Of a DNA stretch of 64,000 nucleotides, positions 1-64,000 are shown piece after piece (position 1 is the first letter of the stretch; each line of letters begins with the position of its first letter). Made by a program: the position numbers and the translations under genes. Where the stretch lies: the NCBI GenBank assembly GCA_013391385.1, contig JACBFI010000014.1, forward strand, positions 1-64,000, in the 5' to 3' direction. Source of the DNA: Sediminibacterium sp. Gen4 (GTDB lineage Bacteria > Bacteroidota > Bacteroidia > Chitinophagales > Chitinophagaceae). The notes below the pieces were generated by a model. The model saw only the letters and a list, made by a program, of their open reading frames with translations. It made no database searches and was not told the DNA's origin.

Positions 1-43
1 TCATTACAACAATTTAACTTAGTTAAACTGTTGCGTTAGAAAC

Positions 44-505
44 TTGAAGCTGAGACCTGAAAAATTGGGATATGACATCTTCAAAAAAAAGTGTGTGAGT
101 TGCCACCCCGAACCGATGTTCACAGATTATAGCTATCGGAATATTGGTATGCCAATAGATCCATTTTTGAAAGATTGGGGAAGAATGAAAATCACCAATG
201 ATCCAACGGACTCGCTAAAATTCAAAGTACCCAGTTTAAGGAATGTCATGCTAAGTTTCCCTTATGGACATGATGGTCGTTTTTTCTCTGTGATGAGTGT
301 AATGGAGCATTACAGAAAGAATATGGTTCCAGATTCAAGAACAGATAGCTTATTACGAAACAGATTACCCTTATCCAATTTCGAGATCGGACAATTGACA
401 GCTTTTCTGCATACTTTAACCGATAGTAGTTTTTTAAAGAACCCCAATTTTGCAGCACCCGGAAAAGGGATAAGCACTACAGCTCCTGTTGATATTCATA
501 ATTAA
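44..505 (+). pseudogene. C-terminal remnant of a di-heme cytochrome c peroxidase (MauG/CCP family)
   Basis: The 153 codons encode only the second heme domain of this periplasmic family. There is one CxxCH heme site (CVSCH, residues 17-21), the family motif PSLRNV (63-68) and PYGHDGRF (73-80), where relatives usually have PYMHDGRF. The first heme domain and the signal peptide are missing. The frame is closed by a TAG at 20-22, and the only start is a TTG at 44. The other frame from the window edge reads SLQQFNLVKLLR before a TAG at 37-39, which resembles the helix normally found before this domain. A small frame-changing deletion in a once full-length gene is therefore likely. I infer a non-functional remnant whose front lies left of the window. 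A sequencing error or a natural single-domain protein is less likely. Confidence 0.55.
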
Positions 506-574
506 TCGTGTATTTTGCATGTTGGAGTTGAGTAAGTAGTATTCTAATAAAACATTTCTCTTCACTCCGTGATA

Positions 575-641
575 CTCTGTGCCAAACTCTGTGTAACTCC
601 GTGGTTTTTTACCACAGGGTTACACAGAGTTTGGCACAGAG
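575..641. repeat. Long inverted repeat between the peroxidase remnant and the flippase gene
   Basis: Two 31-nt arms (575-605 and 611-641) are complementary at 29 of 31 positions around a 5-nt T loop. The words are of the type CTCTGTGCCAAACTCTGTG. The hairpin lies downstream of the peroxidase remnant and 32 nt before the flippase start. It may act as a terminator or be a copy of a dispersed repeat; only one copy is present here. Confidence 0.75.
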
Positions 642-672
642 TTACGCAGAGAGAGAGTAAAAGAATTACCAA

Positions 673-2178
673 TTGAGCAGCATAAAAAAATTAGCAGGAC
701 AAACATTATGGTATGGGGTGCCTACCATTGCCAGCCGTTTTCTAGGCTACGCCTTGAGTCTGTTACTTTTTTGGCTGTATGAACCTGCCAGTACTGCTAG
801 CATCACACAAGTGTATGCGGTTATTCCGTTTTTGAATATTTTGTTTACTTATGGCTTGGAGACCAGCTATTTTCGTTTTGCACAAGATCATGAGAAATCA
901 GTAGTATTTAATACACTTATGAGCTCCATCGTGATCAGTACTGTTGTATTTACATCTTTCCTTTTACTCAACACCCATACACTGGCAGCAGCAATTGACT
1001 TTCCGGATCATCCGGAATATATTCAATGGATCGCTTGGATCTTGTTCTTCGATACGCTTTCCGTCATTCCTTTTGCTAAACTTAGACAAGAAGGAAGACC
1101 TCGTTTTTACGCTTTTATCAAGGTATTCAGTATTGTAGTAAATGTGTTACTGGTTCTGTTTTTCATAGGTGTTTGCCCGAAACTGTACAAAGAAAATCCA
1201 TCCAACCCCTGGTTGTTTTTTTATGATCCAACAATTGATATTGGTTATTACATTATTGCCAATATCATCGCTAGTATACTCACTTTGGTTTTACTTGCAA
1301 AAGAGTTACTGAGTTTTCGATTTTCAGTGAACTGGAAATTATGGAAACAGGTCATGCAATATTCTTATCCATTGATCATTGTTGGATTAGGGGGTATGAT
1401 CAATGAAATGCTCAGTCGACTGGTCTATACACGTGTATTGGACCTTCCGAGAGAAGAAGAGTTAAGACAACTGGGTATTTTTGGCGCCAACTATAAACTA
1501 GCAGTGCTCATCACCATATTTATTCAGGTATTCCGGATGGGCGCAGAGCCTTTTTTCTTTAATCAATCCAAAGAAGAAAATGCACCGCGTACTTATGCCA
1601 GAGTGATGAAATTTTTTGTGATCGTTTGTTCTTTTATCTGGTTAGGTATTGTTGTTAATCTTCCTTTGATCAAATACATTGGAGCAGGTAAAAATGCAGC
1701 ATTGTATGAAGAAGGATTATCCATCGTCCCCATTCTTGCGATGGGTAGTGTGTTTCTGGGCATTTATTACAACCTGAGTGTCTGGTACAAACTCACCAAC
1801 AAAACACTAACAGGCGCTTGGATCACATTGATAGGTGCTGTCATCACAATTGCATTGAATATCTGGTGGATACCCTTATTTGGTTATAATGGTAGTGCAT
1901 GGGCCAATTTTGTTTGCTATGCTTTTATGATGGTGATCAGCTACAAGCTCGGACAAAAGCACTATCCAATACCATATGTCACGAAAAAACTGATCGCATA
2001 TCTCGTCATCGTAACCTTACTTTTCTTGATCCATAAAGCTTTTGTATATTTCGTTTCATCTTTTTGGTTGGGAACTGCATTTGGATGTTTATTGATAGCC
2101 ATATATGCTTGGTTTATTTTGCTTGTAGAGAAGAAGGAGTTTCAGAAATTACCGGTGATTGGTAAATATGTGAAATAA
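673..2178 (+). CDS. Polysaccharide/lipid-linked oligosaccharide flippase (Wzx-like, MOP superfamily)
   Basis: The 501-residue integral membrane protein has about 12-14 hydrophobic segments along its whole length, typical of Wzx/MurJ-type flippases that move undecaprenyl-linked sugars across the inner membrane. The N-terminus (SSIKKLAGQTLWYG) is the usual amphipathic lead into TM1 of this family in Bacteroidota. The start is a TTG: an in-frame stop lies at 658-660, no ATG precedes the conserved N-terminus, and TTG is the only initiator available. No glycosyltransferases flank it, so the substrate cannot be assigned. It stands alone, and the next gene has its own promoter. Confidence 0.8.
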   Translation: MSSIKKLAGQTLWYGVPTIASRFLGYALSLLLFWLYEPASTASITQVYAVIPFLNILFTYGLETSYFRFAQDHEKSVVFNTLMSSIVISTVVFTSFLLLNTHTLAAAIDFPDHPEYIQWIAWILFFDTLSVIPFAKLRQEGRPRFYAFIKVFSIVVNVLLVLFFIGVCPKLYKENPSNPWLFFYDPTIDIGYYIIANIIASILTLVLLAKELLSFRFSVNWKLWKQVMQYSYPLIIVGLGGMINEMLSRLVYTRVLDLPREEELRQLGIFGANYKLAVLITIFIQVFRMGAEPFFFNQSKEENAPRTYARVMKFFVIVCSFIWLGIVVNLPLIKYIGAGKNAALYEEGLSIVPILAMGSVFLGIYYNLSVWYKLTNKTLTGAWITLIGAVITIALNIWWIPLFGYNGSAWANFVCYAFMMVISYKLGQKHYPIPYVTKKLIAYLVIVTLLFLIHKAFVYFVSSFWLGTAFGCLLIAIYAWFILLVEKKEFQKLPVIGKYVK

Positions 2179-2242
2179 TGGAACATGGATTTTCATGATT
2201 GTCATGATTCACGCAGATAACAAGCTCATCAATGATATCATT

Positions 2243-2250
2243 TATCTTTG
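2243..2250 (+). promoter_or_regulatory. -7 promoter element of the fRMsr gene
   Basis: TATCTTTG matches the Bacteroidota -7 consensus TAnnTTTG. It ends only 4 nt (CACC) before the ATG at 2255, so the transcript should start at or next to the start codon. Confidence 0.55.
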
Positions 2251-2254
2251 CACC

Positions 2255-2722
2255 ATGGCAGAAGATTTAAGCATCATCAAAGGCGATAAACAAACACAAT
2301 ACGAGTCATTAATACCACAGATCAAAGCATTGATTGAAGGTGAAAATGATCTGGTAGCCAACCTCGCCAATATTGCAGCAGCATTGAAAGAACAATTCGG
2401 CTGGTTTTGGGTTGGATTTTATTGGGTAAAGAATGATGAACTGGTATTAGGCCCCTTTCAAGGACCTGTAGCATGTACCCGTATCAGAAAAGGAAGAGGT
2501 GTATGCGGTACCAGTTGGGCTGAAGCCAAAACATTGATTGTCCCCGACGTTGAAAAATTTCCCGGACATATCGCTTGTAGTAGCCTCTCTAAATCTGAGA
2601 TCGTAATACCTATTATTCACAACAATGAAGTAGTAGGTGTATTAGACGTAGACGCCAGCGAACTAGATCAGTTTGATACAGTAGACCAGCATTATTTGGA
2701 GAAGATTGTGGAGATGATTTGA
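2255..2722 (+). CDS. msrC: Free methionine-R-sulfoxide reductase (GAF domain, fRMsr)
   Basis: This cytosolic 155-residue GAF-domain enzyme reduces free methionine-R-sulfoxide with thioredoxin as electron source. Three cysteines sit at 74, 84 and 108, with the same spacing as Cys84, Cys94 and Cys118 of the E. coli enzyme. They lie in the motifs GPVACTRI, GRGVCGTSW and GHIACSS, and the segment ending VVGVLDVDA is also typical. I chose the ATG at 2255 because family members begin MAEDL-like; an upstream extension to 2195 has no family match and would contain the promoter. The gene is monocistronic, followed by repeat-filled DNA. Confidence 0.9.
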   Translation: MAEDLSIIKGDKQTQYESLIPQIKALIEGENDLVANLANIAAALKEQFGWFWVGFYWVKNDELVLGPFQGPVACTRIRKGRGVCGTSWAEAKTLIVPDVEKFPGHIACSSLSKSEIVIPIIHNNEVVGVLDVDASELDQFDTVDQHYLEKIVEMI

Positions 2723-2732
2723 TGGGAAAGTG

Positions 2733-2895
2733 AAAAGTCAAAAGTGAAAGGTGAAAAAGCGATATTAACTACTAATTGATGATACCTAACTTACGCTACT
2801 GTTTACCAAGGACCATGGACTATAAGACTATGAACCATCAGCCATGAACTATGAGCTATTGGCCATCGACCATGGACTATAAACCATAATCCACT
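2733..2895. repeat. Heptad-period repeats filling the fRMsr-rhlE gap
   Basis: Two word families are present. At about 2728-2756 there are GTGAAAn-type units. From about 2811 to 2893 there are about eleven consecutive 7-bp units of the form nnCYATn (such as GACTATG, AACCATC, AGCCATG, AACTATG, GGCCATC), with a single 8-bp slip. No ORF is plausible. Together with the promoter and leader that follow, this accounts for the 339-bp stretch 2723-3061. Confidence 0.8.
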
Positions 2896-2904
2896 TATTT
2901 TCCT

Positions 2905-2912
2905 TATCTTTG
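2905..2912 (+). promoter_or_regulatory. -7 promoter element of the rhlE leader
   Basis: TATCTTTG matches TAnnTTTG. Transcription would begin near 2916, giving a leader of about 145 nt before the helicase start. Confidence 0.55.
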
Positions 2913-3009
2913 CACCATTCATATACTCTCTCTACACGACTCGATTTCCTTCCGTGACAAAGTTCATCAGTCTTTTACAGGTCGCTTTTAGCATCTACAG
3001 GTAGGAAGG

Positions 3010-3050
3010 TTATATAACAACTGAGCGAATTCAGTTGTGTTTTTATATAA
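3010..3050 (+). promoter_or_regulatory. Attenuator-like terminator hairpin in the DEAD-box helicase leader
   Basis: A perfect 8-bp stem (3017-3024 with 3031-3038, loop GCGAAT) is followed by G and a run of five T. An outer TTATATA/TATATAA pair (3010-3016 and 3044-3050) could extend it. The structure lies about 100 nt into the leader and 12 nt before the helicase start. This looks like an intrinsic terminator placed to control read-through. Upstream, a CCTTCC near 2948 can pair with GGAAGG near 3004 to close the leader domain. Structure and position are seen; regulation is inferred. Confidence 0.5.
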
Positions 3051-3061
3051 AATTTATTCCA

Positions 3062-4306
3062 TTGACATTTGATTCATTGAATCTGATAGAGCCCATTTTA
3101 CGTGCGCTCCAGACAGAAGGTTACACAACTCCTACACCTATCCAACAACAGGCTATTCCTATTGTTTTGGAAGGGAATGACTTATTGGGTTGTGCGCAAA
3201 CAGGAACCGGAAAAACCGCAGCGTTTTCTATTCCATTATTACAGTTACTTTATCAGCAGAAAACTGCTCAGAGAGGTATCAAAGCATTGATATTGACGCC
3301 CACCAGAGAACTAGCCATTCAAATTGATGAAAGTATTGCTGCTTATGGCAGACATACCGGACTTTCTCATGCTGTTATTTTTGGTGGTGTATCACAAGTA
3401 CCCCAAACACAAGCGTTGAAAAGAGGTGTTGATATATTGATTGCAACACCCGGTCGTTTATTGGATCTGATGCAACAAGGTTTTGTGAGTTTACAACACT
3501 TACAGTTTTTTGTATTGGATGAAGCAGACAGGATGTTGGACATGGGCTTTATTCACGACGTGAAAAAAGTAATTGCCAAATTACCTGCAAAAAGACAAAC
3601 CCTATTTTTCTCTGCAACCATGCCTCCGGAAATTGCGGGACTTGCCAATAGCATTTTACATCAACCCAAAAAAGTAGAAGTTACACCAGTATCGTCTACC
3701 GTTGAAAAAATTGAGCAGTCTGTTTATTTTGTTGAAAAACAAGATAAGCGAGCATTATTACATCATCTACTGTCTGATCAGGATATCAAAACTGTATTGG
3801 TTTTTACCAGAACCAAACATGGCGCCGACAAAGTGGTAAAAGACCTTGTGAAATCAGGTATTGGCGCTGCTGCTATTCATGGCAACAAATCACAAAATGC
3901 TCGTCAGCGTGCATTGAATGATTTTAAGAATGGAACACTACGCGTATTAGTAGCCACAGATATCGCTGCACGTGGAATTGACGTAGAGCAATTATCACAT
4001 GTGATCAATTATGAATTGCCTGATGTCCCGGAAACCTATGTTCACCGTATTGGAAGAACCGGACGCGCAGGTGCTTCAGGAATTGCCATCGCTTTCTGTG
4101 ATGCGGAAGAAAAAGTAAACCTGAGAGACATTCAAAAACTGATTGGTATTCAGATTCCTATTATTACAGATCATCCTTATGCGATGAGCAATATTTCTCT
4201 GACCAATTTCAAACCTGTTTCCAAACAACCACCACCCCAACGAAACCACACACAACGCAGATCTTTCAGAGGCGGTGATAGCAGGCGTTATGCCGGGCAG
4301 AGATAG
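3062..4306 (+). CDS. rhlE: DEAD-box ATP-dependent RNA helicase (RhlE type)
   Basis: This 414-residue cytosolic helicase unwinds RNA duplexes in ribosome assembly, RNA decay or cold adaptation. In order the motifs are: Q motif (FDSLNL to PTPIQ), AQTGTGKT (45-52), PTRELA (80-85), DEAD (153-156), SAT (184-186) and [10 protein letters not shown] (about 323-332). A short basic tail ([12 protein letters not shown]) is typical of RhlE. The start is probably the TTG at 3062, since family members begin (M)TFDSLNL; a TTG at 3035 would lie inside the terminator-like hairpin. Expression probably depends on the structured leader. It is followed by an inverted heptad repeat. Confidence 0.9.
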
Positions 4307-4317
4307 TTTAGCTTATT

Positions 4318-4372
4318 GCTTATAGTTCATAGCATATTGTAGGAAAATTACTATTTGCTATGGACTATAAGC
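4318..4372. repeat. Inverted heptad repeat after rhlE
   Basis: Arms 4318-4334 and 4356-4372 are complementary at 16 of 17 positions (word type GCTTATAGTTCATAGCA) around an AT-rich 21-nt loop. It belongs to the nnCYATn family and sits directly after the helicase stop codon, where it could end transcription. Confidence 0.75.
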
Positions 4373-4385
4373 CACCTGCTATCCC

Positions 4386-4393
4386 TACCTTAG
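4386..4393 (+). promoter_or_regulatory. Variant -7 element before the serine hydrolase
   Basis: TACCTTAG (variant TAnnTTAG) ends 4 nt (TAAC) before the ATG at 4398. The same variant lies before the E1 and TlpA-like genes. Confidence 0.4.
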
Positions 4394-4397
4394 TAAC

Positions 4398-5633
4398 ATG
4401 AAATCACAACGTTTACTTAGTCTTTTCTTGTTGATAGTGTTTCCTTCTTTGTTGTTGTTTGCACAACAGCGATCAGCCATTTATTTTCCTGCAGCCGGTG
4501 TTTGGGAACAGCGATCGCCATCAGCAATGGGATTGAATACTGCTCTAGTAGAAGAAGCGATTGCATTGGCCAGAGCCAGTGAATCGAAGAATCCACGCAG
4601 TATGGAAATCAATCATTACCGAACTTTTGGCAAAGAACCTTTTGGAGAAGGGATCGGTCCATTTGCAGATCGAGGAGAAGCAACAGGGCTCATCATTTAC
4701 AAAGGCTATATAGTAGCACAATGGGGGGAGCCCATGCGTTGCGATATGACACATAGTGTTACCAAAAGTTTTTTATCTGCAGTGGTAGGTGTTGCGGTAG
4801 ATCAAGGGTTGATCAGGAATGTACATGATACAGTAGCACCCTATATCCCACCTATTGAATGGTATGATCCGAAAGCACCCATCAACAGACCCGCAGAAGA
4901 AATAGGCACACCGCAACTTTTATTCCCATTTACATCACCACATAACCGTACCATCACTTGGGATGATCTGCTCAGACAAACCAGTGACTGGGAAGGAACA
5001 CTCTGGGGTAAACCGGATTGGGCAGACAGGCCAGATGCTGATCCTAATAAATGGTTAACCAGACCACGCAATCAACCCGGCACCACTTATGAATACAATG
5101 ATGTAAGAGTAAATGTATTAGCATTGGCAGCAACCAGTGTTTGGAGAAAGTCTTTACCACAAGTGCTCAAACAAACCATTATGGATCCGATTGGTGCATC
5201 CAATACATGGCGGTGGACGGGTTATAGAAATGCATGGATTGTTTTGGATGGACAGCCTGTTCAATCTGTAAGCGGCGGTGGACATTGGGGTGGTGGCATG
5301 TTCATCAATGCTTATGATATGGCACGTTTTGGTTGGCTTACATTGAATCGTGGAAAATGGAATGGCAAACAATTGTTGAGTGAAGAATGGATCAAAAAAT
5401 CATTGACACCAACAGTTCCGAAAAAAGATTATGGTTATATGAACTGGTTTTTGAATACCGATCGTAAATTCTTACCCAGTGCGCCTGCTACTGCATTTAC
5501 ACATGTAGGTAATGGCAATAATCTCATCTATGTGGATCCTGAACATGAACTGGTAGCCGTGATTCGTTGGATTGATGGAAGAGCACAAGATGGGGTGATC
5601 AAAAAAATATTAGAAGCATTGCCAACAAAATAA
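4398..5633 (+). CDS. Secreted serine hydrolase of the beta-lactamase/CubicO family
   Basis: The 411-residue protein has a cleavable signal peptide (residues 1-22, ending LLLFAQQ), so it acts in the periplasm or outside. The catalytic SxxK motif is SVTK (120-123). YEYND (231-235) occupies the Tyr-x-Asn position and HVGNG near the C-terminus the third motif. This fold covers esterases, D-amino-acid peptidases and class C beta-lactamases, so the substrate cannot be fixed. A second, more distant family member lies at 21489-23030. The ATG sits 4 nt after a -7-like element. Confidence 0.85.
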   Translation: MKSQRLLSLFLLIVFPSLLLFAQQRSAIYFPAAGVWEQRSPSAMGLNTALVEEAIALARASESKNPRSMEINHYRTFGKEPFGEGIGPFADRGEATGLIIYKGYIVAQWGEPMRCDMTHSVTKSFLSAVVGVAVDQGLIRNVHDTVAPYIPPIEWYDPKAPINRPAEEIGTPQLLFPFTSPHNRTITWDDLLRQTSDWEGTLWGKPDWADRPDADPNKWLTRPRNQPGTTYEYNDVRVNVLALAATSVWRKSLPQVLKQTIMDPIGASNTWRWTGYRNAWIVLDGQPVQSVSGGGHWGGGMFINAYDMARFGWLTLNRGKWNGKQLLSEEWIKKSLTPTVPKKDYGYMNWFLNTDRKFLPSAPATAFTHVGNGNNLIYVDPEHELVAVIRWIDGRAQDGVIKKILEALPTK

Positions 5634-5742
5634 CGCAAACGTTTGCTTAGCGTTATTTATCAATCTCTGACCGGTTTTAATTTCATTTTAAGTGGCGTTG
5701 ATGAGAGAATAAATACTATTGCATTGTTATCCCCCCATAACA

Positions 5743-6867
5743 ATGTACGACATCACCCTGCAATATTCCAAAGACCCTCAATTTCTAAATGCAGTCATTG
5801 ACACTTTAGATGAGGGTGTTGTTGTACAAAATGCACATGGAAAAATAGTAGGTTTTAATACAAAAGCGCTCACACTATTGGCGGTATCCGCTGAAGAATT
5901 AATGGGTGATTCCTCCAGTGGTGAAAAATGGACTGCTATTGATCTTGATGAAAATATAATCCCTGTCGAAAATCACCCGATCGTTATCACACTCAGAACC
6001 CAACAACCACAGGAGAATGTGGTCATGGGTGTTACCACCGGAGACCAGCAACTCAAATGGTTTTCTGTAAACACCAGAATGATAGAGGTTGGAGAAGAAA
6101 AGCTGGCGGTAGCTGCTTTTACAGATATTACCCAACTCATTGTACTAAATAAAAGTTTGCATGAACAAAACAAACTTCAATTACAGATACAAGATGAGCT
6201 GGAGAAAAAGATCAGGCAACTCAAAGATTTTGCTGGTATTATAACACATGATGTAAGAGGACCGGCAAATAATATCAAAAAGTTGTTACAGGTATATGAA
6301 AGTAAAAAAGACTCAGAATCAGGTGAACAAGCTTTTCAGTATTTAAAACAGGCCAGCAATGATCTGTACAATAATTTGAATGAACTGATCAAATTATTAC
6401 AGTGGCACTTGGATCAAAAGTCTCCATTAAGTACATGTGATTTTGATGCCATTACCAATAGTGTATTGGTTCAGCTAGACCATTTGATCCAACAAAAATA
6501 TGCGGTCATTCACAGAGATTTTACTGTAGCAACTTTCGACTATGCTAAAGTGTATTTACATAGTATTTTATACAACCTCATTAGCAATGCGCTAAAGTAT
6601 AGTCGCGAAGAATCCCCGCTCGAAATTCGATTGGAAAGCTTTATGGAAAACGGACGTGTTTGCTTAAGGGTGAGTGACAATGGCAAAGGGATTGACATGG
6701 ATAAATTTGGCGCTACTTTATTTCGTTTCCAACGCAATACGGAAGTAGAAAATGACAGTAAGGGAATTGGTTTGTACCTCGTCCAGCATCAAGTCAATGA
6801 ATTGGGGGGTACTATTTCCGTAACCAGCGAACCAAATAAAGGAACGAGTTTTACCATTATTTTCTGA
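5743..6867 (+). CDS. PAS-domain sensor histidine kinase, orphan
   Basis: This 374-residue protein has no transmembrane segment and so is a soluble sensor kinase. An N-terminal PAS domain spans about 10-135 and a short coiled coil about 135-160. The H-box ITHDVRGP carries the phospho-accepting His169. The ATPase domain has the N-box ISNALKYS, G1 DNGKGID and G2 GIGLYL. The ATG at 5743 is preferred over the upstream TTG at 5719. No response regulator is adjacent, so the partner is unknown. The signal cannot be deduced from the PAS domain. Confidence 0.85.
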   Translation: MYDITLQYSKDPQFLNAVIDTLDEGVVVQNAHGKIVGFNTKALTLLAVSAEELMGDSSSGEKWTAIDLDENIIPVENHPIVITLRTQQPQENVVMGVTTGDQQLKWFSVNTRMIEVGEEKLAVAAFTDITQLIVLNKSLHEQNKLQLQIQDELEKKIRQLKDFAGIITHDVRGPANNIKKLLQVYESKKDSESGEQAFQYLKQASNDLYNNLNELIKLLQWHLDQKSPLSTCDFDAITNSVLVQLDHLIQQKYAVIHRDFTVATFDYAKVYLHSILYNLISNALKYSREESPLEIRLESFMENGRVCLRVSDNGKGIDMDKFGATLFRFQRNTEVENDSKGIGLYLVQHQVNELGGTISVTSEPNKGTSFTIIF

Positions 6868-6877
6868 GTAAATCCCC

Positions 6878-6885
6878 TACTTTTG
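6878..6885 (+). promoter_or_regulatory. -7 element of the tRNA-Leu gene
   Basis: TACTTTTG matches TAnnTTTG and ends 19 nt before the mature tRNA 5' end. Confidence 0.5.
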
Positions 6886-6904
6886 CCACCCGGCAACGGA
6901 AAAG

Positions 6905-6985
6905 CGGATGTGGCGAAATTGGCAGACGCACCAGACTTAGGATCTGGCGCCGCGAGGCGTGTAGGTTCGACTCCTATCATCCGCA
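6905..6985 (+). tRNA. tRNA-Leu, anticodon UAG
   Basis: A class II tRNA can be folded by eye. The acceptor stem GCGGATG (6905-6911) pairs with CATCCGC (6978-6984), discriminator A. The anticodon stem CCAGA/TCTGG encloses CTTAGGA with anticodon TAG, which reads CUN leucine codons. The long variable arm CGCCGCGAGGCG marks a Leu/Ser/Tyr-type tRNA, and the T loop is TTCGACT. The 3' CCA is not encoded. It has its own promoter and is followed by a strong hairpin. Confidence 0.95.
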
Positions 6986-6994
6986 CAAAGAAAC

Positions 6995-7028
6995 AAGAGG
7001 CTGTATCCAACTTTTGATACAGCCTCTT
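6995..7028 (+). terminator. Terminator hairpin after tRNA-Leu
   Basis: A perfect 13-bp stem (AAGAGGCTGTATC with GATACAGCCTCTT, 8-nt loop) ends 10 nt downstream of the tRNA start of the spacer. Nearly the same stem follows the Bax-inhibitor gene at 16662-16695, so this is a repeated terminator type. Confidence 0.8.
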
Positions 7029-7060
7029 CTTATTCAAACGAATCTCAGTGTCTTTATTCT

Positions 7061-7092
7061 ACCATGGACTATGGACCATAAGCCATGAACTA
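7061..7092. repeat. Heptad repeat, nnCYATn family
   Basis: Successive 7-bp units ACCATGG, ACTATGG, ACCATAA and GCCATGA lie between the tRNA terminator and the 3' end of the convergent winged-helix gene. Confidence 0.7.
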
Positions 7093-7127
7093 ATCTTTTA
7101 CCCCCCTCCTTTTTCAATGGGTTCTTT

Positions 7128-7421
7128 CTAGACCGCTTCTCTTTTCACCAATAACCCAATGGCTTCATTGTTATCATCGTTCATTAAAGATGATTTTACG
7201 GTTTCAATACCCTGCGTGGTTATATAACAATGAGGTGTATCTAACTGCTGCAACATCACCAACCCCTGCTGTGCCAGCGCTAATAAATGTTTGTGAATGG
7301 TATCCCAGCTAAATGTAGAATACAGGATCATCTCCCGTGGTGTACAGAGGTATTGCTCGGGATGGGGTTCTTCTCTTACAATCCTGTACAAAGTCTGCAA
7401 GGTGTAATAGGTGTTTTCCAT
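7128..7421 (-). CDS. Small winged-helix-like protein of unknown function
   Basis: The 97-residue protein starts at the ATG at 7421 (MENTYYTLQTLYR); an alternative GTG at 7466 adds 15 residues of poor quality. A helix-turn-helix-like region (REMILYSTFSWDTIHKHLLALAQQG) is followed by a wing-like hairpin ending YITTQGIETV, as in PadR/MarR-type regulators. No ligand domain is present. It converges with tRNA-Leu, and the divergent upstream DNA carries no clear promoter. DNA binding is an inference from the pattern only. Confidence 0.6.
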   Translation of the reverse strand: MENTYYTLQTLYRIVREEPHPEQYLCTPREMILYSTFSWDTIHKHLLALAQQGLVMLQQLDTPHCYITTQGIETVKSSLMNDDNNEAIGLLVKREAV

Positions 7422-7556
7422 ATCTGTAAGATACAAAGACCCCCTTTTTCTGTTGCTTCCACTCACCTGTATTTGTCAACATTGAATGCACGAAAAATGA
7501 ACAAAAATGGTGAAAATATTTACAATAGATTGATAATCATTGACTTAAAAATCGCA

Positions 7557-8285
7557 TCATACTGTTAAGGCTTTAAATGTCATGACCACCCCTGTAGCAA
7601 AAACAAAGAACAATACGATTTTTCTAAAAGTCTCCTGAGGCACTTTATTCAAGATCATCTTGCCTACATAAGACCCCAAAAAAGCAATTACAATAAGTCC
7701 GGGTAAATACCACCAATCTCTTCCCTGTACATAACCTTGATTGACATATACGATTGAACGACTGAGATCTACTCCAAAATCAATAGCTGCAGAAGTAGCG
7801 ATGAAGACATTTTTTTCCAATGCAAAGGAGGTTAAGGTTATGGCACGAATAGCCCCACCTGTTCCAATAAATCCGGCCAAAAAACCCGCTATTCCCCCAC
7901 CTGCAATAGCATTACCTGTATTTGCTTTCATTTTCATGTGTGGTTTCCACCAGAAAAGGATGGCGAAGACCACACAAAAAATACCCAATAACAGTTCTGC
8001 ATATTGAAAAGTTACCCGACTGGTTAACCAAGCACCTACAATTACCAATACCACACTGGGTATCCCTATTTTCCAGATTAGTTTCCATTGAATATCCTGT
8101 CTGAAAAGTATCAGTTTGGCAATATTGCTGAAGACATGCAATAATCCTGTGATTCCCAATACAGTTTTAAAATCAAAAAAGAAACCTGCTAATGGCACAA
8201 AGAAGACTGAAGAGCCAAATCCACCCACAGTTCCCACAATTTCACTGAGAAAAGCCAGCAAGAAAAAGAGAAAAGCATTGCCCAT
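7557..8285 (-). CDS. TauE/SafE family sulfite/anion exporter
   Basis: The 242-residue inner-membrane protein has about 7-8 hydrophobic helices in two related halves, each with the family's Gly-rich motif (GTVGGFGSSVF near residue 17 and GFIGTGGAIRA near 138). The family exports sulfite, sulfoacetate or similar small anions, or takes part in sulfur-compound uptake; the substrate cannot be read from sequence. It is transcribed away from tig, is monocistronic and has normal length. Confidence 0.85.
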   Translation of the reverse strand: MGNAFLFFLLAFLSEIVGTVGGFGSSVFFVPLAGFFFDFKTVLGITGLLHVFSNIAKLILFRQDIQWKLIWKIGIPSVVLVIVGAWLTSRVTFQYAELLLGIFCVVFAILFWWKPHMKMKANTGNAIAGGGIAGFLAGFIGTGGAIRAITLTSFALEKNVFIATSAAIDFGVDLSRSIVYVNQGYVQGRDWWYLPGLIVIAFLGSYVGKMILNKVPQETFRKIVLFFVFATGVVMTFKALTV

Positions 8286-8331
8286 AGCGGCTTATTTGGT
8301 TATTGACAGCTGTTTTTATGCGTTAAACTCC

Positions 8332-8339
8332 TACCTTTG
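8332..8339 (+). promoter_or_regulatory. -7 element of tig
   Basis: TACCTTTG matches TAnnTTTG; about 80 nt of leader would precede the tig ATG at 8423. Confidence 0.5.
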
Positions 8340-8422
8340 CTGCCCGTTTGGAAAAAGAGTTTCTGACCTATTGAAGATAAGATTTGAGACTCAACCGATA
8401 AAATATCAATAAAATATATATC

Positions 8423-9784
8423 ATGGCCACCGTTACCAGAGAAAACATTGGACTACTGACCGACAAATTGACCGTTACACTCAATAAAGAAGATTACTTC
8501 TCAGGTTTTGAGCAAAGTTTGAAGAAATATGCGAAGACCGCAAATATCCCAGGATTCAGAAAGGGAATGGTGCCTGCCGGATTGGTAAAGAAAATGTACG
8601 GACAAAGTGTTTTCACGGATGAAGTGTTGCGTACGGTTGAAAAAGAACTGAACACTTATCTCAGCAATGAGCAACTGGATATTTTTGCTCAGCCATTACC
8701 ATTGGATAATGATGCACGTGCATTGGATATGAACAATCCTGCGGATGTAAGCTTTGCGTTTGAGATCGGTTTGAAACCCAATTTTGAGATCGATACTAAG
8801 AAGATCAAAGTAACCCGTTATGTGATTGATGTAACAGATGAAATGATTGATCAGGAAGTGGAGCGTCTACAAATCCGTAATGGAAAAATGACCGAGCCAG
8901 AAGCGGTTGCAGGTGATGAAAATGTATTGAATGTAAAATTCATTGAGTGTGATGAGAATGGCAATGAAATAGAAGGTGGAATTAGCAAAGACAACTCATT
9001 ACTGGTTAAATATTTTGAAGCATCATTCCGTAAAAATTTCATCGGCAAAAAGAACAATGATACGGTTGTATTGCAGTTGGATAAAGCCTTTGAAGACAAA
9101 GAGAAAGAAGCCATTCTGGCTGACCTTGGTCTGACTCCTGCTGACGGCAACCGCTATTTCAAGTTATTGATTACTAAGGTTGGACTGGTAGAGAAAGCTG
9201 AGATGAATGCTGAATTCTTTGCAGCAGTTTATCCGAATAATGAAATCACAACTGCTGAAGATTTCCGTGCTGAAGTAAAGAAAGAAATTGAAAATTACTA
9301 CGCTCAACAAGCGCGCAATCAAATCCATGATCAAATCTATCATCACCTGGTAGACCATACCAACATGGATTTCCCTGAAAGCTTCTTGAAGCGCTGGTTA
9401 CAAACCGGTGGTGAAAAGCAAAAGACTGCCGAAGAAGCAGAACAGGAATACCCAACTTTCATCAACCAATTGAAATGGACATTGGTAAGCAGCAAGCTGG
9501 CTGCAGACAATAAAATTGAAGTTCATCCTGATGATATCCGTGAATTCGCTAAACAACAATTGTTCAGCTATATGGGCGGACAATTGGGCGCATTGGGTGA
9601 TAACCAACAATGGGTAGACGATTATGCCAACCGCATGATGCAGGATAGAAAGTACGTAGAAGAAAGCTACCACCGCATCAGCACAGAAAAACTGTTTGGT
9701 TTGTTGGAGTCTCAGGTAACTGCAAAAGAAGAAAGCATCAGCGCCGAAGCCTTTGCAGAAAAACTGCACCATCACCACCACTAG
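8423..9784 (+). CDS. tig: Trigger factor, ribosome-associated chaperone / prolyl isomerase
   Basis: The 453-residue protein has the three-domain trigger factor layout: an N-terminal ribosome-binding domain with the signature region (NIPGFRKGMVP, about 38-50, near the usual GFRxGKxP), a diverged FKBP-like middle domain (about 150-240), and a helical C-terminal chaperone domain. It binds nascent chains at the exit tunnel. It leads the conserved order tig-clpP-clpP-clpX but ends in a strong terminator, so the clp genes are probably transcribed separately. The C-terminus ends in a natural run of five histidines. The ATG is preceded by an A-rich leader and no Shine-Dalgarno. Confidence 0.95.
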   Translation: MATVTRENIGLLTDKLTVTLNKEDYFSGFEQSLKKYAKTANIPGFRKGMVPAGLVKKMYGQSVFTDEVLRTVEKELNTYLSNEQLDIFAQPLPLDNDARALDMNNPADVSFAFEIGLKPNFEIDTKKIKVTRYVIDVTDEMIDQEVERLQIRNGKMTEPEAVAGDENVLNVKFIECDENGNEIEGGISKDNSLLVKYFEASFRKNFIGKKNNDTVVLQLDKAFEDKEKEAILADLGLTPADGNRYFKLLITKVGLVEKAEMNAEFFAAVYPNNEITTAEDFRAEVKKEIENYYAQQARNQIHDQIYHHLVDHTNMDFPESFLKRWLQTGGEKQKTAEEAEQEYPTFINQLKWTLVSSKLAADNKIEVHPDDIREFAKQQLFSYMGGQLGALGDNQQWVDDYANRMMQDRKYVEESYHRISTEKLFGLLESQVTAKEESISAEAFAEKLHHHHH

Positions 9785-9792
9785 GATTTTTT

Positions 9793-9847
9793 GATGGCAG
9801 ATATCAGATGTAGGATTTCTGATGTCGGATGTATGATTGATGATATA
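9793..9847. repeat. Heptad array, GATnnnn family (forward arm)
   Basis: Eight uninterrupted 7-bp units each begin with GAT (GATGGCA, GATATCA, GATGTAG, GATTTCT, GATGTCG, GATGTAT, GATTGAT, GATATA). It lies just after the tig stop and is the inverted partner of the array after the terminator. Confidence 0.85.
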
Positions 9848-9856
9848 AAATTTGAG

Positions 9857-9882
9857 GCCGGATACATGTATCCGGCTTTTTT
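9857..9882 (+). terminator. Rho-independent terminator of tig
   Basis: A perfect 20-nt palindrome (9857-9876, half-site GCCGGATACA) is followed by six T (9877-9882). Confidence 0.9.
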
Positions 9883-9890
9883 ATGTGCAT

Positions 9891-9970
9891 TCCATCCATA
9901 TCTGACATCTACGATCTGAAATCTGACATGACAAATCCGACATCCTACATCCTACATCAGGCATTCCACG
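9891..9970. repeat. Heptad array, inverse of the GATnnnn family
   Basis: From 9901 to 9963 nine perfect 7-bp units follow (TCTGACA, TCTACGA, TCTGAAA, TCTGACA, TGACAAA, TCCGACA, TCCTACA, TCCTACA, TCAGGCA). They are reverse complements in type of the array at 9793-9847. The two arrays flank the tig terminator symmetrically and fill the 285-bp gap to clpP. Confidence 0.85.
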
Positions 9971-10069
9971 TGACTTGTTGTCTTAAACAGAGCTTTGCAC
10001 AGTATTTGAACAAGGTTTTGTCCGGTGAAATAGCAAATCACTTATCTTCAAAGCGAAAATTGAATCAAT

Positions 10070-10759
10070 ATGAATTTTGGAAAAGAGTTTGAGCAATATG
10101 CAGTAAAACATCGTGGTATCAGTAGTGCCACTTTGCATAGTTATCAGCAACAGCATGTAACCAATCTCACCCCTTATATCATTGAAGAGCGCCCCCTGAA
10201 TGTAGCCAGTATGGATGTATTCAGTCGCTTGATGATGGACCGTATCATATTTATGGGTGAGGGCATCAATGATTATGTCGCCAATATTGTTACCGCACAA
10301 TTACTATTCTTAGAAAGTACCGACCGCAGTCGCGATATTCAGATGTATATCAATAGTCCGGGTGGCAGTGTATATGCAGGCCTGGGTATCTATGACACCA
10401 TGCAGTTTATTGGTCCGGATGTAGCTACTATTTGTACAGGCATGGCTGCAAGTATGGGACAAATTCTGCTATGTGCAGGTGTGAAAGGAAAACGCACGGC
10501 ATTGAAACATAGTCGTATCATGATGCACCAGCCGAGCGGAGCTATAGGCGGACAAGCCACCGATATTGAAATCACAGCTCGTGAGATCAAGAAACTGAAA
10601 CAAGAATTGTATGCTATCACTGCGCATCATACCGGAAAAGATGTAGCCACCATCGCCAAAGACAGCGACCGCGACTTCTGGATGACCGCTCAGGAAGCAA
10701 AGGAATATGGTCTGGTAGATGAGGTTTTGTTGACCAATCCGAGGAAGGAGAAGAAATAG
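10070..10759 (+). CDS. clpP: ATP-dependent Clp protease proteolytic subunit, first paralogue
   Basis: This 229-residue cytosolic serine peptidase assembles in heptameric rings. The catalytic triad is visible: Ser in GMAASMGQ, His in MMHQPSG and Asp in DSDRDFWM. It has a longer N-terminal extension (about 35 residues before the core) than its downstream paralogue. It is followed after 114 bp by a second clpP and then clpX, which suggests mixed ClpP1P2 rings or two alternative peptidases fed by ClpX. The gap contains an inverted heptad repeat. Confidence 0.95.
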   Translation: MNFGKEFEQYAVKHRGISSATLHSYQQQHVTNLTPYIIEERPLNVASMDVFSRLMMDRIIFMGEGINDYVANIVTAQLLFLESTDRSRDIQMYINSPGGSVYAGLGIYDTMQFIGPDVATICTGMAASMGQILLCAGVKGKRTALKHSRIMMHQPSGAIGGQATDIEITAREIKKLKQELYAITAHHTGKDVATIAKDSDRDFWMTAQEAKEYGLVDEVLLTNPRKEKK

Positions 10760-10763
10760 GAAG

Positions 10764-10848
10764 CATATTGCTTATAGATCATAGCTTATGGTCTATGGCA
10801 ACAAATTCTTGCTATACGCCATGAACCATTTACTATAAGCTATTTCAA
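10764..10848. repeat. Inverted heptad repeat between the two clpP genes
   Basis: Units GCTTATA, GATCATA, GCTTATG, GTCTATG face GCTATAC, GCCATGA, ACCATTT, ACTATAA, GCTATTT across an AT-rich centre. The two halves are inverted copies in type and could form one long imperfect hairpin that limits read-through from clpP1 to clpP2. Confidence 0.75.
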
Positions 10849-10873
10849 AGTTAATCAGAATAAAAAAGGAAAC

Positions 10874-11506
10874 ATGATACACTCAAAATACATCAACCCC
10901 TACCTCATGGAAGATGAGGAAGAGAATGAACCGAAAGACGATAAACAAGAGCAGACTGGTTTTATGATGAAGAAGATGGAGAAATTGTTCTTTGAGAAAA
11001 GAGCCGTGTACCTGTGGGGACCTGTTGAAGATAAATCTGCACGTGATGTAGTCAGTAAATTATTATTGCTGGATGCCGATAAACCGGGTGAAGAGATCAA
11101 ATTTTATATCAATAGTCCGGGTGGTGTCGTAACCAGCGGTATGGTCATTTATGATACCATTAAAATGATCCAAAGTCCGGTAAGCACCATTTGTATGGGA
11201 CTGGCTGCCAGTATGGGATCTATTTTATTGAGTGCGGGTGCCAAAGGAAAAAGGTTCATTTATCCGCATGGGGAAGTGATGATTCATCAGCCCAGCATTG
11301 GAGGTTACTTCCAGGCAACCAGTGCTGATATTGAAATTCATGCTGAACAAATCCGTAAAACCAAAGAATTAGGAGCTAAAATTCTGGCTGATAATTGCGG
11401 GAAAACGGTAGAACAGATCATGAAAGACTTCGACCGCGACTACTGGATGAATGCTACTGAAGCCGTTGAATATGGCATAGTAGACGCTGTTTTGTCGAAA
11501 ATTTAA
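10874..11506 (+). CDS. clpP: ATP-dependent Clp protease proteolytic subunit, second paralogue
   Basis: The 210-residue ClpP has an intact triad: Ser in GLAASMGS, His in MIHQPSIG and Asp in DFDRDYWM. An acidic N-terminal stretch (MEDEEENEPKDDK) precedes the core and differs from the first paralogue. Both copies keep catalytic residues, so neither is an obvious pseudo-subunit. It ends at a hairpin (11532-11562) that touches the clpX promoter. Confidence 0.95.
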   Translation: MIHSKYINPYLMEDEEENEPKDDKQEQTGFMMKKMEKLFFEKRAVYLWGPVEDKSARDVVSKLLLLDADKPGEEIKFYINSPGGVVTSGMVIYDTIKMIQSPVSTICMGLAASMGSILLSAGAKGKRFIYPHGEVMIHQPSIGGYFQATSADIEIHAEQIRKTKELGAKILADNCGKTVEQIMKDFDRDYWMNATEAVEYGIVDAVLSKI

Positions 11507-11531
11507 TCGAAATACACCTTATTTATCCTTT

Positions 11532-11562
11532 TTAACCCCGTTTGGTAGTCTGAACGGGGTTA
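11532..11562 (+). terminator. Hairpin between clpP2 and clpX
   Basis: A perfect 11-bp stem TTAACCCCGTT with AACGGGGTTAA encloses a 10-nt loop, 25 nt after the clpP2 stop. Its right arm runs into the clpX -7 element (TAACTTTG), so one sequence serves both as possible terminator and promoter edge. Confidence 0.7.
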
Positions 11563-11568
11563 ACTTTG
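11561..11568 (+). promoter_or_regulatory. -7 element of clpX
   Basis: TAACTTTG matches TAnnTTTG. It lies 57 nt before the clpX ATG and overlaps the last two bases of the upstream hairpin. Confidence 0.6.
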
Positions 11569-11625
11569 CAACATCAGACTGATGATTCGTGTCTAGTACA
11601 GAAATACAGGTCTGACAATCATTGT

Positions 11626-12867
11626 ATGGCAAAATCAAATCATTTACACTGTTCTTTCTGCGGTAGAAGTCGCGATGAAGTGAAGATCCTCATAGCCGGA
11701 CAGGAAGGGCATATCTGTGAAAATTGTGTAGAGCACGCACAGGAGATCATTGTACAAGAACTGAATAATAAAGCAGAAAACAATTCCGCCAACTCAGGTT
11801 TCAAACTGAATGTCCGCAAACCGGCAGAGATCAAGAAATTTCTGGATGAATATGTGATCGGACAAGATGATGCGAAGAAAGTATTATCTGTTGCTGTATA
11901 TAATCATTTCAAACGCGTAACGCAGAAACAACAACAGGATGATGTTGAGATTGAAAAGAGCAATATCATCATGGTTGGTGAGACAGGAACCGGTAAGACA
12001 TTATTAGCAAAAACCATTGCTCGTTTATTAAACGTTCCTTTTGCCATTGTTGATGCTACAGTCTTTACAGAAGCAGGTTATGTAGGTGAAGACGTTGAGA
12101 GTATGCTCACGCGTTTATTACAGAACTGTAATTATGATGTAGCAGCCGCAGAGCGTGGAATTGTGTATGTAGATGAACTGGATAAAATTGCTCGTAAAGG
12201 GGATAACCCTTCCATCACCCGCGATGTGAGTGGCGAAGGTGTACAGCAGGGATTATTAAAAATGCTGGAAGGAACAGAAGTACTGGTACCCCCACAAGGT
12301 GGCAGAAAGCATCCTGAGCAAAAAATGATCAAAGTAGATACCAAGAATATTCTTTTTATCTGCGGTGGCGCATTTGATGGTATCGATAAAGTAATCGCGA
12401 GAAGAGTGAATACCAATGCCATCGGATTCAGTGTCAATAAAGAAGAACAGGAAATGCAGCGCAAGAACCTGTTACAATTTGTCAATGCACAAGACCTGAA
12501 AAGCTTTGGTCTAATCCCCGAATTACTCGGACGTTTACCTGTTGTTACCCATCTCAACCCATTAGATCAGGAAACATTGAGAAGCATTCTAACAGAACCC
12601 AAGAACTCATTGATCAAACAATACACCCGCTTATTTGAATTGGAAGGTATCGAACTGATCATTGATACTGAAGTACTGGATTTCATGGTGAGCAAAGCAC
12701 TTGAATACAAATTGGGTGCACGTGGCTTACGTAGTATTTGTGAAGGTATTCTTACAGATGCGATGTTTGAATTACCGGGAAGTGATGTAAAACAATTACA
12801 TGTTACCAAAGCTTATGCAGAACAGATGTTTGGAAAGAGTAAATTGAGTGCATTGAAAGTAGCATAA
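11626..12867 (+). CDS. clpX: ATP-dependent Clp protease ATP-binding subunit ClpX
   Basis: This 413-residue AAA+ unfoldase delivers substrates to ClpP. The N-terminal zinc-binding domain has two CxxC pairs (CSFC and CENC, about 9-12 and 31-34). Walker A is GETGTGKT, Walker [11 protein letters not shown], and GYVGEDVE is the ClpX pore-loop signature. Sensor 2 is GARGLRSI. The ATG at 11626 ([13 protein letters not shown]) matches family starts; the frame upstream to 11566 contains promoter sequence. It closes the tig-clp cluster. Confidence 0.95.
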
Positions 12868-12915
12868 GAAGAGACAAGATTCAAGAAGATAAGGTACAAG
12901 GAAGATTCAAGAAAT
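12868..12915. repeat. Heptad-like repeat, nnnCAAG/AAGATT family
   Basis: Words ACAAGAT, TCAAGAA, GATAAGG, TACAAGG, AAGATTC follow the clpX stop codon. Similar words occur inside the coding tail of ricT at 51230-51432, where GACAAGATTCAAGA is shared exactly. Confidence 0.6.
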
Positions 12916-12935
12916 AAGTTTCAATATTTTATCAG

Positions 12936-12966
12936 GCGATGGGAATAACTTCTCATCGCTTTTTTG
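12936..12966 (+). terminator. Rho-independent terminator of clpX
   Basis: GCGATG (12936-12941) pairs with CATCGC (12954-12959), followed by a run of T. Confidence 0.75.
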
Positions 12967-12985
12967 TTGCACCATATTAACTTGC

Positions 12986-13085
12986 AGTTAGCTAATGGCC
13001 ATGGCTCATGGCGTATAGGTCATAGCATATAGTTAATAGTAAAACCTTCTTACTATATGCAATCAGTCATTAGCTACAAGCTAAA
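12986..13085. repeat. Inverted heptad repeat, nnCATnn family
   Basis: Units GCTAATG, GCCATGG, CTCATGG, CGTATAG, GTCATAG, CATATAG, TTAATAG are followed across an AT-rich centre by ACTATAT, GCAATCA, GTCATTA, GCTACAA. They lie between the clpX terminator and the small gene at 13097. Confidence 0.7.
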
Positions 13086-13096
13086 AACTAAAACAG

Positions 13097-13264
13097 ATGA
13101 ACGAACTTATTGAAAGATTAACCAAGGAAGCAGGCCTCACTCCTGACCAGGCTCAGAAAGCAGTAACAACTATTGCCAATTTTGTAAAAGAAAAATTCCC
13201 GATGCTCGGCGGTGCTGTTGATCAGATCTTCGCTGCAGGAACAAAAGAGGATGGAGCGGAATAG
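13097..13264 (+). CDS. Small conserved helical protein, function unknown
   Basis: The 55-residue ORF begins MNELIERLTKEAGLTPDQA and ends GTKEDGAE. Two amphipathic helices flank a Pro-Gly turn (KEKFPMLGGAVDQIF), a pattern I recognise from short Bacteroidota hypothetical proteins. No catalytic residue, signal peptide or TM segment is present. The reading frame is well formed, with normal codon usage and an ATG preceded by an A-rich stretch. It converges on the YjbR-like gene, with an inverted repeat between the two stop codons. Confidence 0.6.
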   Translation: MNELIERLTKEAGLTPDQAQKAVTTIANFVKEKFPMLGGAVDQIFAAGTKEDGAE

Positions 13265-13270
13265 TGGGAA

Positions 13271-13344
13271 GTGAATTGTCAATTGTGAATGGTGAATAAA
13301 GAAACTCACTACTCACTATTCACCATTGACAATTCACCATTCAC
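13271..13344. repeat. Inverted heptad repeat, GTGAATn family
   Basis: Arms 13271-13298 and 13317-13344 match as inverted copies at 25 of 28 positions (units GTGAATT, GTCAATT, GTGAATG, GTGAATA). The array lies between convergent genes and its right end contains the TGA stop codon of the YjbR-like gene. It could act as a bidirectional terminator. Confidence 0.85.
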
Positions 13345-13661
13345 TTCCTAACCAAACGATAAGAGGCTTCTATAAATGCTTTGAGTTGACTTGAAGAAAG
13401 TATCCCATCCACAACTATCGTATTCCAATGTTTTTTATTCATATGGTAGCCGGGCAAAACAGATTGCGGATATATTTCGCGTAGTTCCACCGCTTCATCA
13501 GGATCGCATTTCACATTGAATTGTAAGGGATCATTATCCAATCCCATCAGAAAGAACATTTTCCCATTCACTTTATATACCAATGTATCCGGTCCAAAAG
13601 GCGTTGTCTCTTCAACGTTAGGAAAAGAAAGCACAAAGTCTCGTAGGGATTCGATGTTCAT
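13341..13661 (-). CDS. MmcQ/YjbR family protein
   Basis: The 106-residue cytosolic protein has the CyaY-like fold of the MmcQ/YjbR family: start MNIESLRDFVLSFPNVEETTPFG, core FNVKCDPDEAVELR and C-terminal HWNTIVVDG. Family members are described as DNA-binding-like, but the function is not established. The length is normal. Its stop codon (TGA, 13343-13341) is formed by the first bases of the adjoining repeat. A -7 element ends 2 nt before the ATG, which suggests a leaderless transcript. Confidence 0.85.
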   Translation of the reverse strand: MNIESLRDFVLSFPNVEETTPFGPDTLVYKVNGKMFFLMGLDNDPLQFNVKCDPDEAVELREIYPQSVLPGYHMNKKHWNTIVVDGILSSSQLKAFIEASYRLVRK

Positions 13662-13663
13662 GA

Positions 13664-13671
13664 CAAATATA
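13664..13671 (-). promoter_or_regulatory. -7 element of the YjbR-like gene
   Basis: On the minus strand TATATTTG matches TAnnTTTG and is separated from the ATG by only 2 nt. Confidence 0.5.
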
Positions 13672-13672
13672 G

Positions 13673-13795
13673 TGAGTAGTGAATAGTGAGTATTTTGATG
13701 TTGTGAATGGTCAATTGTGAATGGTCAATAGTCAATAAAAAACTCATTACTGACCACTCACTATTCACAATTGACCATTCACCATTCACAACATC
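13673..13795. repeat. Inverted heptad repeat, GTGAATn family, between yjbR-like and korA
   Basis: Units GTGAGTA, GTGAATA, GTGAGTA, then GTGAATG, GTCAATT, GTGAATG, GTCAATA face CTGACCA, CTCACTA, TTCACAA, TTGACCA, TTCACCA, TTCACAA. The right end overlaps the korA stop codon. Same family as at 13271-13344 and inside the E1 gene at 17769-17843. Confidence 0.85.
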
Positions 13796-15633
13796 TTCCT
13801 CACCGCATCCACCAATTCTCCTTTGGTAATTGGCACTCCCATCACTTTATTATAGCCTTTTGCATCAACAAGGTATTGATCGCGTATGATTTTGATGAGT
13901 TGTCCGTTATTGATCTCAGGTATCAGTACTTTTTCAAAATTACCAATAATCTCTCCCAAATTTTTAGGGAAAGGACGCAGGTAACGAATATGTGCATGAC
14001 TTACCGTATGTCCTTCAGCCTGTAATTCTTGCACCGCACTCTTAATGGCGCCATAGGTAGAGCCCCATCCCAATACCAATACTTTACCTTTTTCCGGGCC
14101 ACTGTCCAGCGTTTGCAAAGGAATATAATCTGCAATCTTATCTACTTTAGCCTGACGTGTATTCACCATATGTTGGTGATTCTCGGGCTCATAGTTTACA
14201 TTGCCTGTAACGTCTTGTTTTTCTAATCCACCAATACGATGTTCCAATCCGGGGGTGCCGGGAACTGCCCATGGACGAACCAGCTTTTCATCACGCTTGT
14301 ATGGCATGAATTTTTCTTCTCCCTCTGCCAATCCCTTTTTGAAACTGATGTCAATAGGTTTTAAATCAGCACTTGTAGGAAAGCGCCAAGGCTCGGCACC
14401 GTTAGCTATATATCCATCACTCAATAGAATAACCGGTGTCATATGTTGGACTGCAATACGTACTGCCTCGTAGGCTACATCAAAACAATCACTGGGAGTA
14501 GAAGAAGCGATTACGGGCATCGGACATTCTCCATTTCTTCCGTAATAAGCTTGCAACAAATCACTTTGTTCTGTTTTGGTTGGCAAGCCTGTTGATGGTC
14601 CACCTCTTTGAATATTTACAATTAATAAAGGAATCTCTAACATCACTGCCAGTCCCATGGCTTCTGTCTTCAAAGCCATACCCGGACCTGAAGTAGTCGT
14701 AACACCCAATGAACCCCCATAACTGGCACCGATGGCTGCGGTAATACCTGCAATTTCATCTTCGGCCTGAAAAGTGCGAACACCAAATGATTTGTACTTA
14801 CTTAGTTCATGTAGAATATCAGAAGCAGGTGTGATAGGATAAGTACCCAAGAAAATAGGCAGCCCACTTTTATCGCTCGCAGCAATTAATCCCATCGCCA
14901 ATGCCTGATTGCCCATAATGCTGCGATATACACCCGGTTTCATCTTAGCTTTCTCTACTTTGTAACGAGTAGTGAAGGCTTCGGTGGTATCCCCATAATT
15001 ATATCCGGCTTGTAATACTTTGATATTACTCTGCAAGATCACGTCCTTCTTTCCAAATTTCTCTTTTAGAAAATCGATGGTATTATCGAGACTGCGATTG
15101 TACATCCAGTAAAGTAATCCGAGTACAAACATATTCTTGGCACGATCTCTTTCTTTGGTGCCGAGCTCTGTAAATTCTTTAATGGCTTCACGGGTAAGTT
15201 TGGTGACATCCACTTTGGTCAATTCAAAGCCATCCAAACTTCCATCTTCCAAAGGATTAACGCCATCGGGATAATTGGCCAAGCGAAGATTTTTGGCATC
15301 AAATCCATCAATATTCGCAATGATCTTACCACCGGGTTTAATGCTTTTCAAGTTCACTTTTAAGGCGGCGGCATTCATCGCTACCAATACATCACAAAGA
15401 TCACCGGGGGTAAATACGCGATCACTGGAAAAACGCAACTGGAAACCACTGACACCCGGCAGGGTTCCAATCGGAGCACGGATCTCAGCAGGGAAATCAG
15501 GAAAAGTGGCTAGATCAATACCCAATAGGGCTGTATTATTGGTGAACTGTTGTCCGGTCAACTGCATACCATCTCCACTATCACCCGCAAATTTGATGAC
15601 TACATCTTGTAAAAGCGCTTCTTTTCTTTCCAT
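13786..15633 (-). CDS. korA: 2-oxoacid:acceptor (2-oxoglutarate:ferredoxin) oxidoreductase alpha subunit
   Basis: The 615-residue subunit has the gamma domain fused in front (about 1-190, start of fold VVIKFAGDSGDGMQLTGQQF) and the pyrimidine-binding alpha domain behind (from about 210, YPITPASDI, EDEIAGITAAIGAS). With a TPP-binding beta subunit it oxidises 2-oxoglutarate or a similar acid and reduces ferredoxin. The beta subunit normally follows directly, but downstream there is only repeat DNA and the YjbR-like gene, so korB must lie elsewhere if present. The stop codon TGA is supplied by the repeat. A -7 element lies at 15652-15659. Confidence 0.9.
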   Translation of the reverse strand: MERKEALLQDVVIKFAGDSGDGMQLTGQQFTNNTALLGIDLATFPDFPAEIRAPIGTLPGVSGFQLRFSSDRVFTPGDLCDVLVAMNAAALKVNLKSIKPGGKIIANIDGFDAKNLRLANYPDGVNPLEDGSLDGFELTKVDVTKLTREAIKEFTELGTKERDRAKNMFVLGLLYWMYNRSLDNTIDFLKEKFGKKDVILQSNIKVLQAGYNYGDTTEAFTTRYKVEKAKMKPGVYRSIMGNQALAMGLIAASDKSGLPIFLGTYPITPASDILHELSKYKSFGVRTFQAEDEIAGITAAIGASYGGSLGVTTTSGPGMALKTEAMGLAVMLEIPLLIVNIQRGGPSTGLPTKTEQSDLLQAYYGRNGECPMPVIASSTPSDCFDVAYEAVRIAVQHMTPVILLSDGYIANGAEPWRFPTSADLKPIDISFKKGLAEGEEKFMPYKRDEKLVRPWAVPGTPGLEHRIGGLEKQDVTGNVNYEPENHQHMVNTRQAKVDKIADYIPLQTLDSGPEKGKVLVLGWGSTYGAIKSAVQELQAEGHTVSHAHIRYLRPFPKNLGEIIGNFEKVLIPEINNGQLIKIIRDQYLVDAKGYNKVMGVPITKGELVDAVRKML

Positions 15634-15651
15634 CTGCCTAGATTATTCCAA

Positions 15652-15659
15652 CAAAGTTA
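15652..15659 (-). promoter_or_regulatory. -7 element of korA
   Basis: TAACTTTG on the minus strand, 18 nt upstream of the korA ATG. Confidence 0.55.
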
Positions 15660-15717
15660 CAGTTTACAAGCAAGTGTGCGTGTCGTTTTTTAGTGTCGGG
15701 GGTGCTGGGTACCGGGT

Positions 15718-15795
15718 TGGCCTATGGCCTATAGTTCATAGCATATAGCGATTTCGTGCTTACTATAAGCCATGAACCATAAGCCATAGGCTAAA
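15718..15795. repeat. Inverted heptad repeat in a divergent gap
   Basis: Units GCCTATG, GCCTATA, GTTCATA, GCATATA face ACTATAA, GCCATGA, ACCATAA, GCCATAG. It is notable for lying between two divergent promoters (korA and the Bax-inhibitor gene), where a terminator is not expected. Confidence 0.75.
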
Positions 15796-15841
15796 AGAGT
15801 ACCTAACCCTTGAAGCTTTTCCAAACAACCGGTAGTTTCCG

Positions 15842-15849
15842 TACATTTG
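15842..15849 (+). promoter_or_regulatory. -7 element of the Bax-inhibitor-like gene
   Basis: TACATTTG matches TAnnTTTG, 20 nt before the ATG at 15870. Confidence 0.5.
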
Positions 15850-15869
15850 AAATAGAAAATTTTAGTACT

Positions 15870-16637
15870 ATGGCTTTATTCAAATCGGGTAACCCTACCC
15901 TTACAGAGAAAATGTTCAATAAGAGTCTGCAGTCGGAAGCTGATATGCAGGGAACCATGAGTGTTCGTGGCACCATTAATAAGTTTGGGTTTATGATGCT
16001 GATGGTGATTGCAGGCGCTGCTTATACCTGGAATCTGTTTGAACAATTAAATGAGGGATTGATGTACACCCTTATGATTGTAGGTGCAATCGGTGGATTG
16101 ATCACCGCTTTGGTCATTACTTTCAAACCTACCTGGGCACGTTTTTTAGCCCCTGCTTATGGTATTCTTGAAGGCTTCTTCATAGGTGGACTTTCTGCCG
16201 TTATGAATGCTGCTTTTGCAGATCAATATCCCGGACTCATCATGCAAGCGGTAGGGCTCACATTTGGTGTGGCCATTGCAATGTTCTTGCTGTATAACTT
16301 TCGTATCATTAATGCCACGCAGAAATTCAAATCAGTGGTGATTGGAGCTACTATGGGCATTGCTATCTTCTATCTCATCACTATGGTACTGCGTCTATTT
16401 GGTGTGAATGTGAGTTTCATGTATGATAGCAGTTGGTTGAGCATTGGTATCAGCTTGTTCGTAGTGTCTATCGCTGCACTGAACCTGATCATGGATTTTG
16501 ATATGATTGAAAAGGGCTCTGAAATCGGTGCCCCTAAACATATGGAATGGTATGGTGCTTTTGGTTTGATGGTTACCATCGTATGGCTATACATTGAAAT
16601 TCTGCGTTTGTTGAGTAAACTCGGCAGCAGAGACTAA
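15870..16637 (+). CDS. Bax inhibitor-1/YccA family membrane protein
   Basis: The 255-residue inner-membrane protein has about 60 cytosolic residues followed by seven hydrophobic helices, the normal TMBIM/YccA layout. Acidic residues near the end (IMDFDMIEKG) match the conserved Asp pair proposed to gate calcium or proton leak in this family. YccA in E. coli interacts with the FtsH protease; a similar role is only possible here. The ATG at 15870 (MALFKSGNPTLTEKMF) matches relatives; the longer frame from a TTG at 15810 includes the promoter. Confidence 0.85.
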   Translation: MALFKSGNPTLTEKMFNKSLQSEADMQGTMSVRGTINKFGFMMLMVIAGAAYTWNLFEQLNEGLMYTLMIVGAIGGLITALVITFKPTWARFLAPAYGILEGFFIGGLSAVMNAAFADQYPGLIMQAVGLTFGVAIAMFLLYNFRIINATQKFKSVVIGATMGIAIFYLITMVLRLFGVNVSFMYDSSWLSIGISLFVVSIAALNLIMDFDMIEKGSEIGAPKHMEWYGAFGLMVTIVWLYIEILRLLSKLGSRD

Positions 16638-16661
16638 TCATTCTATCCCGAATATTTTTAT

Positions 16662-16700
16662 AAGAGGTTGTATCAAAAGTCTGATGCAGCCTCTTTTTTA
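16662..16700 (+). terminator. Terminator of the Bax-inhibitor-like gene
   Basis: AAGAGGTTGTATC pairs with GATGCAGCCTCTT (two G-U pairs, 8-nt loop) followed by TTTTT. The stem is almost the same as that after tRNA-Leu. Confidence 0.8.
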
Positions 16701-16750
16701 CTATGGACCATGGCCTATCGACCATAAGCCATCAACTATAAACGATTACA
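16701..16750. repeat. Heptad repeat, nnCYATn family
   Basis: Units ACTATGG, ACCATGG, CCTATCG, ACCATAA, GCCATCA, ACTATAA lie between the terminator and the E1 promoter. Confidence 0.75.
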
Positions 16751-16752
16751 AG

Positions 16753-16760
16753 TATCTTAG
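16753..16760 (+). promoter_or_regulatory. Variant -7 element of the E1 gene
   Basis: TATCTTAG (variant TAnnTTAG) lies 21 nt before the ATG at 16782. Confidence 0.45.
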
Positions 16761-16781
16761 TCGCATCATAATAGGTACCCC

Positions 16782-18803
16782 ATGGAATTCAATCGCAAAA
16801 CATTGTCTGATCCCGAACTGGTTTTTATCTATCGCAATATTCTGTTACCCCGAATGATTGAAGAGAAAATGCTGGTATTGCTGCGACAGGGCAAAATCAG
16901 TAAATGGTTTAGCGGTATTGGACAAGAAGCCATTGCGGTTGGAAGTACACTTGCGTTACAAAAAGATGAATGGATCATGCCATTGCATCGTAACCTGGGT
17001 GTATTCACCAGCAGACAAATGGGTTTAGAAAAATTATTCAAACAATGGCAAGGCAATAAAGACGGTTACAGTAATGGTCGTGAACGTAGTTTTCATTTTG
17101 GCAGTAAGCCGCATTATATCTGTGGAATGATATCGCACCTCGGTCCACAATTGGCATTGGCTGACGGGGTGGCATTGGCATATAAACTCAGACAAGAAAA
17201 TAAAGTATCACTTGCTTATTCAGGAGATGGTGGTACCAGCGAAGGTGATTTTCATGAAGCACTCAATGTGGCAGCTGTATGGGAGCTACCGGTGATTTTT
17301 GTGATTGAAAACAATGGTTATGGATTGAGTACACCTGTCAATGAACAGTACCGCTGTGAAAGCTTGGTTGACAAAGCCAAAGGATATGGTATGGACGGTG
17401 TGCGTATAGACGGCAATAATATTTTAGAAGTATATGATACCATCAGAGGTGTGCGTGATTATTGCATACAAAATCAAAAACCTTATTTGATTGAGTGTAT
17501 GACTTTCCGCATGCGCGGACATGAAGAAGCCAGTGGAACCAAATATGTACCGCAAGAGCTCTTTGAGGAATGGGGTAAAAAAGATCCGGTAAAAAATTAT
17601 GAGCAATACCTGATTGCAGAAGGGATTCTGAATGAAATGCAGGTAGCTGATATCAGACATGAATTCAAAGAATATATAGAGTCAGAACTCAAAGCCGCCT
17701 TCGAAGCAGAAGCCATTTTTCCGAATAGTGAAGAAGAATTGAGAGATGTGTATGCTAAGAAGTCCATGGTGAATGGTGAATTGTCAATGGTGAATATTGA
17801 GGATAGCCAATCCTTCATTGACCATTCACCATTCACCATTCACGAAAAACGTTTCGTCGATGCCATACAGGAAGCTTTGCGGATGAGTATGGAAAAACAT
17901 GAGAACCTGATTTTGATGGGACAGGATATTGCTGAGTATGGCGGTGCATTCAAAATAACAGAAGGTTTTGTACAACAGTTTGGTAAAGAGCGTGTGCGCA
18001 ATACACCATTGTGTGAAAGCGCTATTGTGGGGACTGCTCTGGGATTGAGTTTGGAAGGGTTTAAGAGTATGATGGAAATGCAGTTTGCAGATTTTGTGAC
18101 GGTAGGATTTAATCAGATCGTCAACAACCTCGCCAAAATACATTATCGCTGGGGACAAAATGCTGATGTGGTGATTCGTATGCCCACCGGTGGTGGTGTA
18201 GGTGCCGGACCTTTTCATTCACAGAGTAATGAAGCTTGGTTTACCCATGTACCGGGATTAAAAGTAGTGTATCCTTCTAATCCACAAGATGCAAAAGGAT
18301 TGTTGATCGCAGCCATTAATGATCCAAATCCGGTATTATATTTTGAGCACAAAGCATTGTACAGAAGCGTGAGTGGACCTGTACCGGAGATCTATTATGA
18401 AACACCCATTGGTAAAGCGGCAATTACAAAAGAAGGAACAGATATTACTATCATCACTTACGGATCGGGTGTGCATTGGGCTCTGGAATACCAGGAGCAA
18501 CATTCAGACATTTCATTACACATACTTGATCTGAGAACATTATTGCCATTGGATGTTGAAAGCATTCGTGAAGCGGTTGCAAAGACCGGAAAAGTATTGA
18601 TACTCCATGAAGATACACTTACCGGAGGTATTGGTGGAGAAGTAAGTGCATGGATCAGTGAGCATTGTTTTGAGTCATTAGATGCGCCGGTGTTGCGTTG
18701 CGCTTCATTAGATACACCGGTTCCATTCAATATGGATCTCGAAAAGAATTTCATGGCGAAAAGCAGACTGCAAGAGTTTGTAGAAAAACTCATGAAATAT
18801 TAA
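16782..18803 (+). CDS. 2-oxoacid dehydrogenase E1 component, alpha and beta fused
   Basis: This 673-residue cytosolic TPP enzyme catalyses the first step of a pyruvate or branched-chain 2-oxoacid dehydrogenase complex. The E1 alpha half (about 1-325) carries the TPP motif GDGG (148-151) to ENNGYG. The E1 beta half (about 355-673) begins KRFVDAIQEALRMSMEKH and contains MGQDIAEYGGAFK and HEDTLTGGIGGEV. The alpha/beta fusion is common in Bacteroidota. The junction (about residues 327-356) is encoded by an in-frame GTGAATn-family inverted repeat that is intergenic elsewhere. No E2/E3 genes are adjacent. The substrate cannot be settled from sequence. Confidence 0.9.
   Translation: MEFNRKTLSDPELVFIYRNILLPRMIEEKMLVLLRQGKISKWFSGIGQEAIAVGSTLALQKDEWIMPLHRNLGVFTSRQMGLEKLFKQWQGNKDGYSNGRERSFHFGSKPHYICGMISHLGPQLALADGVALAYKLRQENKVSLAYSGDGGTSEGDFHEALNVAAVWELPVIFVIENNGYGLSTPVNEQYRCESLVDKAKGYGMDGVRIDGNNILEVYDTIRGVRDYCIQNQKPYLIECMTFRMRGHEEASGTKYVPQELFEEWGKKDPVKNYEQYLIAEGILNEMQVADIRHEFKEYIESELKAAFEAEAIFPNSEEELRDVYAKKSMVNGELSMVNIEDSQSFIDHSPFTIHEKRFVDAIQEALRMSMEKHENLILMGQDIAEYGGAFKITEGFVQQFGKERVRNTPLCESAIVGTALGLSLEGFKSMMEMQFADFVTVGFNQIVNNLAKIHYRWGQNADVVIRMPTGGGVGAGPFHSQSNEAWFTHVPGLKVVYPSNPQDAKGLLIAAINDPNPVLYFEHKALYRSVSGPVPEIYYETPIGKAAITKEGTDITIITYGSGVHWALEYQEQHSDISLHILDLRTLLPLDVESIREAVAKTGKVLILHEDTLTGGIGGEVSAWISEHCFESLDAPVLRCASLDTPVPFNMDLEKNFMAKSRLQEFVEKLMKY
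17769..17843. repeat. GTGAATn inverted heptad repeat inside the E1 fusion gene
   Basis: Arms 17769-17795 and 17817-17843 match as inverted copies at 24 of 27 positions. Units such as GTGAATG and GTGAATT on the left face CATTCAC units on the right. It is read in frame, giving residues such as MVNGELSMVN and DHSPFTIH, between the E1 alpha and beta domains. The same family occurs at 13271-13344 and 13673-13795. Confidence 0.9.
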
Positions 18804-18814
18804 ACAGAGGTATA

Positions 18815-18860
18815 GAGAAATGATGAATAATGAACATAGAATGTTGAATAAAAAATTCTT
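18815..18860. repeat. Heptad repeat, AATGATGA-type family
   Basis: Units ATGATGA, ATAATGA, ACATAGA, ATGTTGA, ATAAAAA follow the E1 stop codon. The rest of 18804-18974 is AT-rich with a variant -7 element (TATCTTAG, 18933-18940). Confidence 0.5.
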
Positions 18861-18932
18861 GTAGTCATATAAAGTAGATCAGATAATTAGATATTTTTTT
18901 GTTAATGTATCGCCAAGGATAATCAGTATTTG

Positions 18933-18940
18933 TATCTTAG
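18933..18940 (+). promoter_or_regulatory. Variant -7 element before the TlpA-like gene
   Basis: TATCTTAG, 34 nt before the ATG at 18975; same variant as before the E1 gene. Confidence 0.4.
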
Positions 18941-18974
18941 TATTCCCCCTTTTTTCTAACTTAAAAGAACACTC

Positions 18975-20501
18975 ATGTCCAACAGACAAAGGGGTATACA
19001 TTACTTTTTATTCTTTCTTCAAATAATTGCTGCATCTACAATTGCTGCGCAACATAATGTGAAAATTAATGGTAAGCTTGAGAATGAGACATTAAAGTAT
19101 GCTTCCATTGAATTTATGGGGAGAGTATATCCACCTGATGACGCAGCTAAAGCAGAGCTGATCATTCCCGTCAAAAACAACAGATTTTCTATCAGCATCG
19201 AAATTGATGAACCGGAAATTGCCATTCTCTATTTGGAAACGGAGAACGGTTTTTTTAGTCAGCCTTTGTTCTTAGCCAAAGACTATCAACTGAATCTAAA
19301 AATAGCCATTCAACACAACCAACTTCTTCTTGAAACAACGGGTATTGGCGCTAATGATAATCGAAGATTAGATATACAAACTGATCATGAGTTAAAGCCT
19401 ATCGTAGAGCGATTGGATTCCATACCTGATAATATTTATCTGGAATTAAGAAAACTTTTTACCAAAGACAGTATATCCATCGAAAGCCACATTCAAACAT
19501 ATCAACCTTCAGAAGCATTTAAGACTGCCTGGCGATTACAATACCAGTATTCTCTTGTTAGAGATTATGTAATCATCAATGAAACCAGGAAGACATTTAT
19601 ACCTTTCACTTATGCCAATAATAAAAATCAATGGAAGCAAATTCAATACAACCTATTACGGAACTATCCGATCGTTAATGAAAAAGCATTCAAAGCGAAG
19701 GTGCCTGCTTATTTTAAGTTAATCGATCGTATTATTGGTATTATAAAAGACAGCATTCGAAATGAATACACTGATCCAACTTTATTTGTTAATGAATGGT
19801 TTGGTGAAGAAATCAAAAAAGAGGGTAATTCTTTCAGACCAGACTCGCAGAATTTATTTCTTAAAAAAATCATTGACAGATTGTTCATTGGCGATATACT
19901 GCATTATCAGTATGCGTTACTATTCAGAAATGCATTAGCAGAAATCAATATGACCAATCTGGAAAACATTTATAAAGAATATGCGTCTAAATATCCGAAC
20001 AGTAAATATTTACCCATTTTTGACAAATCCATGGAGGATTTTTTCAGTAAAACGACCCGTCGCTTTACTCCAGCCATGAAGTTTATTGAGAGAAGAGATA
20101 CCATCCATACTTTCAAACAATTGATACAATTAGTCAAAGGCAAAACCATATTGCTGGATATGTGGGGCACTTGGTGCGGACCTTGCAGGAGCGATATCAG
20201 CAAACACAGTGCTATTATCAAAGCTCATTTTAAAAATAAGCCTGTAGATTACCTATATGTTGCCAACCTTGAAGAAGAGAATGAAAAAGGATGGAAAGAA
20301 ATGATTTCATTTTATCAGATGGAAGGATATCATATTCTCGCCTCTGCAGCGCTCACAAAAGACATCATGAACATTGTGAAAGGAACCGGCTATCCAACCT
20401 ATGCCATTATACGACCGGATGGATCTATTGAACTGTCTAAAACACAATATCCAATGAAGAGAGAAGTGTTGATTCAGCAGATAGAAGAATTATTAAAGTA
20501 A
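18975..20501 (+). CDS. TlpA-like thioredoxin-fold protein with long N-terminal extension
   Basis: The 508-residue exported protein has a signal peptide (about 1-25, ending STIAAQ). The first 360 residues form a beta-rich N-terminal part (about 28-115, resembling the DUF4369-type domains often fused to TlpA in Bacteroidota) and a helical middle. A thioredoxin domain (about 370-508) contains the redox motif WCGPC in GTWCGPCRSD. Such proteins act as periplasmic disulfide reductases, for example in cytochrome c or membrane-protein maturation; the partner is unknown. It has its own promoter and stands alone. Confidence 0.8.
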   Translation: MSNRQRGIHYFLFFLQIIAASTIAAQHNVKINGKLENETLKYASIEFMGRVYPPDDAAKAELIIPVKNNRFSISIEIDEPEIAILYLETENGFFSQPLFLAKDYQLNLKIAIQHNQLLLETTGIGANDNRRLDIQTDHELKPIVERLDSIPDNIYLELRKLFTKDSISIESHIQTYQPSEAFKTAWRLQYQYSLVRDYVIINETRKTFIPFTYANNKNQWKQIQYNLLRNYPIVNEKAFKAKVPAYFKLIDRIIGIIKDSIRNEYTDPTLFVNEWFGEEIKKEGNSFRPDSQNLFLKKIIDRLFIGDILHYQYALLFRNALAEINMTNLENIYKEYASKYPNSKYLPIFDKSMEDFFSKTTRRFTPAMKFIERRDTIHTFKQLIQLVKGKTILLDMWGTWCGPCRSDISKHSAIIKAHFKNKPVDYLYVANLEEENEKGWKEMISFYQMEGYHILASAALTKDIMNIVKGTGYPTYAIIRPDGSIELSKTQYPMKREVLIQQIEELLK

Positions 20502-20648
20502 AATATATTTATACAAAAGGAAAGATCTTATTTATTCCAATTCACCGGCGAGTATCAACTCGCAACGTGCTCTCGACGATTAATAAAAAATGTATGGATT
20601 GTTTTAACACAAACCCTTAGGCAGAACAATATCAAACATTTTTTAAGT

Positions 20649-21242
20649 CTATTCACCACATATCACAATGGCATTATTATCTTTCAATGCCGCAAAGTAA
20701 AATTCTGTCAATGGCTGTACATACCCTTCGAACAAGCTTTTTTTATCCCCAGAACCTATGTCTTCAAGCTCTTGTTTGGCTTCTTGTGATAAAGCATCAT
20801 ACATTTTCGAAAAACCTTCAAAGCTGTCGATCTTGTGCTCATGTATCCAATTACAAATTTTTACAACCTCAGATGTAGAAATAAACCCATTAATTATCCG
20901 GTATCCTACTTGCTTTTCTACATAATTTCCTAAAAGCATTTTGTAGGGCAAGGCCGCTGTGTCACTATAAGTGTCTACGGTATTCATAAAGATGATAGCT
21001 AAATCCTCTGTCATCTTATAAAGGTTAACACTTTTTGATTTATCTATCTCCTTTTCCAGATTGGATAAATCTTCAATTCGATCCGCTTTCCCGACTCGGT
21101 ATAGTATGATTGAAATTCCCAAAGGCTGTGATTTTGTTTTGAGATAATAGTGGGTTGATATGTTAACTTTTGACTGATGACTAAATGCAGACAAAAAAAA
21201 TATTACCGAAGCAAAAAAAAGTGGAAATAAACACCGTTTCAT
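20649..21242 (-). CDS. Exported protein of unknown function, possibly DUF1877-like
   Basis: The 197-residue product begins MKRCLFPLFFASVIFFLSAFS, a signal peptide; a longer start at 21278 is less likely. The C-terminal half has the order INGFISTSEVVKICNWI then FYFAALKDNNAIVI. This resembles the DUF1877/YfbM pattern, in which a 'lS.eev..i' segment is followed by 'fy..A...gnavv'. An exported version would be unusual, as YfbM is cytosolic. No catalytic motif is visible. The gene is monocistronic and diverges from the serine hydrolase at 21489. Confidence 0.55.
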   Translation of the reverse strand: MKRCLFPLFFASVIFFLSAFSHQSKVNISTHYYLKTKSQPLGISIILYRVGKADRIEDLSNLEKEIDKSKSVNLYKMTEDLAIIFMNTVDTYSDTAALPYKMLLGNYVEKQVGYRIINGFISTSEVVKICNWIHEHKIDSFEGFSKMYDALSQEAKQELEDIGSGDKKSLFEGYVQPLTEFYFAALKDNNAIVICGE

Positions 21243-21488
21243 AGCTTTTATTAAAACTTGTGGTGAATTTTGAAACATTGATTATGACTTGGTATCTTGT
21301 CTTCTCTTTGCTGCTTTAGATTAAAGTTATAAAAATTTAACTTGAATACGAGATTGTAAGGCAATACGAAGATGTTTATTCGATGCAAGTTGAAGTGAGA
21401 AAAAGTATTGTTGATTTTAACCTATACATTCTTAGAAACAAACTATCTTCCCATACAAGTATATACCCAATCCAACAACACATCCACC

Positions 21489-23030
21489 ATGAAAAAAAAT
21501 TATTTTCTTCTAGTATATTTCTTCATACCCATTCTCTCTTTCGCCCAAACCACCCAATCCTACAAAGCCCCATTCTTCAAAGACAATAACCGTCTTGAAA
21601 AAATAAAACCCTTCTTCCCGATCATCGAAAAAATATATCGGGAACATGCAGAGAAAAATCATTTTCCCGGATACAGTTTTGGGGTTGTAATGGATGGTGC
21701 TTTGGTATTCTCAGGAAACGGTGGATATACGGATGTGGTGTCTAAAAATCAGGTTAACAACCAAACTATGTTTCGCATTGCATCCATGTCTAAAAGTTTC
21801 ACTGCCATGGCTATTTTGAAACTAAGAGATGAGGGTAAGCTTAGATTGGATGATGCTGTTGAAAATTATATTCCTGAATTACGCAACCAACAATTAACCA
21901 AAGACGCTCCCACCATTACCATCAGAGATCTTATGACTCATTCCGCCGGTTTTCCGCAAGATGATCCCTGGGCTGATCGTCAATTGGCAGATACGGAAGA
22001 AGAATTGTTAGATGTGATCAAAAAAGGATTGCATTTTTCCAATGTTCCCGGCTTGCGTTATGAATACAGCAACCTTGGCTTTACCATGTTGGGTTATATC
22101 ATTCATAAAGTATCGGGTAAACCTTACAGCACCTATATTAAAGAAAATATCTGGCAACCCTTGGGTATGTCTCAGGCTGAATGGGAGTTCAATAAGGCAC
22201 CTGCTTCCCAATTGGCCAAAGGTCATCGCTGGATCAACAACCAATGGGTCGACGAACCTTTATTACACGATGGCATCTATGGTTCTATGGGTGGTATGAT
22301 CACTTCGATGGAGTCATTCAGCAAATACATCGCTTTCCATTTGAATGCATGGCCTCCTTCCAATACAGATGATGTAGGTCCGGTGAAACGTAGCACCGTC
22401 AGAGAAATGCATCAACCCTGGCGCTATAGTGGACTGAATGCACAATATCGCTACCCTAACGGAAGAACTTGTGCTACAGCATCTGCCTACACGTACGGTC
22501 TTCGGTGGACCAATGATTGCGAGGGTAGAACTGCCGTTGGACACAGCGGTGGCTTACCCGGTTTCGGCAGTAACTGGCTGATATTGCCCGAGTATGGTAT
22601 TGGCGTAGCTTTCTTCGCCAATGTGACCTATGCGCCTACTGCAGATCCGAATATTCAAGTATTGGATACTTTGGTAAGAGCTGCACAACTGGAGCCACGT
22701 GTCTTACCTCCTTCGGATGTCCTTTTAAAAGCGCAAAAAGAATTACTGTTTCTATTACCTGATTGGAAAAATGCTGCCAACTCTTCACTCTTTGCAGAAA
22801 ATTTCTTTCTTGATAAGCCCATTCAAGACTTGATCAAAGAATGTCGAGATATTTTTAATGCAGCCGGTAATATTATTCATGTAGATGATATCGTACCCCT
22901 GAACCAACTACGCGGACAAGTAACCCTACGTTGCGAGAATGGAGATATTCAAATTTTCTTTACACTAACCCCTACCAATCCGGCTCAGATCCAAGATTTT
23001 AGGATTAGAAGGGTGCAGAGGGGGAGGTGA
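21489..23030 (+). CDS. Secreted serine hydrolase (beta-lactamase/PBP-like), second family member
   Basis: The 513-residue protein has a signal peptide (MKKNYFLLVYFFIPILSFAQ). The SxxK motif is SMSK (99-102), YEYSN carries the Tyr-x-Asn motif, and HSGGLPG is the third motif. About 110 further residues follow the catalytic domain, as in other CubicO-type hydrolases. It may be an esterase or D-amino-acid-type peptidase; lactam hydrolysis cannot be excluded. The ATG at 21489 is chosen because the signal peptide begins there; the frame extends upstream to 21408 without sense. The 246 bp before it hold nothing I can identify. Confidence 0.85.
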   Translation: MKKNYFLLVYFFIPILSFAQTTQSYKAPFFKDNNRLEKIKPFFPIIEKIYREHAEKNHFPGYSFGVVMDGALVFSGNGGYTDVVSKNQVNNQTMFRIASMSKSFTAMAILKLRDEGKLRLDDAVENYIPELRNQQLTKDAPTITIRDLMTHSAGFPQDDPWADRQLADTEEELLDVIKKGLHFSNVPGLRYEYSNLGFTMLGYIIHKVSGKPYSTYIKENIWQPLGMSQAEWEFNKAPASQLAKGHRWINNQWVDEPLLHDGIYGSMGGMITSMESFSKYIAFHLNAWPPSNTDDVGPVKRSTVREMHQPWRYSGLNAQYRYPNGRTCATASAYTYGLRWTNDCEGRTAVGHSGGLPGFGSNWLILPEYGIGVAFFANVTYAPTADPNIQVLDTLVRAAQLEPRVLPPSDVLLKAQKELLFLLPDWKNAANSSLFAENFFLDKPIQDLIKECRDIFNAAGNIIHVDDIVPLNQLRGQVTLRCENGDIQIFFTLTPTNPAQIQDFRIRRVQRGR

Positions 23031-23033
23031 TGG

Positions 23034-23165
23034 GTTATCGGGGAATCGGGAAATCAGGTGATCGGGTGTTGGGTGCTAGTTTTTTAAATATTCGAAGTGT
23101 TTTCTATTTGCCATGATCCATACGCCATAAGCCATAAGCCATGGACCATGGACTATCGACTATAC
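23034..23165. repeat. 8-bp and 7-bp period repeats between hydrolase and porin
   Basis: At 23034-23082 units like GAATCGGG, AAATCAGG, TGATCGGG recur with a period of 8. At about 23109-23163 units GCCATGA, TCCATAC, GCCATAA, GCCATAA, GCCATGG, ACCATGG, ACTATCG, ACTATAC recur with a period of 7. Confidence 0.75.
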
Positions 23166-23182
23166 TCTATTAACTCACCCAT

Positions 23183-23237
23183 GTTATCAAATCGTTACCA
23201 AATCATTATGAAATAGCTACTAAATAGTTAACGAGTA
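23183..23237 (+). promoter_or_regulatory. Pho-box-like array of 11-bp direct repeats before the porin
   Basis: Five adjacent 11-bp units, GTTATCAAATC (23183), GTTACCAAATC (23194), ATTATGAAATA (23205), GCTACTAAATA (23216) and GTTAACGAGTA (23227), end in the -7 element. A 7-bp core plus 4-bp AT spacer in 11-bp phase is the layout of PhoB boxes. The downstream gene is an OprP-type phosphate porin and a PhoB/PhoR-like pair is nearby, so control by phosphate is a reasonable inference. Confidence 0.55.
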
Positions 23238-23243
23238 GTTTTG
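23236..23243 (+). promoter_or_regulatory. -7 element of the porin gene
   Basis: TAGTTTTG matches TAnnTTTG and directly abuts the 11-bp repeats, with no -33 TTG seen. This fits an activator-dependent promoter. Confidence 0.55.
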
Positions 23244-23262
23244 CCGCCGTTAAACAGTTGAT

Positions 23263-24480
23263 ATGAAAACAGTTTACGTGGCGATTATTTGTTTGTTTTG
23301 GATACAGATCGGCTTTACACAATCATTAAGTGAGGCTGTTAAATCGACCCCTAAACCACCGGTAGAGAAAAAATGGTTTGAAAGTTTTTCGATTCGCGGT
23401 TACGTACAGGCACGTTATAATCGCCTGTTAGAAACCAATCCGGATTTGGGTAACGAACAGGGCGACCGTAGTTGGGGTAAAGGCGGCGGTTTCTTTTTAC
23501 GTCGGATGCGTATCATATTTTTTGGACAGATCAGCAAACAGGTATACTTCTATATTCAACCCGACTTTGCCAGTTCAGCCTCTTCTACCAATCTACATTA
23601 TGGTCAATTAAGAGATGCTTACTTTGATCTGGGGGTAGACAAAAAAAATGAGTTTCGTTTCCGTATCGGACAAAGCAAAGTGCCTTATGGTTTTGAGAAT
23701 ATGCAATCGAGCCAGAATCGTTTGCCATTAGATCGTAATGATGCATTGAACAGTGCTGTTGCCAATGAACGTGATATTGGTGCTTTTTTCTATTGGGCGC
23801 CTACCAAACAAAGAGAGTTGTTTTCATCGTTGGTGAGAGATGGATTGAAAGGTTCAGGTGACTATGGTGTATTCGCTTTTGGTGTATACAACGGACAAAC
23901 CGCTAATAGACCGGAGCAAAATGACAAACTTCATGTGGTTACACGTTTCTCTTATCCATTACAAATCGGCGATCAGATTATTGAACCCGGTATTCAAGCT
24001 TATACAGGTCAGTACGTAGTTACCAGAGAACAAACCAGCAATGGCGCTAAGTTCAAAGCTGATCGAAACTACCTCGACCAACGCGCTGCCGCCACTTTTG
24101 TATTGTATCCAAAACCTTTTGGTATCCTCACAGAATACACGATCGGTAAAGGGCCGGAATTCAATCCGGCTACTGATTCTATTGAAACAAGATCATTGCA
24201 CGGAGGCTATATCACATTGTCTTATATGCTGAAGAAAAAAGAACAAGTGTTTATTCCTTTCATTCGTGGACAATACTATAATGGCGGTAAGAAACATGAA
24301 TTGGACGCACGCAGTTACCGTGTAAGAGAAATGGAAATTGGTATTGAATGGCAGCCGGTGAAACAATTTGAATTGGTAGCCATGTATACCATCTCCTCTC
24401 GCAGGTATGAAGACTTCGCTTTACAAAATAATTTACAGCGTGGAAATTCACTTCGCTTGCAAGCGCAGATAAATTTCTAA
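23263..24480 (+). CDS. OprP/OprO-type phosphate-selective porin
   Basis: The 405-residue outer-membrane beta-barrel has a signal peptide (ending IQIGFTQ). The first strand region is SIRGYVQARYNRL, followed by FFLRRMRIIFFGQI and FRIGQSKVPYGFENMQSS, typical of the OprO/OprP family. It ends in LRLQAQINF with the terminal Phe used for barrel insertion. OprP forms anion channels for phosphate or polyphosphate; specificity here is inferred. The promoter carries a Pho-box-like array, which supports the phosphate link. Confidence 0.85.
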   Translation: MKTVYVAIICLFWIQIGFTQSLSEAVKSTPKPPVEKKWFESFSIRGYVQARYNRLLETNPDLGNEQGDRSWGKGGGFFLRRMRIIFFGQISKQVYFYIQPDFASSASSTNLHYGQLRDAYFDLGVDKKNEFRFRIGQSKVPYGFENMQSSQNRLPLDRNDALNSAVANERDIGAFFYWAPTKQRELFSSLVRDGLKGSGDYGVFAFGVYNGQTANRPEQNDKLHVVTRFSYPLQIGDQIIEPGIQAYTGQYVVTREQTSNGAKFKADRNYLDQRAAATFVLYPKPFGILTEYTIGKGPEFNPATDSIETRSLHGGYITLSYMLKKKEQVFIPFIRGQYYNGGKKHELDARSYRVREMEIGIEWQPVKQFELVAMYTISSRRYEDFALQNNLQRGNSLRLQAQINF

Positions 24481-24485
24481 CTTAG
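24478..24485 (+). promoter_or_regulatory. Variant -7 element overlapping the porin stop codon
   Basis: TAACTTAG (TAnnTTAG type) begins with the TAA stop of the porin and lies 26 nt before the DUF1801 gene. Confidence 0.3.
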
Positions 24486-24511
24486 GGTTATTCATCAATT
24501 CATCCATTACA

Positions 24512-24943
24512 ATGGCCGAGATCAAAACTAAAGTCGGACAAGAAAACATCACTGACTTTCTGAATACCATTACACCTGAACAAAAAAGGAAAGACGCCTT
24601 TCAATTACTGGAACTTTTTCAAAAGATCACCGGATTAACACCTCAATTATGGGGTGGCGCTATTGTTGGTTTTGGGAAATACCAGTACCAACAAAAAGGC
24701 GGTCAAAAAGGCGAATGGTTTTTGGCAGGTTTTGCTCCTCGCAAATCAAATATCAGTATCTATACCATGGCAGGCTTCGACCAATATGAATCATTGCTGA
24801 AACAATTGGGTAAATACAAAACAGGTATGGGCTGTTTGTACATCAACAAACTGGCAGATGTGGACGTTGCTATCTTAGAAAAGATTGCACATGCTTCTTT
24901 TGATGAGATGAAGAAAAAATCTACTACACTCGTACGTTACTGA
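24512..24943 (+). CDS. DUF1801 domain protein
   Basis: The 143-residue cytosolic protein matches the DUF1801 pattern: an N-terminal helix (FLNTITPEQKRKDAFQLLELF), LWGGAIVGFGKYQYQ, and a central strand region (GFAPRKSNISIYTM). The biochemical function is unknown in the family. The end overlaps the convergent lipoprotein gene by 7 bp, so the two mRNAs would be complementary at their ends. Confidence 0.8.
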   Translation: MAEIKTKVGQENITDFLNTITPEQKRKDAFQLLELFQKITGLTPQLWGGAIVGFGKYQYQQKGGQKGEWFLAGFAPRKSNISIYTMAGFDQYESLLKQLGKYKTGMGCLYINKLADVDVAILEKIAHASFDEMKKKSTTLVRY

Positions 24944-25359
24944 CGCACAGGTATTGGCTTCCCTACTTCAACCGAACAATCATGCCCTGGCTGACCATGT
25001 GGCGGATTGATCAACACCTTTCCTCCGGCACTGGGTGCAGACTGCATCATCGGGGCATTTTGTGTTGCCGGTGCTGCATTCATTTGGACAGGAGCGGGTG
25101 CTGAACTTGCATTGGGTGCACTGTTCAAAGGAGCGCCCACGGCAATATCACAACGATGTCCTGGTAATCCATGTGCAGGGTTCAAGGCTATAGGTTCTGC
25201 ATTGGGTGTGTTTACTTTAGGAACTGAATCACTGACAGTCGGCGCAGCCACAGTTTGCGGTTCCGGCGCTACGGTATTCATGTCTACATTCCCTTCTCCT
25301 TCATTGCTATTACAGGCGGCTGCGAATATGGTTATTACCAACAGACTTAGAATTCTCAT
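24937..25359 (-). CDS. Small lipoprotein with duplicated NPxHGxPGHxC motif
   Basis: The 140-residue product has a lipobox at FAAAC (Cys16), so it should be a lipoprotein. A Pro/Ala-rich, disordered middle separates two copies of one motif: LNPAHGLPGHRCDIAVG (about 58-74) and INPPHGQPGHDCSVEVG (about 117-133). Each copy keeps two His and one Cys, which could bind metal or heme, but no function is known to me. I recognise the motif from small Bacteroidota proteins. The stop overlaps the DUF1801 gene. Confidence 0.7.
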   Translation of the reverse strand: MRILSLLVITIFAAACNSNEGEGNVDMNTVAPEPQTVAAPTVSDSVPKVNTPNAEPIALNPAHGLPGHRCDIAVGAPLNSAPNASSAPAPVQMNAAPATQNAPMMQSAPSAGGKVLINPPHGQPGHDCSVEVGKPIPVRQ

Positions 25360-25386
25360 GATTTTGTTTTTAGTAAAGCTAATGGT

Positions 25387-26565
25387 TTACGATTTCATAT
25401 TGGCTTTAAAGACACGAATAAAATTACCACCCAATATTTTTCGGATGTCTTTTTTCTTATACCCTCTCTCCAATAATGCTTTGGTGAGCAACGGCAATCC
25501 GGTTACATCATCCAATTGTTGGGGTGACGAACTGATCCCATCAAAATCAGAACCCAATCCAACATGATCTACACCGATCAACTTTACGATATAGTCCAGA
25601 TGATCTAACAACAATGACAAAGGCGGACGAAGACTTTTCACCTCATCCGGATATTTTTCAAATAATACCTGCGATGCATAATAAGGTTCCGGATTAATTT
25701 TTCGTAATGAATCTCTTTCCACCTTATGTGCTTGCAGAAAAGCATTGTTACGGGCATTGAACCCACTATCCAGAAATCCGGAATAAAAATTCAAATGAAC
25801 CACACCATTGTTCTTGGCAATGGCTTTTAATTGATCATCTTTCAAATTACGAGACACCGGACAAATAGCATGCACACAACTATGAGAAGCAATTACAGGT
25901 TTGGTAGTAGTAGCGATGGCATCCCAAAAAGTACGCTCTCCAACATGCGATACATCTACAATCATTCCCAATTCGTTCATCCGTTGAACAATTTGCTTAC
26001 CGAAAGCAGTGAGTCCTCTTTTCTCCATTGGTAATGTGTCTTTAACTTCATCGGCAGCAGAAGTTGCCCATGCAGTAGAATTGTTCCAGGTCAGTGTCAT
26101 ATAGCGAACACCTCTTTCAAAGAGTTGATCTAATTTTTGTAGGTCATCTTCAATCATGTGCCCACCTTCCACACCCATCATGGTACCTAACTTTTTTTCT
26201 TTTACGGCACGTTGCAGGTCTGATGGCGTTTTTACCAGCATCATTGCAGACGGATTTCTTTCCAACCAAGCATACACTGAATCTATTTCCTGATTGGCTC
26301 TTTTGTAAGCGGCTCCTTTTCCAAAACCGCCATCGCAGAAAATGGAAAATACTTGTATATCCATACCGCCTTCTTTCATTCGTTGTAAATCTGAATGCGT
26401 TCTGCCTTTCAAGTTCTGATCAAATCGAACACCTTTATCAGCTGCTTGTGTAGGAAAATCGTTATGCGTATCGATGACGATGGATCGTTGGTGCAATTTT
26501 TTATAAGATTGCGACATCACCAATAGTGGCATTAGCAATAAAGAAAATAAAACTGTTTTTTTCAT
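25387..26565 (-). CDS. Membrane/renal-type dipeptidase (peptidase family M19)
   Basis: The 392-residue zinc dipeptidase has a signal peptide (MKKTVLFSLLLMPLLVMSQS). The metal motif is DTHNDFP (about 32-38); GVEGGHMIEDD carries the bridging Glu, and the later metal histidines are in DVSHVGE and ASHSCVHA. GSDFDGI is also typical. The family cleaves dipeptides, including those with D-residues at the C-terminal side. It follows the D-aminoacylase gene by 24 bp on the same strand and is probably in the same operon, pointing to scavenging of D-residue peptides or wall fragments. Confidence 0.9.
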   Translation of the reverse strand: MKKTVLFSLLLMPLLVMSQSYKKLHQRSIVIDTHNDFPTQAADKGVRFDQNLKGRTHSDLQRMKEGGMDIQVFSIFCDGGFGKGAAYKRANQEIDSVYAWLERNPSAMMLVKTPSDLQRAVKEKKLGTMMGVEGGHMIEDDLQKLDQLFERGVRYMTLTWNNSTAWATSAADEVKDTLPMEKRGLTAFGKQIVQRMNELGMIVDVSHVGERTFWDAIATTTKPVIASHSCVHAICPVSRNLKDDQLKAIAKNNGVVHLNFYSGFLDSGFNARNNAFLQAHKVERDSLRKINPEPYYASQVLFEKYPDEVKSLRPPLSLLLDHLDYIVKLIGVDHVGLGSDFDGISSSPQQLDDVTGLPLLTKALLERGYKKKDIRKILGGNFIRVFKANMKS

Positions 26566-26589
26566 AGCATGAACTTAAAAAGATACGAC

Positions 26590-28152
26590 TTACTCGATTG
26601 ATTTACGCAATGCTTTACCCGCGCGCATTCCGGTGTGCTGACCTTCGTTAACTGTTAATTGTCCATTCACCAATACATAACTGAACCCGGATGAATATTG
26701 ATGTGGTTGATCAAATGTAGAACGATCGATCACCATTTTTTCATCAAAAATGACAATATCTGCTGCCATCCCTTCTAACAATAATCCACGATCTTTTAAT
26801 CTGAATTTGGTTGCAGGCAGTGAAGTCATTCTGCGAATGGCTTCTTCGAGTCCAATTACTTTTTCCTCACGAACATATTTCCCCAATACCCTTGCATTGG
26901 TTCCATATCCTCTCGGATGAGGATTGCCTTGTTGATAGATACGAATGCTGGCATCAGAAGCAAACATATTGAAGGGATATTGCATGATCGTTTTTACATC
27001 ATCTTCACTCATTCCATGAAATACCATTCCCGCACCACCTTGCTCCATCATTTGAATAATGACTTCTGCCTCTGACACTGCGGTATGCGGATTACCTTTT
27101 GATAGATTCACTTGTTCAATACTCTTTCCATTCAAAGTAGTATCCGCTTCAAAATAAGCGACTACCGGATAACTGAAATGTTGCAATTTTCTTTTCGCAA
27201 GTTTTTGTAACATATACTGCTTCACTTCCTCACGAATCTTCGGATTTTTTAGTCTGGCGTTAATTGAATCTCTGCCGTCAGCCAAAACCCAATCAGGTAA
27301 TAAAGTACTGAGTGAAGTACTGGAAGCAGTATAAGGATATTGATCGACGGTTACATCCAAGCCTTGTTCTCTTGCCTGCATCACCATTGGAATGGTTTCT
27401 TTACTTCTTCCCCAGTTTTGTTGTCCACTAAGTTTGAAATGCGATATCTGAACCGGCAATCCTGCTTCTTTACCAATGTACAATGCCTCTTCGATGGCTT
27501 GCACCACACTATCACCTTCATCTCTCATGTGACTAGCATAAACGCCCTGATACTTTGCCGTTACTTTTGCTAAACGCACCACTTCCTCGGTTTTAGAATA
27601 TGTGCCGGGAATATAGATGAGTCCGGTAGACATTCCCACAGCACCGCTTTTCATGGCCTTTTCTACCAACTGCTCCATTTGTAACATTTCTGCTTCGGTA
27701 GGATCTCTGTTCACTGTTCCCATCACAGCTTTGCGTACATCATTATGTCCGATCAACGCTGCAACATTCACCGAAGTACGCAAGCTATCTACCATGGTTA
27801 GGTAAGCATCAATGTCTGCTTGTGATAATCCACAATTACCTGTGATAACGGTTGTAACACCATCATAAATAAAATTGGCTGCTTCCGGATGCTTTTTTTC
27901 ATCTTTTTCAATATGGGTATGTACATCTATAAAACCCGGAGCTACCATTTGTTGTCTAGCATCAATGACACGATTAGCCGTCCATTTACCCAGGTTCCCG
28001 ATGCGTACAATTTTTCCATTGCTGATGGCAATATCACCATAGTACCAGGAATTGCCTGTTCCATCAAGTATGCGACCATTTTTTATGAGTATTTCTGCCT
28101 GCTGCGCCTTCGCAGTACCACATAAAAGAAGAAGAATGACCAATAAACGCAT
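26590..28152 (-). CDS. N-acyl-D-amino-acid deacylase (amidohydrolase family)
   Basis: The 520-residue amidohydrolase has a short signal peptide (MRLLVILLLLCGTAKAQQ). The metal-binding HxH lies in APGFIDVHTHIEKDE (about 71-85), with TGNCGLS as in D-aminoacylases, YASHMRDEGDS and QISHFKLSG following. FASDASIRIY carries the catalytic Asp region. It hydrolyses N-acyl-D-amino acids. It is first in a likely two-gene operon with the M19 dipeptidase. It starts divergently from prfA across a repeat-bearing gap. Confidence 0.85.
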   Translation of the reverse strand: MRLLVILLLLCGTAKAQQAEILIKNGRILDGTGNSWYYGDIAISNGKIVRIGNLGKWTANRVIDARQQMVAPGFIDVHTHIEKDEKKHPEAANFIYDGVTTVITGNCGLSQADIDAYLTMVDSLRTSVNVAALIGHNDVRKAVMGTVNRDPTEAEMLQMEQLVEKAMKSGAVGMSTGLIYIPGTYSKTEEVVRLAKVTAKYQGVYASHMRDEGDSVVQAIEEALYIGKEAGLPVQISHFKLSGQQNWGRSKETIPMVMQAREQGLDVTVDQYPYTASSTSLSTLLPDWVLADGRDSINARLKNPKIREEVKQYMLQKLAKRKLQHFSYPVVAYFEADTTLNGKSIEQVNLSKGNPHTAVSEAEVIIQMMEQGGAGMVFHGMSEDDVKTIMQYPFNMFASDASIRIYQQGNPHPRGYGTNARVLGKYVREEKVIGLEEAIRRMTSLPATKFRLKDRGLLLEGMAADIVIFDEKMVIDRSTFDQPHQYSSGFSYVLVNGQLTVNEGQHTGMRAGKALRKSIE

Positions 28153-28198
28153 ATAAAAAGATTATGCTGAAAGATAAGCAATCTTGACAGACTGGTTT

Positions 28199-28270
28199 AG
28201 CAGCTATTTTTAGCTATGAGCTTCGAGCCAAGAGCTATGAGCAATCTAACAATACGCTCATAGAAAGATA
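28199..28270. repeat. Heptad repeat, GCTnnnA family
   Basis: Units GCTATGA, GCTTCGA, GCCAAGA, GCTATGA recur with a 7-bp period, then a partial inverse (GCTCATA). It lies in the divergent gap between the D-aminoacylase gene and prfA. Confidence 0.65.
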
Positions 28271-28306
28271 GCTGGCCTTAGAAGCCAAAACTCAGCCCGA
28301 AAGCTG

Positions 28307-28314
28307 TAATTTTG
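28307..28314 (+). promoter_or_regulatory. -7 element of prfA
   Basis: TAATTTTG matches TAnnTTTG, 20 nt before the prfA ATG. Confidence 0.55.
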
Positions 28315-28334
28315 CACTCCATAAAAAAACGGAT

Positions 28335-29396
28335 ATGCTGGATAAGCTCGATGCCATCAAAGCCAGATTTGAACAAGTAGGTGTAGCACTTACCAATCCT
28401 GAGATCATCAATGATCAGAAGCAGTTTGGTGCATACAGCAAAGAGTATCGTTCTTTGGAGAAGATCGTAAAACCTTATGATGAATATCAAAAGGTGATGG
28501 CCGACTACACTTTTGCCAAAGACAATCAGAACAGCAGTGATCCTGATATGCGTGAGTTAGCCAAAATGGAATTGCCTGAACTGGAAGAAAAGAAAGAAGC
28601 GCTGGAAAAAGAATTGACCAAACTCCTCATACCGAAAGACCCACAGGATGATAAAAATGCCATTCTGGAAATACGTGCAGGAACAGGTGGTGATGAAGCG
28701 AGTCTATTTGCCGGTGATCTCTTAGGCATGTATTTGCGCTATTGCGCTAAAAAAGGATGGAAAGCCGCAGTAGTCAGTGAAAGTGAAGGAACTGTGGGCG
28801 GATATAAAGAAGTAGTGGTAGAAGTAACCGGTGAAGATGTATATGGCACTTTGAAATTTGAAAGTGGTGTACATCGTGTTCAACGTGTTCCCGATACTGA
28901 AACACAAGGACGGGTACACACTTCAGCAGCAACTGTTGCCGTAATGCCGGAAGCTGAGGAAGTAGATTTTGAATTGAAAGAAAGTGATGTGAAAATGGAA
29001 ACTGCCCGAAGTGGTGGTGCGGGCGGACAAAACGTTAACAAAGTAGAGACCAAAGTATTCTTGACCCATATTCCTACCGGTGTGGTAGTGGTTTGTCAGA
29101 CCGAGCGTTCTCAGTTAGGTAACCGCGAGAAAGCCATGGCCATGTTGCGTACGAAATTGTATGAAGAACAGGTACGTAAACAAGAAGAAGAAATTGCACG
29201 CCATAGAAAGACATTGGTAAGTACAGGCGACCGGAGTGCAAAGATCAGAACCTATAACTGGCCGCAGGGTCGTGTCACCGATCATCGTATTGGCTTGACT
29301 TCCTACAACTTAGATGCGGTGATCAATGGTGAGATCGATGAATTTATCGAAGCCTTACAAGTGGCTGAAAACGCCGAGAAAATGCTGGTGCAATAA
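28335..29396 (+). CDS. prfA: Peptide chain release factor 1
   Basis: The 353-residue cytosolic factor recognises UAA/UAG stop codons and triggers release. The codon-recognition motif is PDT in [16 protein letters not shown], in the PxT position of RF1 rather than the SPF of RF2. The catalytic GGQ lies in [14 protein letters not shown]. The length is normal for RF1 and no frameshift is present. The gene is monocistronic, with the tandem secreted-protein pair starting 71 bp downstream. Confidence 0.95.
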
Positions 29397-29467
29397 GTTT
29401 TCCTTCTATCTGTTTTGCAACGATTTTATGACAGAGGTTGTCTATATTTATATAGAAAAAATCTGTT

Positions 29468-30181
29468 ATGCAGAAATCGCTTATATATATTTTCTTGTTC
29501 GTGCTAATGGCAGGCAGTAGTCAGGCACAAATAGGTTCCTATTCATTTTCAGGAAGCTCTAAAGTATTGTACAATGATGGCTATGGTGTACCATGGTCAA
29601 ATTCTACTCTGTACAATACTGATGGCTCTCCTTTTTATGATACATCTTTTTGTATAGGATCCATTCAACTGACCAATGGAAAAATGTACGGCGGTATTAA
29701 ACTAAAGCTGAATCTAGAAGAACAGAAGATCATTTTTGAAGTGGAAGATGGCAAAGCATTCGTTCTATCGATTCCGGTTTCGCGTGTTGAACTCGGATGC
29801 GCAGCTTCGTCAAAACCTACAGTATTCCGCTCCGGATTCACAGCCATAGATAAACAAAATGATCGTTCCTTATACCAGGTACTCGATTCCGGAAAAGTAT
29901 TACTCCTGAAATATACAGAGATCAGGTTCAAAGACTCGAAAGCCTATAATAGTAATGATATGACGAGAACTTATCGACAACTTCCCAGCTATTATTTATG
30001 GGTACCGGGGAAAGACATGGTGAAAGTTTCAACCAATGAAAATGATTTATTAGCCACACTTTCCGATCAGCAAAAACTATTGAATGATGCTATATTGAAA
30101 GAGAAATTAAAAGTGAGAAAAGAAGCAGACCTCATTAAGATCATTGCTTTATACAATCGTTCTTCTGTAAAGGGCTCTTAA
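29468..30181 (+). CDS. Secreted protein of unknown function, first of two tandem paralogues
   Basis: The 237-residue product has a signal peptide (ending MAGSSQAQ). Conserved with its neighbour are GSPF, IQLTNGKMYGGI, EDGKAF, VFRSGFTAIDKQN, YQVLDSGKVLLLKYTEI, RTYRQ and a C-terminal KEADLIKIIALYN. The pattern looks beta-rich with a helical C-terminus. I recognise no named family. It is followed after 9 bp by its paralogue, so the two are one operon and arose by tandem duplication. Confidence 0.75.
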   Translation: MQKSLIYIFLFVLMAGSSQAQIGSYSFSGSSKVLYNDGYGVPWSNSTLYNTDGSPFYDTSFCIGSIQLTNGKMYGGIKLKLNLEEQKIIFEVEDGKAFVLSIPVSRVELGCAASSKPTVFRSGFTAIDKQNDRSLYQVLDSGKVLLLKYTEIRFKDSKAYNSNDMTRTYRQLPSYYLWVPGKDMVKVSTNENDLLATLSDQQKLLNDAILKEKLKVRKEADLIKIIALYNRSSVKGS

Positions 30182-30190
30182 AAAATGTAT

Positions 30191-30907
30191 ATGAAAAAAA
30201 ATCTTTTGCTCCTACTCATCATCAGTTTTATGGGTCTTATAGCCTCAGCTCAGAGTTTTGAAAGAATAGACCCTTTGCGCCATACAAAAGAAACGATCCA
30301 GTTTATGAGTGACGGTAATGGTCAACCTTTCAAACCTACTCGTGGTTTTGAAGAAGAAGGCTCCCCATTTTTTGCGAATGACTATTTGGAAAGTACGGTT
30401 CAACTGATGAATGGGAAAAGCTACCACCGTATTCCGGTGAAGATCAATTATCTAACAGGTCAGTTATTATTTAAAACAGAAGATGGACAGGAAATGACCG
30501 TCATCAAACCTTTTCAACGTATTGAACTCTTCCGCGAAGGACAGAAATATATTTTTAGAAGTGGATTTCCTCCGATCGACAAACAAAATGAATTCACTTT
30601 ATATGAAATGCTTGATTCCGGTGCTGCGGTATTATTGAAACATACATCCGTAACATTTCAAGACAAGCAACCCTATAACGGAGTGAATATTATCAGGACC
30701 TACACAAAAAAAGAAGTGTATTATTCTTACATACCTTCCAACGGATTGATTGCATTACCCACTGAACCAACAGAACTGATTCGTTTATTTGGGAAGGAAG
30801 CTGTTGTGATGAATGATTATCTACTGGCGCATAAACTCAAGACTAAAAAAGAAACCGATCTGATCAAATTATTTGCGCATTATAATTCCCTCAAAAAATC
30901 AAATTGA
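30191..30907 (+). CDS. Secreted protein of unknown function, second tandem paralogue
   Basis: The 238-residue product begins MKKNLLLLLIISFMGLIASAQ, a signal peptide, so the ATG at 30191 is preferred over the one at 30185. It shares with its upstream neighbour GSPFF, VQLMNGKSYHRI, EDGQEM, FRSGFPPIDKQN, YEMLDSGAAVLLKHTSV, RTYTK and KKETDLIKLFAHYN. Identity by eye is moderate, suggesting an old duplication. The stop converges on galE with a 3-bp gap. Confidence 0.75.
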   Translation: MKKNLLLLLIISFMGLIASAQSFERIDPLRHTKETIQFMSDGNGQPFKPTRGFEEEGSPFFANDYLESTVQLMNGKSYHRIPVKINYLTGQLLFKTEDGQEMTVIKPFQRIELFREGQKYIFRSGFPPIDKQNEFTLYEMLDSGAAVLLKHTSVTFQDKQPYNGVNIIRTYTKKEVYYSYIPSNGLIALPTEPTELIRLFGKEAVVMNDYLLAHKLKTKKETDLIKLFAHYNSLKKSN

Positions 30908-30910
30908 TCT

Positions 30911-31951
30911 TTAGTTCTTGTTGATACTGTCCTCTTCTTTTTTGATTTTTTGCTCCCATGCCCAGGCAGTCTGCATCATCTGGTCCAGATCGTAGCGTAT
31001 CGTCCATCCTAATTGCTGAATTGCTTTTTCATTATTGGCATAGATGGCTTCAACATCACCCGGTCTTCTTTGCCCTAGTTCATAATTGAGTTGTAGACCA
31101 CTTACTTTTTCAAATGTATGAATGGCTTCTAGTACGGTGATTCCATTACCCGTACCCAGGTTAAATACTTCACACTTGTTTTGATGAGTACCGGCACGCA
31201 GATAATCAACAGCAAGCGTATGGGCATGTGCAATATCTGATACATGGATATAATCACGGATACAACTACCATCTCGTGTTTGGTAATCATTACCGTATAC
31301 CATCATCTTGGGCAATTTACCGATTGCAGTTTGTGTAATCACAGGAACCAGATTTTGTGGTTTCCCTAAAGGCAATTCTCCAATTAAACAAGAAGGATGA
31401 GCTCCTACCGGATTGAAATAACGTAATAAAACGACTTGGGTATTGGAGGCTTTTGTAAAATCACGAAGTATTTGTTCCCCCATTTGTTTGGTAGCGCCAT
31501 ATGGTGAAACTGCCTGTTGCAAAGCTGTTTCCTCAGTTACGGGGAAACGATCCGGATTGCCATACACTGTACAGGAAGAGGAAAATACCAACTGTTGAAT
31601 ATTAAACTCCTTCACACATTTCAAAATACTCACCAATGAACCCATATTGTTTTCGTAATACAATAAAGGTTGTTCTACCGATTCGCCTACTGCTTTATAT
31701 GCGGCAAAATGAATCACAGCGCTGATATCGGGATTCTCTTGAAATACAGCTAAAGTTTCATCAAAATTTTTGAGATCAACTTTATAATTCTTGATACGCT
31801 TCCCGGTAATCAATTGTATGCCGGTAAGTGGATAAGAAGTGGAACGTGATTGATCATCAATAGAAATTACGTCATATCCATTTTCGATCAGATCCACAAT
31901 GGTATGTGAACCGATATATCCGCAGCCTCCGGTAACCAATATTTTTGCCAT
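30911..31951 (-). CDS. galE: UDP-glucose 4-epimerase
   Basis: The 346-residue NAD-dependent epimerase interconverts UDP-glucose and UDP-galactose. The Rossmann motif is TGGCGYIGSH (6-15), catalytic Ser/Thr lies in VFSSSCTVYG, and YxxxK in SPYGATKQMGEQ. SCIRDYIHVSD and GTGNGITVLE are typical GalE motifs, and RPGDVEAIYA closes the family pattern. The start at 31951 (MAKILVTGG) is chosen over 31972. It lies downstream of the Pit gene on the same strand (42 bp) and could be co-transcribed, although functionally unrelated. Confidence 0.95.
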   Translation of the reverse strand: MAKILVTGGCGYIGSHTIVDLIENGYDVISIDDQSRSTSYPLTGIQLITGKRIKNYKVDLKNFDETLAVFQENPDISAVIHFAAYKAVGESVEQPLLYYENNMGSLVSILKCVKEFNIQQLVFSSSCTVYGNPDRFPVTEETALQQAVSPYGATKQMGEQILRDFTKASNTQVVLLRYFNPVGAHPSCLIGELPLGKPQNLVPVITQTAIGKLPKMMVYGNDYQTRDGSCIRDYIHVSDIAHAHTLAVDYLRAGTHQNKCEVFNLGTGNGITVLEAIHTFEKVSGLQLNYELGQRRPGDVEAIYANNEKAIQQLGWTIRYDLDQMMQTAWAWEQKIKKEEDSINKN

Positions 31952-31993
31952 GCTCAAAACTTGATACGGCAAAATACACAGCGCCGCTTAGAA

Positions 31994-33034
31994 TCAGATA
32001 AAAAATTTGATGATATAGTAAATCAATGCTGCCATAGCTGCAGAAACAGGAATGGTTAAAATCCATGCCCAAAGAAGATTCACCGTTACTCCCCAACGTA
32101 CTGCACTCAATCTTTTAGTGGCACCTACACCTATGATAGCCCCTGTAATGGTATGTGTAGTACTTACCGGGATGGCTAATTTCTCTGTAAGGAATAAAGT
32201 GATAGCTCCTGCCGTTTCAGCACTTACGCCTTCCAGCGGTGTTACTTTTGTAATTCTAGTACCCATCGTCTTAACAATTTTCCATCCTCCACTCATGGTT
32301 CCTAATCCGATCACTAGAAAACTACAAAAAGGTACCCAGCTATACTCACTTACAAATTGATTGAATGTCATATCCACACCCAATGATTGTTCGTAGTAAA
32401 TAATGGCAGCTCCAATAATACCCATTACTTTTTGCGCATCATTACCACCATGCCCTAAACTAAATGCTGCAGATGAAACCAACTGAAGTCTTTTAAACCA
32501 AGTTTCTGCTTTATACGGATTGGCTCGTTTGCAGAGGTGCACAATTAAAATGGTAATGAAAAATGCCATAAACATCCCTATCAATGGGGCCATGAAAATG
32601 AATAAGAATGTTGGAATGACTTTAGCATAGTTTACCACATCAATTCCCCCTTCACTAAAACCACCCGCATGTGCCAATGCTGCCCCCATGAAACCACCCA
32701 ATAAAGTATGTGATGAGCTAGAGGGAATACCAAACCACCAAGTAACCAGATTCCAGGTAATGGCTGCAATCAACCCTGCCAGAATAACTTCGAGTGTGAT
32801 GAAATTTTCGTTGACAGATTTAGCAATCGTATTACCAATTTTAAATTCCCCGATCAGGTATTTCGAAATAAAGAAGGCTGCAAAGTTGAATATCGCAGCC
32901 CAAAGTACAGCCTGAAATGGTGTCAATACTTTTGTGGAAACGATGGTAGCAATAGAGTTTGCCGCATCATGAAATCCATTGATATAATCGAAAATAAAAG
33001 CCAGAACAATGATGATGACCAGGAGGGTGAACAT
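31994..33034 (-). CDS. Low-affinity inorganic phosphate transporter, Pit family
   Basis: The 346-residue inner-membrane symporter has about ten helices. The duplicated PiT signature is visible: GFHDAANSIATIV (about 20-32) and FSLGHGGNDAQKVMGI (about 192-207). It takes up phosphate as a metal complex with protons. It follows the DUF47 partner gene by 82 bp on the same strand, the normal Pit-accessory pairing. A palindromic heptad repeat lies in that gap. Length is normal. Confidence 0.92.
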   Translation of the reverse strand: MFTLLVIIIVLAFIFDYINGFHDAANSIATIVSTKVLTPFQAVLWAAIFNFAAFFISKYLIGEFKIGNTIAKSVNENFITLEVILAGLIAAITWNLVTWWFGIPSSSSHTLLGGFMGAALAHAGGFSEGGIDVVNYAKVIPTFLFIFMAPLIGMFMAFFITILIVHLCKRANPYKAETWFKRLQLVSSAAFSLGHGGNDAQKVMGIIGAAIIYYEQSLGVDMTFNQFVSEYSWVPFCSFLVIGLGTMSGGWKIVKTMGTRITKVTPLEGVSAETAGAITLFLTEKLAIPVSTTHTITGAIIGVGATKRLSAVRWGVTVNLLWAWILTIPVSAAMAALIYYIIKFFI

Positions 33035-33061
33035 AGGGTTAATTTTTCTGGGAAGAAAAAA

Positions 33062-33117
33062 TGAAAGGTGAAAGGTGAAAAGTGAAACGATTTTGTTTCA
33101 CCTTTCACTTTTCACGC
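33062..33117. repeat. Inverted heptad repeat, GTGAAAn family, inside the DUF47-pit operon
   Basis: Units GTGAAAG, GTGAAAA, GTGAAAC face TCACCTT, TCACTTT, TCACG. The hairpin lies between two genes expected to be co-transcribed. It may attenuate pit relative to its partner or stabilise the upstream message. Confidence 0.75.
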
Positions 33118-33764
33118 TAAGCATACTTAATAATGATAGATTCAATAACATTGGCTGCGTCTTCACATTTATCAGTCGCAATTTCCATGACCTGATAAAT
33201 TTCTCTTTTCTTGATCACTTCTTTAAAGTCGTTCTCTTGCTGGAACAACATTTCAATACTCATATCAAATACATCATCAGCCTGATTCTCGATGCTGTTT
33301 ACTTTTACCATAGCCTCGGTCATCTCACGCAGGTTTTTCATATCACGTAGTCCATTCACCGCTTTTTTGATCTCGATGGTACCCTGCAGGATCAGATCCG
33401 CCATTTTCTGAATACCGGTATCATTCGGATTCACACTGTAGAAATTGATCTTTTTAGAAGATGCGAAAATATAATCGGCAATATCATCCAAAGCTGTTGC
33501 CAGATAGTGGATGTCTTCACGATCAAACGGTGTGATGAAATTTCTGCCTAATTCAGTAAAAATACGGTGTGTATTATCGTCGTTTTTGTGCTCAAGGTCT
33601 TCAATCTGAGCCAGTACCGCAGCACGCTTATTATTATCGGGTTCACTCACCATCTCCTTGAGTTTCAAGCCCATTTCGTGCACTTTTTCGGCTACATCTT
33701 CAAATAATTCATAGAAAACTTTGTTTTTTGGCATGAACAAACGGCCGAAAGTATTGATACCCAT
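33117..33764 (-). CDS. DUF47 family Pit accessory protein (PhoU-like)
   Basis: The 215-residue all-helical cytosolic protein has the PhoU-like layout of the DUF47 family. The N-terminal segment FYELFEDVAEKVHEMGLKL is typical, DLEHKNDDNTHRIF and ITPFDREDIHYLATALDDIADYI are family motifs (metal-coordinating D/E/H clusters), and SIENQADDVFD follows. DUF47 proteins regulate or assist Pit transporters. It is the first gene of the operon with pit and has its own -7 element. Confidence 0.9.
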   Translation of the reverse strand: MGINTFGRLFMPKNKVFYELFEDVAEKVHEMGLKLKEMVSEPDNNKRAAVLAQIEDLEHKNDDNTHRIFTELGRNFITPFDREDIHYLATALDDIADYIFASSKKINFYSVNPNDTGIQKMADLILQGTIEIKKAVNGLRDMKNLREMTEAMVKVNSIENQADDVFDMSIEMLFQQENDFKEVIKKREIYQVMEIATDKCEDAANVIESIIIKYA

Positions 33765-33779
33765 AGGTTAAAATTTACG

Positions 33780-33787
33780 CAAAAATA
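33780..33787 (-). promoter_or_regulatory. -7 element of the DUF47-pit operon
   Basis: TATTTTTG on the minus strand, 15 nt upstream of the ATG. The remaining 33765-34110 region holds a candidate small RNA and a 52-bp palindrome. Confidence 0.5.
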
Positions 33788-33931
33788 GGCTTACGGTACC
33801 GATGTAGAAAGGAAAACAAGGAATTAATAATTAGGTAACATTAAAATTTGCTGAATTTCTGTATATGTTCCTGATCGCAATCGTTAACGGTTTGTTCTCA
33901 TTAAGGACATTTCCGGTTAACACAGTCCCTC

Positions 33932-34014
33932 CAATTTTGCAACACAGTTTATCGTAATTGAGCAACGAAAGTAGATTTTCTCATGTGTCAGCCCCGATGT
34001 CTATCGGGGCTTTT
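33932..34014 (+). ncRNA. Candidate small RNA between the phosphate operons
   Basis: A near-consensus -7 element (CAATTTTG, 33932-33939, one mismatch to TAnnTTTG) is followed about 50 nt later by a strong terminator hairpin on the same strand. No ORF lies between. If transcribed, the RNA would be about 72 nt (roughly 33943-34014). It is antisense in direction to both flanking genes and lies within the phosphate block. The promoter lacks a clear -33 element, so this remains a candidate. Confidence 0.35.
33991..34014 (+). terminator. Rho-independent terminator, plus strand
   Basis: GCCCCGAT pairs perfectly with ATCGGGGC (loop GTCT), followed by TTTT. No annotated plus-strand gene lies upstream, which is the main reason to suspect a small RNA. 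Confidence 0.8.
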
Positions 34015-34037
34015 GCGTGGGAGGGCTGATAGATTCC

Positions 34038-34089
34038 TACCATGGACTATCGACTATGGACCATGGACCATAGTCGATAGTCCATGGTA
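34038..34089. repeat. 52-bp near-perfect palindrome, nnCYATn heptad family
   Basis: Two 26-bp halves are inverted copies with one mismatched pair. Each half is built of 7-bp units such as CCATGGA, CTATCGA, CTATGGA. It lies 22 bp after the stop codon of the PhoR-like kinase, where it could terminate transcription. Confidence 0.9.
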
Positions 34090-34110
34090 AGAAAATATTT
34101 TCACCCTCAC

Positions 34111-35160
34111 TCACTCCCTCTTCGCATCCAACGTAAACCCAATCGTAGTTCCTACATCCAGTTTACTACGAACATGCATGGTTTGTCCGTGGGCTTCAAT
34201 GATATGTTTACAGATGGCTAGTCCGAGTCCGGTACCCCCTTTATCTCTGCTCCTACCTCGATCTGTGCGGTAAAATCGTTCGAATATCCTAGGCAAATGT
34301 TCTTCAGCAATCCCAATACCATCATCACTGAATTCAATTAATACATGTTCATCATCGGTTCGATAAATACTCGCAACAATGGTTCCATCCTGCTTACCAT
34401 ATTTCACTGCATTTTCCAACAGATTATTCATGACCTGTCTGATCTTCTCTTGATCTGCGAATACTGTGATGGGATATTCGCAACCCTTTTTTATAGAACA
34501 CTTGATATTTTTAGCAGTTGTTTTAATAGACAATGTTTCATACACTTCTTTGATCAATTCCTGGATCACGAAATTCTCTTTATACAAAGGCTGTTCCCCG
34601 CTTTCCAGTCTGGATATCTCATCCAGATCTTTTACAAGGTTCACCATGCGATCCACATTCCTGGCTGTATTTTCCAGGAAACGTTTACGTACATCAGTCG
34701 ATTCCATTGCGCCACTCAATAGCGTATCTACATATCCTTGAATAGCGAAAATGGGTGTTTTAAATTCATGCGCCAAGTTCTGTAGAAATTCTTTGCGGTA
34801 TGCTTCATTGTTCTTGAGTAATTCAATCTCTGCACTTCTTTGTTCCGCCCATTTTTCTACATCTTCTCTCACCTCATCAATTCCTTTTTGGGGTAAGATA
34901 TACTTGTAATAAGTTTCTTCTCTTTTGCTTGCTTTTGTTTGATAGATGAATTTATAGATCAACTTGATCTTGCGATAGATAAAAGACTCTAATACCGTTC
35001 TGATCAGTAAATAACTACCTAAAAAAGTCAACACCAAAGAACCCACTGCTATTTTCCAATCCGGCTCAATGATCCAAATCCCTAATGAAATAGGAATCGA
35101 CAAAATCAAAGCAGTAAATGCCGATAACTGTTGCGGAGAAAGATTCTTGGTTTTGAACAT
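34111..35160 (-). CDS. Sensor histidine kinase, PhoR-like
   Basis: The 349-residue membrane kinase has two N-terminal TM helices (about 12-30 and 36-55) with almost no periplasmic loop, as in phosphate-type PhoR. A linker leads to the H-box NLAHEFKTPI (His131). The ATPase domain has N-box NNLLENAVKYG, G1 DDGIGI and G2 GTGLGLAICKHI. It is downstream of a PhoB-like regulator on the same strand. The adjoining DUF47/Pit genes support a phosphate role, but family assignment to PhoR is by resemblance. The start at 35160 (MFKTKNLSPQQ) matches relatives better than 35166. Confidence 0.85.
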   Translation of the reverse strand: MFKTKNLSPQQLSAFTALILSIPISLGIWIIEPDWKIAVGSLVLTFLGSYLLIRTVLESFIYRKIKLIYKFIYQTKASKREETYYKYILPQKGIDEVREDVEKWAEQRSAEIELLKNNEAYRKEFLQNLAHEFKTPIFAIQGYVDTLLSGAMESTDVRKRFLENTARNVDRMVNLVKDLDEISRLESGEQPLYKENFVIQELIKEVYETLSIKTTAKNIKCSIKKGCEYPITVFADQEKIRQVMNNLLENAVKYGKQDGTIVASIYRTDDEHVLIEFSDDGIGIAEEHLPRIFERFYRTDRGRSRDKGGTGLGLAICKHIIEAHGQTMHVRSKLDVGTTIGFTLDAKRE

Positions 35161-35174
35161 TACCACTAAGGTAG

Positions 35175-35308
35175 GGAAAGAGAGAAATCAGAAATAGAGA
35201 ATAAGAAATAAGGAACAGAGGAATGAAGAATAATGAATTTTGAAATAGCTTTATACAATCACTTGTGGCCTACGGCTTGCAGCATGCAGCCAACTGCTCA
35301 CAGCTCAA
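35175..35308. repeat. Two heptad repeats between the phoB-like and phoR-like genes
   Basis: At about 35183-35245 units GAAATCA, GAAATAG, AGAATAA, GAAATAA, GGAACAG recur. At about 35265-35307 units ending in GC recur (TTGTGGC, CTACGGC, TTGCAGC, ATGCAGC, CAACTGC, TCACAGC). Both show a period of 7. The second overlaps the regulator's stop region. Confidence 0.65.
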
Positions 35309-35978
35309 ACTTATACCCCACCCCCTTCACCGTCGTAATACAATCCACTCCTAATTTCTGACGCACTTTGCGGATATGAACATCAATGGTTCTGTCGCCT
35401 ACGATTACATCGTTACCCCAGATCTGAGAAAGGATCTCATTGCGAAGGAAAACTCGTCCCGGACGAGATGCCAGCAAGTACAGCAACTCAAACTCTTTTT
35501 TTGCCAATACCACTTCCTGTTCATCAATGATAACATTGAATTTTACAGGATCAATCTGGATATTGGCGATTTTGATGGTTTTACCGGTGTCTTTTGAATT
35601 CACGCGTCTAAATAATGCGTTGACGCGACTCACCAGTACTTTCGGACTAATGGGTTTGCTCACATAATCATCCGCACCCGTTTCCAGTCCTTTAATTTGA
35701 GAGGCTTCATCGCTGAGTGCGGTAAGGAAAATGATCAAGGTATCCTGAAACAAAGGTTGTGAACGGAGTATCTGGCAAACTTCTACACCTGTTTTTTTAG
35801 GCATCATGATATCCAAAATGATCAGATCTGGATGAATTTGCTTGGCTTTTTCGATGGCTTCATTTCCATCTTTGGCGGTGTAGACCTCATACCCTTCTTT
35901 GGTGAGGTTATAAGAGATGATCTCTAATATGTCCTGCTCGTCGTCTGCAATCAAAATCTGTTTCGGCTTGCCTTCCAT
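35298..35978 (-). CDS. Response regulator, OmpR/PhoB family
   Basis: The 226-residue regulator has a receiver domain (1-120; acidic pocket ADDE, phospho-acceptor Asp56 in LIILDIMMPKK, switch Thr in IIFLTAL and Lys in YVSKPIS) and an OmpR-type winged-helix domain (about 130-226, ending TTVKGVGYKFEL). With the next kinase it forms a two-component pair that probably controls phosphate genes. PhoB binds 11-bp-phased direct repeats, the layout found before the porin at 23183. A -7 element lies at 35998-36005. Confidence 0.9.
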   Translation of the reverse strand: MEGKPKQILIADDEQDILEIISYNLTKEGYEVYTAKDGNEAIEKAKQIHPDLIILDIMMPKKTGVEVCQILRSQPLFQDTLIIFLTALSDEASQIKGLETGADDYVSKPISPKVLVSRVNALFRRVNSKDTGKTIKIANIQIDPVKFNVIIDEQEVVLAKKEFELLYLLASRPGRVFLRNEILSQIWGNDVIVGDRTIDVHIRKVRQKLGVDCITTVKGVGYKFEL

Positions 35979-35997
35979 TGTTAACCTTATGTTTACA

Positions 35998-36005
35998 CAA
36001 AATTA
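35998..36005 (-). promoter_or_regulatory. -7 element of the PhoB-like gene
   Basis: TAATTTTG on the minus strand, 19 nt upstream of the ATG. Confidence 0.5.
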
Positions 36006-36137
36006 ATTTTAAACATTGGCATAAAAGGTTTTTGGCACTATTATGTTATTGTTAACTGATTAAGCCGCTTTTAAGCTGTCTAAATGAGGGAGTTATAAGC
36101 CTTTTTATGCAAATCCTCCTATTCCATCATTTGGCAG

Positions 36138-36145
36138 TATTTTTG
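36138..36145 (+). promoter_or_regulatory. -7 element before the CHAT/separase-like gene
   Basis: TATTTTTG matches TAnnTTTG, 9 nt before the ATG at 36155. Confidence 0.5.
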
Positions 36146-36154
36146 TATAAGTGT

Positions 36155-38359
36155 ATGAGCATGAAGAAATTTTACTTGATCGTTCTGTTATGGGCTGTAT
36201 CCATCACTTCTTTTGCACAACAGGAAATGGCCATGCCGCCGATTCCTTTGATGCGTGAGGTACACCATTCGTATATCGAAACCAGTCTTCGTAATATCGC
36301 CAAACTGAGCAGTATTGCTGACACTGTTTTCCCCGTCACCAATGATCCTAAACTCAATCAGTCCATCCATAAAAGCATTCGAACCTATGTACACAATATG
36401 CGTGCGATCGTTGAATCGAGTTCGAAGCTGAGTGATAATGAAAAATATATCTGGCTAAGAGGTATCAATGATCTGCTTACCGGTTTTCAGTCTGCTTGGC
36501 AGGCCCGTATCATTCGTAATATCATGTATCCCGGACTCATCAAAGCCTTTTACGAGTGTATGCAATTGGAACTGGACGGAAGATCAATTCTTCCTATCAT
36601 TGAACAAAATGAATTGGAGATCGGCAATGTATTGATCCAAAATTATTGCTTAAAAAACAATAGCGGTATAGAAGCAGCAAAAGACGTATTGGTTTTGAAG
36701 ACCTGTCAACGTGAGCCTGATAATATCCTCAAAATCCTTACTCGTTTCCCCAATAATCGATATGCCGATAGTTTGATTACCATCAGCGCATTTCGAAATC
36801 AGGAAGAGCTCTATAATTATGCTGCTTCAACAAATGCGCTCGGACAAAAAATTCAGCAGGTACAACATCCTTTGGTGAAATTGATTGCAACATTGGCCAG
36901 GTCAAAAAATGGCAGAATGTATTTTCCTTTTTTAGATGACCTCTATCAAAATAAAATCACCATCAATCAAATTGCGCCAATATTGAACAATGAGTCTTCT
37001 GATAACTATTATAAATTATTGGTGAAAACCCGGATAGGCTATGCTGAAAGAATGAGGAAAGGAGACACACCTATGGCTGCCAAAACCTTGGTGGGTAAGC
37101 TTCGTAGTAAAGCTGTAGAACTTTATATTAATGAAATCAATGCTTTACATGATGAATCAAATCCTAATATTCGCTTTAAGAAAATAGATTCATTAAATCC
37201 ACAGGAACTCTATTATTTAGCCGTATTGGGAGAAGAGGAAATTTATACTTCCAGTTTTGTATCAGGCGTGTATCCACGCATTTTTGCACGCTTTAAAAAT
37301 GGAGATGCTGATTCACTCTTACAAACATTGCATTATGATTTTTATCGTAAGTTTTTAAAAATGTCGGCAGCTTATAATACACTTGATGATTTTTTGAAAC
37401 GCATGAGTAAGCCTGCTGCTCAAAAACTAGTACGGAATTTTGTTAATGGATTAGAGAAAACCGGCTCATTGGAAGATGCTGTTGATGTAGCTGATTCTTA
37501 TGCCAGTATTTACAATAAAGATATCCGCAAACTCATACTATCGCAGGTACAACAAAATCTTCGAAGCAGTAAAACACAGCAAGATAAAAGAGGAGAAGTG
37601 ATTTATCATTTACTCAATACTATTTTCGTTTCTGCAGATTCATCCGGTAAAACAAATCTTTCTGCATCTCTTGGCATTAACACGGTATACAATATGCCAT
37701 TAAAGGAATTACAGAATGCATCAGGAAGAATCATCATTCAGCAATATGCTTATGGCGACAAAGATGCAGAAAGTTACTTTGGTGCTTTTTTGGCTCGTTT
37801 TAGCAATAGCAATTGGCGTATTGTGCGAAAACCTTATTGGGTAGAGATCAATTCTGCGCGTGGCACACCTGTAACCATCTATGCAAACCTCCCACTGGAT
37901 GAAACCAAAGACCTGGATGCAATGGCACAAGACAGTCTCAACTATTATTTAGAAACAAATGGGCTACAACCAACCATGGTCATCCATCGCGGACACAGCT
38001 ATTATCTCCAACAAACCATTGATCAACTGGCACCTTCTGCCAAAGTTGTCCTACTGGGTAGTTGCGGAGGCTATCAAAAACTGAACTTGGTATTGGATAT
38101 TTGTCCAAGCGCCCATATCATATCATCCAAACAAGTAGCAGCCGGTGTACTCAATCAAGCTTTGATCGATGCTATTACTGACCAAATCAGACTGAATAAA
38201 GATCTGGTGTGGGAAGAGATCTGGCAAAAACTTCAGAACCGCGTAACCGGCGGGTACAAAGAAAAGTTTGAAGACTATATTCCACCACACAAAAACCTAG
38301 GTGCCATTTTCATCATGGCCTTTAATAAGGCTATGGAAAATGGAAGCGGGTTAAACTAA
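36155..38359 (+). CDS. Exported protein with putative clan CD (CHAT/separase-like) cysteine protease domain
   Basis: The 734-residue product has a signal peptide (MKKFYLIVLLWAVSITSFAQQ; start 36155 or 36161). The first 540 residues are mostly helical and show no motif I know. Near the C-terminus there is MVIHRGHSYYL (His613), a helix, then AKVVLLGSCGGYQKL (Cys637). A Gly-His followed about 25 residues later by a hydrophobic strand ending in Gly-(Ser)-Cys is the dyad pattern of clan CD peptidases, closest in spacing to separase. A loop AHIISSKQVAAGVLNQAL follows, as in CHAT domains. Protease activity is inferred. The end overlaps the convergent MBL gene by 9 bp. Confidence 0.6.
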   Translation: MSMKKFYLIVLLWAVSITSFAQQEMAMPPIPLMREVHHSYIETSLRNIAKLSSIADTVFPVTNDPKLNQSIHKSIRTYVHNMRAIVESSSKLSDNEKYIWLRGINDLLTGFQSAWQARIIRNIMYPGLIKAFYECMQLELDGRSILPIIEQNELEIGNVLIQNYCLKNNSGIEAAKDVLVLKTCQREPDNILKILTRFPNNRYADSLITISAFRNQEELYNYAASTNALGQKIQQVQHPLVKLIATLARSKNGRMYFPFLDDLYQNKITINQIAPILNNESSDNYYKLLVKTRIGYAERMRKGDTPMAAKTLVGKLRSKAVELYINEINALHDESNPNIRFKKIDSLNPQELYYLAVLGEEEIYTSSFVSGVYPRIFARFKNGDADSLLQTLHYDFYRKFLKMSAAYNTLDDFLKRMSKPAAQKLVRNFVNGLEKTGSLEDAVDVADSYASIYNKDIRKLILSQVQQNLRSSKTQQDKRGEVIYHLLNTIFVSADSSGKTNLSASLGINTVYNMPLKELQNASGRIIIQQYAYGDKDAESYFGAFLARFSNSNWRIVRKPYWVEINSARGTPVTIYANLPLDETKDLDAMAQDSLNYYLETNGLQPTMVIHRGHSYYLQQTIDQLAPSAKVVLLGSCGGYQKLNLVLDICPSAHIISSKQVAAGVLNQALIDAITDQIRLNKDLVWEEIWQKLQNRVTGGYKEKFEDYIPPHKNLGAIFIMAFNKAMENGSGLN

Positions 38360-38989
38360 AAATGGATTGTTTCTTTTTTCATAACCGATAGTGGTGGTGA
38401 TACCATGACCTGGAAATACTTTGACCTCATCCGGTAATACCCATAATTTCTCCCGAATACTATTAAGCAAGGTTTGATGGTCTCCACCCGGCAGGTCGGT
38501 TCTGCCAATACTTTGATGGAACAATACATCTCCCCCAATCAATAATTGTTGTTCTTGATGGTAAAAACAGATGCTTCCCGGCGAGTGTCCGGGTGCCCAA
38601 ATCACCTGCAAAGCATCATTTCCCAGTTTCACGGTATCTCCTTCCTGAAGAAAGTGTAAGGGGCCATCATAATTTTCAAAAGGAAGCCCCCAACGTTCTC
38701 CGGAACGCGGAGCATGAGCTAATACCTGTTCTTCCAAGGGATGTAAATAAAGTTCTAGATTGAACTCATCATACACCCATTTGTTACCAAAAACATGGTC
38801 TAAATGACAATGCGTATTGAGCAACTGAACAGGATCCAGCTTCGTATCTTTTATAAAGTTTTTTAACGTTTCCTGTTCAGCGGAAAAGTAACAACCGGGA
38901 TCAATTATGATAGCTTTGCCTTGTTCATTATAAAGCACATAGGTGTTTTCCTGAACAGGGCTGAAAATAAAGGCCTTTACCTTGAGCAT
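38351..38989 (-). CDS. MBL-fold metallohydrolase, glyoxalase II-like
   Basis: The 212-residue cytosolic hydrolase has the metal motif THCHLDH (about 59-65) and further ligands in APGHSPGSICFYH, GGDVLF and FPGHGITTTIG. It resembles YcbL/hydroxyacylglutathione hydrolase-type enzymes lacking the C-terminal glutathione domain. The substrate is probably a thioester or similar but is not fixed. The stop overlaps the convergent gene by 9 bp. It is transcribed away from the TolB/barrel gene. Confidence 0.88.
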   Translation of the reverse strand: MLKVKAFIFSPVQENTYVLYNEQGKAIIIDPGCYFSAEQETLKNFIKDTKLDPVQLLNTHCHLDHVFGNKWVYDEFNLELYLHPLEEQVLAHAPRSGERWGLPFENYDGPLHFLQEGDTVKLGNDALQVIWAPGHSPGSICFYHQEQQLLIGGDVLFHQSIGRTDLPGGDHQTLLNSIREKLWVLPDEVKVFPGHGITTTIGYEKRNNPFLV

Positions 38990-39050
38990 AGCGTTTTTTA
39001 TGAAGGTTTTACAGGGTAATTGACTAATTTTAAAACACTAAAGTTCGGAT

Positions 39051-42000
39051 ATGCAATTGAATCGAATGATGAAAGGATGGGTTTTGGCCATTTTTTTATT
39101 TCCAGTCCTTTCCATGGCCCAGGTAAACTCAGTTGAATTTGGGAAAAACAGGGTACAACATAAAAAACTGATATGGAAGTTCTATCAGTCGCCCAATTTT
39201 AATACATACACCAGTCAAGGTGGTGTAGAACTAGGAAAATTTGCCGCACAAGTTGCCGAAGAAGAGCTTCGTTCATTGGAAAATTTTATTGAATATTCCT
39301 TACAACGTCGTGCTAATATCGTTGTGTACAATAATTACAATGATTATAAAAGTAGCAATATCGGTTTGGGTATCGATTGGCAGAATTCGGGCGGACTTAC
39401 CAAACTGGTGAACAATAAAATTGTCGTGTATTTTGATGGTAACCATGCCAACCTGAAGCGACAAATCAGAGAAGGCATTGCCAAGGTATTGACTGATAAT
39501 TTATTGTTTGGAGACGATATTGGCGAATTTGCCAGTAATCAGGCATTGTTGGATTTACCGAAATGGTTGGTTGATGGATATGTTTCCTATGCTGCTGAAC
39601 CATGGAGTACCACCAAAGATGATGAACTTAAAAGTGCTATACTCAGTGGCACTTATCGTTCCTTTTATCAATTTGCTTTTGAAAAGCCCATTCTTGCTGG
39701 GCACTCATTCTGGCAATATATCGGTGAAAAATACCGCAAAGAAAATATCACATACTTATTATACCTCGCACGTATTTATAAAAACCTGAATCAGGCTTGT
39801 ATGCGTGTATGCAAAAAGAAATTCAAGGAAGTACTGGAAGATTTCATGCAATTTCAACAAGAGCGTTATTCGAGAGATATTCGTCAGAGAAGAAATGCAC
39901 CCAGAGGACAACTGAATGTTTCTGAAGAAGTAACCAAAAAAGATTTCATTCGCTTTCAAGCCAATCCAAATCCACGCAGCACAACCTACGCCGTAGTAGA
40001 ATTCAACAAAGGAATTTATTGCGTGAAACTGATGGAGAATTTTTATGATGGCAAAATATTGTTGAAAAGTGGCGTAAGAACCAATCAGGGTGATATCAAT
40101 CCCAATTATCCGATTCTGGCATGGGACGGAAAAGGCACTCGTTTATTGGTTGCTTATTGGGAAGATGGCAAAATCAAAATGTTTGTATATGATCTGATTG
40201 CACGCATCAAAAGATACAAGCAGGAAATTGAAGGTGTAGATCAGATACTGGATGCAAGTTTTATGCTGGATGCCAACTCACTTATTTTCAGTGCTGTGAA
40301 AAATGGACATAGTGATATCTTTACTTATAAGATCGAACAAAATAAACTGGAGCAGATCACAGATGATGTGTACGATGATTTGAACCCCACTTTTGTTTCT
40401 TTCCCCAATCGCTCAGGAATCATCTTTAGTTCAAACAGACCTTCCCCTGTTGCGCCCAATGCCGATACCGTACTGCCCAGTAACTATCGATTTAATGTAT
40501 TCATGGTGGATATCCTGAATACCAGCAAACAAAAACAGATTACCCAATTAACGAATTTGAAATATGGTAATGCATCTTATCCAATGCAATACAATACCAA
40601 TCACTTCACATTTGTAGCAGATGAGAATGGTATAGGTAATCGTTGGGCCGGTTTCTTTTCTACCAAACGAGATGGATTGGATACTTTATATTATATCGGT
40701 GAAGAATTGTTGAGAAATCCTTCTCCTAAAGAATTCGACTCAACATTACGCGCATGGCAAAAAGATGAACCGGACAGTGTTAGTTATTTCCAAGTATATA
40801 AAGACTCTACCTATACCTTCCCCATCACGAATTATCAAAGCTCCTTACTCGAAACCAGAATTGCGGGTGATAACGGGCAAGTAAGTGAGGTAAGAAGAGA
40901 AGGTGATTTTAAATTCTTGTATAAACTGCGTGTAGATGAACAGGCTTTGAATAAGCGAAATGTCAATAGCCGACCTACAGAATACATGAAACGAATCATG
41001 GATGAGAAAAAAGCAGTAGATGGTAAAGCGATCATTTATAACAACGGTGTTGCCACCAATGACACTACCAACCGTGCTTCGAAAGACTTTTTCCAAAATG
41101 AGTTTGCGAATGAAAAACCAGACAGTTCACGCAGGTATGATACTGAAGTGATTACACAAAAGAAATCTGTTTTAGAAAGATCGCGTCTGTATGATTACAG
41201 TTTAAAATTCAGCAGTGATTATATCCTTAGTGGATTTACCAATAATGTACTTGTCAACAGGTATCAGCCTTATGCAGGAGGTTCAGGACCTATTCAACTG
41301 AACAATGGTAATGATTTCAATTTCACCTTCCGTGTGGGCGTGAGTGATTTATTTGAAGACCAGAAATTTGTAGGGGGCTTCCGATTTGGAACCAACTTGA
41401 GTGATAAAGATGTATTCTTCTCTTATCAAAATTTGCGTAAACGTTTTGATTGGGGAATGACTTACTACAGAAGTAATGTTACCAACTTCTTCAACACACC
41501 TTTCAACAGTATGTTGATTACAAACCTGTATCAGGGTAATATCACTTATCCTTTCAATGAAGTGAAGAGTTTGCGCGCTACTGTTGCATTGAGAACAGAT
41601 CGTGGCATCCTTCGTTCGTTTGATAATGCCAGTGGTTCACCGGATCCGGGTGCATTGGCATTCCAGGATACGATCAGCAGGTATATTGTTTCCAGAATTG
41701 AATATGTACACGATAATACCATTAATCCAACACAGAATATTTGGAATGGCTTGCGCTATAAAGTCTATTTCGATGTAAATATGCCAACTTTCAAAACTGC
41801 TTTGAACAATGGAAAAGGCACATTCAATTTCGGTTTTGATGGACGCTACTATCATAAAATCTATCGCAATTTCATTTGGGCCGGACGTGCCGCTGCTGAT
41901 TTCTCATGGGGTGGACAAAAACTCATTTACTACCTCGGTGGTGTGGATGGATGGATTGGACCTAAGTTCAATAATCAAAATACACCGGCACCGGATCAGT

Positions 42001-42422
42001 CTTATGCTTTCCAGTCTTTGGCTGTGAATATGCGTGGCTACAGACAGAATATTGCCAATGGTAATAATGCATTTGTGATCAACAGTGAGTTTAGATTTCC
42101 ACTGTTCTCTACACTCATTAACCGACCCATCAATAATGCTTTCCTGAGAAACTTCCAATTGGTTCAATTCCTGGATTTAGGAACTGCGTGGAATGGTAAA
42201 TACAATGGTATTAAACGTCCGGGTGATGTTATCAGTGACCCTAACTCACCTGTGATCGTTCGTATTGATGCAGGTGGACTCGGCCCATTTGCCGGTGGTT
42301 ATGGATTTGGTGCTCGTAGTACCTTGTTGGGCTATTTCATGAAGTTTGATGCAGGCTGGCCGATGAAGGGCATATTTAAGGGAGCGCCGGTTTACTATTT
42401 TGCAATAGGATTTGACTTTTAA
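39051..42422 (+). CDS. TolB-like propeller and outer-membrane barrel fusion (Bacteroidota 'Tol' family)
   Basis: The 1123-residue exported protein has a signal peptide (ending LFPVLSMAQ). Residues about 30-240 resemble a peptidase MA-like domain, including LPKWLVDGYVSYAAE, but where HExxH would stand the sequence is IREGIAKVLTDNLL, so it should be inactive. Residues about 300-620 contain PD40/WD40-like repeats (DANSLIFSAVKNGHSDIF, GIIFSSNRPS). From about 720 the pattern is an outer-membrane beta barrel ending YYFAIGFDF with terminal Phe. I infer an outer-membrane protein with a periplasmic propeller; its role is unknown. Confidence 0.75.
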   Translation: MQLNRMMKGWVLAIFLFPVLSMAQVNSVEFGKNRVQHKKLIWKFYQSPNFNTYTSQGGVELGKFAAQVAEEELRSLENFIEYSLQRRANIVVYNNYNDYKSSNIGLGIDWQNSGGLTKLVNNKIVVYFDGNHANLKRQIREGIAKVLTDNLLFGDDIGEFASNQALLDLPKWLVDGYVSYAAEPWSTTKDDELKSAILSGTYRSFYQFAFEKPILAGHSFWQYIGEKYRKENITYLLYLARIYKNLNQACMRVCKKKFKEVLEDFMQFQQERYSRDIRQRRNAPRGQLNVSEEVTKKDFIRFQANPNPRSTTYAVVEFNKGIYCVKLMENFYDGKILLKSGVRTNQGDINPNYPILAWDGKGTRLLVAYWEDGKIKMFVYDLIARIKRYKQEIEGVDQILDASFMLDANSLIFSAVKNGHSDIFTYKIEQNKLEQITDDVYDDLNPTFVSFPNRSGIIFSSNRPSPVAPNADTVLPSNYRFNVFMVDILNTSKQKQITQLTNLKYGNASYPMQYNTNHFTFVADENGIGNRWAGFFSTKRDGLDTLYYIGEELLRNPSPKEFDSTLRAWQKDEPDSVSYFQVYKDSTYTFPITNYQSSLLETRIAGDNGQVSEVRREGDFKFLYKLRVDEQALNKRNVNSRPTEYMKRIMDEKKAVDGKAIIYNNGVATNDTTNRASKDFFQNEFANEKPDSSRRYDTEVITQKKSVLERSRLYDYSLKFSSDYILSGFTNNVLVNRYQPYAGGSGPIQLNNGNDFNFTFRVGVSDLFEDQKFVGGFRFGTNLSDKDVFFSYQNLRKRFDWGMTYYRSNVTNFFNTPFNSMLITNLYQGNITYPFNEVKSLRATVALRTDRGILRSFDNASGSPDPGALAFQDTISRYIVSRIEYVHDNTINPTQNIWNGLRYKVYFDVNMPTFKTALNNGKGTFNFGFDGRYYHKIYRNFIWAGRAAADFSWGGQKLIYYLGGVDGWIGPKFNNQNTPAPDQSYAFQSLAVNMRGYRQNIANGNNAFVINSEFRFPLFSTLINRPINNAFLRNFQLVQFLDLGTAWNGKYNGIKRPGDVISDPNSPVIVRIDAGGLGPFAGGYGFGARSTLLGYFMKFDAGWPMKGIFKGAPVYYFAIGFDF

Positions 42423-42423
42423 A

Positions 42424-42512
42424 GTTTGATTTCTTGATCTTTGATTTCTTGATTGAAGAAGAAGTTTATGTACAAATCAAAAAATCAAAGATCAAGAAAT
42501 CAAAGATCAAAC
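42424..42512. repeat. Inverted heptad-type repeat between convergent genes
   Basis: Words TTGATTTC, TTGATCT face GATCAAG, AAATCAAAG around a short centre. It starts next to the barrel gene's TAA and its right end forms the TGA stop of nth. It is likely a bidirectional terminator. Confidence 0.8.
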
Positions 42513-43160
42513 TTCCTTCTTCTTGTTTTTAGCATAGAACCTACAAACTGTCGTAAGCCCACAATTGTTGCATTGGGGATTTCGGGCAAGACAGGTATAT
42601 CGTCCGTGAAGTATTAGCCAGTGATGCGCTTTGTGGACCAATTCTTCCGGGATGTATTTGATCAGTTCTTTTTCGACAGCCAAGGGAGTACTTGCTTTTT
42701 CAGTGACCAATCCTAATCTTTTGCTTACCCGAAACACATGTGTATCAACAGCCATATTGGGTTGTTGATCGATGACACTGGTAATTACATTGGCTGTTTT
42801 TCTTCCAACACCCGGTAATTTCACCAACTCTTCTACTGTCATGGGTACTTCACCATTGAACTGATCGAGAAGCATATTGGCCATTCCGATGAGGTGTTTG
42901 GTTTTATTATTGGGATATGAGATACTTCTAATAAGCGGAAATAAATCATCAAAGTTGGCTTGCGCCATGGTATGTGGCGACGGGTAATGAGCAAAAATGG
43001 CAGGGGTAGTCATGTTCACTCGTTTGTCGGTACACTGCGCCGATAATATGACTGCCACCAATAATTGAAAGGGATTATCATACACCAATTCTGTTTCAGC
43101 AACGGGTATTTGTTTGCTGAAATACTCAATGACCTGAGCGTATCGTTCTTTTTTTGTCAT
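42507..43160 (-). CDS. nth: Endonuclease III (DNA glycosylase/AP lyase)
   Basis: The 217-residue base-excision repair enzyme removes oxidised pyrimidines. It has the helix-hairpin-helix LPGVGRKTANV with catalytic Lys, the catalytic Asp in AVDTHVFRVSKRLG and the [4Fe-4S] motif C-x6-C-x2-C-x5-C near the C-terminus. I chose the ATG at 43160 (MTKKERYAQV); the frame open to 43256 has no family similarity. A minus-strand -7 element (TATTTTTG, 43170-43177) lies 9 nt upstream. The stop codon lies inside the inverted repeat. Confidence 0.93.
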   Translation of the reverse strand: MTKKERYAQVIEYFSKQIPVAETELVYDNPFQLLVAVILSAQCTDKRVNMTTPAIFAHYPSPHTMAQANFDDLFPLIRSISYPNNKTKHLIGMANMLLDQFNGEVPMTVEELVKLPGVGRKTANVITSVIDQQPNMAVDTHVFRVSKRLGLVTEKASTPLAVEKELIKYIPEELVHKAHHWLILHGRYTCLARNPQCNNCGLTTVCRFYAKNKKKEV

Positions 43161-43169
43161 AACCTTCTT

Positions 43170-43177
43170 CAAAAATA
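43170..43177 (-). promoter_or_regulatory. -7 element of nth
   Basis: TATTTTTG on the minus strand, 9 nt upstream of the nth ATG at 43160. Confidence 0.45.
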
Positions 43178-43200
43178 AAGACTTCGACGGATGTAAATGA

Positions 43201-43247
43201 TTAAGCCAAAGATTCATCCGCCTTAGGCATACAAATCTTTGGCTTAA
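43201..43247 (-). terminator. Hairpin downstream of the 77-residue gene
   Basis: Arms 43201-43213 and 43235-43247 are perfect 13-bp inverted copies (TTAAGCCAAAGAT) 23 bp after the stop of the gene at 43270. There is no strong T run, so it may be a terminator or a regulator of nth. Confidence 0.5.
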
Positions 43248-43269
43248 AACAATCATTCAAGCAACAAGT

Positions 43270-43503
43270 TTATTTCTTTCTTATTGCCGAACGTGCATGA
43301 TCCATAATGGTTTTGATAGAAAGTTTAGAAGGAGACTTCATTTTCAGTTGATCTAACTGACGAATGCTTCTTTCTAAAACTGACAGTTTCTCGGTTAATT
43401 CAATATCTCCCTCTTCCAGCGCTTCGTCTACTGCTTTTTCCATGGCAGGTGAACACTCCTTATACAGGTACAATATCAAATCCTCTTCTGTAAACTTTTT
43501 CAT
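43270..43503 (-). CDS. Small acidic/basic helical protein, unknown function
   Basis: The 77-residue ORF begins MKKFTEEDLILYLYKECSP, much like the start of anti-sigma-type proteins of Bacteroidota, but it lacks the His/Cys zinc motif and any TM segment. The remainder is helical with a basic end (ARSAIRKK). It may be a small conserved regulatory protein. No partner sigma factor is adjacent. The gene has a proper ATG and normal codon usage. Confidence 0.6.
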   Translation of the reverse strand: MKKFTEEDLILYLYKECSPAMEKAVDEALEEGDIELTEKLSVLERSIRQLDQLKMKSPSKLSIKTIMDHARSAIRKK

Positions 43504-43675
43504 AACAGGGTTATATTAATTGAGCTAAGAGGATACGGTATGTACTAAAACGGGAGGCGAAACAATATTATTGCGGCAGGCCTTTCCGTAATCAGTAATT
43601 TAGTCATTCAAATCAAAGAATTACTAAGAAATAGGGATAACTTACTGAAAATCAATTTATTAATTTTCAATAAAA

Positions 43676-43707
43676 CTTGCAGCTTGTAGCTTGCCGCCTG
43701 AAGCTTA
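43676..43707. repeat. Heptad repeat, GCTTGnn family
   Basis: Units GCTTGTA, GCTTGCC, GCCTGAA follow the ftsB/divIC stop codon. The same words in inverted form lie on the other side of that gene at 44025-44101. Confidence 0.65.
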
Positions 43708-44004
43708 TTTCGCTTCTACAGAATCTTCAATGATAAAAATATCTTCCCCGTCTTTTTTCATGAGATAGCGTTCACGGGCAAATTTTTCGAGCGCAGCGGG
43801 GTTGCTTTGTATATCGTTTAATTCCTGTTGGGTCTTATTGATTTCGTCGAGATAGTATTGCTTCTTGGCTTCTAACTTTTTGAGTTCGGCATTCCGTTCT
43901 CTTTGTTGAAAAAAATCACGCTGATCAAAGAACAGCATCCATACCACAAAAAAGCCCCCGGCTAGGAAGTATTTGTTGGTGATGATGGAAGTGAGTTTTT
44001 TCAT
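43705..44004 (-). CDS. Septum formation initiator family protein (FtsB/DivIC)
   Basis: The 99-residue bitopic membrane protein has one TM helix (about 10-27) followed by a coiled coil (about 32-70, rich in E/K/L/Q) and the conserved end FARERYLMKKDGEDIFII. FtsB/DivIC acts in the divisome with FtsL and FtsQ. In this phylum the gene commonly neighbours eno, as here. A -7 element ends 4 nt before the ATG. Confidence 0.88.
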   Translation of the reverse strand: MKKLTSIITNKYFLAGGFFVVWMLFFDQRDFFQQRERNAELKKLEAKKQYYLDEINKTQQELNDIQSNPAALEKFARERYLMKKDGEDIFIIEDSVEAK

Positions 44005-44008
44005 AATT

Positions 44009-44016
44009 CAAAAATA
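44009..44016 (-). promoter_or_regulatory. -7 element of the ftsB/divIC gene
   Basis: TATTTTTG on the minus strand, 4 nt (AATT) before the ATG; leaderless geometry. Confidence 0.45.
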
Positions 44017-44024
44017 GGAGAAAA

Positions 44025-44101
44025 GCTGCAAGCTGTACGCTACAAGCCACAAGTAGAAATATTTTCCTTGCTTGAAGCTTGTAGCGTGCAGCTTGCGGCT
44101 A
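44025..44101. repeat. Inverted heptad repeat, GCTTGnn family, between eno and ftsB/divIC
   Basis: Units GCTGCAA, GCTGTAC, GCTACAA, GCCACAA face GAAGCTT, GTAGCGT, GCAGCTT across an AT-rich centre. It lies directly after the eno stop codon and would separate eno from the divisome gene. Confidence 0.75.
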
Positions 44102-44105
44102 AAAT

Positions 44106-45416
<1,311 letters not shown>

Positions 45417-45453
45417 TCAATTGGGTTGATAAATGATGTTGCAATTTACGGAA

Positions 45454-46173
45454 TTAGACGGTTGGTTGTGTAGCCGTTAGGTTACGGAACACTTCTTCCA
45501 ATGTATTCCCTTTATGTTGCAGCAGATTGCGCACCTCATCATCGGCTACAATATTGCCTTTATCAATGATGATTACCCGCTCACAAATAGCCTGAACTTC
45601 CTGAAGAATATGCGATGAAAACAGGATGGTTTTTTCTTTTCCCTGCTCTTTGATCACATTCCTGATTTCAATGATTTGATTAGGGTCTAAACCACTGGTA
45701 GGCTCATCCAAGATCAATACTTCCGGATCGTGAATCAATGCCGCAGCCAATCCCACACGTTGCTTATATCCTTTGGATAGTTGTCCGGTTTTTTTATGTA
45801 CTTCCGTACCCAACCCTGTTAATTGAATGGCTCGATCTACCGCCTTTGACACCTGATCCAATTGATGAACACCTCCAATAAATGACAAGTACTCTTTTAC
45901 ATACATGTCATAATACAAAGGATTTGCTTCCGGTAAATAGCCAATTTTTCGTTTGGCTGCCACCGGATCTTTCTGCACGTCTATCCCACAAACCTGAATA
46001 GTACCTGTATCCGGCAATAAGTATCCGGTGATCATTTTCATAGTCGTACTTTTTCCCGCTCCATTCGGACCGAGAAATCCAATGACCCCGCCTTTTTGGG
46101 CTGAAAAAGAAATCGCATTCACTGCTTTTTGACTGCCATAGGTTTTGATAATACCGTTAACTTCAATAGACAT
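45454..46173 (-). CDS. gldA: ABC transporter ATP-binding protein, GldA-like
   Basis: The 239-residue ATPase has Walker A GPNGAGKST (about 36-44), ABC signature LSKGYKQRV, Walker B VLILDEPTSGLDP and the H-loop SSHIL. The sequence MSIEVNGIIKTYGSQKAVN resembles GldA, the ATPase of the gliding-associated ABC exporter. The permease genes gldF/gldG are not adjacent, so the name is by resemblance. The ATG at 46173 is chosen; 4 nt upstream lies TATCTTTA (46178-46185), one base off the -7 consensus. Confidence 0.75.
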   Translation of the reverse strand: MSIEVNGIIKTYGSQKAVNAISFSAQKGGVIGFLGPNGAGKSTTMKMITGYLLPDTGTIQVCGIDVQKDPVAAKRKIGYLPEANPLYYDMYVKEYLSFIGGVHQLDQVSKAVDRAIQLTGLGTEVHKKTGQLSKGYKQRVGLAAALIHDPEVLILDEPTSGLDPNQIIEIRNVIKEQGKEKTILFSSHILQEVQAICERVIIIDKGNIVADDEVRNLLQHKGNTLEEVFRNLTATQPTV

Positions 46174-46300
46174 GCGGTAAAGATATAAATTCAAGGGGTA
46201 GCGCGGGTGAAAGAAAAGATAAAAATAGATCAGCAAAAACAATGACTATTTACACTGAATAATCAAGATATTTATAACTGATAATCAACTTGTTTCATCC

Positions 46301-46756
46301 ATGCATGAACAGACTTATTCAATAGAATTAGTATCTGAACAAACAGTTGCTGCACTTACTATACTCAGTCTAGAACTCTGGCCAGACTGCGACTATGATG
46401 AAGAAAAAAATCAATGGGAACAATTGATGCATTCAGCAAAAGACTATTGTGCTTTGGTAAAAATAGATGATGCGTATGTAGGTTTTATTCATATCAGTAT
46501 AAGATACGACCATGTAGAAGGTGCTGAATCAAATAATACTGCTTATTTGGAAGGCATCTATGTGAGGCCTGCTTATAGAAAAAAACAGATAGCATCGGCA
46601 TTGTTATCAAGTGGAGAAACATGGGCTAGTTCTATGGGACTAACCCAATTGGCATCGGACACAGAAATAGATAATCAAATCAGTCAACTATTTCATCAAC
46701 AAGCCGGATTTAGAGAAGTGAGTAGACTTGTTTGTTTTATCAAAACAATACAATAA
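46301..46756 (+). CDS. GNAT acetyltransferase resembling aminoglycoside 6'-N-acetyltransferase
   Basis: The 151-residue cytosolic GNAT protein has LELWPDCDYDEEKNQWEQL near the N-terminus, ISIRYDHVEGAESNN in the middle, and LEGIYVRPAYRKKQIASALL, the acetyl-CoA loop. The C-terminus (LASDTEIDNQISQLFHQQAGF then CFIK) follows the AAC(6')-I pattern. These enzymes acetylate aminoglycosides, but many chromosomal relatives act on unknown amines. No mobile element or integron lies near. Resistance is possible but not shown. Confidence 0.75.
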   Translation: MHEQTYSIELVSEQTVAALTILSLELWPDCDYDEEKNQWEQLMHSAKDYCALVKIDDAYVGFIHISIRYDHVEGAESNNTAYLEGIYVRPAYRKKQIASALLSSGETWASSMGLTQLASDTEIDNQISQLFHQQAGFREVSRLVCFIKTIQ

Positions 46757-46760
46757 AGGT

Positions 46761-46982
46761 TTAATCTTCTTGATCATACTCACCTTTCACAGCATAATAT
46801 CCAAACAAACTCAGTGCAAAAGCGATCGGCAAGAATACCAACACAAAAACACCCCACTGGATCCAGGTATCCGCTGAAGGCTTTGCTGCTATTTCTGAAG
46901 ATGCTGTACGAATCAAAAAGAAAACTGCTAATGGACCTAACAACATCCATACAATACCGGCTATTCTTTTCAGTTGTGTCAT
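46761..46982 (-). CDS. Small membrane protein with two TM helices
   Basis: The 73-residue protein has hydrophobic helices at about 5-26 and 42-65, with a short acidic tail (KGEYDQED). It starts 10 bp after the stop of the MFS gene on the same strand and is probably co-transcribed, which suggests an accessory role for the transporter. I do not recognise a characterised family. Confidence 0.7.
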   Translation of the reverse strand: MTQLKRIAGIVWMLLGPLAVFFLIRTASSEIAAKPSADTWIQWGVFVLVFLPIAFALSLFGYYAVKGEYDQED

Positions 46983-46992
46983 GTTGAATATT

Positions 46993-48510
46993 TTAATGGA
47001 TGGTTTTCCGGTTACTCAAATAAATGGCTCCTACCAATACACAAACACCTGCAATGATGATCGGATACATCAATCCCACCAATGGATCGCCTGTATAGAT
47101 GGTAGTCAATAGTGTTGCAATAAAAGGTGTTAATCCACCAAATACACCATTGCCAATATGATAAGGCAGTGACATAGAGGTATAACGAATTCTGGTAGGA
47201 AATAATTCTACCAGAAAAGCCGCAATAGGTCCATAGACCATTGTAACATAGATGATCATCACAAAAACAATTGCTACCATTTTCCAATAAACACCACTGC
47301 CCAATTGTTTGGTTTGTTGTACGATTGGTTTTGTATACTTATTGTAATCATCATACAATGTGTCTTTTGCGATCACATGCAATTGAGTTCCGTCAGTATA
47401 GGATTGATGTATTTCAATGGTGCGTACAGAATCGGTTGAGCCGGCAATTGGTTGTAGTGTCGTTTGTTCTGTTCTCTCTTCCGTTATTTCAGTTTTTTGT
47501 TCAACATCACTCAACTGCAATAATTGCTGAAACAAAGGTTTGTAGGTTACAACAGCTAAAAACATCCCTGCCAACATGATCCACTTCCTTCCCACTTTAT
47601 CACTCCAATGACCGAAGAATACAAAAAAAGGAGTGCCAAAAAGTATGGCCCAAATCAAGATGGTTCGCGACTGATCAAAATCAATCTTACATACATTCTC
47701 CAAAAAAGATTGGGCATAAAACTGCCCTGTGTACCAAACAACGCCTTGTCCCATCGTAGCACCAAACAAAGCCAATAAAACCATTTTCAAATTGGCTTTA
47801 TGACCGAAACTTTCTTTTAAAGGATTGGTAGCTGTTTTCCCCTCTGCTTTCAATTGTGAAAACAAAGGAGACTCTTGCATTTTCAAACGTATATAAATAG
47901 AAACGATCACCAATACAATTGATAATAAAAAAGGAATACGCCATCCCCAGTCATTGAATTTGGCGATAGATGCTTGTGGATCATCATCCAATGCATGCCG
48001 GGTAATAAGAATAACGCCTAATGAAACAAAGAGACCGAGTGTTGCTGTGGTTTGTATCCACGAAGTAAAATATCCTCTTCGTTCTTTTGGCGCATGTTCT
48101 GCCACATAAGTAGCCGCGCCCCCGTACTCACCCCCCAGTGCAAGTCCTTGTAATAAGCGTAATAATAAAACGATCACAGGAGCCGCAAAACCAATACTTT
48201 CATAAGAAGGAACCAATCCAATAGCAAAAGTGGAGCCTCCCATGAGGACGAGTGTTAGCAGAAAAGTATATTTTCTTCCAACAATATCTCCCAGTCTGCC
48301 AAATACCAAGGCACCAAACGGACGAACAATAAACCCGGCAGCAAATGTGGCCAAGGTGGAAAGCAAAGCAGCGGTTGGGTTGGTCTTTGGAAAAAATTGT
48401 CCGGCAATAACAGTAGCCAGACTTCCAAAAATGTAAAAATCATACCACTCGATAAGGGTTCCTAATGAGGAAGCGGTAATGACTTTCCAAATGCCTTTTT
48501 CTTTTTTCAT
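46993..48510 (-). CDS. MFS transporter, metabolite:H+ symporter type
   Basis: The 505-residue permease belongs to the MHS group (proline/betaine, citrate, 2-oxoglutarate carriers): GTLIEWYDFYIFG near the N-terminus, GRLGDIVGRKYTF as the signature loop, and LLQGLALGGEYGGAATYVAEHAP. It has about twelve TM helices. A hydrophilic segment of about 80 residues (about 325-405, including EITEERTEQTTLQ) is inserted in the second half. The substrate is unknown. It is followed by a small membrane protein. Confidence 0.88.
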   Translation of the reverse strand: MKKEKGIWKVITASSLGTLIEWYDFYIFGSLATVIAGQFFPKTNPTAALLSTLATFAAGFIVRPFGALVFGRLGDIVGRKYTFLLTLVLMGGSTFAIGLVPSYESIGFAAPVIVLLLRLLQGLALGGEYGGAATYVAEHAPKERRGYFTSWIQTTATLGLFVSLGVILITRHALDDDPQASIAKFNDWGWRIPFLLSIVLVIVSIYIRLKMQESPLFSQLKAEGKTATNPLKESFGHKANLKMVLLALFGATMGQGVVWYTGQFYAQSFLENVCKIDFDQSRTILIWAILFGTPFFVFFGHWSDKVGRKWIMLAGMFLAVVTYKPLFQQLLQLSDVEQKTEITEERTEQTTLQPIAGSTDSVRTIEIHQSYTDGTQLHVIAKDTLYDDYNKYTKPIVQQTKQLGSGVYWKMVAIVFVMIIYVTMVYGPIAAFLVELFPTRIRYTSMSLPYHIGNGVFGGLTPFIATLLTTIYTGDPLVGLMYPIIIAGVCVLVGAIYLSNRKTIH

Positions 48511-48634
48511 ATGCGTTTACAACTTACAGTAAAGAACTGATTTTCCCAAGCGCATCCTCGCCATCCGATACTTGAATGAAACTTCCCCACACTGTTCTGA
48601 TTAATTCAACAGTTCCCTTACTTTCGTTCTGTAC

Positions 48635-49834
48635 ATGTTATTCAAAGACATCATAGGGCAAGCGGCTGTAAAGCAACACCTGGCTGAAATGGTTCAGCAG
48701 AATCGATTGAGTCATGCTTTACTCTTTTTGGGTAAAGAAGGGAGTGGCGCTTTACCCCTGGCGCTGGCTTTCGCAGAGTTTGTGATTTGTCAGCCCAATG
48801 CTAGCGAACCTGTTGCAGATTTGTTTGGTGGGTTCACACCCATGGAAGCGGGTCCGGCTTATATTCCACCTGATGATATTCATAGCCAACCTGCATTTGC
48901 TAGAGCTGCACAACTGATGCATCCTGATTTGCATTTTTCTTATCCGGTGATCCCCAAAAAGGCAGGTGATAAACCGATCAGTACAGATTACATTTCGGAA
49001 TGGCGTGAGTTTATTCAGCAATATCCGTACGGAAATGTATACGATTGGTTACAGTTTATTGGCGCTGAGAATAAACAGGGAAATATTACTGCCAATGAAT
49101 GTAATGACATCATCCATAAGCTAAGTTTAAAAAGTTTTGAAAGCGATTACAAGGCTTTGGTTTTATGGATGCCTGAATATTTGGGTAAAGAAGGCAATAA
49201 ATTGCTCAAACTAATCGAAGAGCCGCCACCCAATACCTTATTTATTCTGGTGGCAGAAAACGATGAACAAATACTACCTACCATCTTAAGCCGTTGTCAA
49301 CTGGTAAAAATTCCCATGCCGGAAGATGCTGAAATTGAACGGGCGCTTATTGAAAGGGCAAAAGCCAATCCGGATACTGCTAAACAAATTGCTGCCATAG
49401 CTGAGGGGAATTATAGGGAGGCGCTGCAGTTATTACAACATGCTGAAGAAGACTGGCAAAGTTTGCTGCGCGATTGGTTGAATGCAACCCTCAAAGGTGG
49501 TCCCTTGGCCCAGATCAAGTTTACGGCGGATATCAGTGAATTGGGACGGGAAAAACAAAAGCAGTTTCTGCGCTATTTCAATCACTTGCTGGAAATGAGT
49601 ATCCGTATACGGGTAATGGGGTCTGAACAGGTGGCAGCCGGTGACCAGGAACGCGATTTTGCGAACAGATTGAATAAAATAGCTTCTGTAAGTCAGCAAC
49701 AAGCCATTATAGAGGAACTGGATCGGGCTTCCTATTATATTGAGCGAAATGCCAATGCCAAAATGCTGTTTCAGGCTTTGACCCTGAAACTCTATCACAT
49801 CATTCAGAACAAAACCCTAATTTTGAACGGATAG
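48635..49834 (+). CDS. holB: DNA polymerase III delta prime subunit
   Basis: The 399-residue clamp-loader subunit begins MLFKDIIGQAAVKQHL, has a degenerate P-loop (GKEGSGALPLA, no GKT), and carries IEEPPPNTLFIL and LSRCQ (SRC motif). Delta prime is the stator of the clamp loader and does not bind ATP productively, which fits the degenerate P-loop. A zinc-binding Cys cluster as in DnaX is absent. It is followed by 250 bp without a gene. Confidence 0.85.
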   Translation: MLFKDIIGQAAVKQHLAEMVQQNRLSHALLFLGKEGSGALPLALAFAEFVICQPNASEPVADLFGGFTPMEAGPAYIPPDDIHSQPAFARAAQLMHPDLHFSYPVIPKKAGDKPISTDYISEWREFIQQYPYGNVYDWLQFIGAENKQGNITANECNDIIHKLSLKSFESDYKALVLWMPEYLGKEGNKLLKLIEEPPPNTLFILVAENDEQILPTILSRCQLVKIPMPEDAEIERALIERAKANPDTAKQIAAIAEGNYREALQLLQHAEEDWQSLLRDWLNATLKGGPLAQIKFTADISELGREKQKQFLRYFNHLLEMSIRIRVMGSEQVAAGDQERDFANRLNKIASVSQQQAIIEELDRASYYIERNANAKMLFQALTLKLYHIIQNKTLILNG

Positions 49835-50084
49835 CCTCGGCCGCCATAGGCGGCTTGGGGAAATAGAGCGGGGAAAATGTGTTTTGTATTATTTGCTAAG
49901 TGCTGATCCATCATACCACTGAAAATATGAACGGTTATTTGACCATCCTATCATCGTAAATCACTGATTACCAGTGTACAGAACGTTGAAGTGAGTTACA
50001 CAACCGCAGCCACATAGCAGTACTACAGTCTATGCACAATAAAATTTCCCCTATTCAGTTATTAACCTGATTAATGATTTTAAT
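49835..50084. other. Non-coding gap between holB and ricT
   Basis: A 6-bp GC-rich hairpin (49840-49854, GCCGCC/GGCGGC) lies just after holB and may terminate it. The rest holds no ORF, repeat array or clear -7 element that I can see. Confidence 0.4.
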
Positions 50085-51458
50085 ATGGGATGTGGATCAT
50101 GTGGAACGGGTAAACCGAACGGATGTAAAAGCAATGGCGGCTGCAGCACGGGTGGCTGTAATCGTTTGAATGTACACGATTGGCTGATGAACCTTCCTTT
50201 CAGCGACCCTGAAAGTTCCTGTAAAGTAGTAGAAGTAAGTTTCAAACAAGGCAGTCGCAAAGAATTCTTTCGCAATACAACACTACAATTTTTTGAGAAA
50301 GGTGATTATGTAACCGTAGAAGGTGTGAGTGGATATGATGTGGGCGAAGTGAGTTTGACAGGAGAACTGGTTCGTATTCAAATGAAGAAAAAAGGGGTGG
50401 ATGAGTTCAACCCTGAAATGAAAAAAATTCTCCGCAGAAGTACCGAAAGAGATATTGAAAGTTTTCAGATCAGTAAATCTAGAGAGAAAGAGATGCTGGC
50501 AAGAAGCAGGGCGATGGCACGTACCCTGAATCTGGAAATGAAACTGAGTGAAGTAGAAGTACAGGCCGATGGCAAAAAAGCTACTTTCTTTTATACCGCC
50601 GATGACCGTGTTGATTTTCGTGAACTCATCAAGCAGTATGCGAATGATTTCAAGGTAAAAGTAGAAATGCGTCAGATTGGTATCCGTCAGGAAGCTGCGA
50701 AAGTGGGTGGTATTGGAAGTTGCGGACGTGAACTGTGTTGCAGTACCTGGTTACATGATTTTAAAAGTGTAAATACTACTGCTGCTCGTTATCAGAATTT
50801 ATCGATCAATCAGACCAAACTCAGCGGACAGTGTGGCCGTTTGAAATGTTGTTTGAATTATGAGTTGGATACTTATTTAGATGCGTTGCAGCATTTCCCG
50901 GATTATGCCGATCAATTGGATACTGCTATGGGTCCTGCATATCTCATCAAGAAAGATATTTTCAAAAATTTGATGTGGTATGTATTACCCAATAATACCA
51001 AACACTATCCACTCACCATTCAGCGTGTGAAGGAAATCAAACGCCTGAATCAGCAAGGACAAAAAGTAGAAGAACTGCAACCGGTAGAAGTCACCAGCAG
51101 TAAGCCTAAAGAAGTAGAACCTGCTTTTGTAGATGTAGTTGGACAAATTAGTTTACGCAGTCTGGAGCGCAATGATAAACGTAGAAAGGATCAGCAGCGT
51201 GGTGATAGAAGAAACGGAGGGCAGCAGCAGGGGACAAGGGGACAAGATTCAAGACCACAAGGAAATCAAGGAAGAGGACAAGGACCAAGACCGCAGGGAA
51301 ATCAGCAAGGGAATAGGCCACAAGGTCCAAGACCTCAAGGAAATCAGCAGGGAAATAGGCCTCAAGGTCCAAGACCACAAGGGAATCAAGGAAGAGGACA
51401 AGGACCAAGACCGCAGGGAAATCAAGGTGGTGAACAGCAGCCTAAGCCGGATGCTTAA
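50085..51458 (+). CDS. ricT: PSP1-domain protein RicT with N-terminal Cys cluster and QGN-rich tail
   Basis: The 457-residue protein has an N-terminal Cys/Gly cluster (MGCGSCGTGKPNGCKSNGG), a PSP1 core (about 40-330) with GSCGRELCCSTWL and GQCGRLKCCLNYE, and a low-complexity tail from about residue 380 built of QGNRPQGPRPQGN-type repeats. In Bacillus, RicT works in a Fe-S complex that promotes RNA processing; a similar role here is inferred. The tail is encoded by near-identical DNA repeats that resemble the intergenic repeat after clpX. The N-terminal Cys cluster could be a second metal site. Confidence 0.8.
   Translation: MGCGSCGTGKPNGCKSNGGCSTGGCNRLNVHDWLMNLPFSDPESSCKVVEVSFKQGSRKEFFRNTTLQFFEKGDYVTVEGVSGYDVGEVSLTGELVRIQMKKKGVDEFNPEMKKILRRSTERDIESFQISKSREKEMLARSRAMARTLNLEMKLSEVEVQADGKKATFFYTADDRVDFRELIKQYANDFKVKVEMRQIGIRQEAAKVGGIGSCGRELCCSTWLHDFKSVNTTAARYQNLSINQTKLSGQCGRLKCCLNYELDTYLDALQHFPDYADQLDTAMGPAYLIKKDIFKNLMWYVLPNNTKHYPLTIQRVKEIKRLNQQGQKVEELQPVEVTSSKPKEVEPAFVDVVGQISLRSLERNDKRRKDQQRGDRRNGGQQQGTRGQDSRPQGNQGRGQGPRPQGNQQGNRPQGPRPQGNQQGNRPQGPRPQGNQGRGQGPRPQGNQGGEQQPKPDA
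51230..51432 (+). repeat. Coding tandem repeats in the ricT tail
   Basis: A 53-nt segment at 51252-51304 recurs at 51372-51424 with one mismatch, and intermediate copies are spaced about 42 nt. CAAG words recur every 7-9 nt. The string GACAAGATTCAAGA is shared exactly with the intergenic array after clpX (12868-12915). Confidence 0.8.
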
Positions 51459-51560
51459 TTAATAGGAAAAAAAATGTATTTAAAAGGTATCATTCATGTG
51501 ATACCTTTTTTTGTGCCGTTAGTACTACTTCGTATAAATACCTGATTTTTTAGACTACGC

Positions 51561-51589
51561 TTGGTACGGATGGGTTGAGTGTAGATTTG
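51561..51589 (+). promoter_or_regulatory. Promoter of the parDE operon
   Basis: TTG at 51561-51563 and TAGATTTG at 51582-51589 are 18 nt apart, close to the Bacteroidota -33/-7 layout. Confidence 0.5.
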
Positions 51590-51655
51590 ATGATCCGAAA
51601 GAATACAATTATTCATCCCAAACTCAACAAATGAAATTAATGAGCAGCAATTCGA

Positions 51656-51680
51656 AAAGTTACCAAAATTTGGTAACTTT
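51656..51680 (+). promoter_or_regulatory. Perfect 25-bp dyad, probable ParD operator
   Basis: Two 12-bp arms (AAAGTTACCAAA and its exact inverse) flank one central A. It lies 16 bp before the ParD ATG at 51697 and downstream of the -7 element, a usual position for antitoxin autoregulation. A second -7-like element (TAACTTTA, 51674-51681) overlaps its right arm. Confidence 0.6.
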
Positions 51681-51696
51681 AACCGAAACAGGTTTT

Positions 51697-51945
51697 ATGG
51701 GTAGAAATACATCTGTATCTCTTGGAGATTATTTTGAAAAATTTGTAGACGCAAAAGTCGAAGAAGGAAGGTATAAAAATGCAAGTGAAGTCATTCGTGC
51801 TGGCTTACGGTTATTGGAAGAAGAAGAAACAAAAGTGAGAGCTTTAAAAAAAGCATTAGAAGACGGTATGACAAGCGGGGTAGTCAAAAACTTTGATCCG
51901 AAAAAACACCTGAAATCTTTAAAGTCAGCAAAGACAGGTGGCTAA
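51697..51945 (+). CDS. parD: Antitoxin of the ParD family (ribbon-helix-helix)
   Basis: The 82-residue antitoxin starts MGRNTSVSLGDYFEKF, the usual ParD N-terminus, followed by GRYKNASEVIRAGLRLLEEEE, the RHH DNA-binding helices. The C-terminal half (from about 50) should wrap the toxin. An in-frame ATG at 51631 would give 104 residues but places the operator dyad inside the coding sequence; I prefer 51697. It overlaps the toxin gene by 8 bp, so translation is probably coupled. The pair is isolated from any mobile element. Confidence 0.85.
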   Translation: MGRNTSVSLGDYFEKFVDAKVEEGRYKNASEVIRAGLRLLEEEETKVRALKKALEDGMTSGVVKNFDPKKHLKSLKSAKTGG

Positions 51946-52252
51946 TTATATTATTTCAAGAAAAGCACTGGATGATCTTTCAGATATATGGAAGTACAGT
52001 TTGGAAGTCTGGTCTGAAAAACAAGCAGATCGATATTACAATGAGATTGTACAAGCATTTGAAGCTGTATCTATCAATCCCTCAATAGGAAAAAAGTATT
52101 TGCAGTTAGATGTATTGATTAAAGGTTACAAGGTAAATCGACACATCATTTTTTATTCTTTAGACAAAGAAAATACGCTATACATCATTCGCATACTTCA
52201 TGAGAAGATGGACACTAAGAGTCATATCGCTACTGAAGTTAATCGTGAATAG
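51938..52252 (+). CDS. parE: Toxin of the ParE/RelE family
   Basis: The 104-residue toxin begins at a GTG (51938) inside the antitoxin's last codons: MANYIISRKALDDLSDIWKYS is the typical ParE start. It has NPSIGKKY and the C-terminal strand pattern YKVNRHIIFYSL with IIRILHEKMD. ParE toxins poison DNA gyrase, and the related RelE toxins cleave mRNA. Assignment to ParE follows from the ParD partner. The ORF is intact, so the module is probably functional. Confidence 0.88.
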   Translation: MANYIISRKALDDLSDIWKYSLEVWSEKQADRYYNEIVQAFEAVSINPSIGKKYLQLDVLIKGYKVNRHIIFYSLDKENTLYIIRILHEKMDTKSHIATEVNRE

Positions 52253-52260
52253 CAATAAAA

Positions 52261-52287
52261 AATCGGCTGTCGAGTTGACAACCGATT
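52261..52287 (-). terminator. Terminator of the M3 peptidase gene
   Basis: AATCGG pairs with CCGATT, supported by an inner TGTC/GACA. On the minus strand it is followed by a run of T. It may also serve the convergent parDE operon. Confidence 0.7.
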
Positions 52288-52309
52288 ACTGTAAAATTTA
52301 TAATAATTA

Positions 52310-54031
52310 TTAAACAACCTTCTCCATCTCTTTCGCAGTAAACTCCATCAATGTTTTAATATGTGCCGGTGAAAGATCAAATTTCAATCCGGCAGCTGCG
52401 TAGAGTTCAGGCAGTGTACGAGTTCCACCTAATGAAAGGGCTTTGATATAATGATCTAAAGCTTGTTGTGGATTTTCCTGATACTGCATCCATAAACCAA
52501 TGGCACCCAATTGCGCAATACCATATTCGATATAATAAAAAGGCACTTCAAACAAATGCAACTGACGTTGCCAGCCAATCTCACGATACATGTCTAATCC
52601 TGTGTAATCAATACTATTTGTCGAAAACTCTTGCAAAATTTCCATCCACTTTGTAGTTCTTTCTTCAATAGTATGTGTGGGATGTTCATATACCCAATGC
52701 TGGAACTTGTCTATAATTGCGATCCATGGGAAGATCGTAATCGTTCTTTCCAATTGATGTTCTTTTGCTCTCTTCAGATCTTCTTCATTATCAAAAAATG
52801 CTTGCCAATGATTCATACTGAATAATTCCATCGCCATACTGGCCACTTCAGCGATCTCCATCGGATACTCTTTAAAAGCACTCAGCTCCAATTCATGCGC
52901 CAAAAAAGAATGAATGGCATGTCCACCTTCATGTACCATGGTTGTGACATCACTCATTTGTCCGGCTGCATTCATAAAAATAAAAGGTGCCCCGCTTTCC
53001 GTTAGCGGACAATTATATCCTCCCGGCGCTTTTCCTTTTCTGCTTTCCAGATCAAAATGCCCGAGTTCATTCATCTTGCGTAAACAGTTGGCGAAAAAAG
53101 GATTCAATTGTTCAAAACAAGCTACAGATTTTTCATAGAGGTCTTGCCCGTTGCTAAAGGGTTTCAAAGGTTGAACTCCTTCGGGTTCTGCCTCTGTATC
53201 CCATGGACGCAGCACATCCAATCTCAATTTTTCCTTTTTCTTCTGATAAATTTTTTCGATCAGTGGCAGCACATGCAATTTCACAGCTTCATGAAACTGG
53301 AAGCAATCTTCTTTGGTATAATCGAAGCGACCGAGTTCTACAAACTTGTAGTCACGGTAATTAGCGTAACCTGCATTTTGTGCTACCTGATGTCTCTTTG
53401 TGATAAGCTGTGTATAGAGATCATGCATCGCATCTTTATCCTGCAGCCTGCGTTCTTGAATTTTACGATACACTTGTTCACGCAATTCACGATCATGACT
53501 TTCCAAAAATTTAGCAGCTTGTTGTAAAGTATATTCTTCGCCATTCACTTCTACCGTCATTTTACCTGCGATAGCGCCATACTGTTGTTGCATGACACTC
53601 AATTCTGCCTGCAATGGAATATTGGCTTCGCGGAATAGGTCGATGCTTTTCTTAACGCCACGGAGATAAGTAAAATATTTCTGCTGATCCAATTCCTTGG
53701 TAAAAGGCGAATTGATCAATTTCTTATTGAGTTGATCTGCATAGGGCTGTAACTTGGGTTGAATTTCCATGCAGAAATAAGTAAATGCTTCTTCCAGCTT
53801 GGGGTCGGTTGTATCACAGGTCATTTTGATCTGTCGCCAACAGGCATCTTCACTTACAACAGCTTCTACTTCACTCATATCCCTCATCCACTGCTCCAAT
53901 GCAGCTTTGCTGTCAATCGGGCGCTCTGCCAGATCCCTGAAAAAAGGCTCCAGCGATTCCCAGGTAGTCACCACAAAGTCTTTGGGCACAAAGCGACGCT
54001 CTAGTTTTTTGATATCCGCACTTAAAGTCAT
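52310..54031 (-). CDS. M3 family oligoendopeptidase (PepF type)
   Basis: The 573-residue cytosolic zinc peptidase has HEGGH in MVHEGGHAIHSF, with the third metal ligand in EIAEVASMAMELF. The N-terminal half is helical, as in oligoendopeptidase F. The ATG at 54031 (MTLSADIKKLERRF) is chosen: the frame extends to 54172 but covers the promoter region. A -7 element (TACTTTTG) lies at 54051-54058. It degrades short peptides in the cytosol. Confidence 0.9.
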   Translation of the reverse strand: MTLSADIKKLERRFVPKDFVVTTWESLEPFFRDLAERPIDSKAALEQWMRDMSEVEAVVSEDACWRQIKMTCDTTDPKLEEAFTYFCMEIQPKLQPYADQLNKKLINSPFTKELDQQKYFTYLRGVKKSIDLFREANIPLQAELSVMQQQYGAIAGKMTVEVNGEEYTLQQAAKFLESHDRELREQVYRKIQERRLQDKDAMHDLYTQLITKRHQVAQNAGYANYRDYKFVELGRFDYTKEDCFQFHEAVKLHVLPLIEKIYQKKKEKLRLDVLRPWDTEAEPEGVQPLKPFSNGQDLYEKSVACFEQLNPFFANCLRKMNELGHFDLESRKGKAPGGYNCPLTESGAPFIFMNAAGQMSDVTTMVHEGGHAIHSFLAHELELSAFKEYPMEIAEVASMAMELFSMNHWQAFFDNEEDLKRAKEHQLERTITIFPWIAIIDKFQHWVYEHPTHTIEERTTKWMEILQEFSTNSIDYTGLDMYREIGWQRQLHLFEVPFYYIEYGIAQLGAIGLWMQYQENPQQALDHYIKALSLGGTRTLPELYAAAGLKFDLSPAHIKTLMEFTAKEMEKVV

Positions 54032-54050
54032 AATCTTGAATTTTACAGCG

Positions 54051-54058
54051 CAAAAGTA
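54051..54058 (-). promoter_or_regulatory. -7 element of the M3 peptidase gene
   Basis: TACTTTTG on the minus strand, 19 nt before the ATG. Confidence 0.55.
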
Positions 54059-54120
54059 CCTGCAAAACGTTTGGAAAGTTTTAAAAGTTTTCAAAACTTC
54101 AATGCCACCGTCATTTGCCG

Positions 54121-54128
54121 TATTTTTG
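54121..54128 (+). promoter_or_regulatory. -7 element of mutL
   Basis: TATTTTTG matches TAnnTTTG. Unusually for this window, mutL also has an AAGGAG Shine-Dalgarno (54141-54146) 8 nt before its GTG start. Confidence 0.55.
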
Positions 54129-54154
54129 CAGGCTGAATTCAAGGAGATTTTTTT

Positions 54155-56005
54155 GTGAGCGATATCATTCAATTATTACCCGATAACATTGCCAACCAGA
54201 TTGCAGCCGGTGAGGTCATTCAACGACCGGCCAGTGCTGTCAAAGAACTATTGGAAAATGCGGTGGATGCCGGTGCTACTGATATCCGATTATTGGTATC
54301 AGATGCCGGTAAAGCATTGATTCAGGTAATTGATAATGGCAAGGGGATGAGTGATACCGATGCCCGCATGTCATTTGAACGCCACGCCACCAGTAAAATC
54401 CGACAAATTGAAGACCTGTTTCGTATCAAAACCATGGGGTTTCGGGGTGAGGCACTAGCTTCAATAGCCGCCGTAGCCCAAGTGGAAATGAAAACAAAAC
54501 GTGCAGAAGATGAACTGGGCACATATATTGAAATTGAAAACAGCAAAGTCATTAAACAGGAAGTATGTGCTTGTCCACTTGGTACCAGCATCAGCATGAA
54601 AAACCTGTTCTTCAATGTTCCTGCCCGCAGAAACTTTCTCAAGAGCAATGCAGCAGAACTTCGCCATATCATGGATGAATTCATTCGTGTAGCCATGGCT
54701 TTTCCTGAGATCTTTTTTTCACTCACCAGTAATGGACAAGAAGTATTTCATTTAGAACCCGGAACACTTAAACAAAGAATTGTACAAATACTCGGTAATA
54801 CTTACAATGCCAAACTTGTTAGCGTTGGAGAGAAAACCGATTACATGAATATTTATGGTTTTGTAGGTAAACCGGAAACAGCCCGCAAAACAAGAGGTGA
54901 TCAGTATTTTTTTGTGAATAACAGATTCATCAAAAGCGCTTATCTCAATCATGCTGTGAATACGGCTTTTGATGAAATGATTGCCAAAGACAGTTTCCCT
55001 GGTTATGTTCTTTTCATTGATCTGGATCCTTCACAAGTAGATATCAATGTTCACCCTACCAAACAGGAGATCAAGTTTGAAGATGAGAAAATCATCTATG
55101 CATTTGTGCAAGCAGCCGTAAAACATGCTTTAGCCCAATTTAGTATTGCTCCTTCACTTGATTTTACACTCAATGCAGATATTCAGGGATTAGATGCAGT
55201 CAACAAACCGTTTACTGACGATAAAAAACAAGCGGTTGCCTCTTCTAATCTATACCAGACTTTCACACAAAAAAATCAGGCGCATTTTATTGAGCGAGAA
55301 AAAACATCCGGTGAACTGAAACATTGGAAGAGTTTTTTTGAGCGTTCAGAAACAACCCCTGAAGAAAAAAAGACAGATCATTTTCCCGGGTCTCTTTTAC
55401 AAAGCATCACACCCAAGATGCCCGGCATACAGGTTTTACCGGATACCCCTTTGCTTCAACTGCATCAAACCTATATCATCGCATCTACCAATAGTGGCTT
55501 TATACTGGTTCATCAGCAATTGGCACATGAAAGAATATTGTATGATAAATACAGTGTAGCTGCTCATGGACAACAAATGGCCACGCAGAAAAGTCTCTTT
55601 CCTGCTACTTTGGAACTGGCTACTGCTGATGCTGCATTATTGCAAGACCTATTACCGGATCTTACCAGCATTGGCTATCAGGTAGAACCTTTTGGACATA
55701 ACAGTTTTGTAATTCAAGGTATTCCGGCTGATATCCTTCCCGGTAATGAAAAGCATGCCATTGAATTATTGATCGAACAGTTCAAACATTTTAGTTCGGA
55801 TATTAAATTCAGCAAACGTGAAAAACTGATCCGTTGTATGGCTCGGCAACAAGCCATCAAGGCCGGACAAACACTGTCGCAAAAAGAAATGCTGGTGTTG
55901 GTGGAAGAACTGTTTGCTTGCACGAGTCCGAATGTTACACCTACTGGTTCTCCTACTTATCTTGAATTCAAAGAAGATTATTTAGACCGTATGTTTGGCA
56001 AATGA
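54155..56005 (+). CDS. mutL: DNA mismatch repair protein MutL
   Basis: This 616-residue GHKL ATPase links MutS to downstream repair. N-terminal motifs are ELLENAVDAGATDI, DNGKGM and GFRGEALASI, followed by the transducer domain with LDPSQVDINVHPTKQEIKF. The C-terminal dimerisation domain (about 430-616) ends EDYLDRMFGK. I do not see the DQHAxxER-type endonuclease motif: the segment is LVHQQLAHERILYD, with QLAHER replacing QHAAHER, so nicking activity needs checking. GTG start with a good Shine-Dalgarno. Confidence 0.95.
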   Translation: MSDIIQLLPDNIANQIAAGEVIQRPASAVKELLENAVDAGATDIRLLVSDAGKALIQVIDNGKGMSDTDARMSFERHATSKIRQIEDLFRIKTMGFRGEALASIAAVAQVEMKTKRAEDELGTYIEIENSKVIKQEVCACPLGTSISMKNLFFNVPARRNFLKSNAAELRHIMDEFIRVAMAFPEIFFSLTSNGQEVFHLEPGTLKQRIVQILGNTYNAKLVSVGEKTDYMNIYGFVGKPETARKTRGDQYFFVNNRFIKSAYLNHAVNTAFDEMIAKDSFPGYVLFIDLDPSQVDINVHPTKQEIKFEDEKIIYAFVQAAVKHALAQFSIAPSLDFTLNADIQGLDAVNKPFTDDKKQAVASSNLYQTFTQKNQAHFIEREKTSGELKHWKSFFERSETTPEEKKTDHFPGSLLQSITPKMPGIQVLPDTPLLQLHQTYIIASTNSGFILVHQQLAHERILYDKYSVAAHGQQMATQKSLFPATLELATADAALLQDLLPDLTSIGYQVEPFGHNSFVIQGIPADILPGNEKHAIELLIEQFKHFSSDIKFSKREKLIRCMARQQAIKAGQTLSQKEMLVLVEELFACTSPNVTPTGSPTYLEFKEDYLDRMFGK

Positions 56006-57487
56006 TCACATCCAATTTTGCTGAGTGGATTCTGTTTTATACAAGGCATAGTCACTGATCTGTAACCCTTGTTCATACTGAATAAAAGGCAATTCAAATT
56101 TACCCCCTGCTGTATGCAGCAACAAAGTCACCAATCCTTTCTTTTTTTGGAAGAGTGATTGTCTGAGTTGTACGTATTGAATATTATTCCAGTTTAACAA
56201 TATTTCGTTTTTCCCAAAAGTGCTGGCATATCGCTGAACACCGGTATCAGAGATCCAAAACCGAAAATTATTCCAATACCACCAATTTTTTAAAATACTT
56301 AAAGGCCACCATAACAAAATGATTAACGCATTCCATTTCCATACAAAATAGGCGCCTACCGTGAGTACCAGTAAAAAAGGAAGCGTGATGAAAAAAGCTC
56401 TTTGAAGAATATAAGTATGGTGCATTTGATAGCCCTCACCCTCTTCTTGTGCCGGTAATGATGATTGATAGGTTTGAATAATAGCGGTAACCTGTTCAGG
56501 AGAAGTGATCGGCAGTTCCAATCTCAACTTTACTTTTTCCTTATCCTGACCTGCAATTTTAAGATGGAGCAACCCCATTCCAATTAATCGTCTGATAAAA
56601 TTACTTCTCCAGCTAACCATTTGAATTTTATTAAATGGGATCATTTTTTGTTTGATCTGCAACAATCCCCAACGTATATGAAACCCTTTCCCATCTTTTC
56701 TCACCGTGTAATCGTAAAACCGAAAGAAAGTTCTGACAATGGAGATCAACATAGTAATCACCAGACTTATGATCGCCAAACTTGCAATAACTGTCCATGT
56801 AAACTGAACCGTATCACTATAAGATTCTAACTCTTTTAATAGTGGGATTTTATGAATAAGGGGTTTGATGTCTTCATATTTACCGATTACAAAAGCAGCA
56901 ATAATACCCATGGTTTCCAAGTGGTTGGCAGATAGACTTAACTTGAGTAGTCCACCGATATTCAATTTACTGACGGTTTCATAATTACCACCGGTTGCAG
57001 TAGTGATGGCTTGTTCAGCATCCCCTCTTGGCTGCATGGCATTAAGCAGTATATGCCGTAATGCAGTAGCATCTTCAGCCGCTATCGCATAAATCTTTAA
57101 TTCCTCTTCATCGGTTCCGGCTGTATCGATCAACACTTTGTATGTTTTTGTCAGCGAATGTAGTAAGCTCTGTTCCAGATGTACTGCTTGTATTCTTTCT
57201 AATGGAATGGTCACTTTCTTTTTTGTAAATAAACCTTTTCGCACTAGTAATTGCCCCTGCTGAATACTAAACTTCATGAACCAGTAATCTAATAGGGTTT
57301 TGATCAAAATAAAAAGCACGAGCCCTCCTCCAATAATCAGGAATTTCATCCCGATATTCTCTTTCTTCCCAAAAAATAAACCTATTGCAGCAGGCCATAC
57401 TTGTCCGATCACCACACGAAAAATGTGAAAGAACATCATGAACACTGCAAATGGTGATTGTCGTTGTGGCTGATCAAATGTTTTCAT
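56006..57487 (-). CDS. Bacterial PH-domain (DUF304/YdbT-like) membrane protein
   Basis: The 493-residue membrane protein contains repeated bPH2/DUF304 domains separated by TM pairs. Each PH-like segment has the pattern seen in VTIPLERIQAVHLEQ, MIPFNKIQMVSWRSN and LNWNNIQYVQLRQS. The YdbS/YdbT pair is widespread, with a function tied to envelope stress or bacteriocin tolerance in some species. Its start overlaps the upstream YdbS-like gene by 14 bp. It abuts mutL's stop codon with no gap. Confidence 0.8.
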   Translation of the reverse strand: MKTFDQPQRQSPFAVFMMFFHIFRVVIGQVWPAAIGLFFGKKENIGMKFLIIGGGLVLFILIKTLLDYWFMKFSIQQGQLLVRKGLFTKKKVTIPLERIQAVHLEQSLLHSLTKTYKVLIDTAGTDEEELKIYAIAAEDATALRHILLNAMQPRGDAEQAITTATGGNYETVSKLNIGGLLKLSLSANHLETMGIIAAFVIGKYEDIKPLIHKIPLLKELESYSDTVQFTWTVIASLAIISLVITMLISIVRTFFRFYDYTVRKDGKGFHIRWGLLQIKQKMIPFNKIQMVSWRSNFIRRLIGMGLLHLKIAGQDKEKVKLRLELPITSPEQVTAIIQTYQSSLPAQEEGEGYQMHHTYILQRAFFITLPFLLVLTVGAYFVWKWNALIILLWWPLSILKNWWYWNNFRFWISDTGVQRYASTFGKNEILLNWNNIQYVQLRQSLFQKKKGLVTLLLHTAGGKFELPFIQYEQGLQISDYALYKTESTQQNWM

Positions 57488-58007
57488 GTGACTGCAGCGG
57501 TTGAATTTGTTGCATGATCAGGTCTTTGAGTTGCTCAGCTTCTTCTTGCGGCAAGCCATGTATGGTAATATCTTTACCCTCCGATGCAGCTGTATACAAA
57601 CTAACAGATGCCAATCCGAATTTCCTTTCAATGGGACCTGAGTTCACAACACAATGCTGCATTCGATTGAAGGGGACCATATGTGTATTTTGAAAAAGCC
57701 AACCGGTACTATACAAAATATCTCTTTCACGTACTGCATATTTCTTTCTTTTAAAAGAGCGTGTGCCTGATACAATGGTAACAGTAGTTATTATCGAATA
57801 CAAACTGATTCCTAATGCTATAAGCAACACCGTTTGCAGCTTGGTCACAAATACAAAAAGTACGATCAGACCTGCTAAAATAATACCGAACGTAATTAGC
57901 CATGTGATCCGTAGTACTTTCAGATAGTCGGGATGAATGCCTTTAAAAGGGACAGACTGCACCTGCGGTAAGGATGTATCCGTTATGGGTAAATTGGAAA
58001 ATGACAT
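57474..58007 (-). CDS. Bacterial PH-domain (YdbS-like) membrane protein
   Basis: The 177-residue protein has two TM helices (about 33-53 and 57-75) and one bPH2 domain with HMVPFNRMQHCVVNSGPIERKFG. It is the first gene of a two-gene unit with the YdbT-like protein; the 14-bp overlap suggests translational coupling and a complex of the two products. Confidence 0.8.
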   Translation of the reverse strand: MSFSNLPITDTSLPQVQSVPFKGIHPDYLKVLRITWLITFGIILAGLIVLFVFVTKLQTVLLIALGISLYSIITTVTIVSGTRSFKRKKYAVRERDILYSTGWLFQNTHMVPFNRMQHCVVNSGPIERKFGLASVSLYTAASEGKDITIHGLPQEEAEQLKDLIMQQIQPLQSHENI

Positions 58008-58062
58008 ATATGAAAATACAGTATTTAACTGTATGTCGGCTTAGCAACGAAAACATTACAGA

Positions 58063-59415
58063 TCAATAAATAGCATGCAGGTTCATCAAGAATGCCTCTA
58101 CAGCCCTTCTTACTGTTACAGCGGATGTTTGGTGATTGTTTACTAAAACAGAAAAAATGAGCTTTCGATTTTTCTTCGTGATCAGATAGCCGCTTAGTGC
58201 TACTTGTCCACTGAGGGTTCCTGTTTTCGCAAAAATTTTATACTGAAGAGGCTTATAAAAATTATTCAAAGTGCCGGTTCCGCCGGTAGGCAGGATGGTT
58301 GTTATTCTTTCCCATGAAAACTCTTCATTCATTTTTTGTAAAAGACTTATAAAATGCATCGGTGTAAATAAGTTATATCGGCTAAGCCCGCTACCATCCA
58401 CCCAATTGGGTTTTTGAACTAACTCTGAGAAGTTCATCTTCAATAATGTATCGATCACTTTTCGGTCATTTATCACACCCAGTATCTCGTCACTTACCAT
58501 CAGGAGCATTTGTTCTGCAAAAAAGTTGTCACTTTGGTACATCATAGGTCGAAGCACAGAATCTGTGGGTTGTGAATGCAGAATGCGTATCGCTTCCTTT
58601 GATGGAGCAGGTATGGATTTGAATTGTGATGCATAACTATTCGTCCACTTTAACCCTTTGATTTCCGATTGTAGCACTTTAGCTGAAAAAGTATCACTGG
58701 TTACAAAAGGAATTTGCTGTTGTCTAAAAGGAGATGTACTGGTAGTGTATATCAATGTATTGACATGCTGTGCTCTTCGAAAGCTGTACATATTTGAGCG
58801 ACGATTCAAATCTTCTGTATAATCTGCTTTACTTCCATCCGCTGCTTTTATAGTAGAGGGATGCCATTGTATGCTACTATCCTTGTAACGAATCCATATC
58901 AAATTCCCATAAACAGGAAAAGCACTGCGTTCAGCCATATAGTTTTGCTGATAGTCATTCCATGACCAGCCACTACCCCATTGTGTGGTTTGAAAAGGAA
59001 GATCAATTCTTGCATAAACACGGCTGGTATCTGAGCGAAGAAATTCCATTACAGGTTGTCTTACAAAATCAGGATGCAACAGTGTAGGATCGCCTGTAGG
59101 TCTTACCCATGTTACGCCGGAAGATGGATCAGTATAATAACGTAACCCTTTGATACTATCTCCCAAATATTTCATGGCAGCATAACAAGTAAAAAGCTTG
59201 GTATTACTCGCCGGAAGGAAGAGTTTATCTGCCTGGTAATTATAGAGGTATTGATTTTTTTCAGGATCGAAAATACTGATACCGATATGGGCTGATTTAA
59301 GGTCAGCTTCTTTGAAGATAGCGTGATCAGCTTGTTTTTGAATGGTTCGCTGTACTGAACATGCTGTAAGTGAGATGATGGAAAGTAGTAAAAAGCGCAC
59401 CCTGAATGGCATCAT
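58063..59415 (-). CDS. dacB: D-alanyl-D-alanine carboxypeptidase/endopeptidase, PBP4 family (S13)
   Basis: The 450-residue lipoprotein has a lipobox LTAC and the PBP4 active-site motifs: SxxK in PASNTKLF, DGSGLSRYN with the SxN-type region, and KTG in FAKTGTLSGQVALSG. The family trims peptidoglycan stem peptides or cross-links in the periplasm. It resembles DacB of other Bacteroidota in length. No other wall genes are adjacent. Confidence 0.88.
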   Translation of the reverse strand: MMPFRVRFLLLSIISLTACSVQRTIQKQADHAIFKEADLKSAHIGISIFDPEKNQYLYNYQADKLFLPASNTKLFTCYAAMKYLGDSIKGLRYYTDPSSGVTWVRPTGDPTLLHPDFVRQPVMEFLRSDTSRVYARIDLPFQTTQWGSGWSWNDYQQNYMAERSAFPVYGNLIWIRYKDSSIQWHPSTIKAADGSKADYTEDLNRRSNMYSFRRAQHVNTLIYTTSTSPFRQQQIPFVTSDTFSAKVLQSEIKGLKWTNSYASQFKSIPAPSKEAIRILHSQPTDSVLRPMMYQSDNFFAEQMLLMVSDEILGVINDRKVIDTLLKMNFSELVQKPNWVDGSGLSRYNLFTPMHFISLLQKMNEEFSWERITTILPTGGTGTLNNFYKPLQYKIFAKTGTLSGQVALSGYLITKKNRKLIFSVLVNNHQTSAVTVRRAVEAFLMNLHAIY

Positions 59416-59464
59416 ACAAAAGTGATTTTATGATGACTAATGTACTGACTCTTCGTCAAAGCCC

Positions 59465-60598
59465 CTAGATTCTTTCAGCAGCGCGCATCCATCTTTCAGG
59501 AATATCATTATTGGAGGCTGTGAGATAATCTCTATAACTGCAGGCAATATATTTACCATCATGTAATTGCATCCACCAGCGACCTGTTTTTTTACTTTGT
59601 AGAAATACGGTTTCTACTTCTGCAAAAGCCAGGGTAAATTCATTGAAAGCATTTCTGTCTTCCATGGATGCTTCTTGCTTTCCTCTTTGAATACCATCCA
59701 TAGTATACCAAATCAGATGGGAGATTTGTTTGGCTGTCATTTGATGAACATCCTGAGCTGGCATATATCCATAAATACCAATGGTTCTGCAAGTATGACT
59801 CATCCCAGCATATTGCATCAATGTACAGGCTTCTTCTCCATTAAAACCATTGGGTGTAACATGATTAGCAGGTGCGTGTGCATGTTGAATGGCCGCAATA
59901 TCGAAACTAAAAAGATCACTATTTCTGATAGCAGGTTCCATTTCGGAAATATCTTCTTTCACCTTTCCTACACGATAACAATCAAAGCGAAGCTTATCAA
60001 TGGTTTCCAACATTTGCGGATGCATGAAATAGCTCTGGAAACCAATATGGTTATAGTGTCTTAAATAATTGGGCATACCGGTGAATAAGTCTACCAGAAA
60101 ATTATCTGCCGGAGTCATACTCTCCATATCCATATCAATTCTTGCATCTACACAAGCTGCATCAATGATTTTTCCTTCTCCCGTTTGTGCCTGGTATTGA
60201 GCAGTAGTAATATCATGCGAGCCACCTAAAATCAATACTTTCTTTCCAAGCGCCAACAATTCCTGCAACACCATACGAAGTGCTGCATAACTATCTTGCA
60301 ATGTTACACCACATTTCACATTACCTAAGTCTGCAACGTTTACTTCTGTATGCCAATGATAGAGGCGATAAAATTCACTTCGGATGGTATCCGGACTATC
60401 TGTATGTGTGAACTGAATACCCGCTCCACGCATTTCTCCACATCCTACGATTACCAGATCTGCATGATCAATATCGGGAAAACTTTCATCAAATACAGCG
60501 ATATGCTTACCCAACTGCGTGTCTTTATAACCCTCATCATTGGAAAGCTGTGCAATATTCACCGGCTCTAAAAAATCTATAATCGTATCTAGGGACAT
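59465..60598 (-). CDS. Arginase/formimidoylglutamase-fold protein with degraded metal motifs
   Basis: The 377-residue cytosolic protein follows the ureohydrolase fold: GGSHDIT (about 125-131) in place of GGDHS, DARIDMD where DAHxD is expected, and SFDIAAIQHAHAPA where SxDxDxxDP is expected. At least three metal ligands (His to Arg, two Asp lost) are absent. A Mn-dependent ureohydrolase activity is therefore doubtful. Similar degenerate members occur in Bacteroidota annotated as formimidoylglutamase. The role is unknown. Confidence 0.7.
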   Translation of the reverse strand: MSLDTIIDFLEPVNIAQLSNDEGYKDTQLGKHIAVFDESFPDIDHADLVIVGCGEMRGAGIQFTHTDSPDTIRSEFYRLYHWHTEVNVADLGNVKCGVTLQDSYAALRMVLQELLALGKKVLILGGSHDITTAQYQAQTGEGKIIDAACVDARIDMDMESMTPADNFLVDLFTGMPNYLRHYNHIGFQSYFMHPQMLETIDKLRFDCYRVGKVKEDISEMEPAIRNSDLFSFDIAAIQHAHAPANHVTPNGFNGEEACTLMQYAGMSHTCRTIGIYGYMPAQDVHQMTAKQISHLIWYTMDGIQRGKQEASMEDRNAFNEFTLAFAEVETVFLQSKKTGRWWMQLHDGKYIACSYRDYLTASNNDIPERWMRAAERI

Positions 60599-60704
60599 GC
60601 GTAATTTTTTCAGAGAGATAACGCTCAGTCACGCCAAAAATTGTGTAGAAATAACAAAAGATAAGCTTAAGCGTGTGTTTAGAATATACTTCTGTTATCA
60701 GCTA

Positions 60705-60815
60705 TAAGCCACGAGCTGTGAGCTACGGGCTCATACACATTTTATTAGCAATAATTTGAACTAGAAAACTCCAGCATAGCTCGAGGCTCGCAGCTCATGG
60801 CTCATAGCTCAAAAT
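60705..60815. repeat. Inverted heptad repeat, GCTnnnA family
   Basis: Units GCTATAA, GCCACGA, GCTGTGA, GCTACGG face GCTCGAG, GCTCGCA, GCTCATG, GCTCATA. The family matches that at 28199. It fills most of the 252-bp gap between the arginase-like gene and the regulator's 3' end. Confidence 0.75.
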
Positions 60816-60850
60816 CAGATTGGAAATTTTAATACCCGTTAAGAGATCAA

Positions 60851-61555
60851 CTAATCCATGTATTTATACCCCACTCCTCTAACCGAGTGAAAATAACGTG
60901 GGTGTCTGCTGTCTTCTTCAAAATACTTACGGAAGCTGAGGATGAAATTATCGATGGTGCGGGTAGTAGGATAGACATTATAACCCCAAACCACTTGCAG
61001 AATTTTTTCGCGTGTAACAACCTCTCCTTTATTCTCAATGAGCAATTTTAAGAGCATGGCTTCTTTCTTGCTTAGCTCTATATGTTGTCCATTCCAGGTA
61101 ATGGCGTCCTGTGCTTTAAAATCCACTTTATTATTACCGAATTCATAGGTATCACCTATGGTTTCCTTTTCTTGTAGTTTTTTATTCTTGTTGATGAGCT
61201 TTTCTACCCTTAACAATAACTCTTCCAGGTTAAAAGGTTTGGTGAGGTAATCATCTGCTCCTTTTTTTAACCCTAACACACGATCACTCCCTGCATTTTT
61301 TGCGCTGAGCATTAAAATGGGGACTTCATTGTTATTGACACGAATACTTTCTGTGACTGCTATACCATCTACTTCCGGCAACATGATATCCATGATGATG
61401 AGATCGAAGTATTCATTGGCTATTTTTTTTAATGCCTCGGTTCCATTAAATGCGGAACTCACTTCATAGCCTTCCATCTCTAAGTTCAACTTGAGTGTTT
61501 CATGAAGATTCTCTTCATCTTCTACCAGTAATATATTCGCTTTTGATGCCATCAT
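60851..61555 (-). CDS. Response regulator, OmpR family (RprY-like)
   Basis: The 234-residue protein has a receiver domain (acidic LVEDEE, Asp56 in LIIMDIMLPEVDG, LMLSAK, DYLTKPF) and an OmpR winged-helix domain ending RGVGYKYMD. Its ATG overlaps the kinase stop codon in the sequence ATGA, so it is translated coupled to the kinase. A second Met directly follows, so the start may be either. It is last in the gldH-kinase-regulator operon. Targets are unknown. Confidence 0.9.
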   Translation of the reverse strand: MMASKANILLVEDEENLHETLKLNLEMEGYEVSSAFNGTEALKKIANEYFDLIIMDIMLPEVDGIAVTESIRVNNNEVPILMLSAKNAGSDRVLGLKKGADDYLTKPFNLEELLLRVEKLINKNKKLQEKETIGDTYEFGNNKVDFKAQDAITWNGQHIELSKKEAMLLKLLIENKGEVVTREKILQVVWGYNVYPTTRTIDNFILSFRKYFEEDSRHPRYFHSVRGVGYKYMD

Positions 61556-62529
61556 GCCTGTTGTAAGGTTACCACAAAATTACTCCCCTGTGGCTGATTA
61601 TCTGTCACAGAAATGTAGCCATTATGACTTTTAACGATTCGGCTACATAAATAAAGCCCCAGACCTGTTCCTTTCGTAGTACGCGTATTTTCATTGCCGA
61701 CGCGGTAGAACTTATCAAATACCTTCTTTTTTTCTTCATCGGGTATACCTACTCCCTGATCAGAGATACTCAGTATCAATTCATTTTTCTCTGCACGCAG
61801 TGAAATTTGAATTGGTGAATCTTTGGGTGAGTATTTCATGGCATTTTCAAGCAAGTTATTGACCAACATCTGCAGCAATAAGGTTTCGCCTTGAATGTAT
61901 AAGCCTTCTGTAATCAACTCTCTTACTTCCCTTTGCGGAAATCGTGTTGTAAAATCATCGATACAACCTTCTACCAGATCAGAGAAATTGATCTCTTCTT
62001 TATTAGAGGTATAAGCACCGGCATCTAACTGCGCTGCCAGTAAAATATTATTACAAAGTATATTCAGTCGATTGGCTTCCTGTAAGGTATTACTGATCAA
62101 TTTTTGTTGCTTCTCTTCTTCCAGTTTTCTTTTCTGAAGGGTTTCCAGATTCAATCTCGTAATGGCAATGGGTGTTTTTAATTCGTGGGTAACTGCCATC
62201 ATGAAGTTTTGCTGTTGCTGAGAAAGTCTTAATTGACGACGGGTGGCTCTGAAAACAAATACGGCACCTACTAAAATCAATGCTAAAAAAGTAACACCTT
62301 CACCAATATATTGAGCCGTCTTTCTCTTCTTGGCATCTTCTATCACAGTTACTTTTTCGATATAATCGGGATCATCTTTTGTAAGCTCAGCCAATCGAAT
62401 TTGAGTAATGCTGGTATTTTGTCGCTCTAATGCAATAAACCACCAGATCAATGCTGCCACCATGTAACTGAGTAATACCCAGTAAACAACAATCACAACT
62501 GTTAATCCTTTGGTCTTAGTGAGACTCAT
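61552..62529 (-). CDS. Sensor histidine kinase (RprX-like)
   Basis: The 325-residue membrane kinase has TM helices at about 11-33 and 78-95, with about 45 residues between them as the periplasmic sensor. The H-box VTHELKTP contains His115. The ATPase domain has NNLLENAMKYS, SDQGVGI and GTGLGLYL. It overlaps the upstream gldH by ATGA and the downstream regulator by ATGA, a tightly coupled three-gene unit. The signal could be envelope-related, given the lipoprotein partner. Confidence 0.9.
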   Translation of the reverse strand: MSLTKTKGLTVVIVVYWVLLSYMVAALIWWFIALERQNTSITQIRLAELTKDDPDYIEKVTVIEDAKKRKTAQYIGEGVTFLALILVGAVFVFRATRRQLRLSQQQQNFMMAVTHELKTPIAITRLNLETLQKRKLEEEKQQKLISNTLQEANRLNILCNNILLAAQLDAGAYTSNKEEINFSDLVEGCIDDFTTRFPQREVRELITEGLYIQGETLLLQMLVNNLLENAMKYSPKDSPIQISLRAEKNELILSISDQGVGIPDEEKKKVFDKFYRVGNENTRTTKGTGLGLYLCSRIVKSHNGYISVTDNQPQGSNFVVTLQQA

Positions 62530-62993
62530 GGCTGTACTTTTTCTACCCTTACACCAGCACTCAATATATAGGCAAGCGGGTCTTCACGCATCGCTTGCTT
62601 CAATTTGAAAGTATATAAACCTTTTTTGAGCGCAATAGGTTCACGGGTAATGCGTGCTCTTCTATCGTAAATATCATCCATACCACTTCCCAACCAGCCT
62701 TTGGTATTGTCTGCCAAAGCTATATTTAGCAACTGGGTTTTAGGTGAGTCATTGGGTGACTGGGTAATAACATTGACCCAGATGTTATTATAACGATATG
62801 CATCTGTATGTCTTAATACCACATAAATATGATACAATGCAGAAGTATCCTGTATATCAAAAGAGGCGGTTGGTTCTACCGCAGCAGACCACTCTTGTTG
62901 AGGGAATCTTTCGGTTCTTTCAAAAAAATTGACTTTACCACATGCAGATAATAGCAGGGCACAAACACTGGCTATATAAATACTATTTTTCAC
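62526..62993 (-). CDS. gldH: Gliding motility lipoprotein GldH
   Basis: The 155-residue protein has a lipoprotein signal (LLSACGKVNFF, Cys18). Its central part (YHIYVVLRHTDAYRYNNIWVNV, residues about 54-75) and the GDH-like tail (DIYDRRARITREPIALKKGLYTFKLKQAMREDPL) match GldH. In gliders GldH is needed for the motility/T9SS apparatus; non-gliding relatives also keep it. Gliding in this organism is not shown. It is first in a coupled operon with a two-component system. Confidence 0.88.
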   Translation of the reverse strand: MKNSIYIASVCALLLSACGKVNFFERTERFPQQEWSAAVEPTASFDIQDTSALYHIYVVLRHTDAYRYNNIWVNVITQSPNDSPKTQLLNIALADNTKGWLGSGMDDIYDRRARITREPIALKKGLYTFKLKQAMREDPLAYILSAGVRVEKVQP

Positions 62994-63037
62994 AATGCTA
63001 AATTAATTACAAGAAAACTTTCACTAATTCAGAGATA

Positions 63038-63913
63038 TTATAAAACATTCAGGATTTGCTCTTTGGCTTTTTCCAATTCATCTTTCATGAGTATCACACA
63101 TTGTTGGATCTGTGAATCATATGCTTTAGAGCCCATGGTATTAATTTCTCTGCCAAACTCCTGAAGTATAAATGATAATTTTTTGCCTTTACTTGTTTCT
63201 TTTTCCGCTAAAATCGAACGAAAATAATCACAATGATTTTTCAGCCTTACCTGTTCTTCACTGATATCAATCTTTTCAATATAGTAGATCAATTCCTGTT
63301 CCATTCTATTGGGATCATAATTCTCCTTGCCTACATTTTCTTCCAACACTTTAATGATACCTTCTTTGATTTTTCCTCTTCTCAAAGGTTCTAATGTGGT
63401 AATAGTGGCCTGATGTGTTTCAATATTAGCGAGTCGTTGATTGAGATCTGCTTTCAATGATTTTCCTTCATCTTTGCGATGTTCATTGAGTTGCGCTATA
63501 GCTTCTTTCAACACTTTTTCGAATGATTTCCATTCATCATCTGTGATCATTTCTGTAGAAGGAGTGATCACATCAGGGAGTTTTAGAATGGTACTTAGGA
63601 TATCGCCTTTTTGCAATTGTAGCTCATCTGCCAATTCAGCTACCGGTTGATAGTAGGCTTTTGCCAATTCTTTATTGATACTTACCGGCTTACTGGCTCC
63701 ATTTTGTTTGATGGTAATACTACACTCTACGCTACCACGTTGTAGTCCTTCATTTAAAATATTTCTGATCTCAAACTCAAAAGGTTTGAGTAAAGAAGGA
63801 ATGGTTAAACGCAGATCAAATTGTTTGCCATTCAGAGAGCGAACTTCTACCAGATAAGTTTTATCTGCCAATGTTTGTTCTGCTCTTCCATAACCGGTCA
63901 TTGAATATAACAT
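63038..63913 (-). CDS. yicC: YicC family endoribonuclease
   Basis: The 291-residue cytosolic protein begins MLYSMTGYGRAEQ, the family's signature start, with VEVRSLNGKQFDLRLTIPS following. The C-terminal domain contains LIYYIEKIDISEEQVRLKNHCDYF and GKKLSFILQEFGREINTMGSKAYD. The family cleaves RNA (E. coli YicC acts on the RyhB sRNA). It lies 45 bp upstream of gldH on the same strand, so it may be transcribed with that operon. The last 87 bp of the window hold only its upstream region; no clear -7 element is seen. Confidence 0.92.
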   Translation of the reverse strand: MLYSMTGYGRAEQTLADKTYLVEVRSLNGKQFDLRLTIPSLLKPFEFEIRNILNEGLQRGSVECSITIKQNGASKPVSINKELAKAYYQPVAELADELQLQKGDILSTILKLPDVITPSTEMITDDEWKSFEKVLKEAIAQLNEHRKDEGKSLKADLNQRLANIETHQATITTLEPLRRGKIKEGIIKVLEENVGKENYDPNRMEQELIYYIEKIDISEEQVRLKNHCDYFRSILAEKETSKGKKLSFILQEFGREINTMGSKAYDSQIQQCVILMKDELEKAKEQILNVL

Positions 63914-64000
63914 AGCTGTTCCGTTAGCAAGTAAAAGTACTTGAAATGATCCAAACCTGAACAGAGAACAGGTATACAGAAGTCAGGTAAACAATTATTG

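Follow-up and report, generated by a model that had tools for sequence, protein, structure and literature searches.

The window, a stretch of 64,000 nucleotides of Sediminibacterium sp. Gen4 (contig JACBFI010000014.1), carries arrays of degenerate heptamers in the gaps between its genes and, in one case, inside a gene for an enzyme. On the plus strand, an AAGTSAA heptamer array (2727-2757) lies a few bases 3' of a stop codon, and CCATGGA-type arrays are found at 2811-2894, at 7061-7095 (behind a tRNA-Leu gene and a GC hairpin, and not seen in a relative), at 16701-16751 (behind a canonical terminator) and at 23109-23170, with a GGTGCTA/GGAATCG-type array upstream of it (23030-23080). The same strand holds a GAAATAA-type array (35172-35230), a short GGCTTGCAGC-type array (35265-35300) and a GCTTGNN-type array (43676-43706). 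All other features described below have no strand assignment; they include TAGCTTAT/TAGTTCA-type inverted arrays (4309-4381) with a loop of 7 nt, near-identical in a relative, and the GGTACTA and CTATAGTTCATAG-type inverted arrays at 15708-15803.

A reading of the sequence alone had proposed a 7-bp period in the gaps at about twenty loci, and this was borne out. In the intergenic DNA of the window (49 gaps, 6,919 bp) the self-match at lag 7 was 0.3435, compared with 0.2710 in 60 dinucleotide shuffles (z 13.4), and further peaks over the shuffles stood at lags 14, 21 and 28 (z 11.4, 9.0 and 4.2); in coding DNA, self-match by lag gave no comparable peak at lag 7. At 18 of the 20 positions listed in the sequence-only reading the lag-7 segment had p<0.01 (400 shuffles each). 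The weaker positions were 4318 (p 0.035) and 42424 (p 0.037), and at 42424 a different lag outscored lag 7 (8.8 versus 7.4). A larger sample of 464 kb, made up of the window and 20 stretches of 20 kb from the same genome, contained 80 arrays of period 7, 69 of them mostly intergenic, with 0 to 10 arrays for each of the other periods from 4 to 12; the gaps contained 64 period-7 arrays, whereas 10 shuffles averaged 0.0. At the loci of other species the cut for arm periodicity was passed by 28 hairpins at lag 7 but by 16 at lag 8 too, and the period of 7 nt is accordingly less sharply defined at those loci. Ten other genomes chosen by pattern matches were sampled (20 to 40 kb each), of which G398 gave 12 hairpins, G346 one and eight none. 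Rfam at gathering scores returned tRNA as the sole match.

Word families and hairpin geometry

About ten word families recur across the loci of the 464-kb sample, and the proposal that each gap uses its own word was therefore only partly right: several words do exist, but they form a limited set common to many loci and to other genera. In the whole genome GTGAATGGTGAATGGTGAA, with up to 3 mismatches, occurred 222 times (reversed control 0) and CCATGGACCATGGACCATGG 187 times (control 4), the remaining families being counted within the 464 kb. The arrays are mostly arms of hairpins, in agreement with the earlier proposal of inverted pairs, since in 42 of 59 array gaps an array overlapped a hairpin arm (gaps up to 420 bp; hairpin score 28 or more). 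Polarity was strict, with the word first and its complement second in 52 cases and the reverse in 2. When the left arm was compared with the arms of other gaps, a better match than its own partner was obtained in 32 of 52 cases, an equal one in 10 and a worse one in 10.

Arrays were present in 43 of 179 tandem, 13 of 46 convergent and 9 of 61 divergent gaps. In tandem gaps they lay at a median of 33 nt after the stop codon, a quarter of them within 3 nt, and the median for start codons was 85 nt. Stop codons in all three frames were found in 31 of 52 5' arms and 3 of 52 3' arms, and at the loci of other species in 10 of 28 and 2 of 28, respectively. Such stops were considered as the reason for the polarity; however, words without stops (for example GGGAGTC and GGGTTAC in the enzyme linker described below) keep the same order, and the all-frame stops were consequently taken to be a probable by-product.

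Hairpins compared between close relatives

Loops and words were compared with those of a relative (G002) that is about 89-94% identical, and three heptamer hairpins proved to have an inverted loop between unchanged flanks. These were the TTTGATTTC/TTGATC-type inverted arrays of mixed 7/8 period at 42418-42511 (hairpin 42423), whose 20-nt loop is 95% identical when inverted, the AAGCTGC inverted arrays at 44024-44100 (hairpin 44005; 17-nt loop, 94% when inverted) and hairpin C24 12402, whose loops are 24 and 25 nt long and reach an inverted score of 25. All three inverted scores exceeded the maximum of 22 among 1,012 loop comparisons between different sites. Two hairpins without 7-periodicity also appear flipped, 43161 (p 0.006) and C35 77317 (8 of 8 nt, p 0.014), and at 33062-33114, where GTGAAAG inverted arrays directly adjoin a stop codon, the loop is possibly inverted in a relative (p 0.12). 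The count leaves out two inverted-loop tags, C24 21396, which has a 3-nt loop, and C24 24143, which is word-swapped and has no support in the loop comparisons. Loops of 46, 77 and 125 nt were direct in all three cases, as at the GAGCTAT/GGCTCAT inverted arrays (60666-60843; 46-nt loop, orientation unchanged in a relative), and two short loops leaned towards the direct orientation (p 0.02 each).

At many of the same sites the word itself differs. Both genomes have a hairpin at 31 sites, and by our own reading the word differs at 12 of these; of 70 gaps, 9 hold a hairpin in just one of the two genomes. A model in which gain and loss are independent predicts roughly 6 swaps and 23 one-sided sites (2dlnL 18.2, or 14.8 when 10 swaps are counted), although the excess of swaps could also arise if some gaps were hot spots for independent gain. 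The CTCTGTG-type hairpin at 548-668 has a GTGAGTA heptamer hairpin as its counterpart in G002, the GTSAATN inverted arrays at 13271-13344 correspond to a CTCTGTG-type hairpin in a relative, the GTSAATG inverted arrays at 13670-13791 to AAAGTSA arms, and the CCATGGACTAT-type hairpin at 34014-34113 to GTGAAAG outer arms, while the GCTTATAG-type inverted arrays at 10767-10843 are replaced in L002. The GATGTNN inverted arrays at 9779-9972 enclose a canonical terminator, and relatives have TTTGATT-type arms with the same centre; at 9785 the conserved centre is thus kept while the arms change. Since several families share period 7, the loops look unlike one another by eye and the words at the same site differ between close species, the earlier suggestion that one shared generating or selecting process lies behind the arrays, and not the copying of a single element, was supported.

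Identity to the relative was 76% in array columns and 92% in other gap columns. Length differences exist, as at the TAGCTAATGG-type arrays (12986-13076), which differ by 7 and 14 nt between species, and the GAGCTAT-type arrays (28201-28274), which are shorter in a relative. Of the indel runs inside arrays, however, only 2 of 14 were of 7 nt, so that slippage in 7-nt steps is drawn from single alignments and from the E1 gene of L035, which is 21 nt longer than in L024 and L034. Gap columns per aligned column were 0.105 inside arrays and 0.203 outside, the latter value including one indel of 810 columns.

That E1 dehydrogenase gene, a fused gene at 16782-18803 in the window, contains in frame a pair of GTSAATG inverted arrays (17761-17844), absent from the list in the sequence-only reading, which sit in the linker that joins the E1_dh domain to the Transket_pyr domain. 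An array was detected in this linker in 36 of 81 sequences, compared with 0.6% of control windows. The two halves of a linker were more complementary to each other than swapped halves were (permutation p<=5e-5), and a linker's own half was the best match in 3 of 80. The lag-7 excess of the linker correlates with that of the gaps (rho 0.41), and in several linkers the centre is conserved while the arms change.

Origin of the arrays

The combination of flipped loops and swapped words in a close relative points to a process of DNA copying rather than to ordinary gene signals. The reading that we favour, and regard as somewhat more likely than not, is that the arrays are DNA hairpins maintained and reshaped by template switching during replication. 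The arrays would be the arms of imperfect hairpins in unconstrained DNA, that is, in gene gaps and one protein linker; a polymerase that switched template between the arms in replication or repair would make the arms match again and invert the loop, and slippage would add or remove units. A switch to a hairpin elsewhere in the genome may introduce a different word, and this would account for words being common to many loci and replaced in place; no donor was found for any new word.

Several observations run against template switching. It does not predict the polarity of 52 to 2 and accounts neither for the order of G-rich word first and C-rich second nor for the step of 7 nt; a linker's own half is its best match in only 3 of 80 E1 sequences, and the left arm often matches another gap better; the indels inside arrays are rarely of 7 nt (2 of 14) and gap columns are rarer inside than outside; and none of the three long loops (46, 77 and 125 nt) is inverted. 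In a bolder version the word families would form a class of selfish hairpins lacking a transposase: template switching during replication would carry them across the genome from one hairpin to the next, families would replace one another in place, the G-rich word would always come first, and even part of an enzyme would be rewritten. This version is conceivable but more doubtful than likely.

An unlikely alternative, although one with several points in its favour, is that the hairpins are selected as RNA, either as terminators or as protectors of mRNA 3' ends, with the word free, the pairing kept by selection and a lost hairpin soon replaced. Arrays often begin at the stop codon and are commoner in tandem and convergent than in divergent gaps, word swaps outnumber one-sided sites, and the minus strand at 33062 resembles a stem followed by a T-rich stretch. 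Two tests nevertheless gave no RNA-level signature. Mismatches in tandem gaps were 43 G-U and 40 A-C, so there is no G-U excess (15 versus 14 in convergent and 7 versus 18 in divergent gaps), and in 36 tandem-gap hairpins the fraction of T after the 3' arm was 0.324 against a background of 0.335, with at least 5 T among the 9 nt after the stem in 22% (sense) and 14% (antisense). Neither G-U excess nor U-tracts therefore support an RNA 3'-end role, though the arrays lie near stop codons. Within 2500-22400, moreover, canonical terminators (6995-7028, 9854, 12934 and 16662) stand beside or inside the arrays, the terminator scan as a whole being at chance (14 versus 14.8), and arrays also occur in divergent gaps and within the enzyme gene.

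The many copies per family, the fixed polarity and the presence or absence between species would suit non-autonomous mobile elements of REP or MITE type, with a transposase for each word family, but this too seems rather improbable, as the printed loops are unlike one another by eye and conserved centres stay while the arms change, both at 9785 and in several E1 linkers. The single Y1 transposase match of the genome adjoins other hairpins; its own gap showed no 7-nt arrays, although a gap close by has a weak one (score 8.6). Y1 genes were found in 39 of 48 examined genomes, array-poor ones included. A RAYT transposase as the mover was rejected, the one Y1_Tnp match standing beside other hairpins and such genes occurring irrespective of array richness. 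Site-specific or homologous recombination between the arms, as in invertons, would invert a loop and leave the flanks intact; we consider it improbable, because hairpins with arms of different words and the two non-periodic ones (43161 and C35 77317) appear flipped, so that no common recombination site is evident, and word swaps would remain without explanation. The polarity is what would be expected if a templated, telomerase-like enzyme extended both 3' ends at a break with a G-rich 7-nt repeat before the ends were joined, giving G-rich first and C-rich second as in telomere fusions, and a reverse transcriptase that makes tandem repeats, DRT10, is reported (PMC12632851). Attractive as this geometry is, it was rejected: RVT_1 had no match in the genome (98% complete) or in 8 of 10 other genomes classed as array-rich, Ku was present in 1 of 11 array-rich genomes with no match in Gen4, and neither conserved centres between arms nor flipped loops are predicted, which makes it a very remote prospect. 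Equally far-fetched as a full explanation is plain 7-nt slippage of microsatellites with no process acting at the level of the hairpin. Among long simple repeats, heptanucleotides are the most frequent in many prokaryotes and have been ascribed to polymerase slippage (Mrazek 2007, as related in the cited part of PMC4679880), and the period fits, but hairpins in 42 of 59 array gaps, the polarity of 52 to 2, flips, joint arm swaps and the scarcity of 7-nt indels do not, and it was set aside.

Comparison with known repeats

The heptanucleotide repeats of cyanobacteria are known as STRR, and a paper of 1995 reportedly described a tandemly repeated heptamer. The Gen4 arrays likewise consist of tandem 7-nt units in intergenic DNA. 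In 200 kb of Trichormus plasmid A, period 7 also leads (7 arrays, 0 to 2 for other periods), several words are used and one inverted pair has its G-rich arm first, whereas the arrays are about five times sparser and mostly unpaired. The statement in the sequence-only reading that nothing of the kind is described for this phylum was too strong, as direct repeats of the single heptamer TAACTGA are reported in Beggiatoaceae, cyanobacteria and five Bacteroidetes (PMC4679880, in the part cited here). The same part of that source describes heptamer repeats as scattered among bacteria with no agreed mechanism. As in Gen4, the TAACTGA repeats are mostly intergenic, have a 7-nt unit and are patchily distributed, and close relatives of two of the Bacteroidetes have shorter gaps without obvious repeats; they differ in being one fixed word, in direct orientation with a single inverted case, and in their position, which in the main genome is for the most part immediately 5' of a start codon (same part of PMC4679880). 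In Gen4, by comparison with what is given there, the words are many and degenerate, the arms are inverted and the arrays lie closer to stop codons; none of the 97 arrays examined had TAACTGA as a unit word. For inverted heptamer hairpins in Bacteroidota, open-access titles and abstracts yielded no description, which may exist elsewhere. REP/RAYT palindromes, as characterised in the cited part of PMC3733652, are also dispersed and sometimes inside genes, but in Gen4 no link between the arrays and a transposase gene was found.

A further likeness is to quasipalindromes, in which a switch of template from one inverted repeat to the other homogenises the arms and inverts the spacer, a process that favours long arms (PMC8604942, cited in part). 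There, as in Gen4, arms are kept matched and spacers flipped, coding DNA included (cited parts of PMC8604942 and PMC8794818); orthologous Gen4 arms change jointly between relatives, and spacers are inverted within unchanged flanks. The cases in those parts of the two sources are coding repeats of yeast with spacer inversions of 2 to 5 substitutions, whereas Gen4 has loops of 17 to 25 nt, a genome-wide class, arms of 7-nt period and word replacement. The strict polarity rule still calls for an account. Different stages of the hairpins can be seen among close relatives: loops are inverted, words are swapped, and in one coding linker the process is recorded across a bacterial family. This makes the origin of such repeats directly testable and carries a warning that "compensatory" changes in bacterial hairpins can stem from DNA copying rather than from selection on RNA.

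Period-7 arrays and their hairpin geometry

The sequence-only reading had claimed a strict 7-bp period in intergenic DNA. Autocorrelation confirmed this: the intergenic DNA of the window (contig 6, 1-64000, of a 3.52 Mb genome) matched itself far more often than expected at lag 7 (z 13.4), and likewise at lags 14, 21 and 28, and no such excess was found in the coding DNA of the window. Of the 20 array positions it had named, 18 were recovered at p<0.01. The 464 kb made up of the window and 20 further stretches of 20 kb held 80 period-7 arrays, and the remaining periods between 4 and 12 gave 0 to 10 each; gap arrays of period 7 numbered 64, against a mean of 0.0 in shuffled DNA. Of the 286 gaps 30 bp or longer, 65 contained arrays (43/179 tandem, 13/46 convergent and 9/61 divergent, classed with gene calls from our own script), and in tandem gaps the arrays began a median of 33 nt past the stop codon, with a quarter starting within 3 nt of it.

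The arrays had also been described as mostly inverted pairs, and this held: of the 59 array gaps no longer than 420 bp, 42 had the array overlapping a hairpin arm. A hairpin score of at least 30 was reached in 88 of 261 gaps in this size range and in 0/139 shuffled gaps, and among the 96 hairpins with a score of 28 or more, 58 had 7-periodic arms. By reading, the words fell into about ten families (GTSAATN, GTGAAAG, AAGTSAA, GATGTNN, CCATGGA/GGTCCAT, TAGCTTATGG, AAGCTGC, GAAATAA, TTGATTT and GTTGACA), and the loops, judged by eye, were mutually dissimilar. Another, non-7-periodic hairpin family of the same genome, ATGGGACGCGGATTTTTATGAT, lies at loci L081 (6949-7188), L089 (6969-7099) and L099 (16389-16490).

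The arms had a fixed polarity. Across six families the word preceded its reverse complement in 52 cases and followed it in 2, counted over the 464 kb, locus L001 and 100 kb from the genome of a close relative (G002). G exceeded C in the 5' arm of 47 of 52 own hairpins, of 22/28 hairpins at other species' loci (some not clearly heptameric) and of 13/13 from ten further genomes (12 from one genome). As a hairpin is identical when read on either strand, neutral inverted duplication should yield both orders. Stops in all three frames were present in 31/52 five-prime arms versus 3/52 three-prime arms.

Word replacement and loop inversion between relatives

Orthologous gaps were aligned with L001, L002 (a locus of G002) and G002, with matching stretches ~89-94% identical. 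Sites are named by window position; C24 n denotes position 50000+n of own contig 24 and C35 n position n of own contig 35. Among 106 own gaps of up to 420 bp (184 kb), 70 had an ortholog in the G002 stretches, where contig 24 partly lacked a counterpart. Hairpins (score at least 26) were present in both genomes at 31 of these, in one only at 9 and in neither at 30. Reading of the arms assigned 12 of the 31 shared sites to another word family in G002: 506, 9785 (in part), 13662 and 33765 in the window, C24 17338, 19630 and 24143, and C35 1312, 8746, 13157, 14261 and 19212, although a few pairs were related words (e.g. GTGAAAG vs GTGAATT). Calling swaps purely by an arm score below 26, which is the 95th percentile for unrelated sites, likewise gave 12, with 43161 and C24 21396 replacing 9785 and C35 14261; further swaps, at 13250 and 10760, are not part of the 12/31. 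A model of independent loss and gain predicted ~6 swaps, against the 12 observed, and ~23 one-sided sites, against 9 (2dlnL 18.2; 14.8 with only 10 swaps accepted). Hot gaps with independent gains could produce the same excess of swaps. Array columns were 76% identical to the relative and remaining gap columns 92%, and indel runs within arrays were 7 nt long in only 2/14. The gap at 51459-51669 is 211 bp in the window and 1,036 bp in G002, with a single indel of 810 columns; a 42-bp tandem repeat of 4.5 copies lies at 51250-51424, within the open reading frame 50085-51458.

Loop orientation was compared in 23 loop pairs, each of at least 6 nt. At 42423 the window loop GAAGAAGAAGTTTATGTACA and its G002 counterpart TGTACATAAACTTTTTCTTC are reverse complements with one change, between two direct flanks; the 17-nt loop at 44005 is likewise inverted in G002 with one change, and at C24 12402 a 24-nt loop is partly inverted. 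All three inversion scores exceeded the maximum of 1,012 different-site loop comparisons. Two non-7-periodic hairpins, 43161 (p 0.006) and C35 77317 (p 0.014), also appear inverted, and the loop at 33035 gives no more than a hint of inversion (p 0.12). Direct orientation was seen in the loops of 46, 77 and 125 nt, two short loops leaned the same way (p 0.02 each) and the remaining pairs favoured neither orientation clearly. Assembly error would be an unlikely source of flipped loops, because the hairpins concerned are no longer than ~100 bp.

An array inside the E1 dehydrogenase gene

The array at 17761-17844 is in-frame coding DNA for the E1_dh/Transket_pyr interdomain linker of a fused E1 dehydrogenase (16782-18803), whose best kept matches (L001 and L002, 96%; L003, 88% amino acid identity) are records named Chitinophagaceae, Sphingobacteriales and Sediminibacterium. 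Among the window and 80 loci, 36/81 sequences had a period-7 array in this linker, compared with a mean of 0.6% and a maximum of 8.6% in 32 control windows elsewhere in the protein. The words varied (GTSAATG, GTGAGTG, CCATGGA, GGAGTCG, GGGTTGG, GGGTTAC, GTCGACC, GATGGAC, CAAGTTA and others), and an I-D-N-S-like core, loosely defined, occurred in 17 of the 36, in several flanked by two arms. In 80 linkers (L001 excluded) the 5' and 3' halves were more complementary to each other than to species-swapped halves (14.4 vs 10.8, p<=5e-5), with the own half the top match in only 3 and among the top five in 14. Among the 68 of 81 sequences whose gap DNA totalled 900 bp or more, a linker array was found in 11/13 species with period-7 gaps versus 19/55 others, and lag-7 excess was correlated between linker and gaps (rho 0.41, p 5e-4), statistics that ignore kinship. 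An E1 relative of 73% identity, L071, is titled Streptomyces griseus, probably a mislabelled metagenome bin.

Distribution and origin of the arrays

Of 296 genomes sampled from the phylum, 73 contained GTGAATGGTGAATGGTGAA (up to 2 mismatches), mostly in few copies with a few genomes rich, and lag-7 excess, from short loci, differed strongly among related lineages. G398, of a different genus in the same family, had 24 arrays in 80 kb (words GTGAGAC, GATGACG, GGATGTT and GTGAATG); at its loci L141-L144 some heptamer arms exceed 100 nt and two enclose GTGCGAGACC/GGTCTCGCAC hairpins. The array-poor Sediminibacterium sp. C3 (G013) has ten reverse transcriptase matches. Locus L106 (G000:C59 ~89901-90239) holds the own genome's only Y1 transposase match, close to REP-kind hairpins of the CTCCGGACT type.

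We somewhat favour the view that the arrays are arms of DNA hairpins reshaped by template switching during DNA copying, a preference tempered by the indel lengths in arrays and the hot-gap alternative. Switching between arms would flip loops and match arms, slippage may have lengthened the arrays in tandem, and ectopic switching could account for both word sharing among loci and word replacement; this view accounts for neither the 7-nt step nor the G-rich-first order. That the word families are selfish, spreading by template switching with no transposase and overwriting each other at the same sites, is a tentative extension. Selection for RNA hairpins, as terminators or mRNA 3' ends, is rather unlikely, even though the same indel lengths and hot-gap alternative lend it slightly more weight. 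Four canonical terminators lie beside or within arrays between 2500 and 22400, with the whole scan at chance (14 vs 14.8). In tandem-gap hairpins read in the sense direction, no surplus of G-U over A-C mismatches was found (43 vs 40), nor was a T-rich tract in the nine bases past the 3' arm (0.324 vs background 0.335). Such results weigh against pairing selected at the RNA level, but leave room for other uses of a hairpin. A terminator is not expected within the E1 gene, and the array-forming process therefore needs no RNA role there. An origin resembling telomere fusion would account for the polarity, but seems very improbable, as no reverse transcriptase match was found in the own genome and the conserved centres sit between the arms.

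Neither heptamer repeats nor template switching at quasipalindromes is new in itself. In 200 kb of a cyanobacterial plasmid there are likewise 7 period-7 arrays, and one inverted pair, against 80 arrays in 464 kb here. In the open-access literature searched we found no description of a genome-wide, word-swapping and loop-flipping hairpin class in Bacteroidota. In two papers (PMC8604942; PMC8794818), template switching between inverted repeats is described as homogenising the arms and inverting the spacer, the same outcome as the flipped loops here; what would be new is that heptamer repeats and such apparent template switching are combined in one hairpin class of Bacteroidota.
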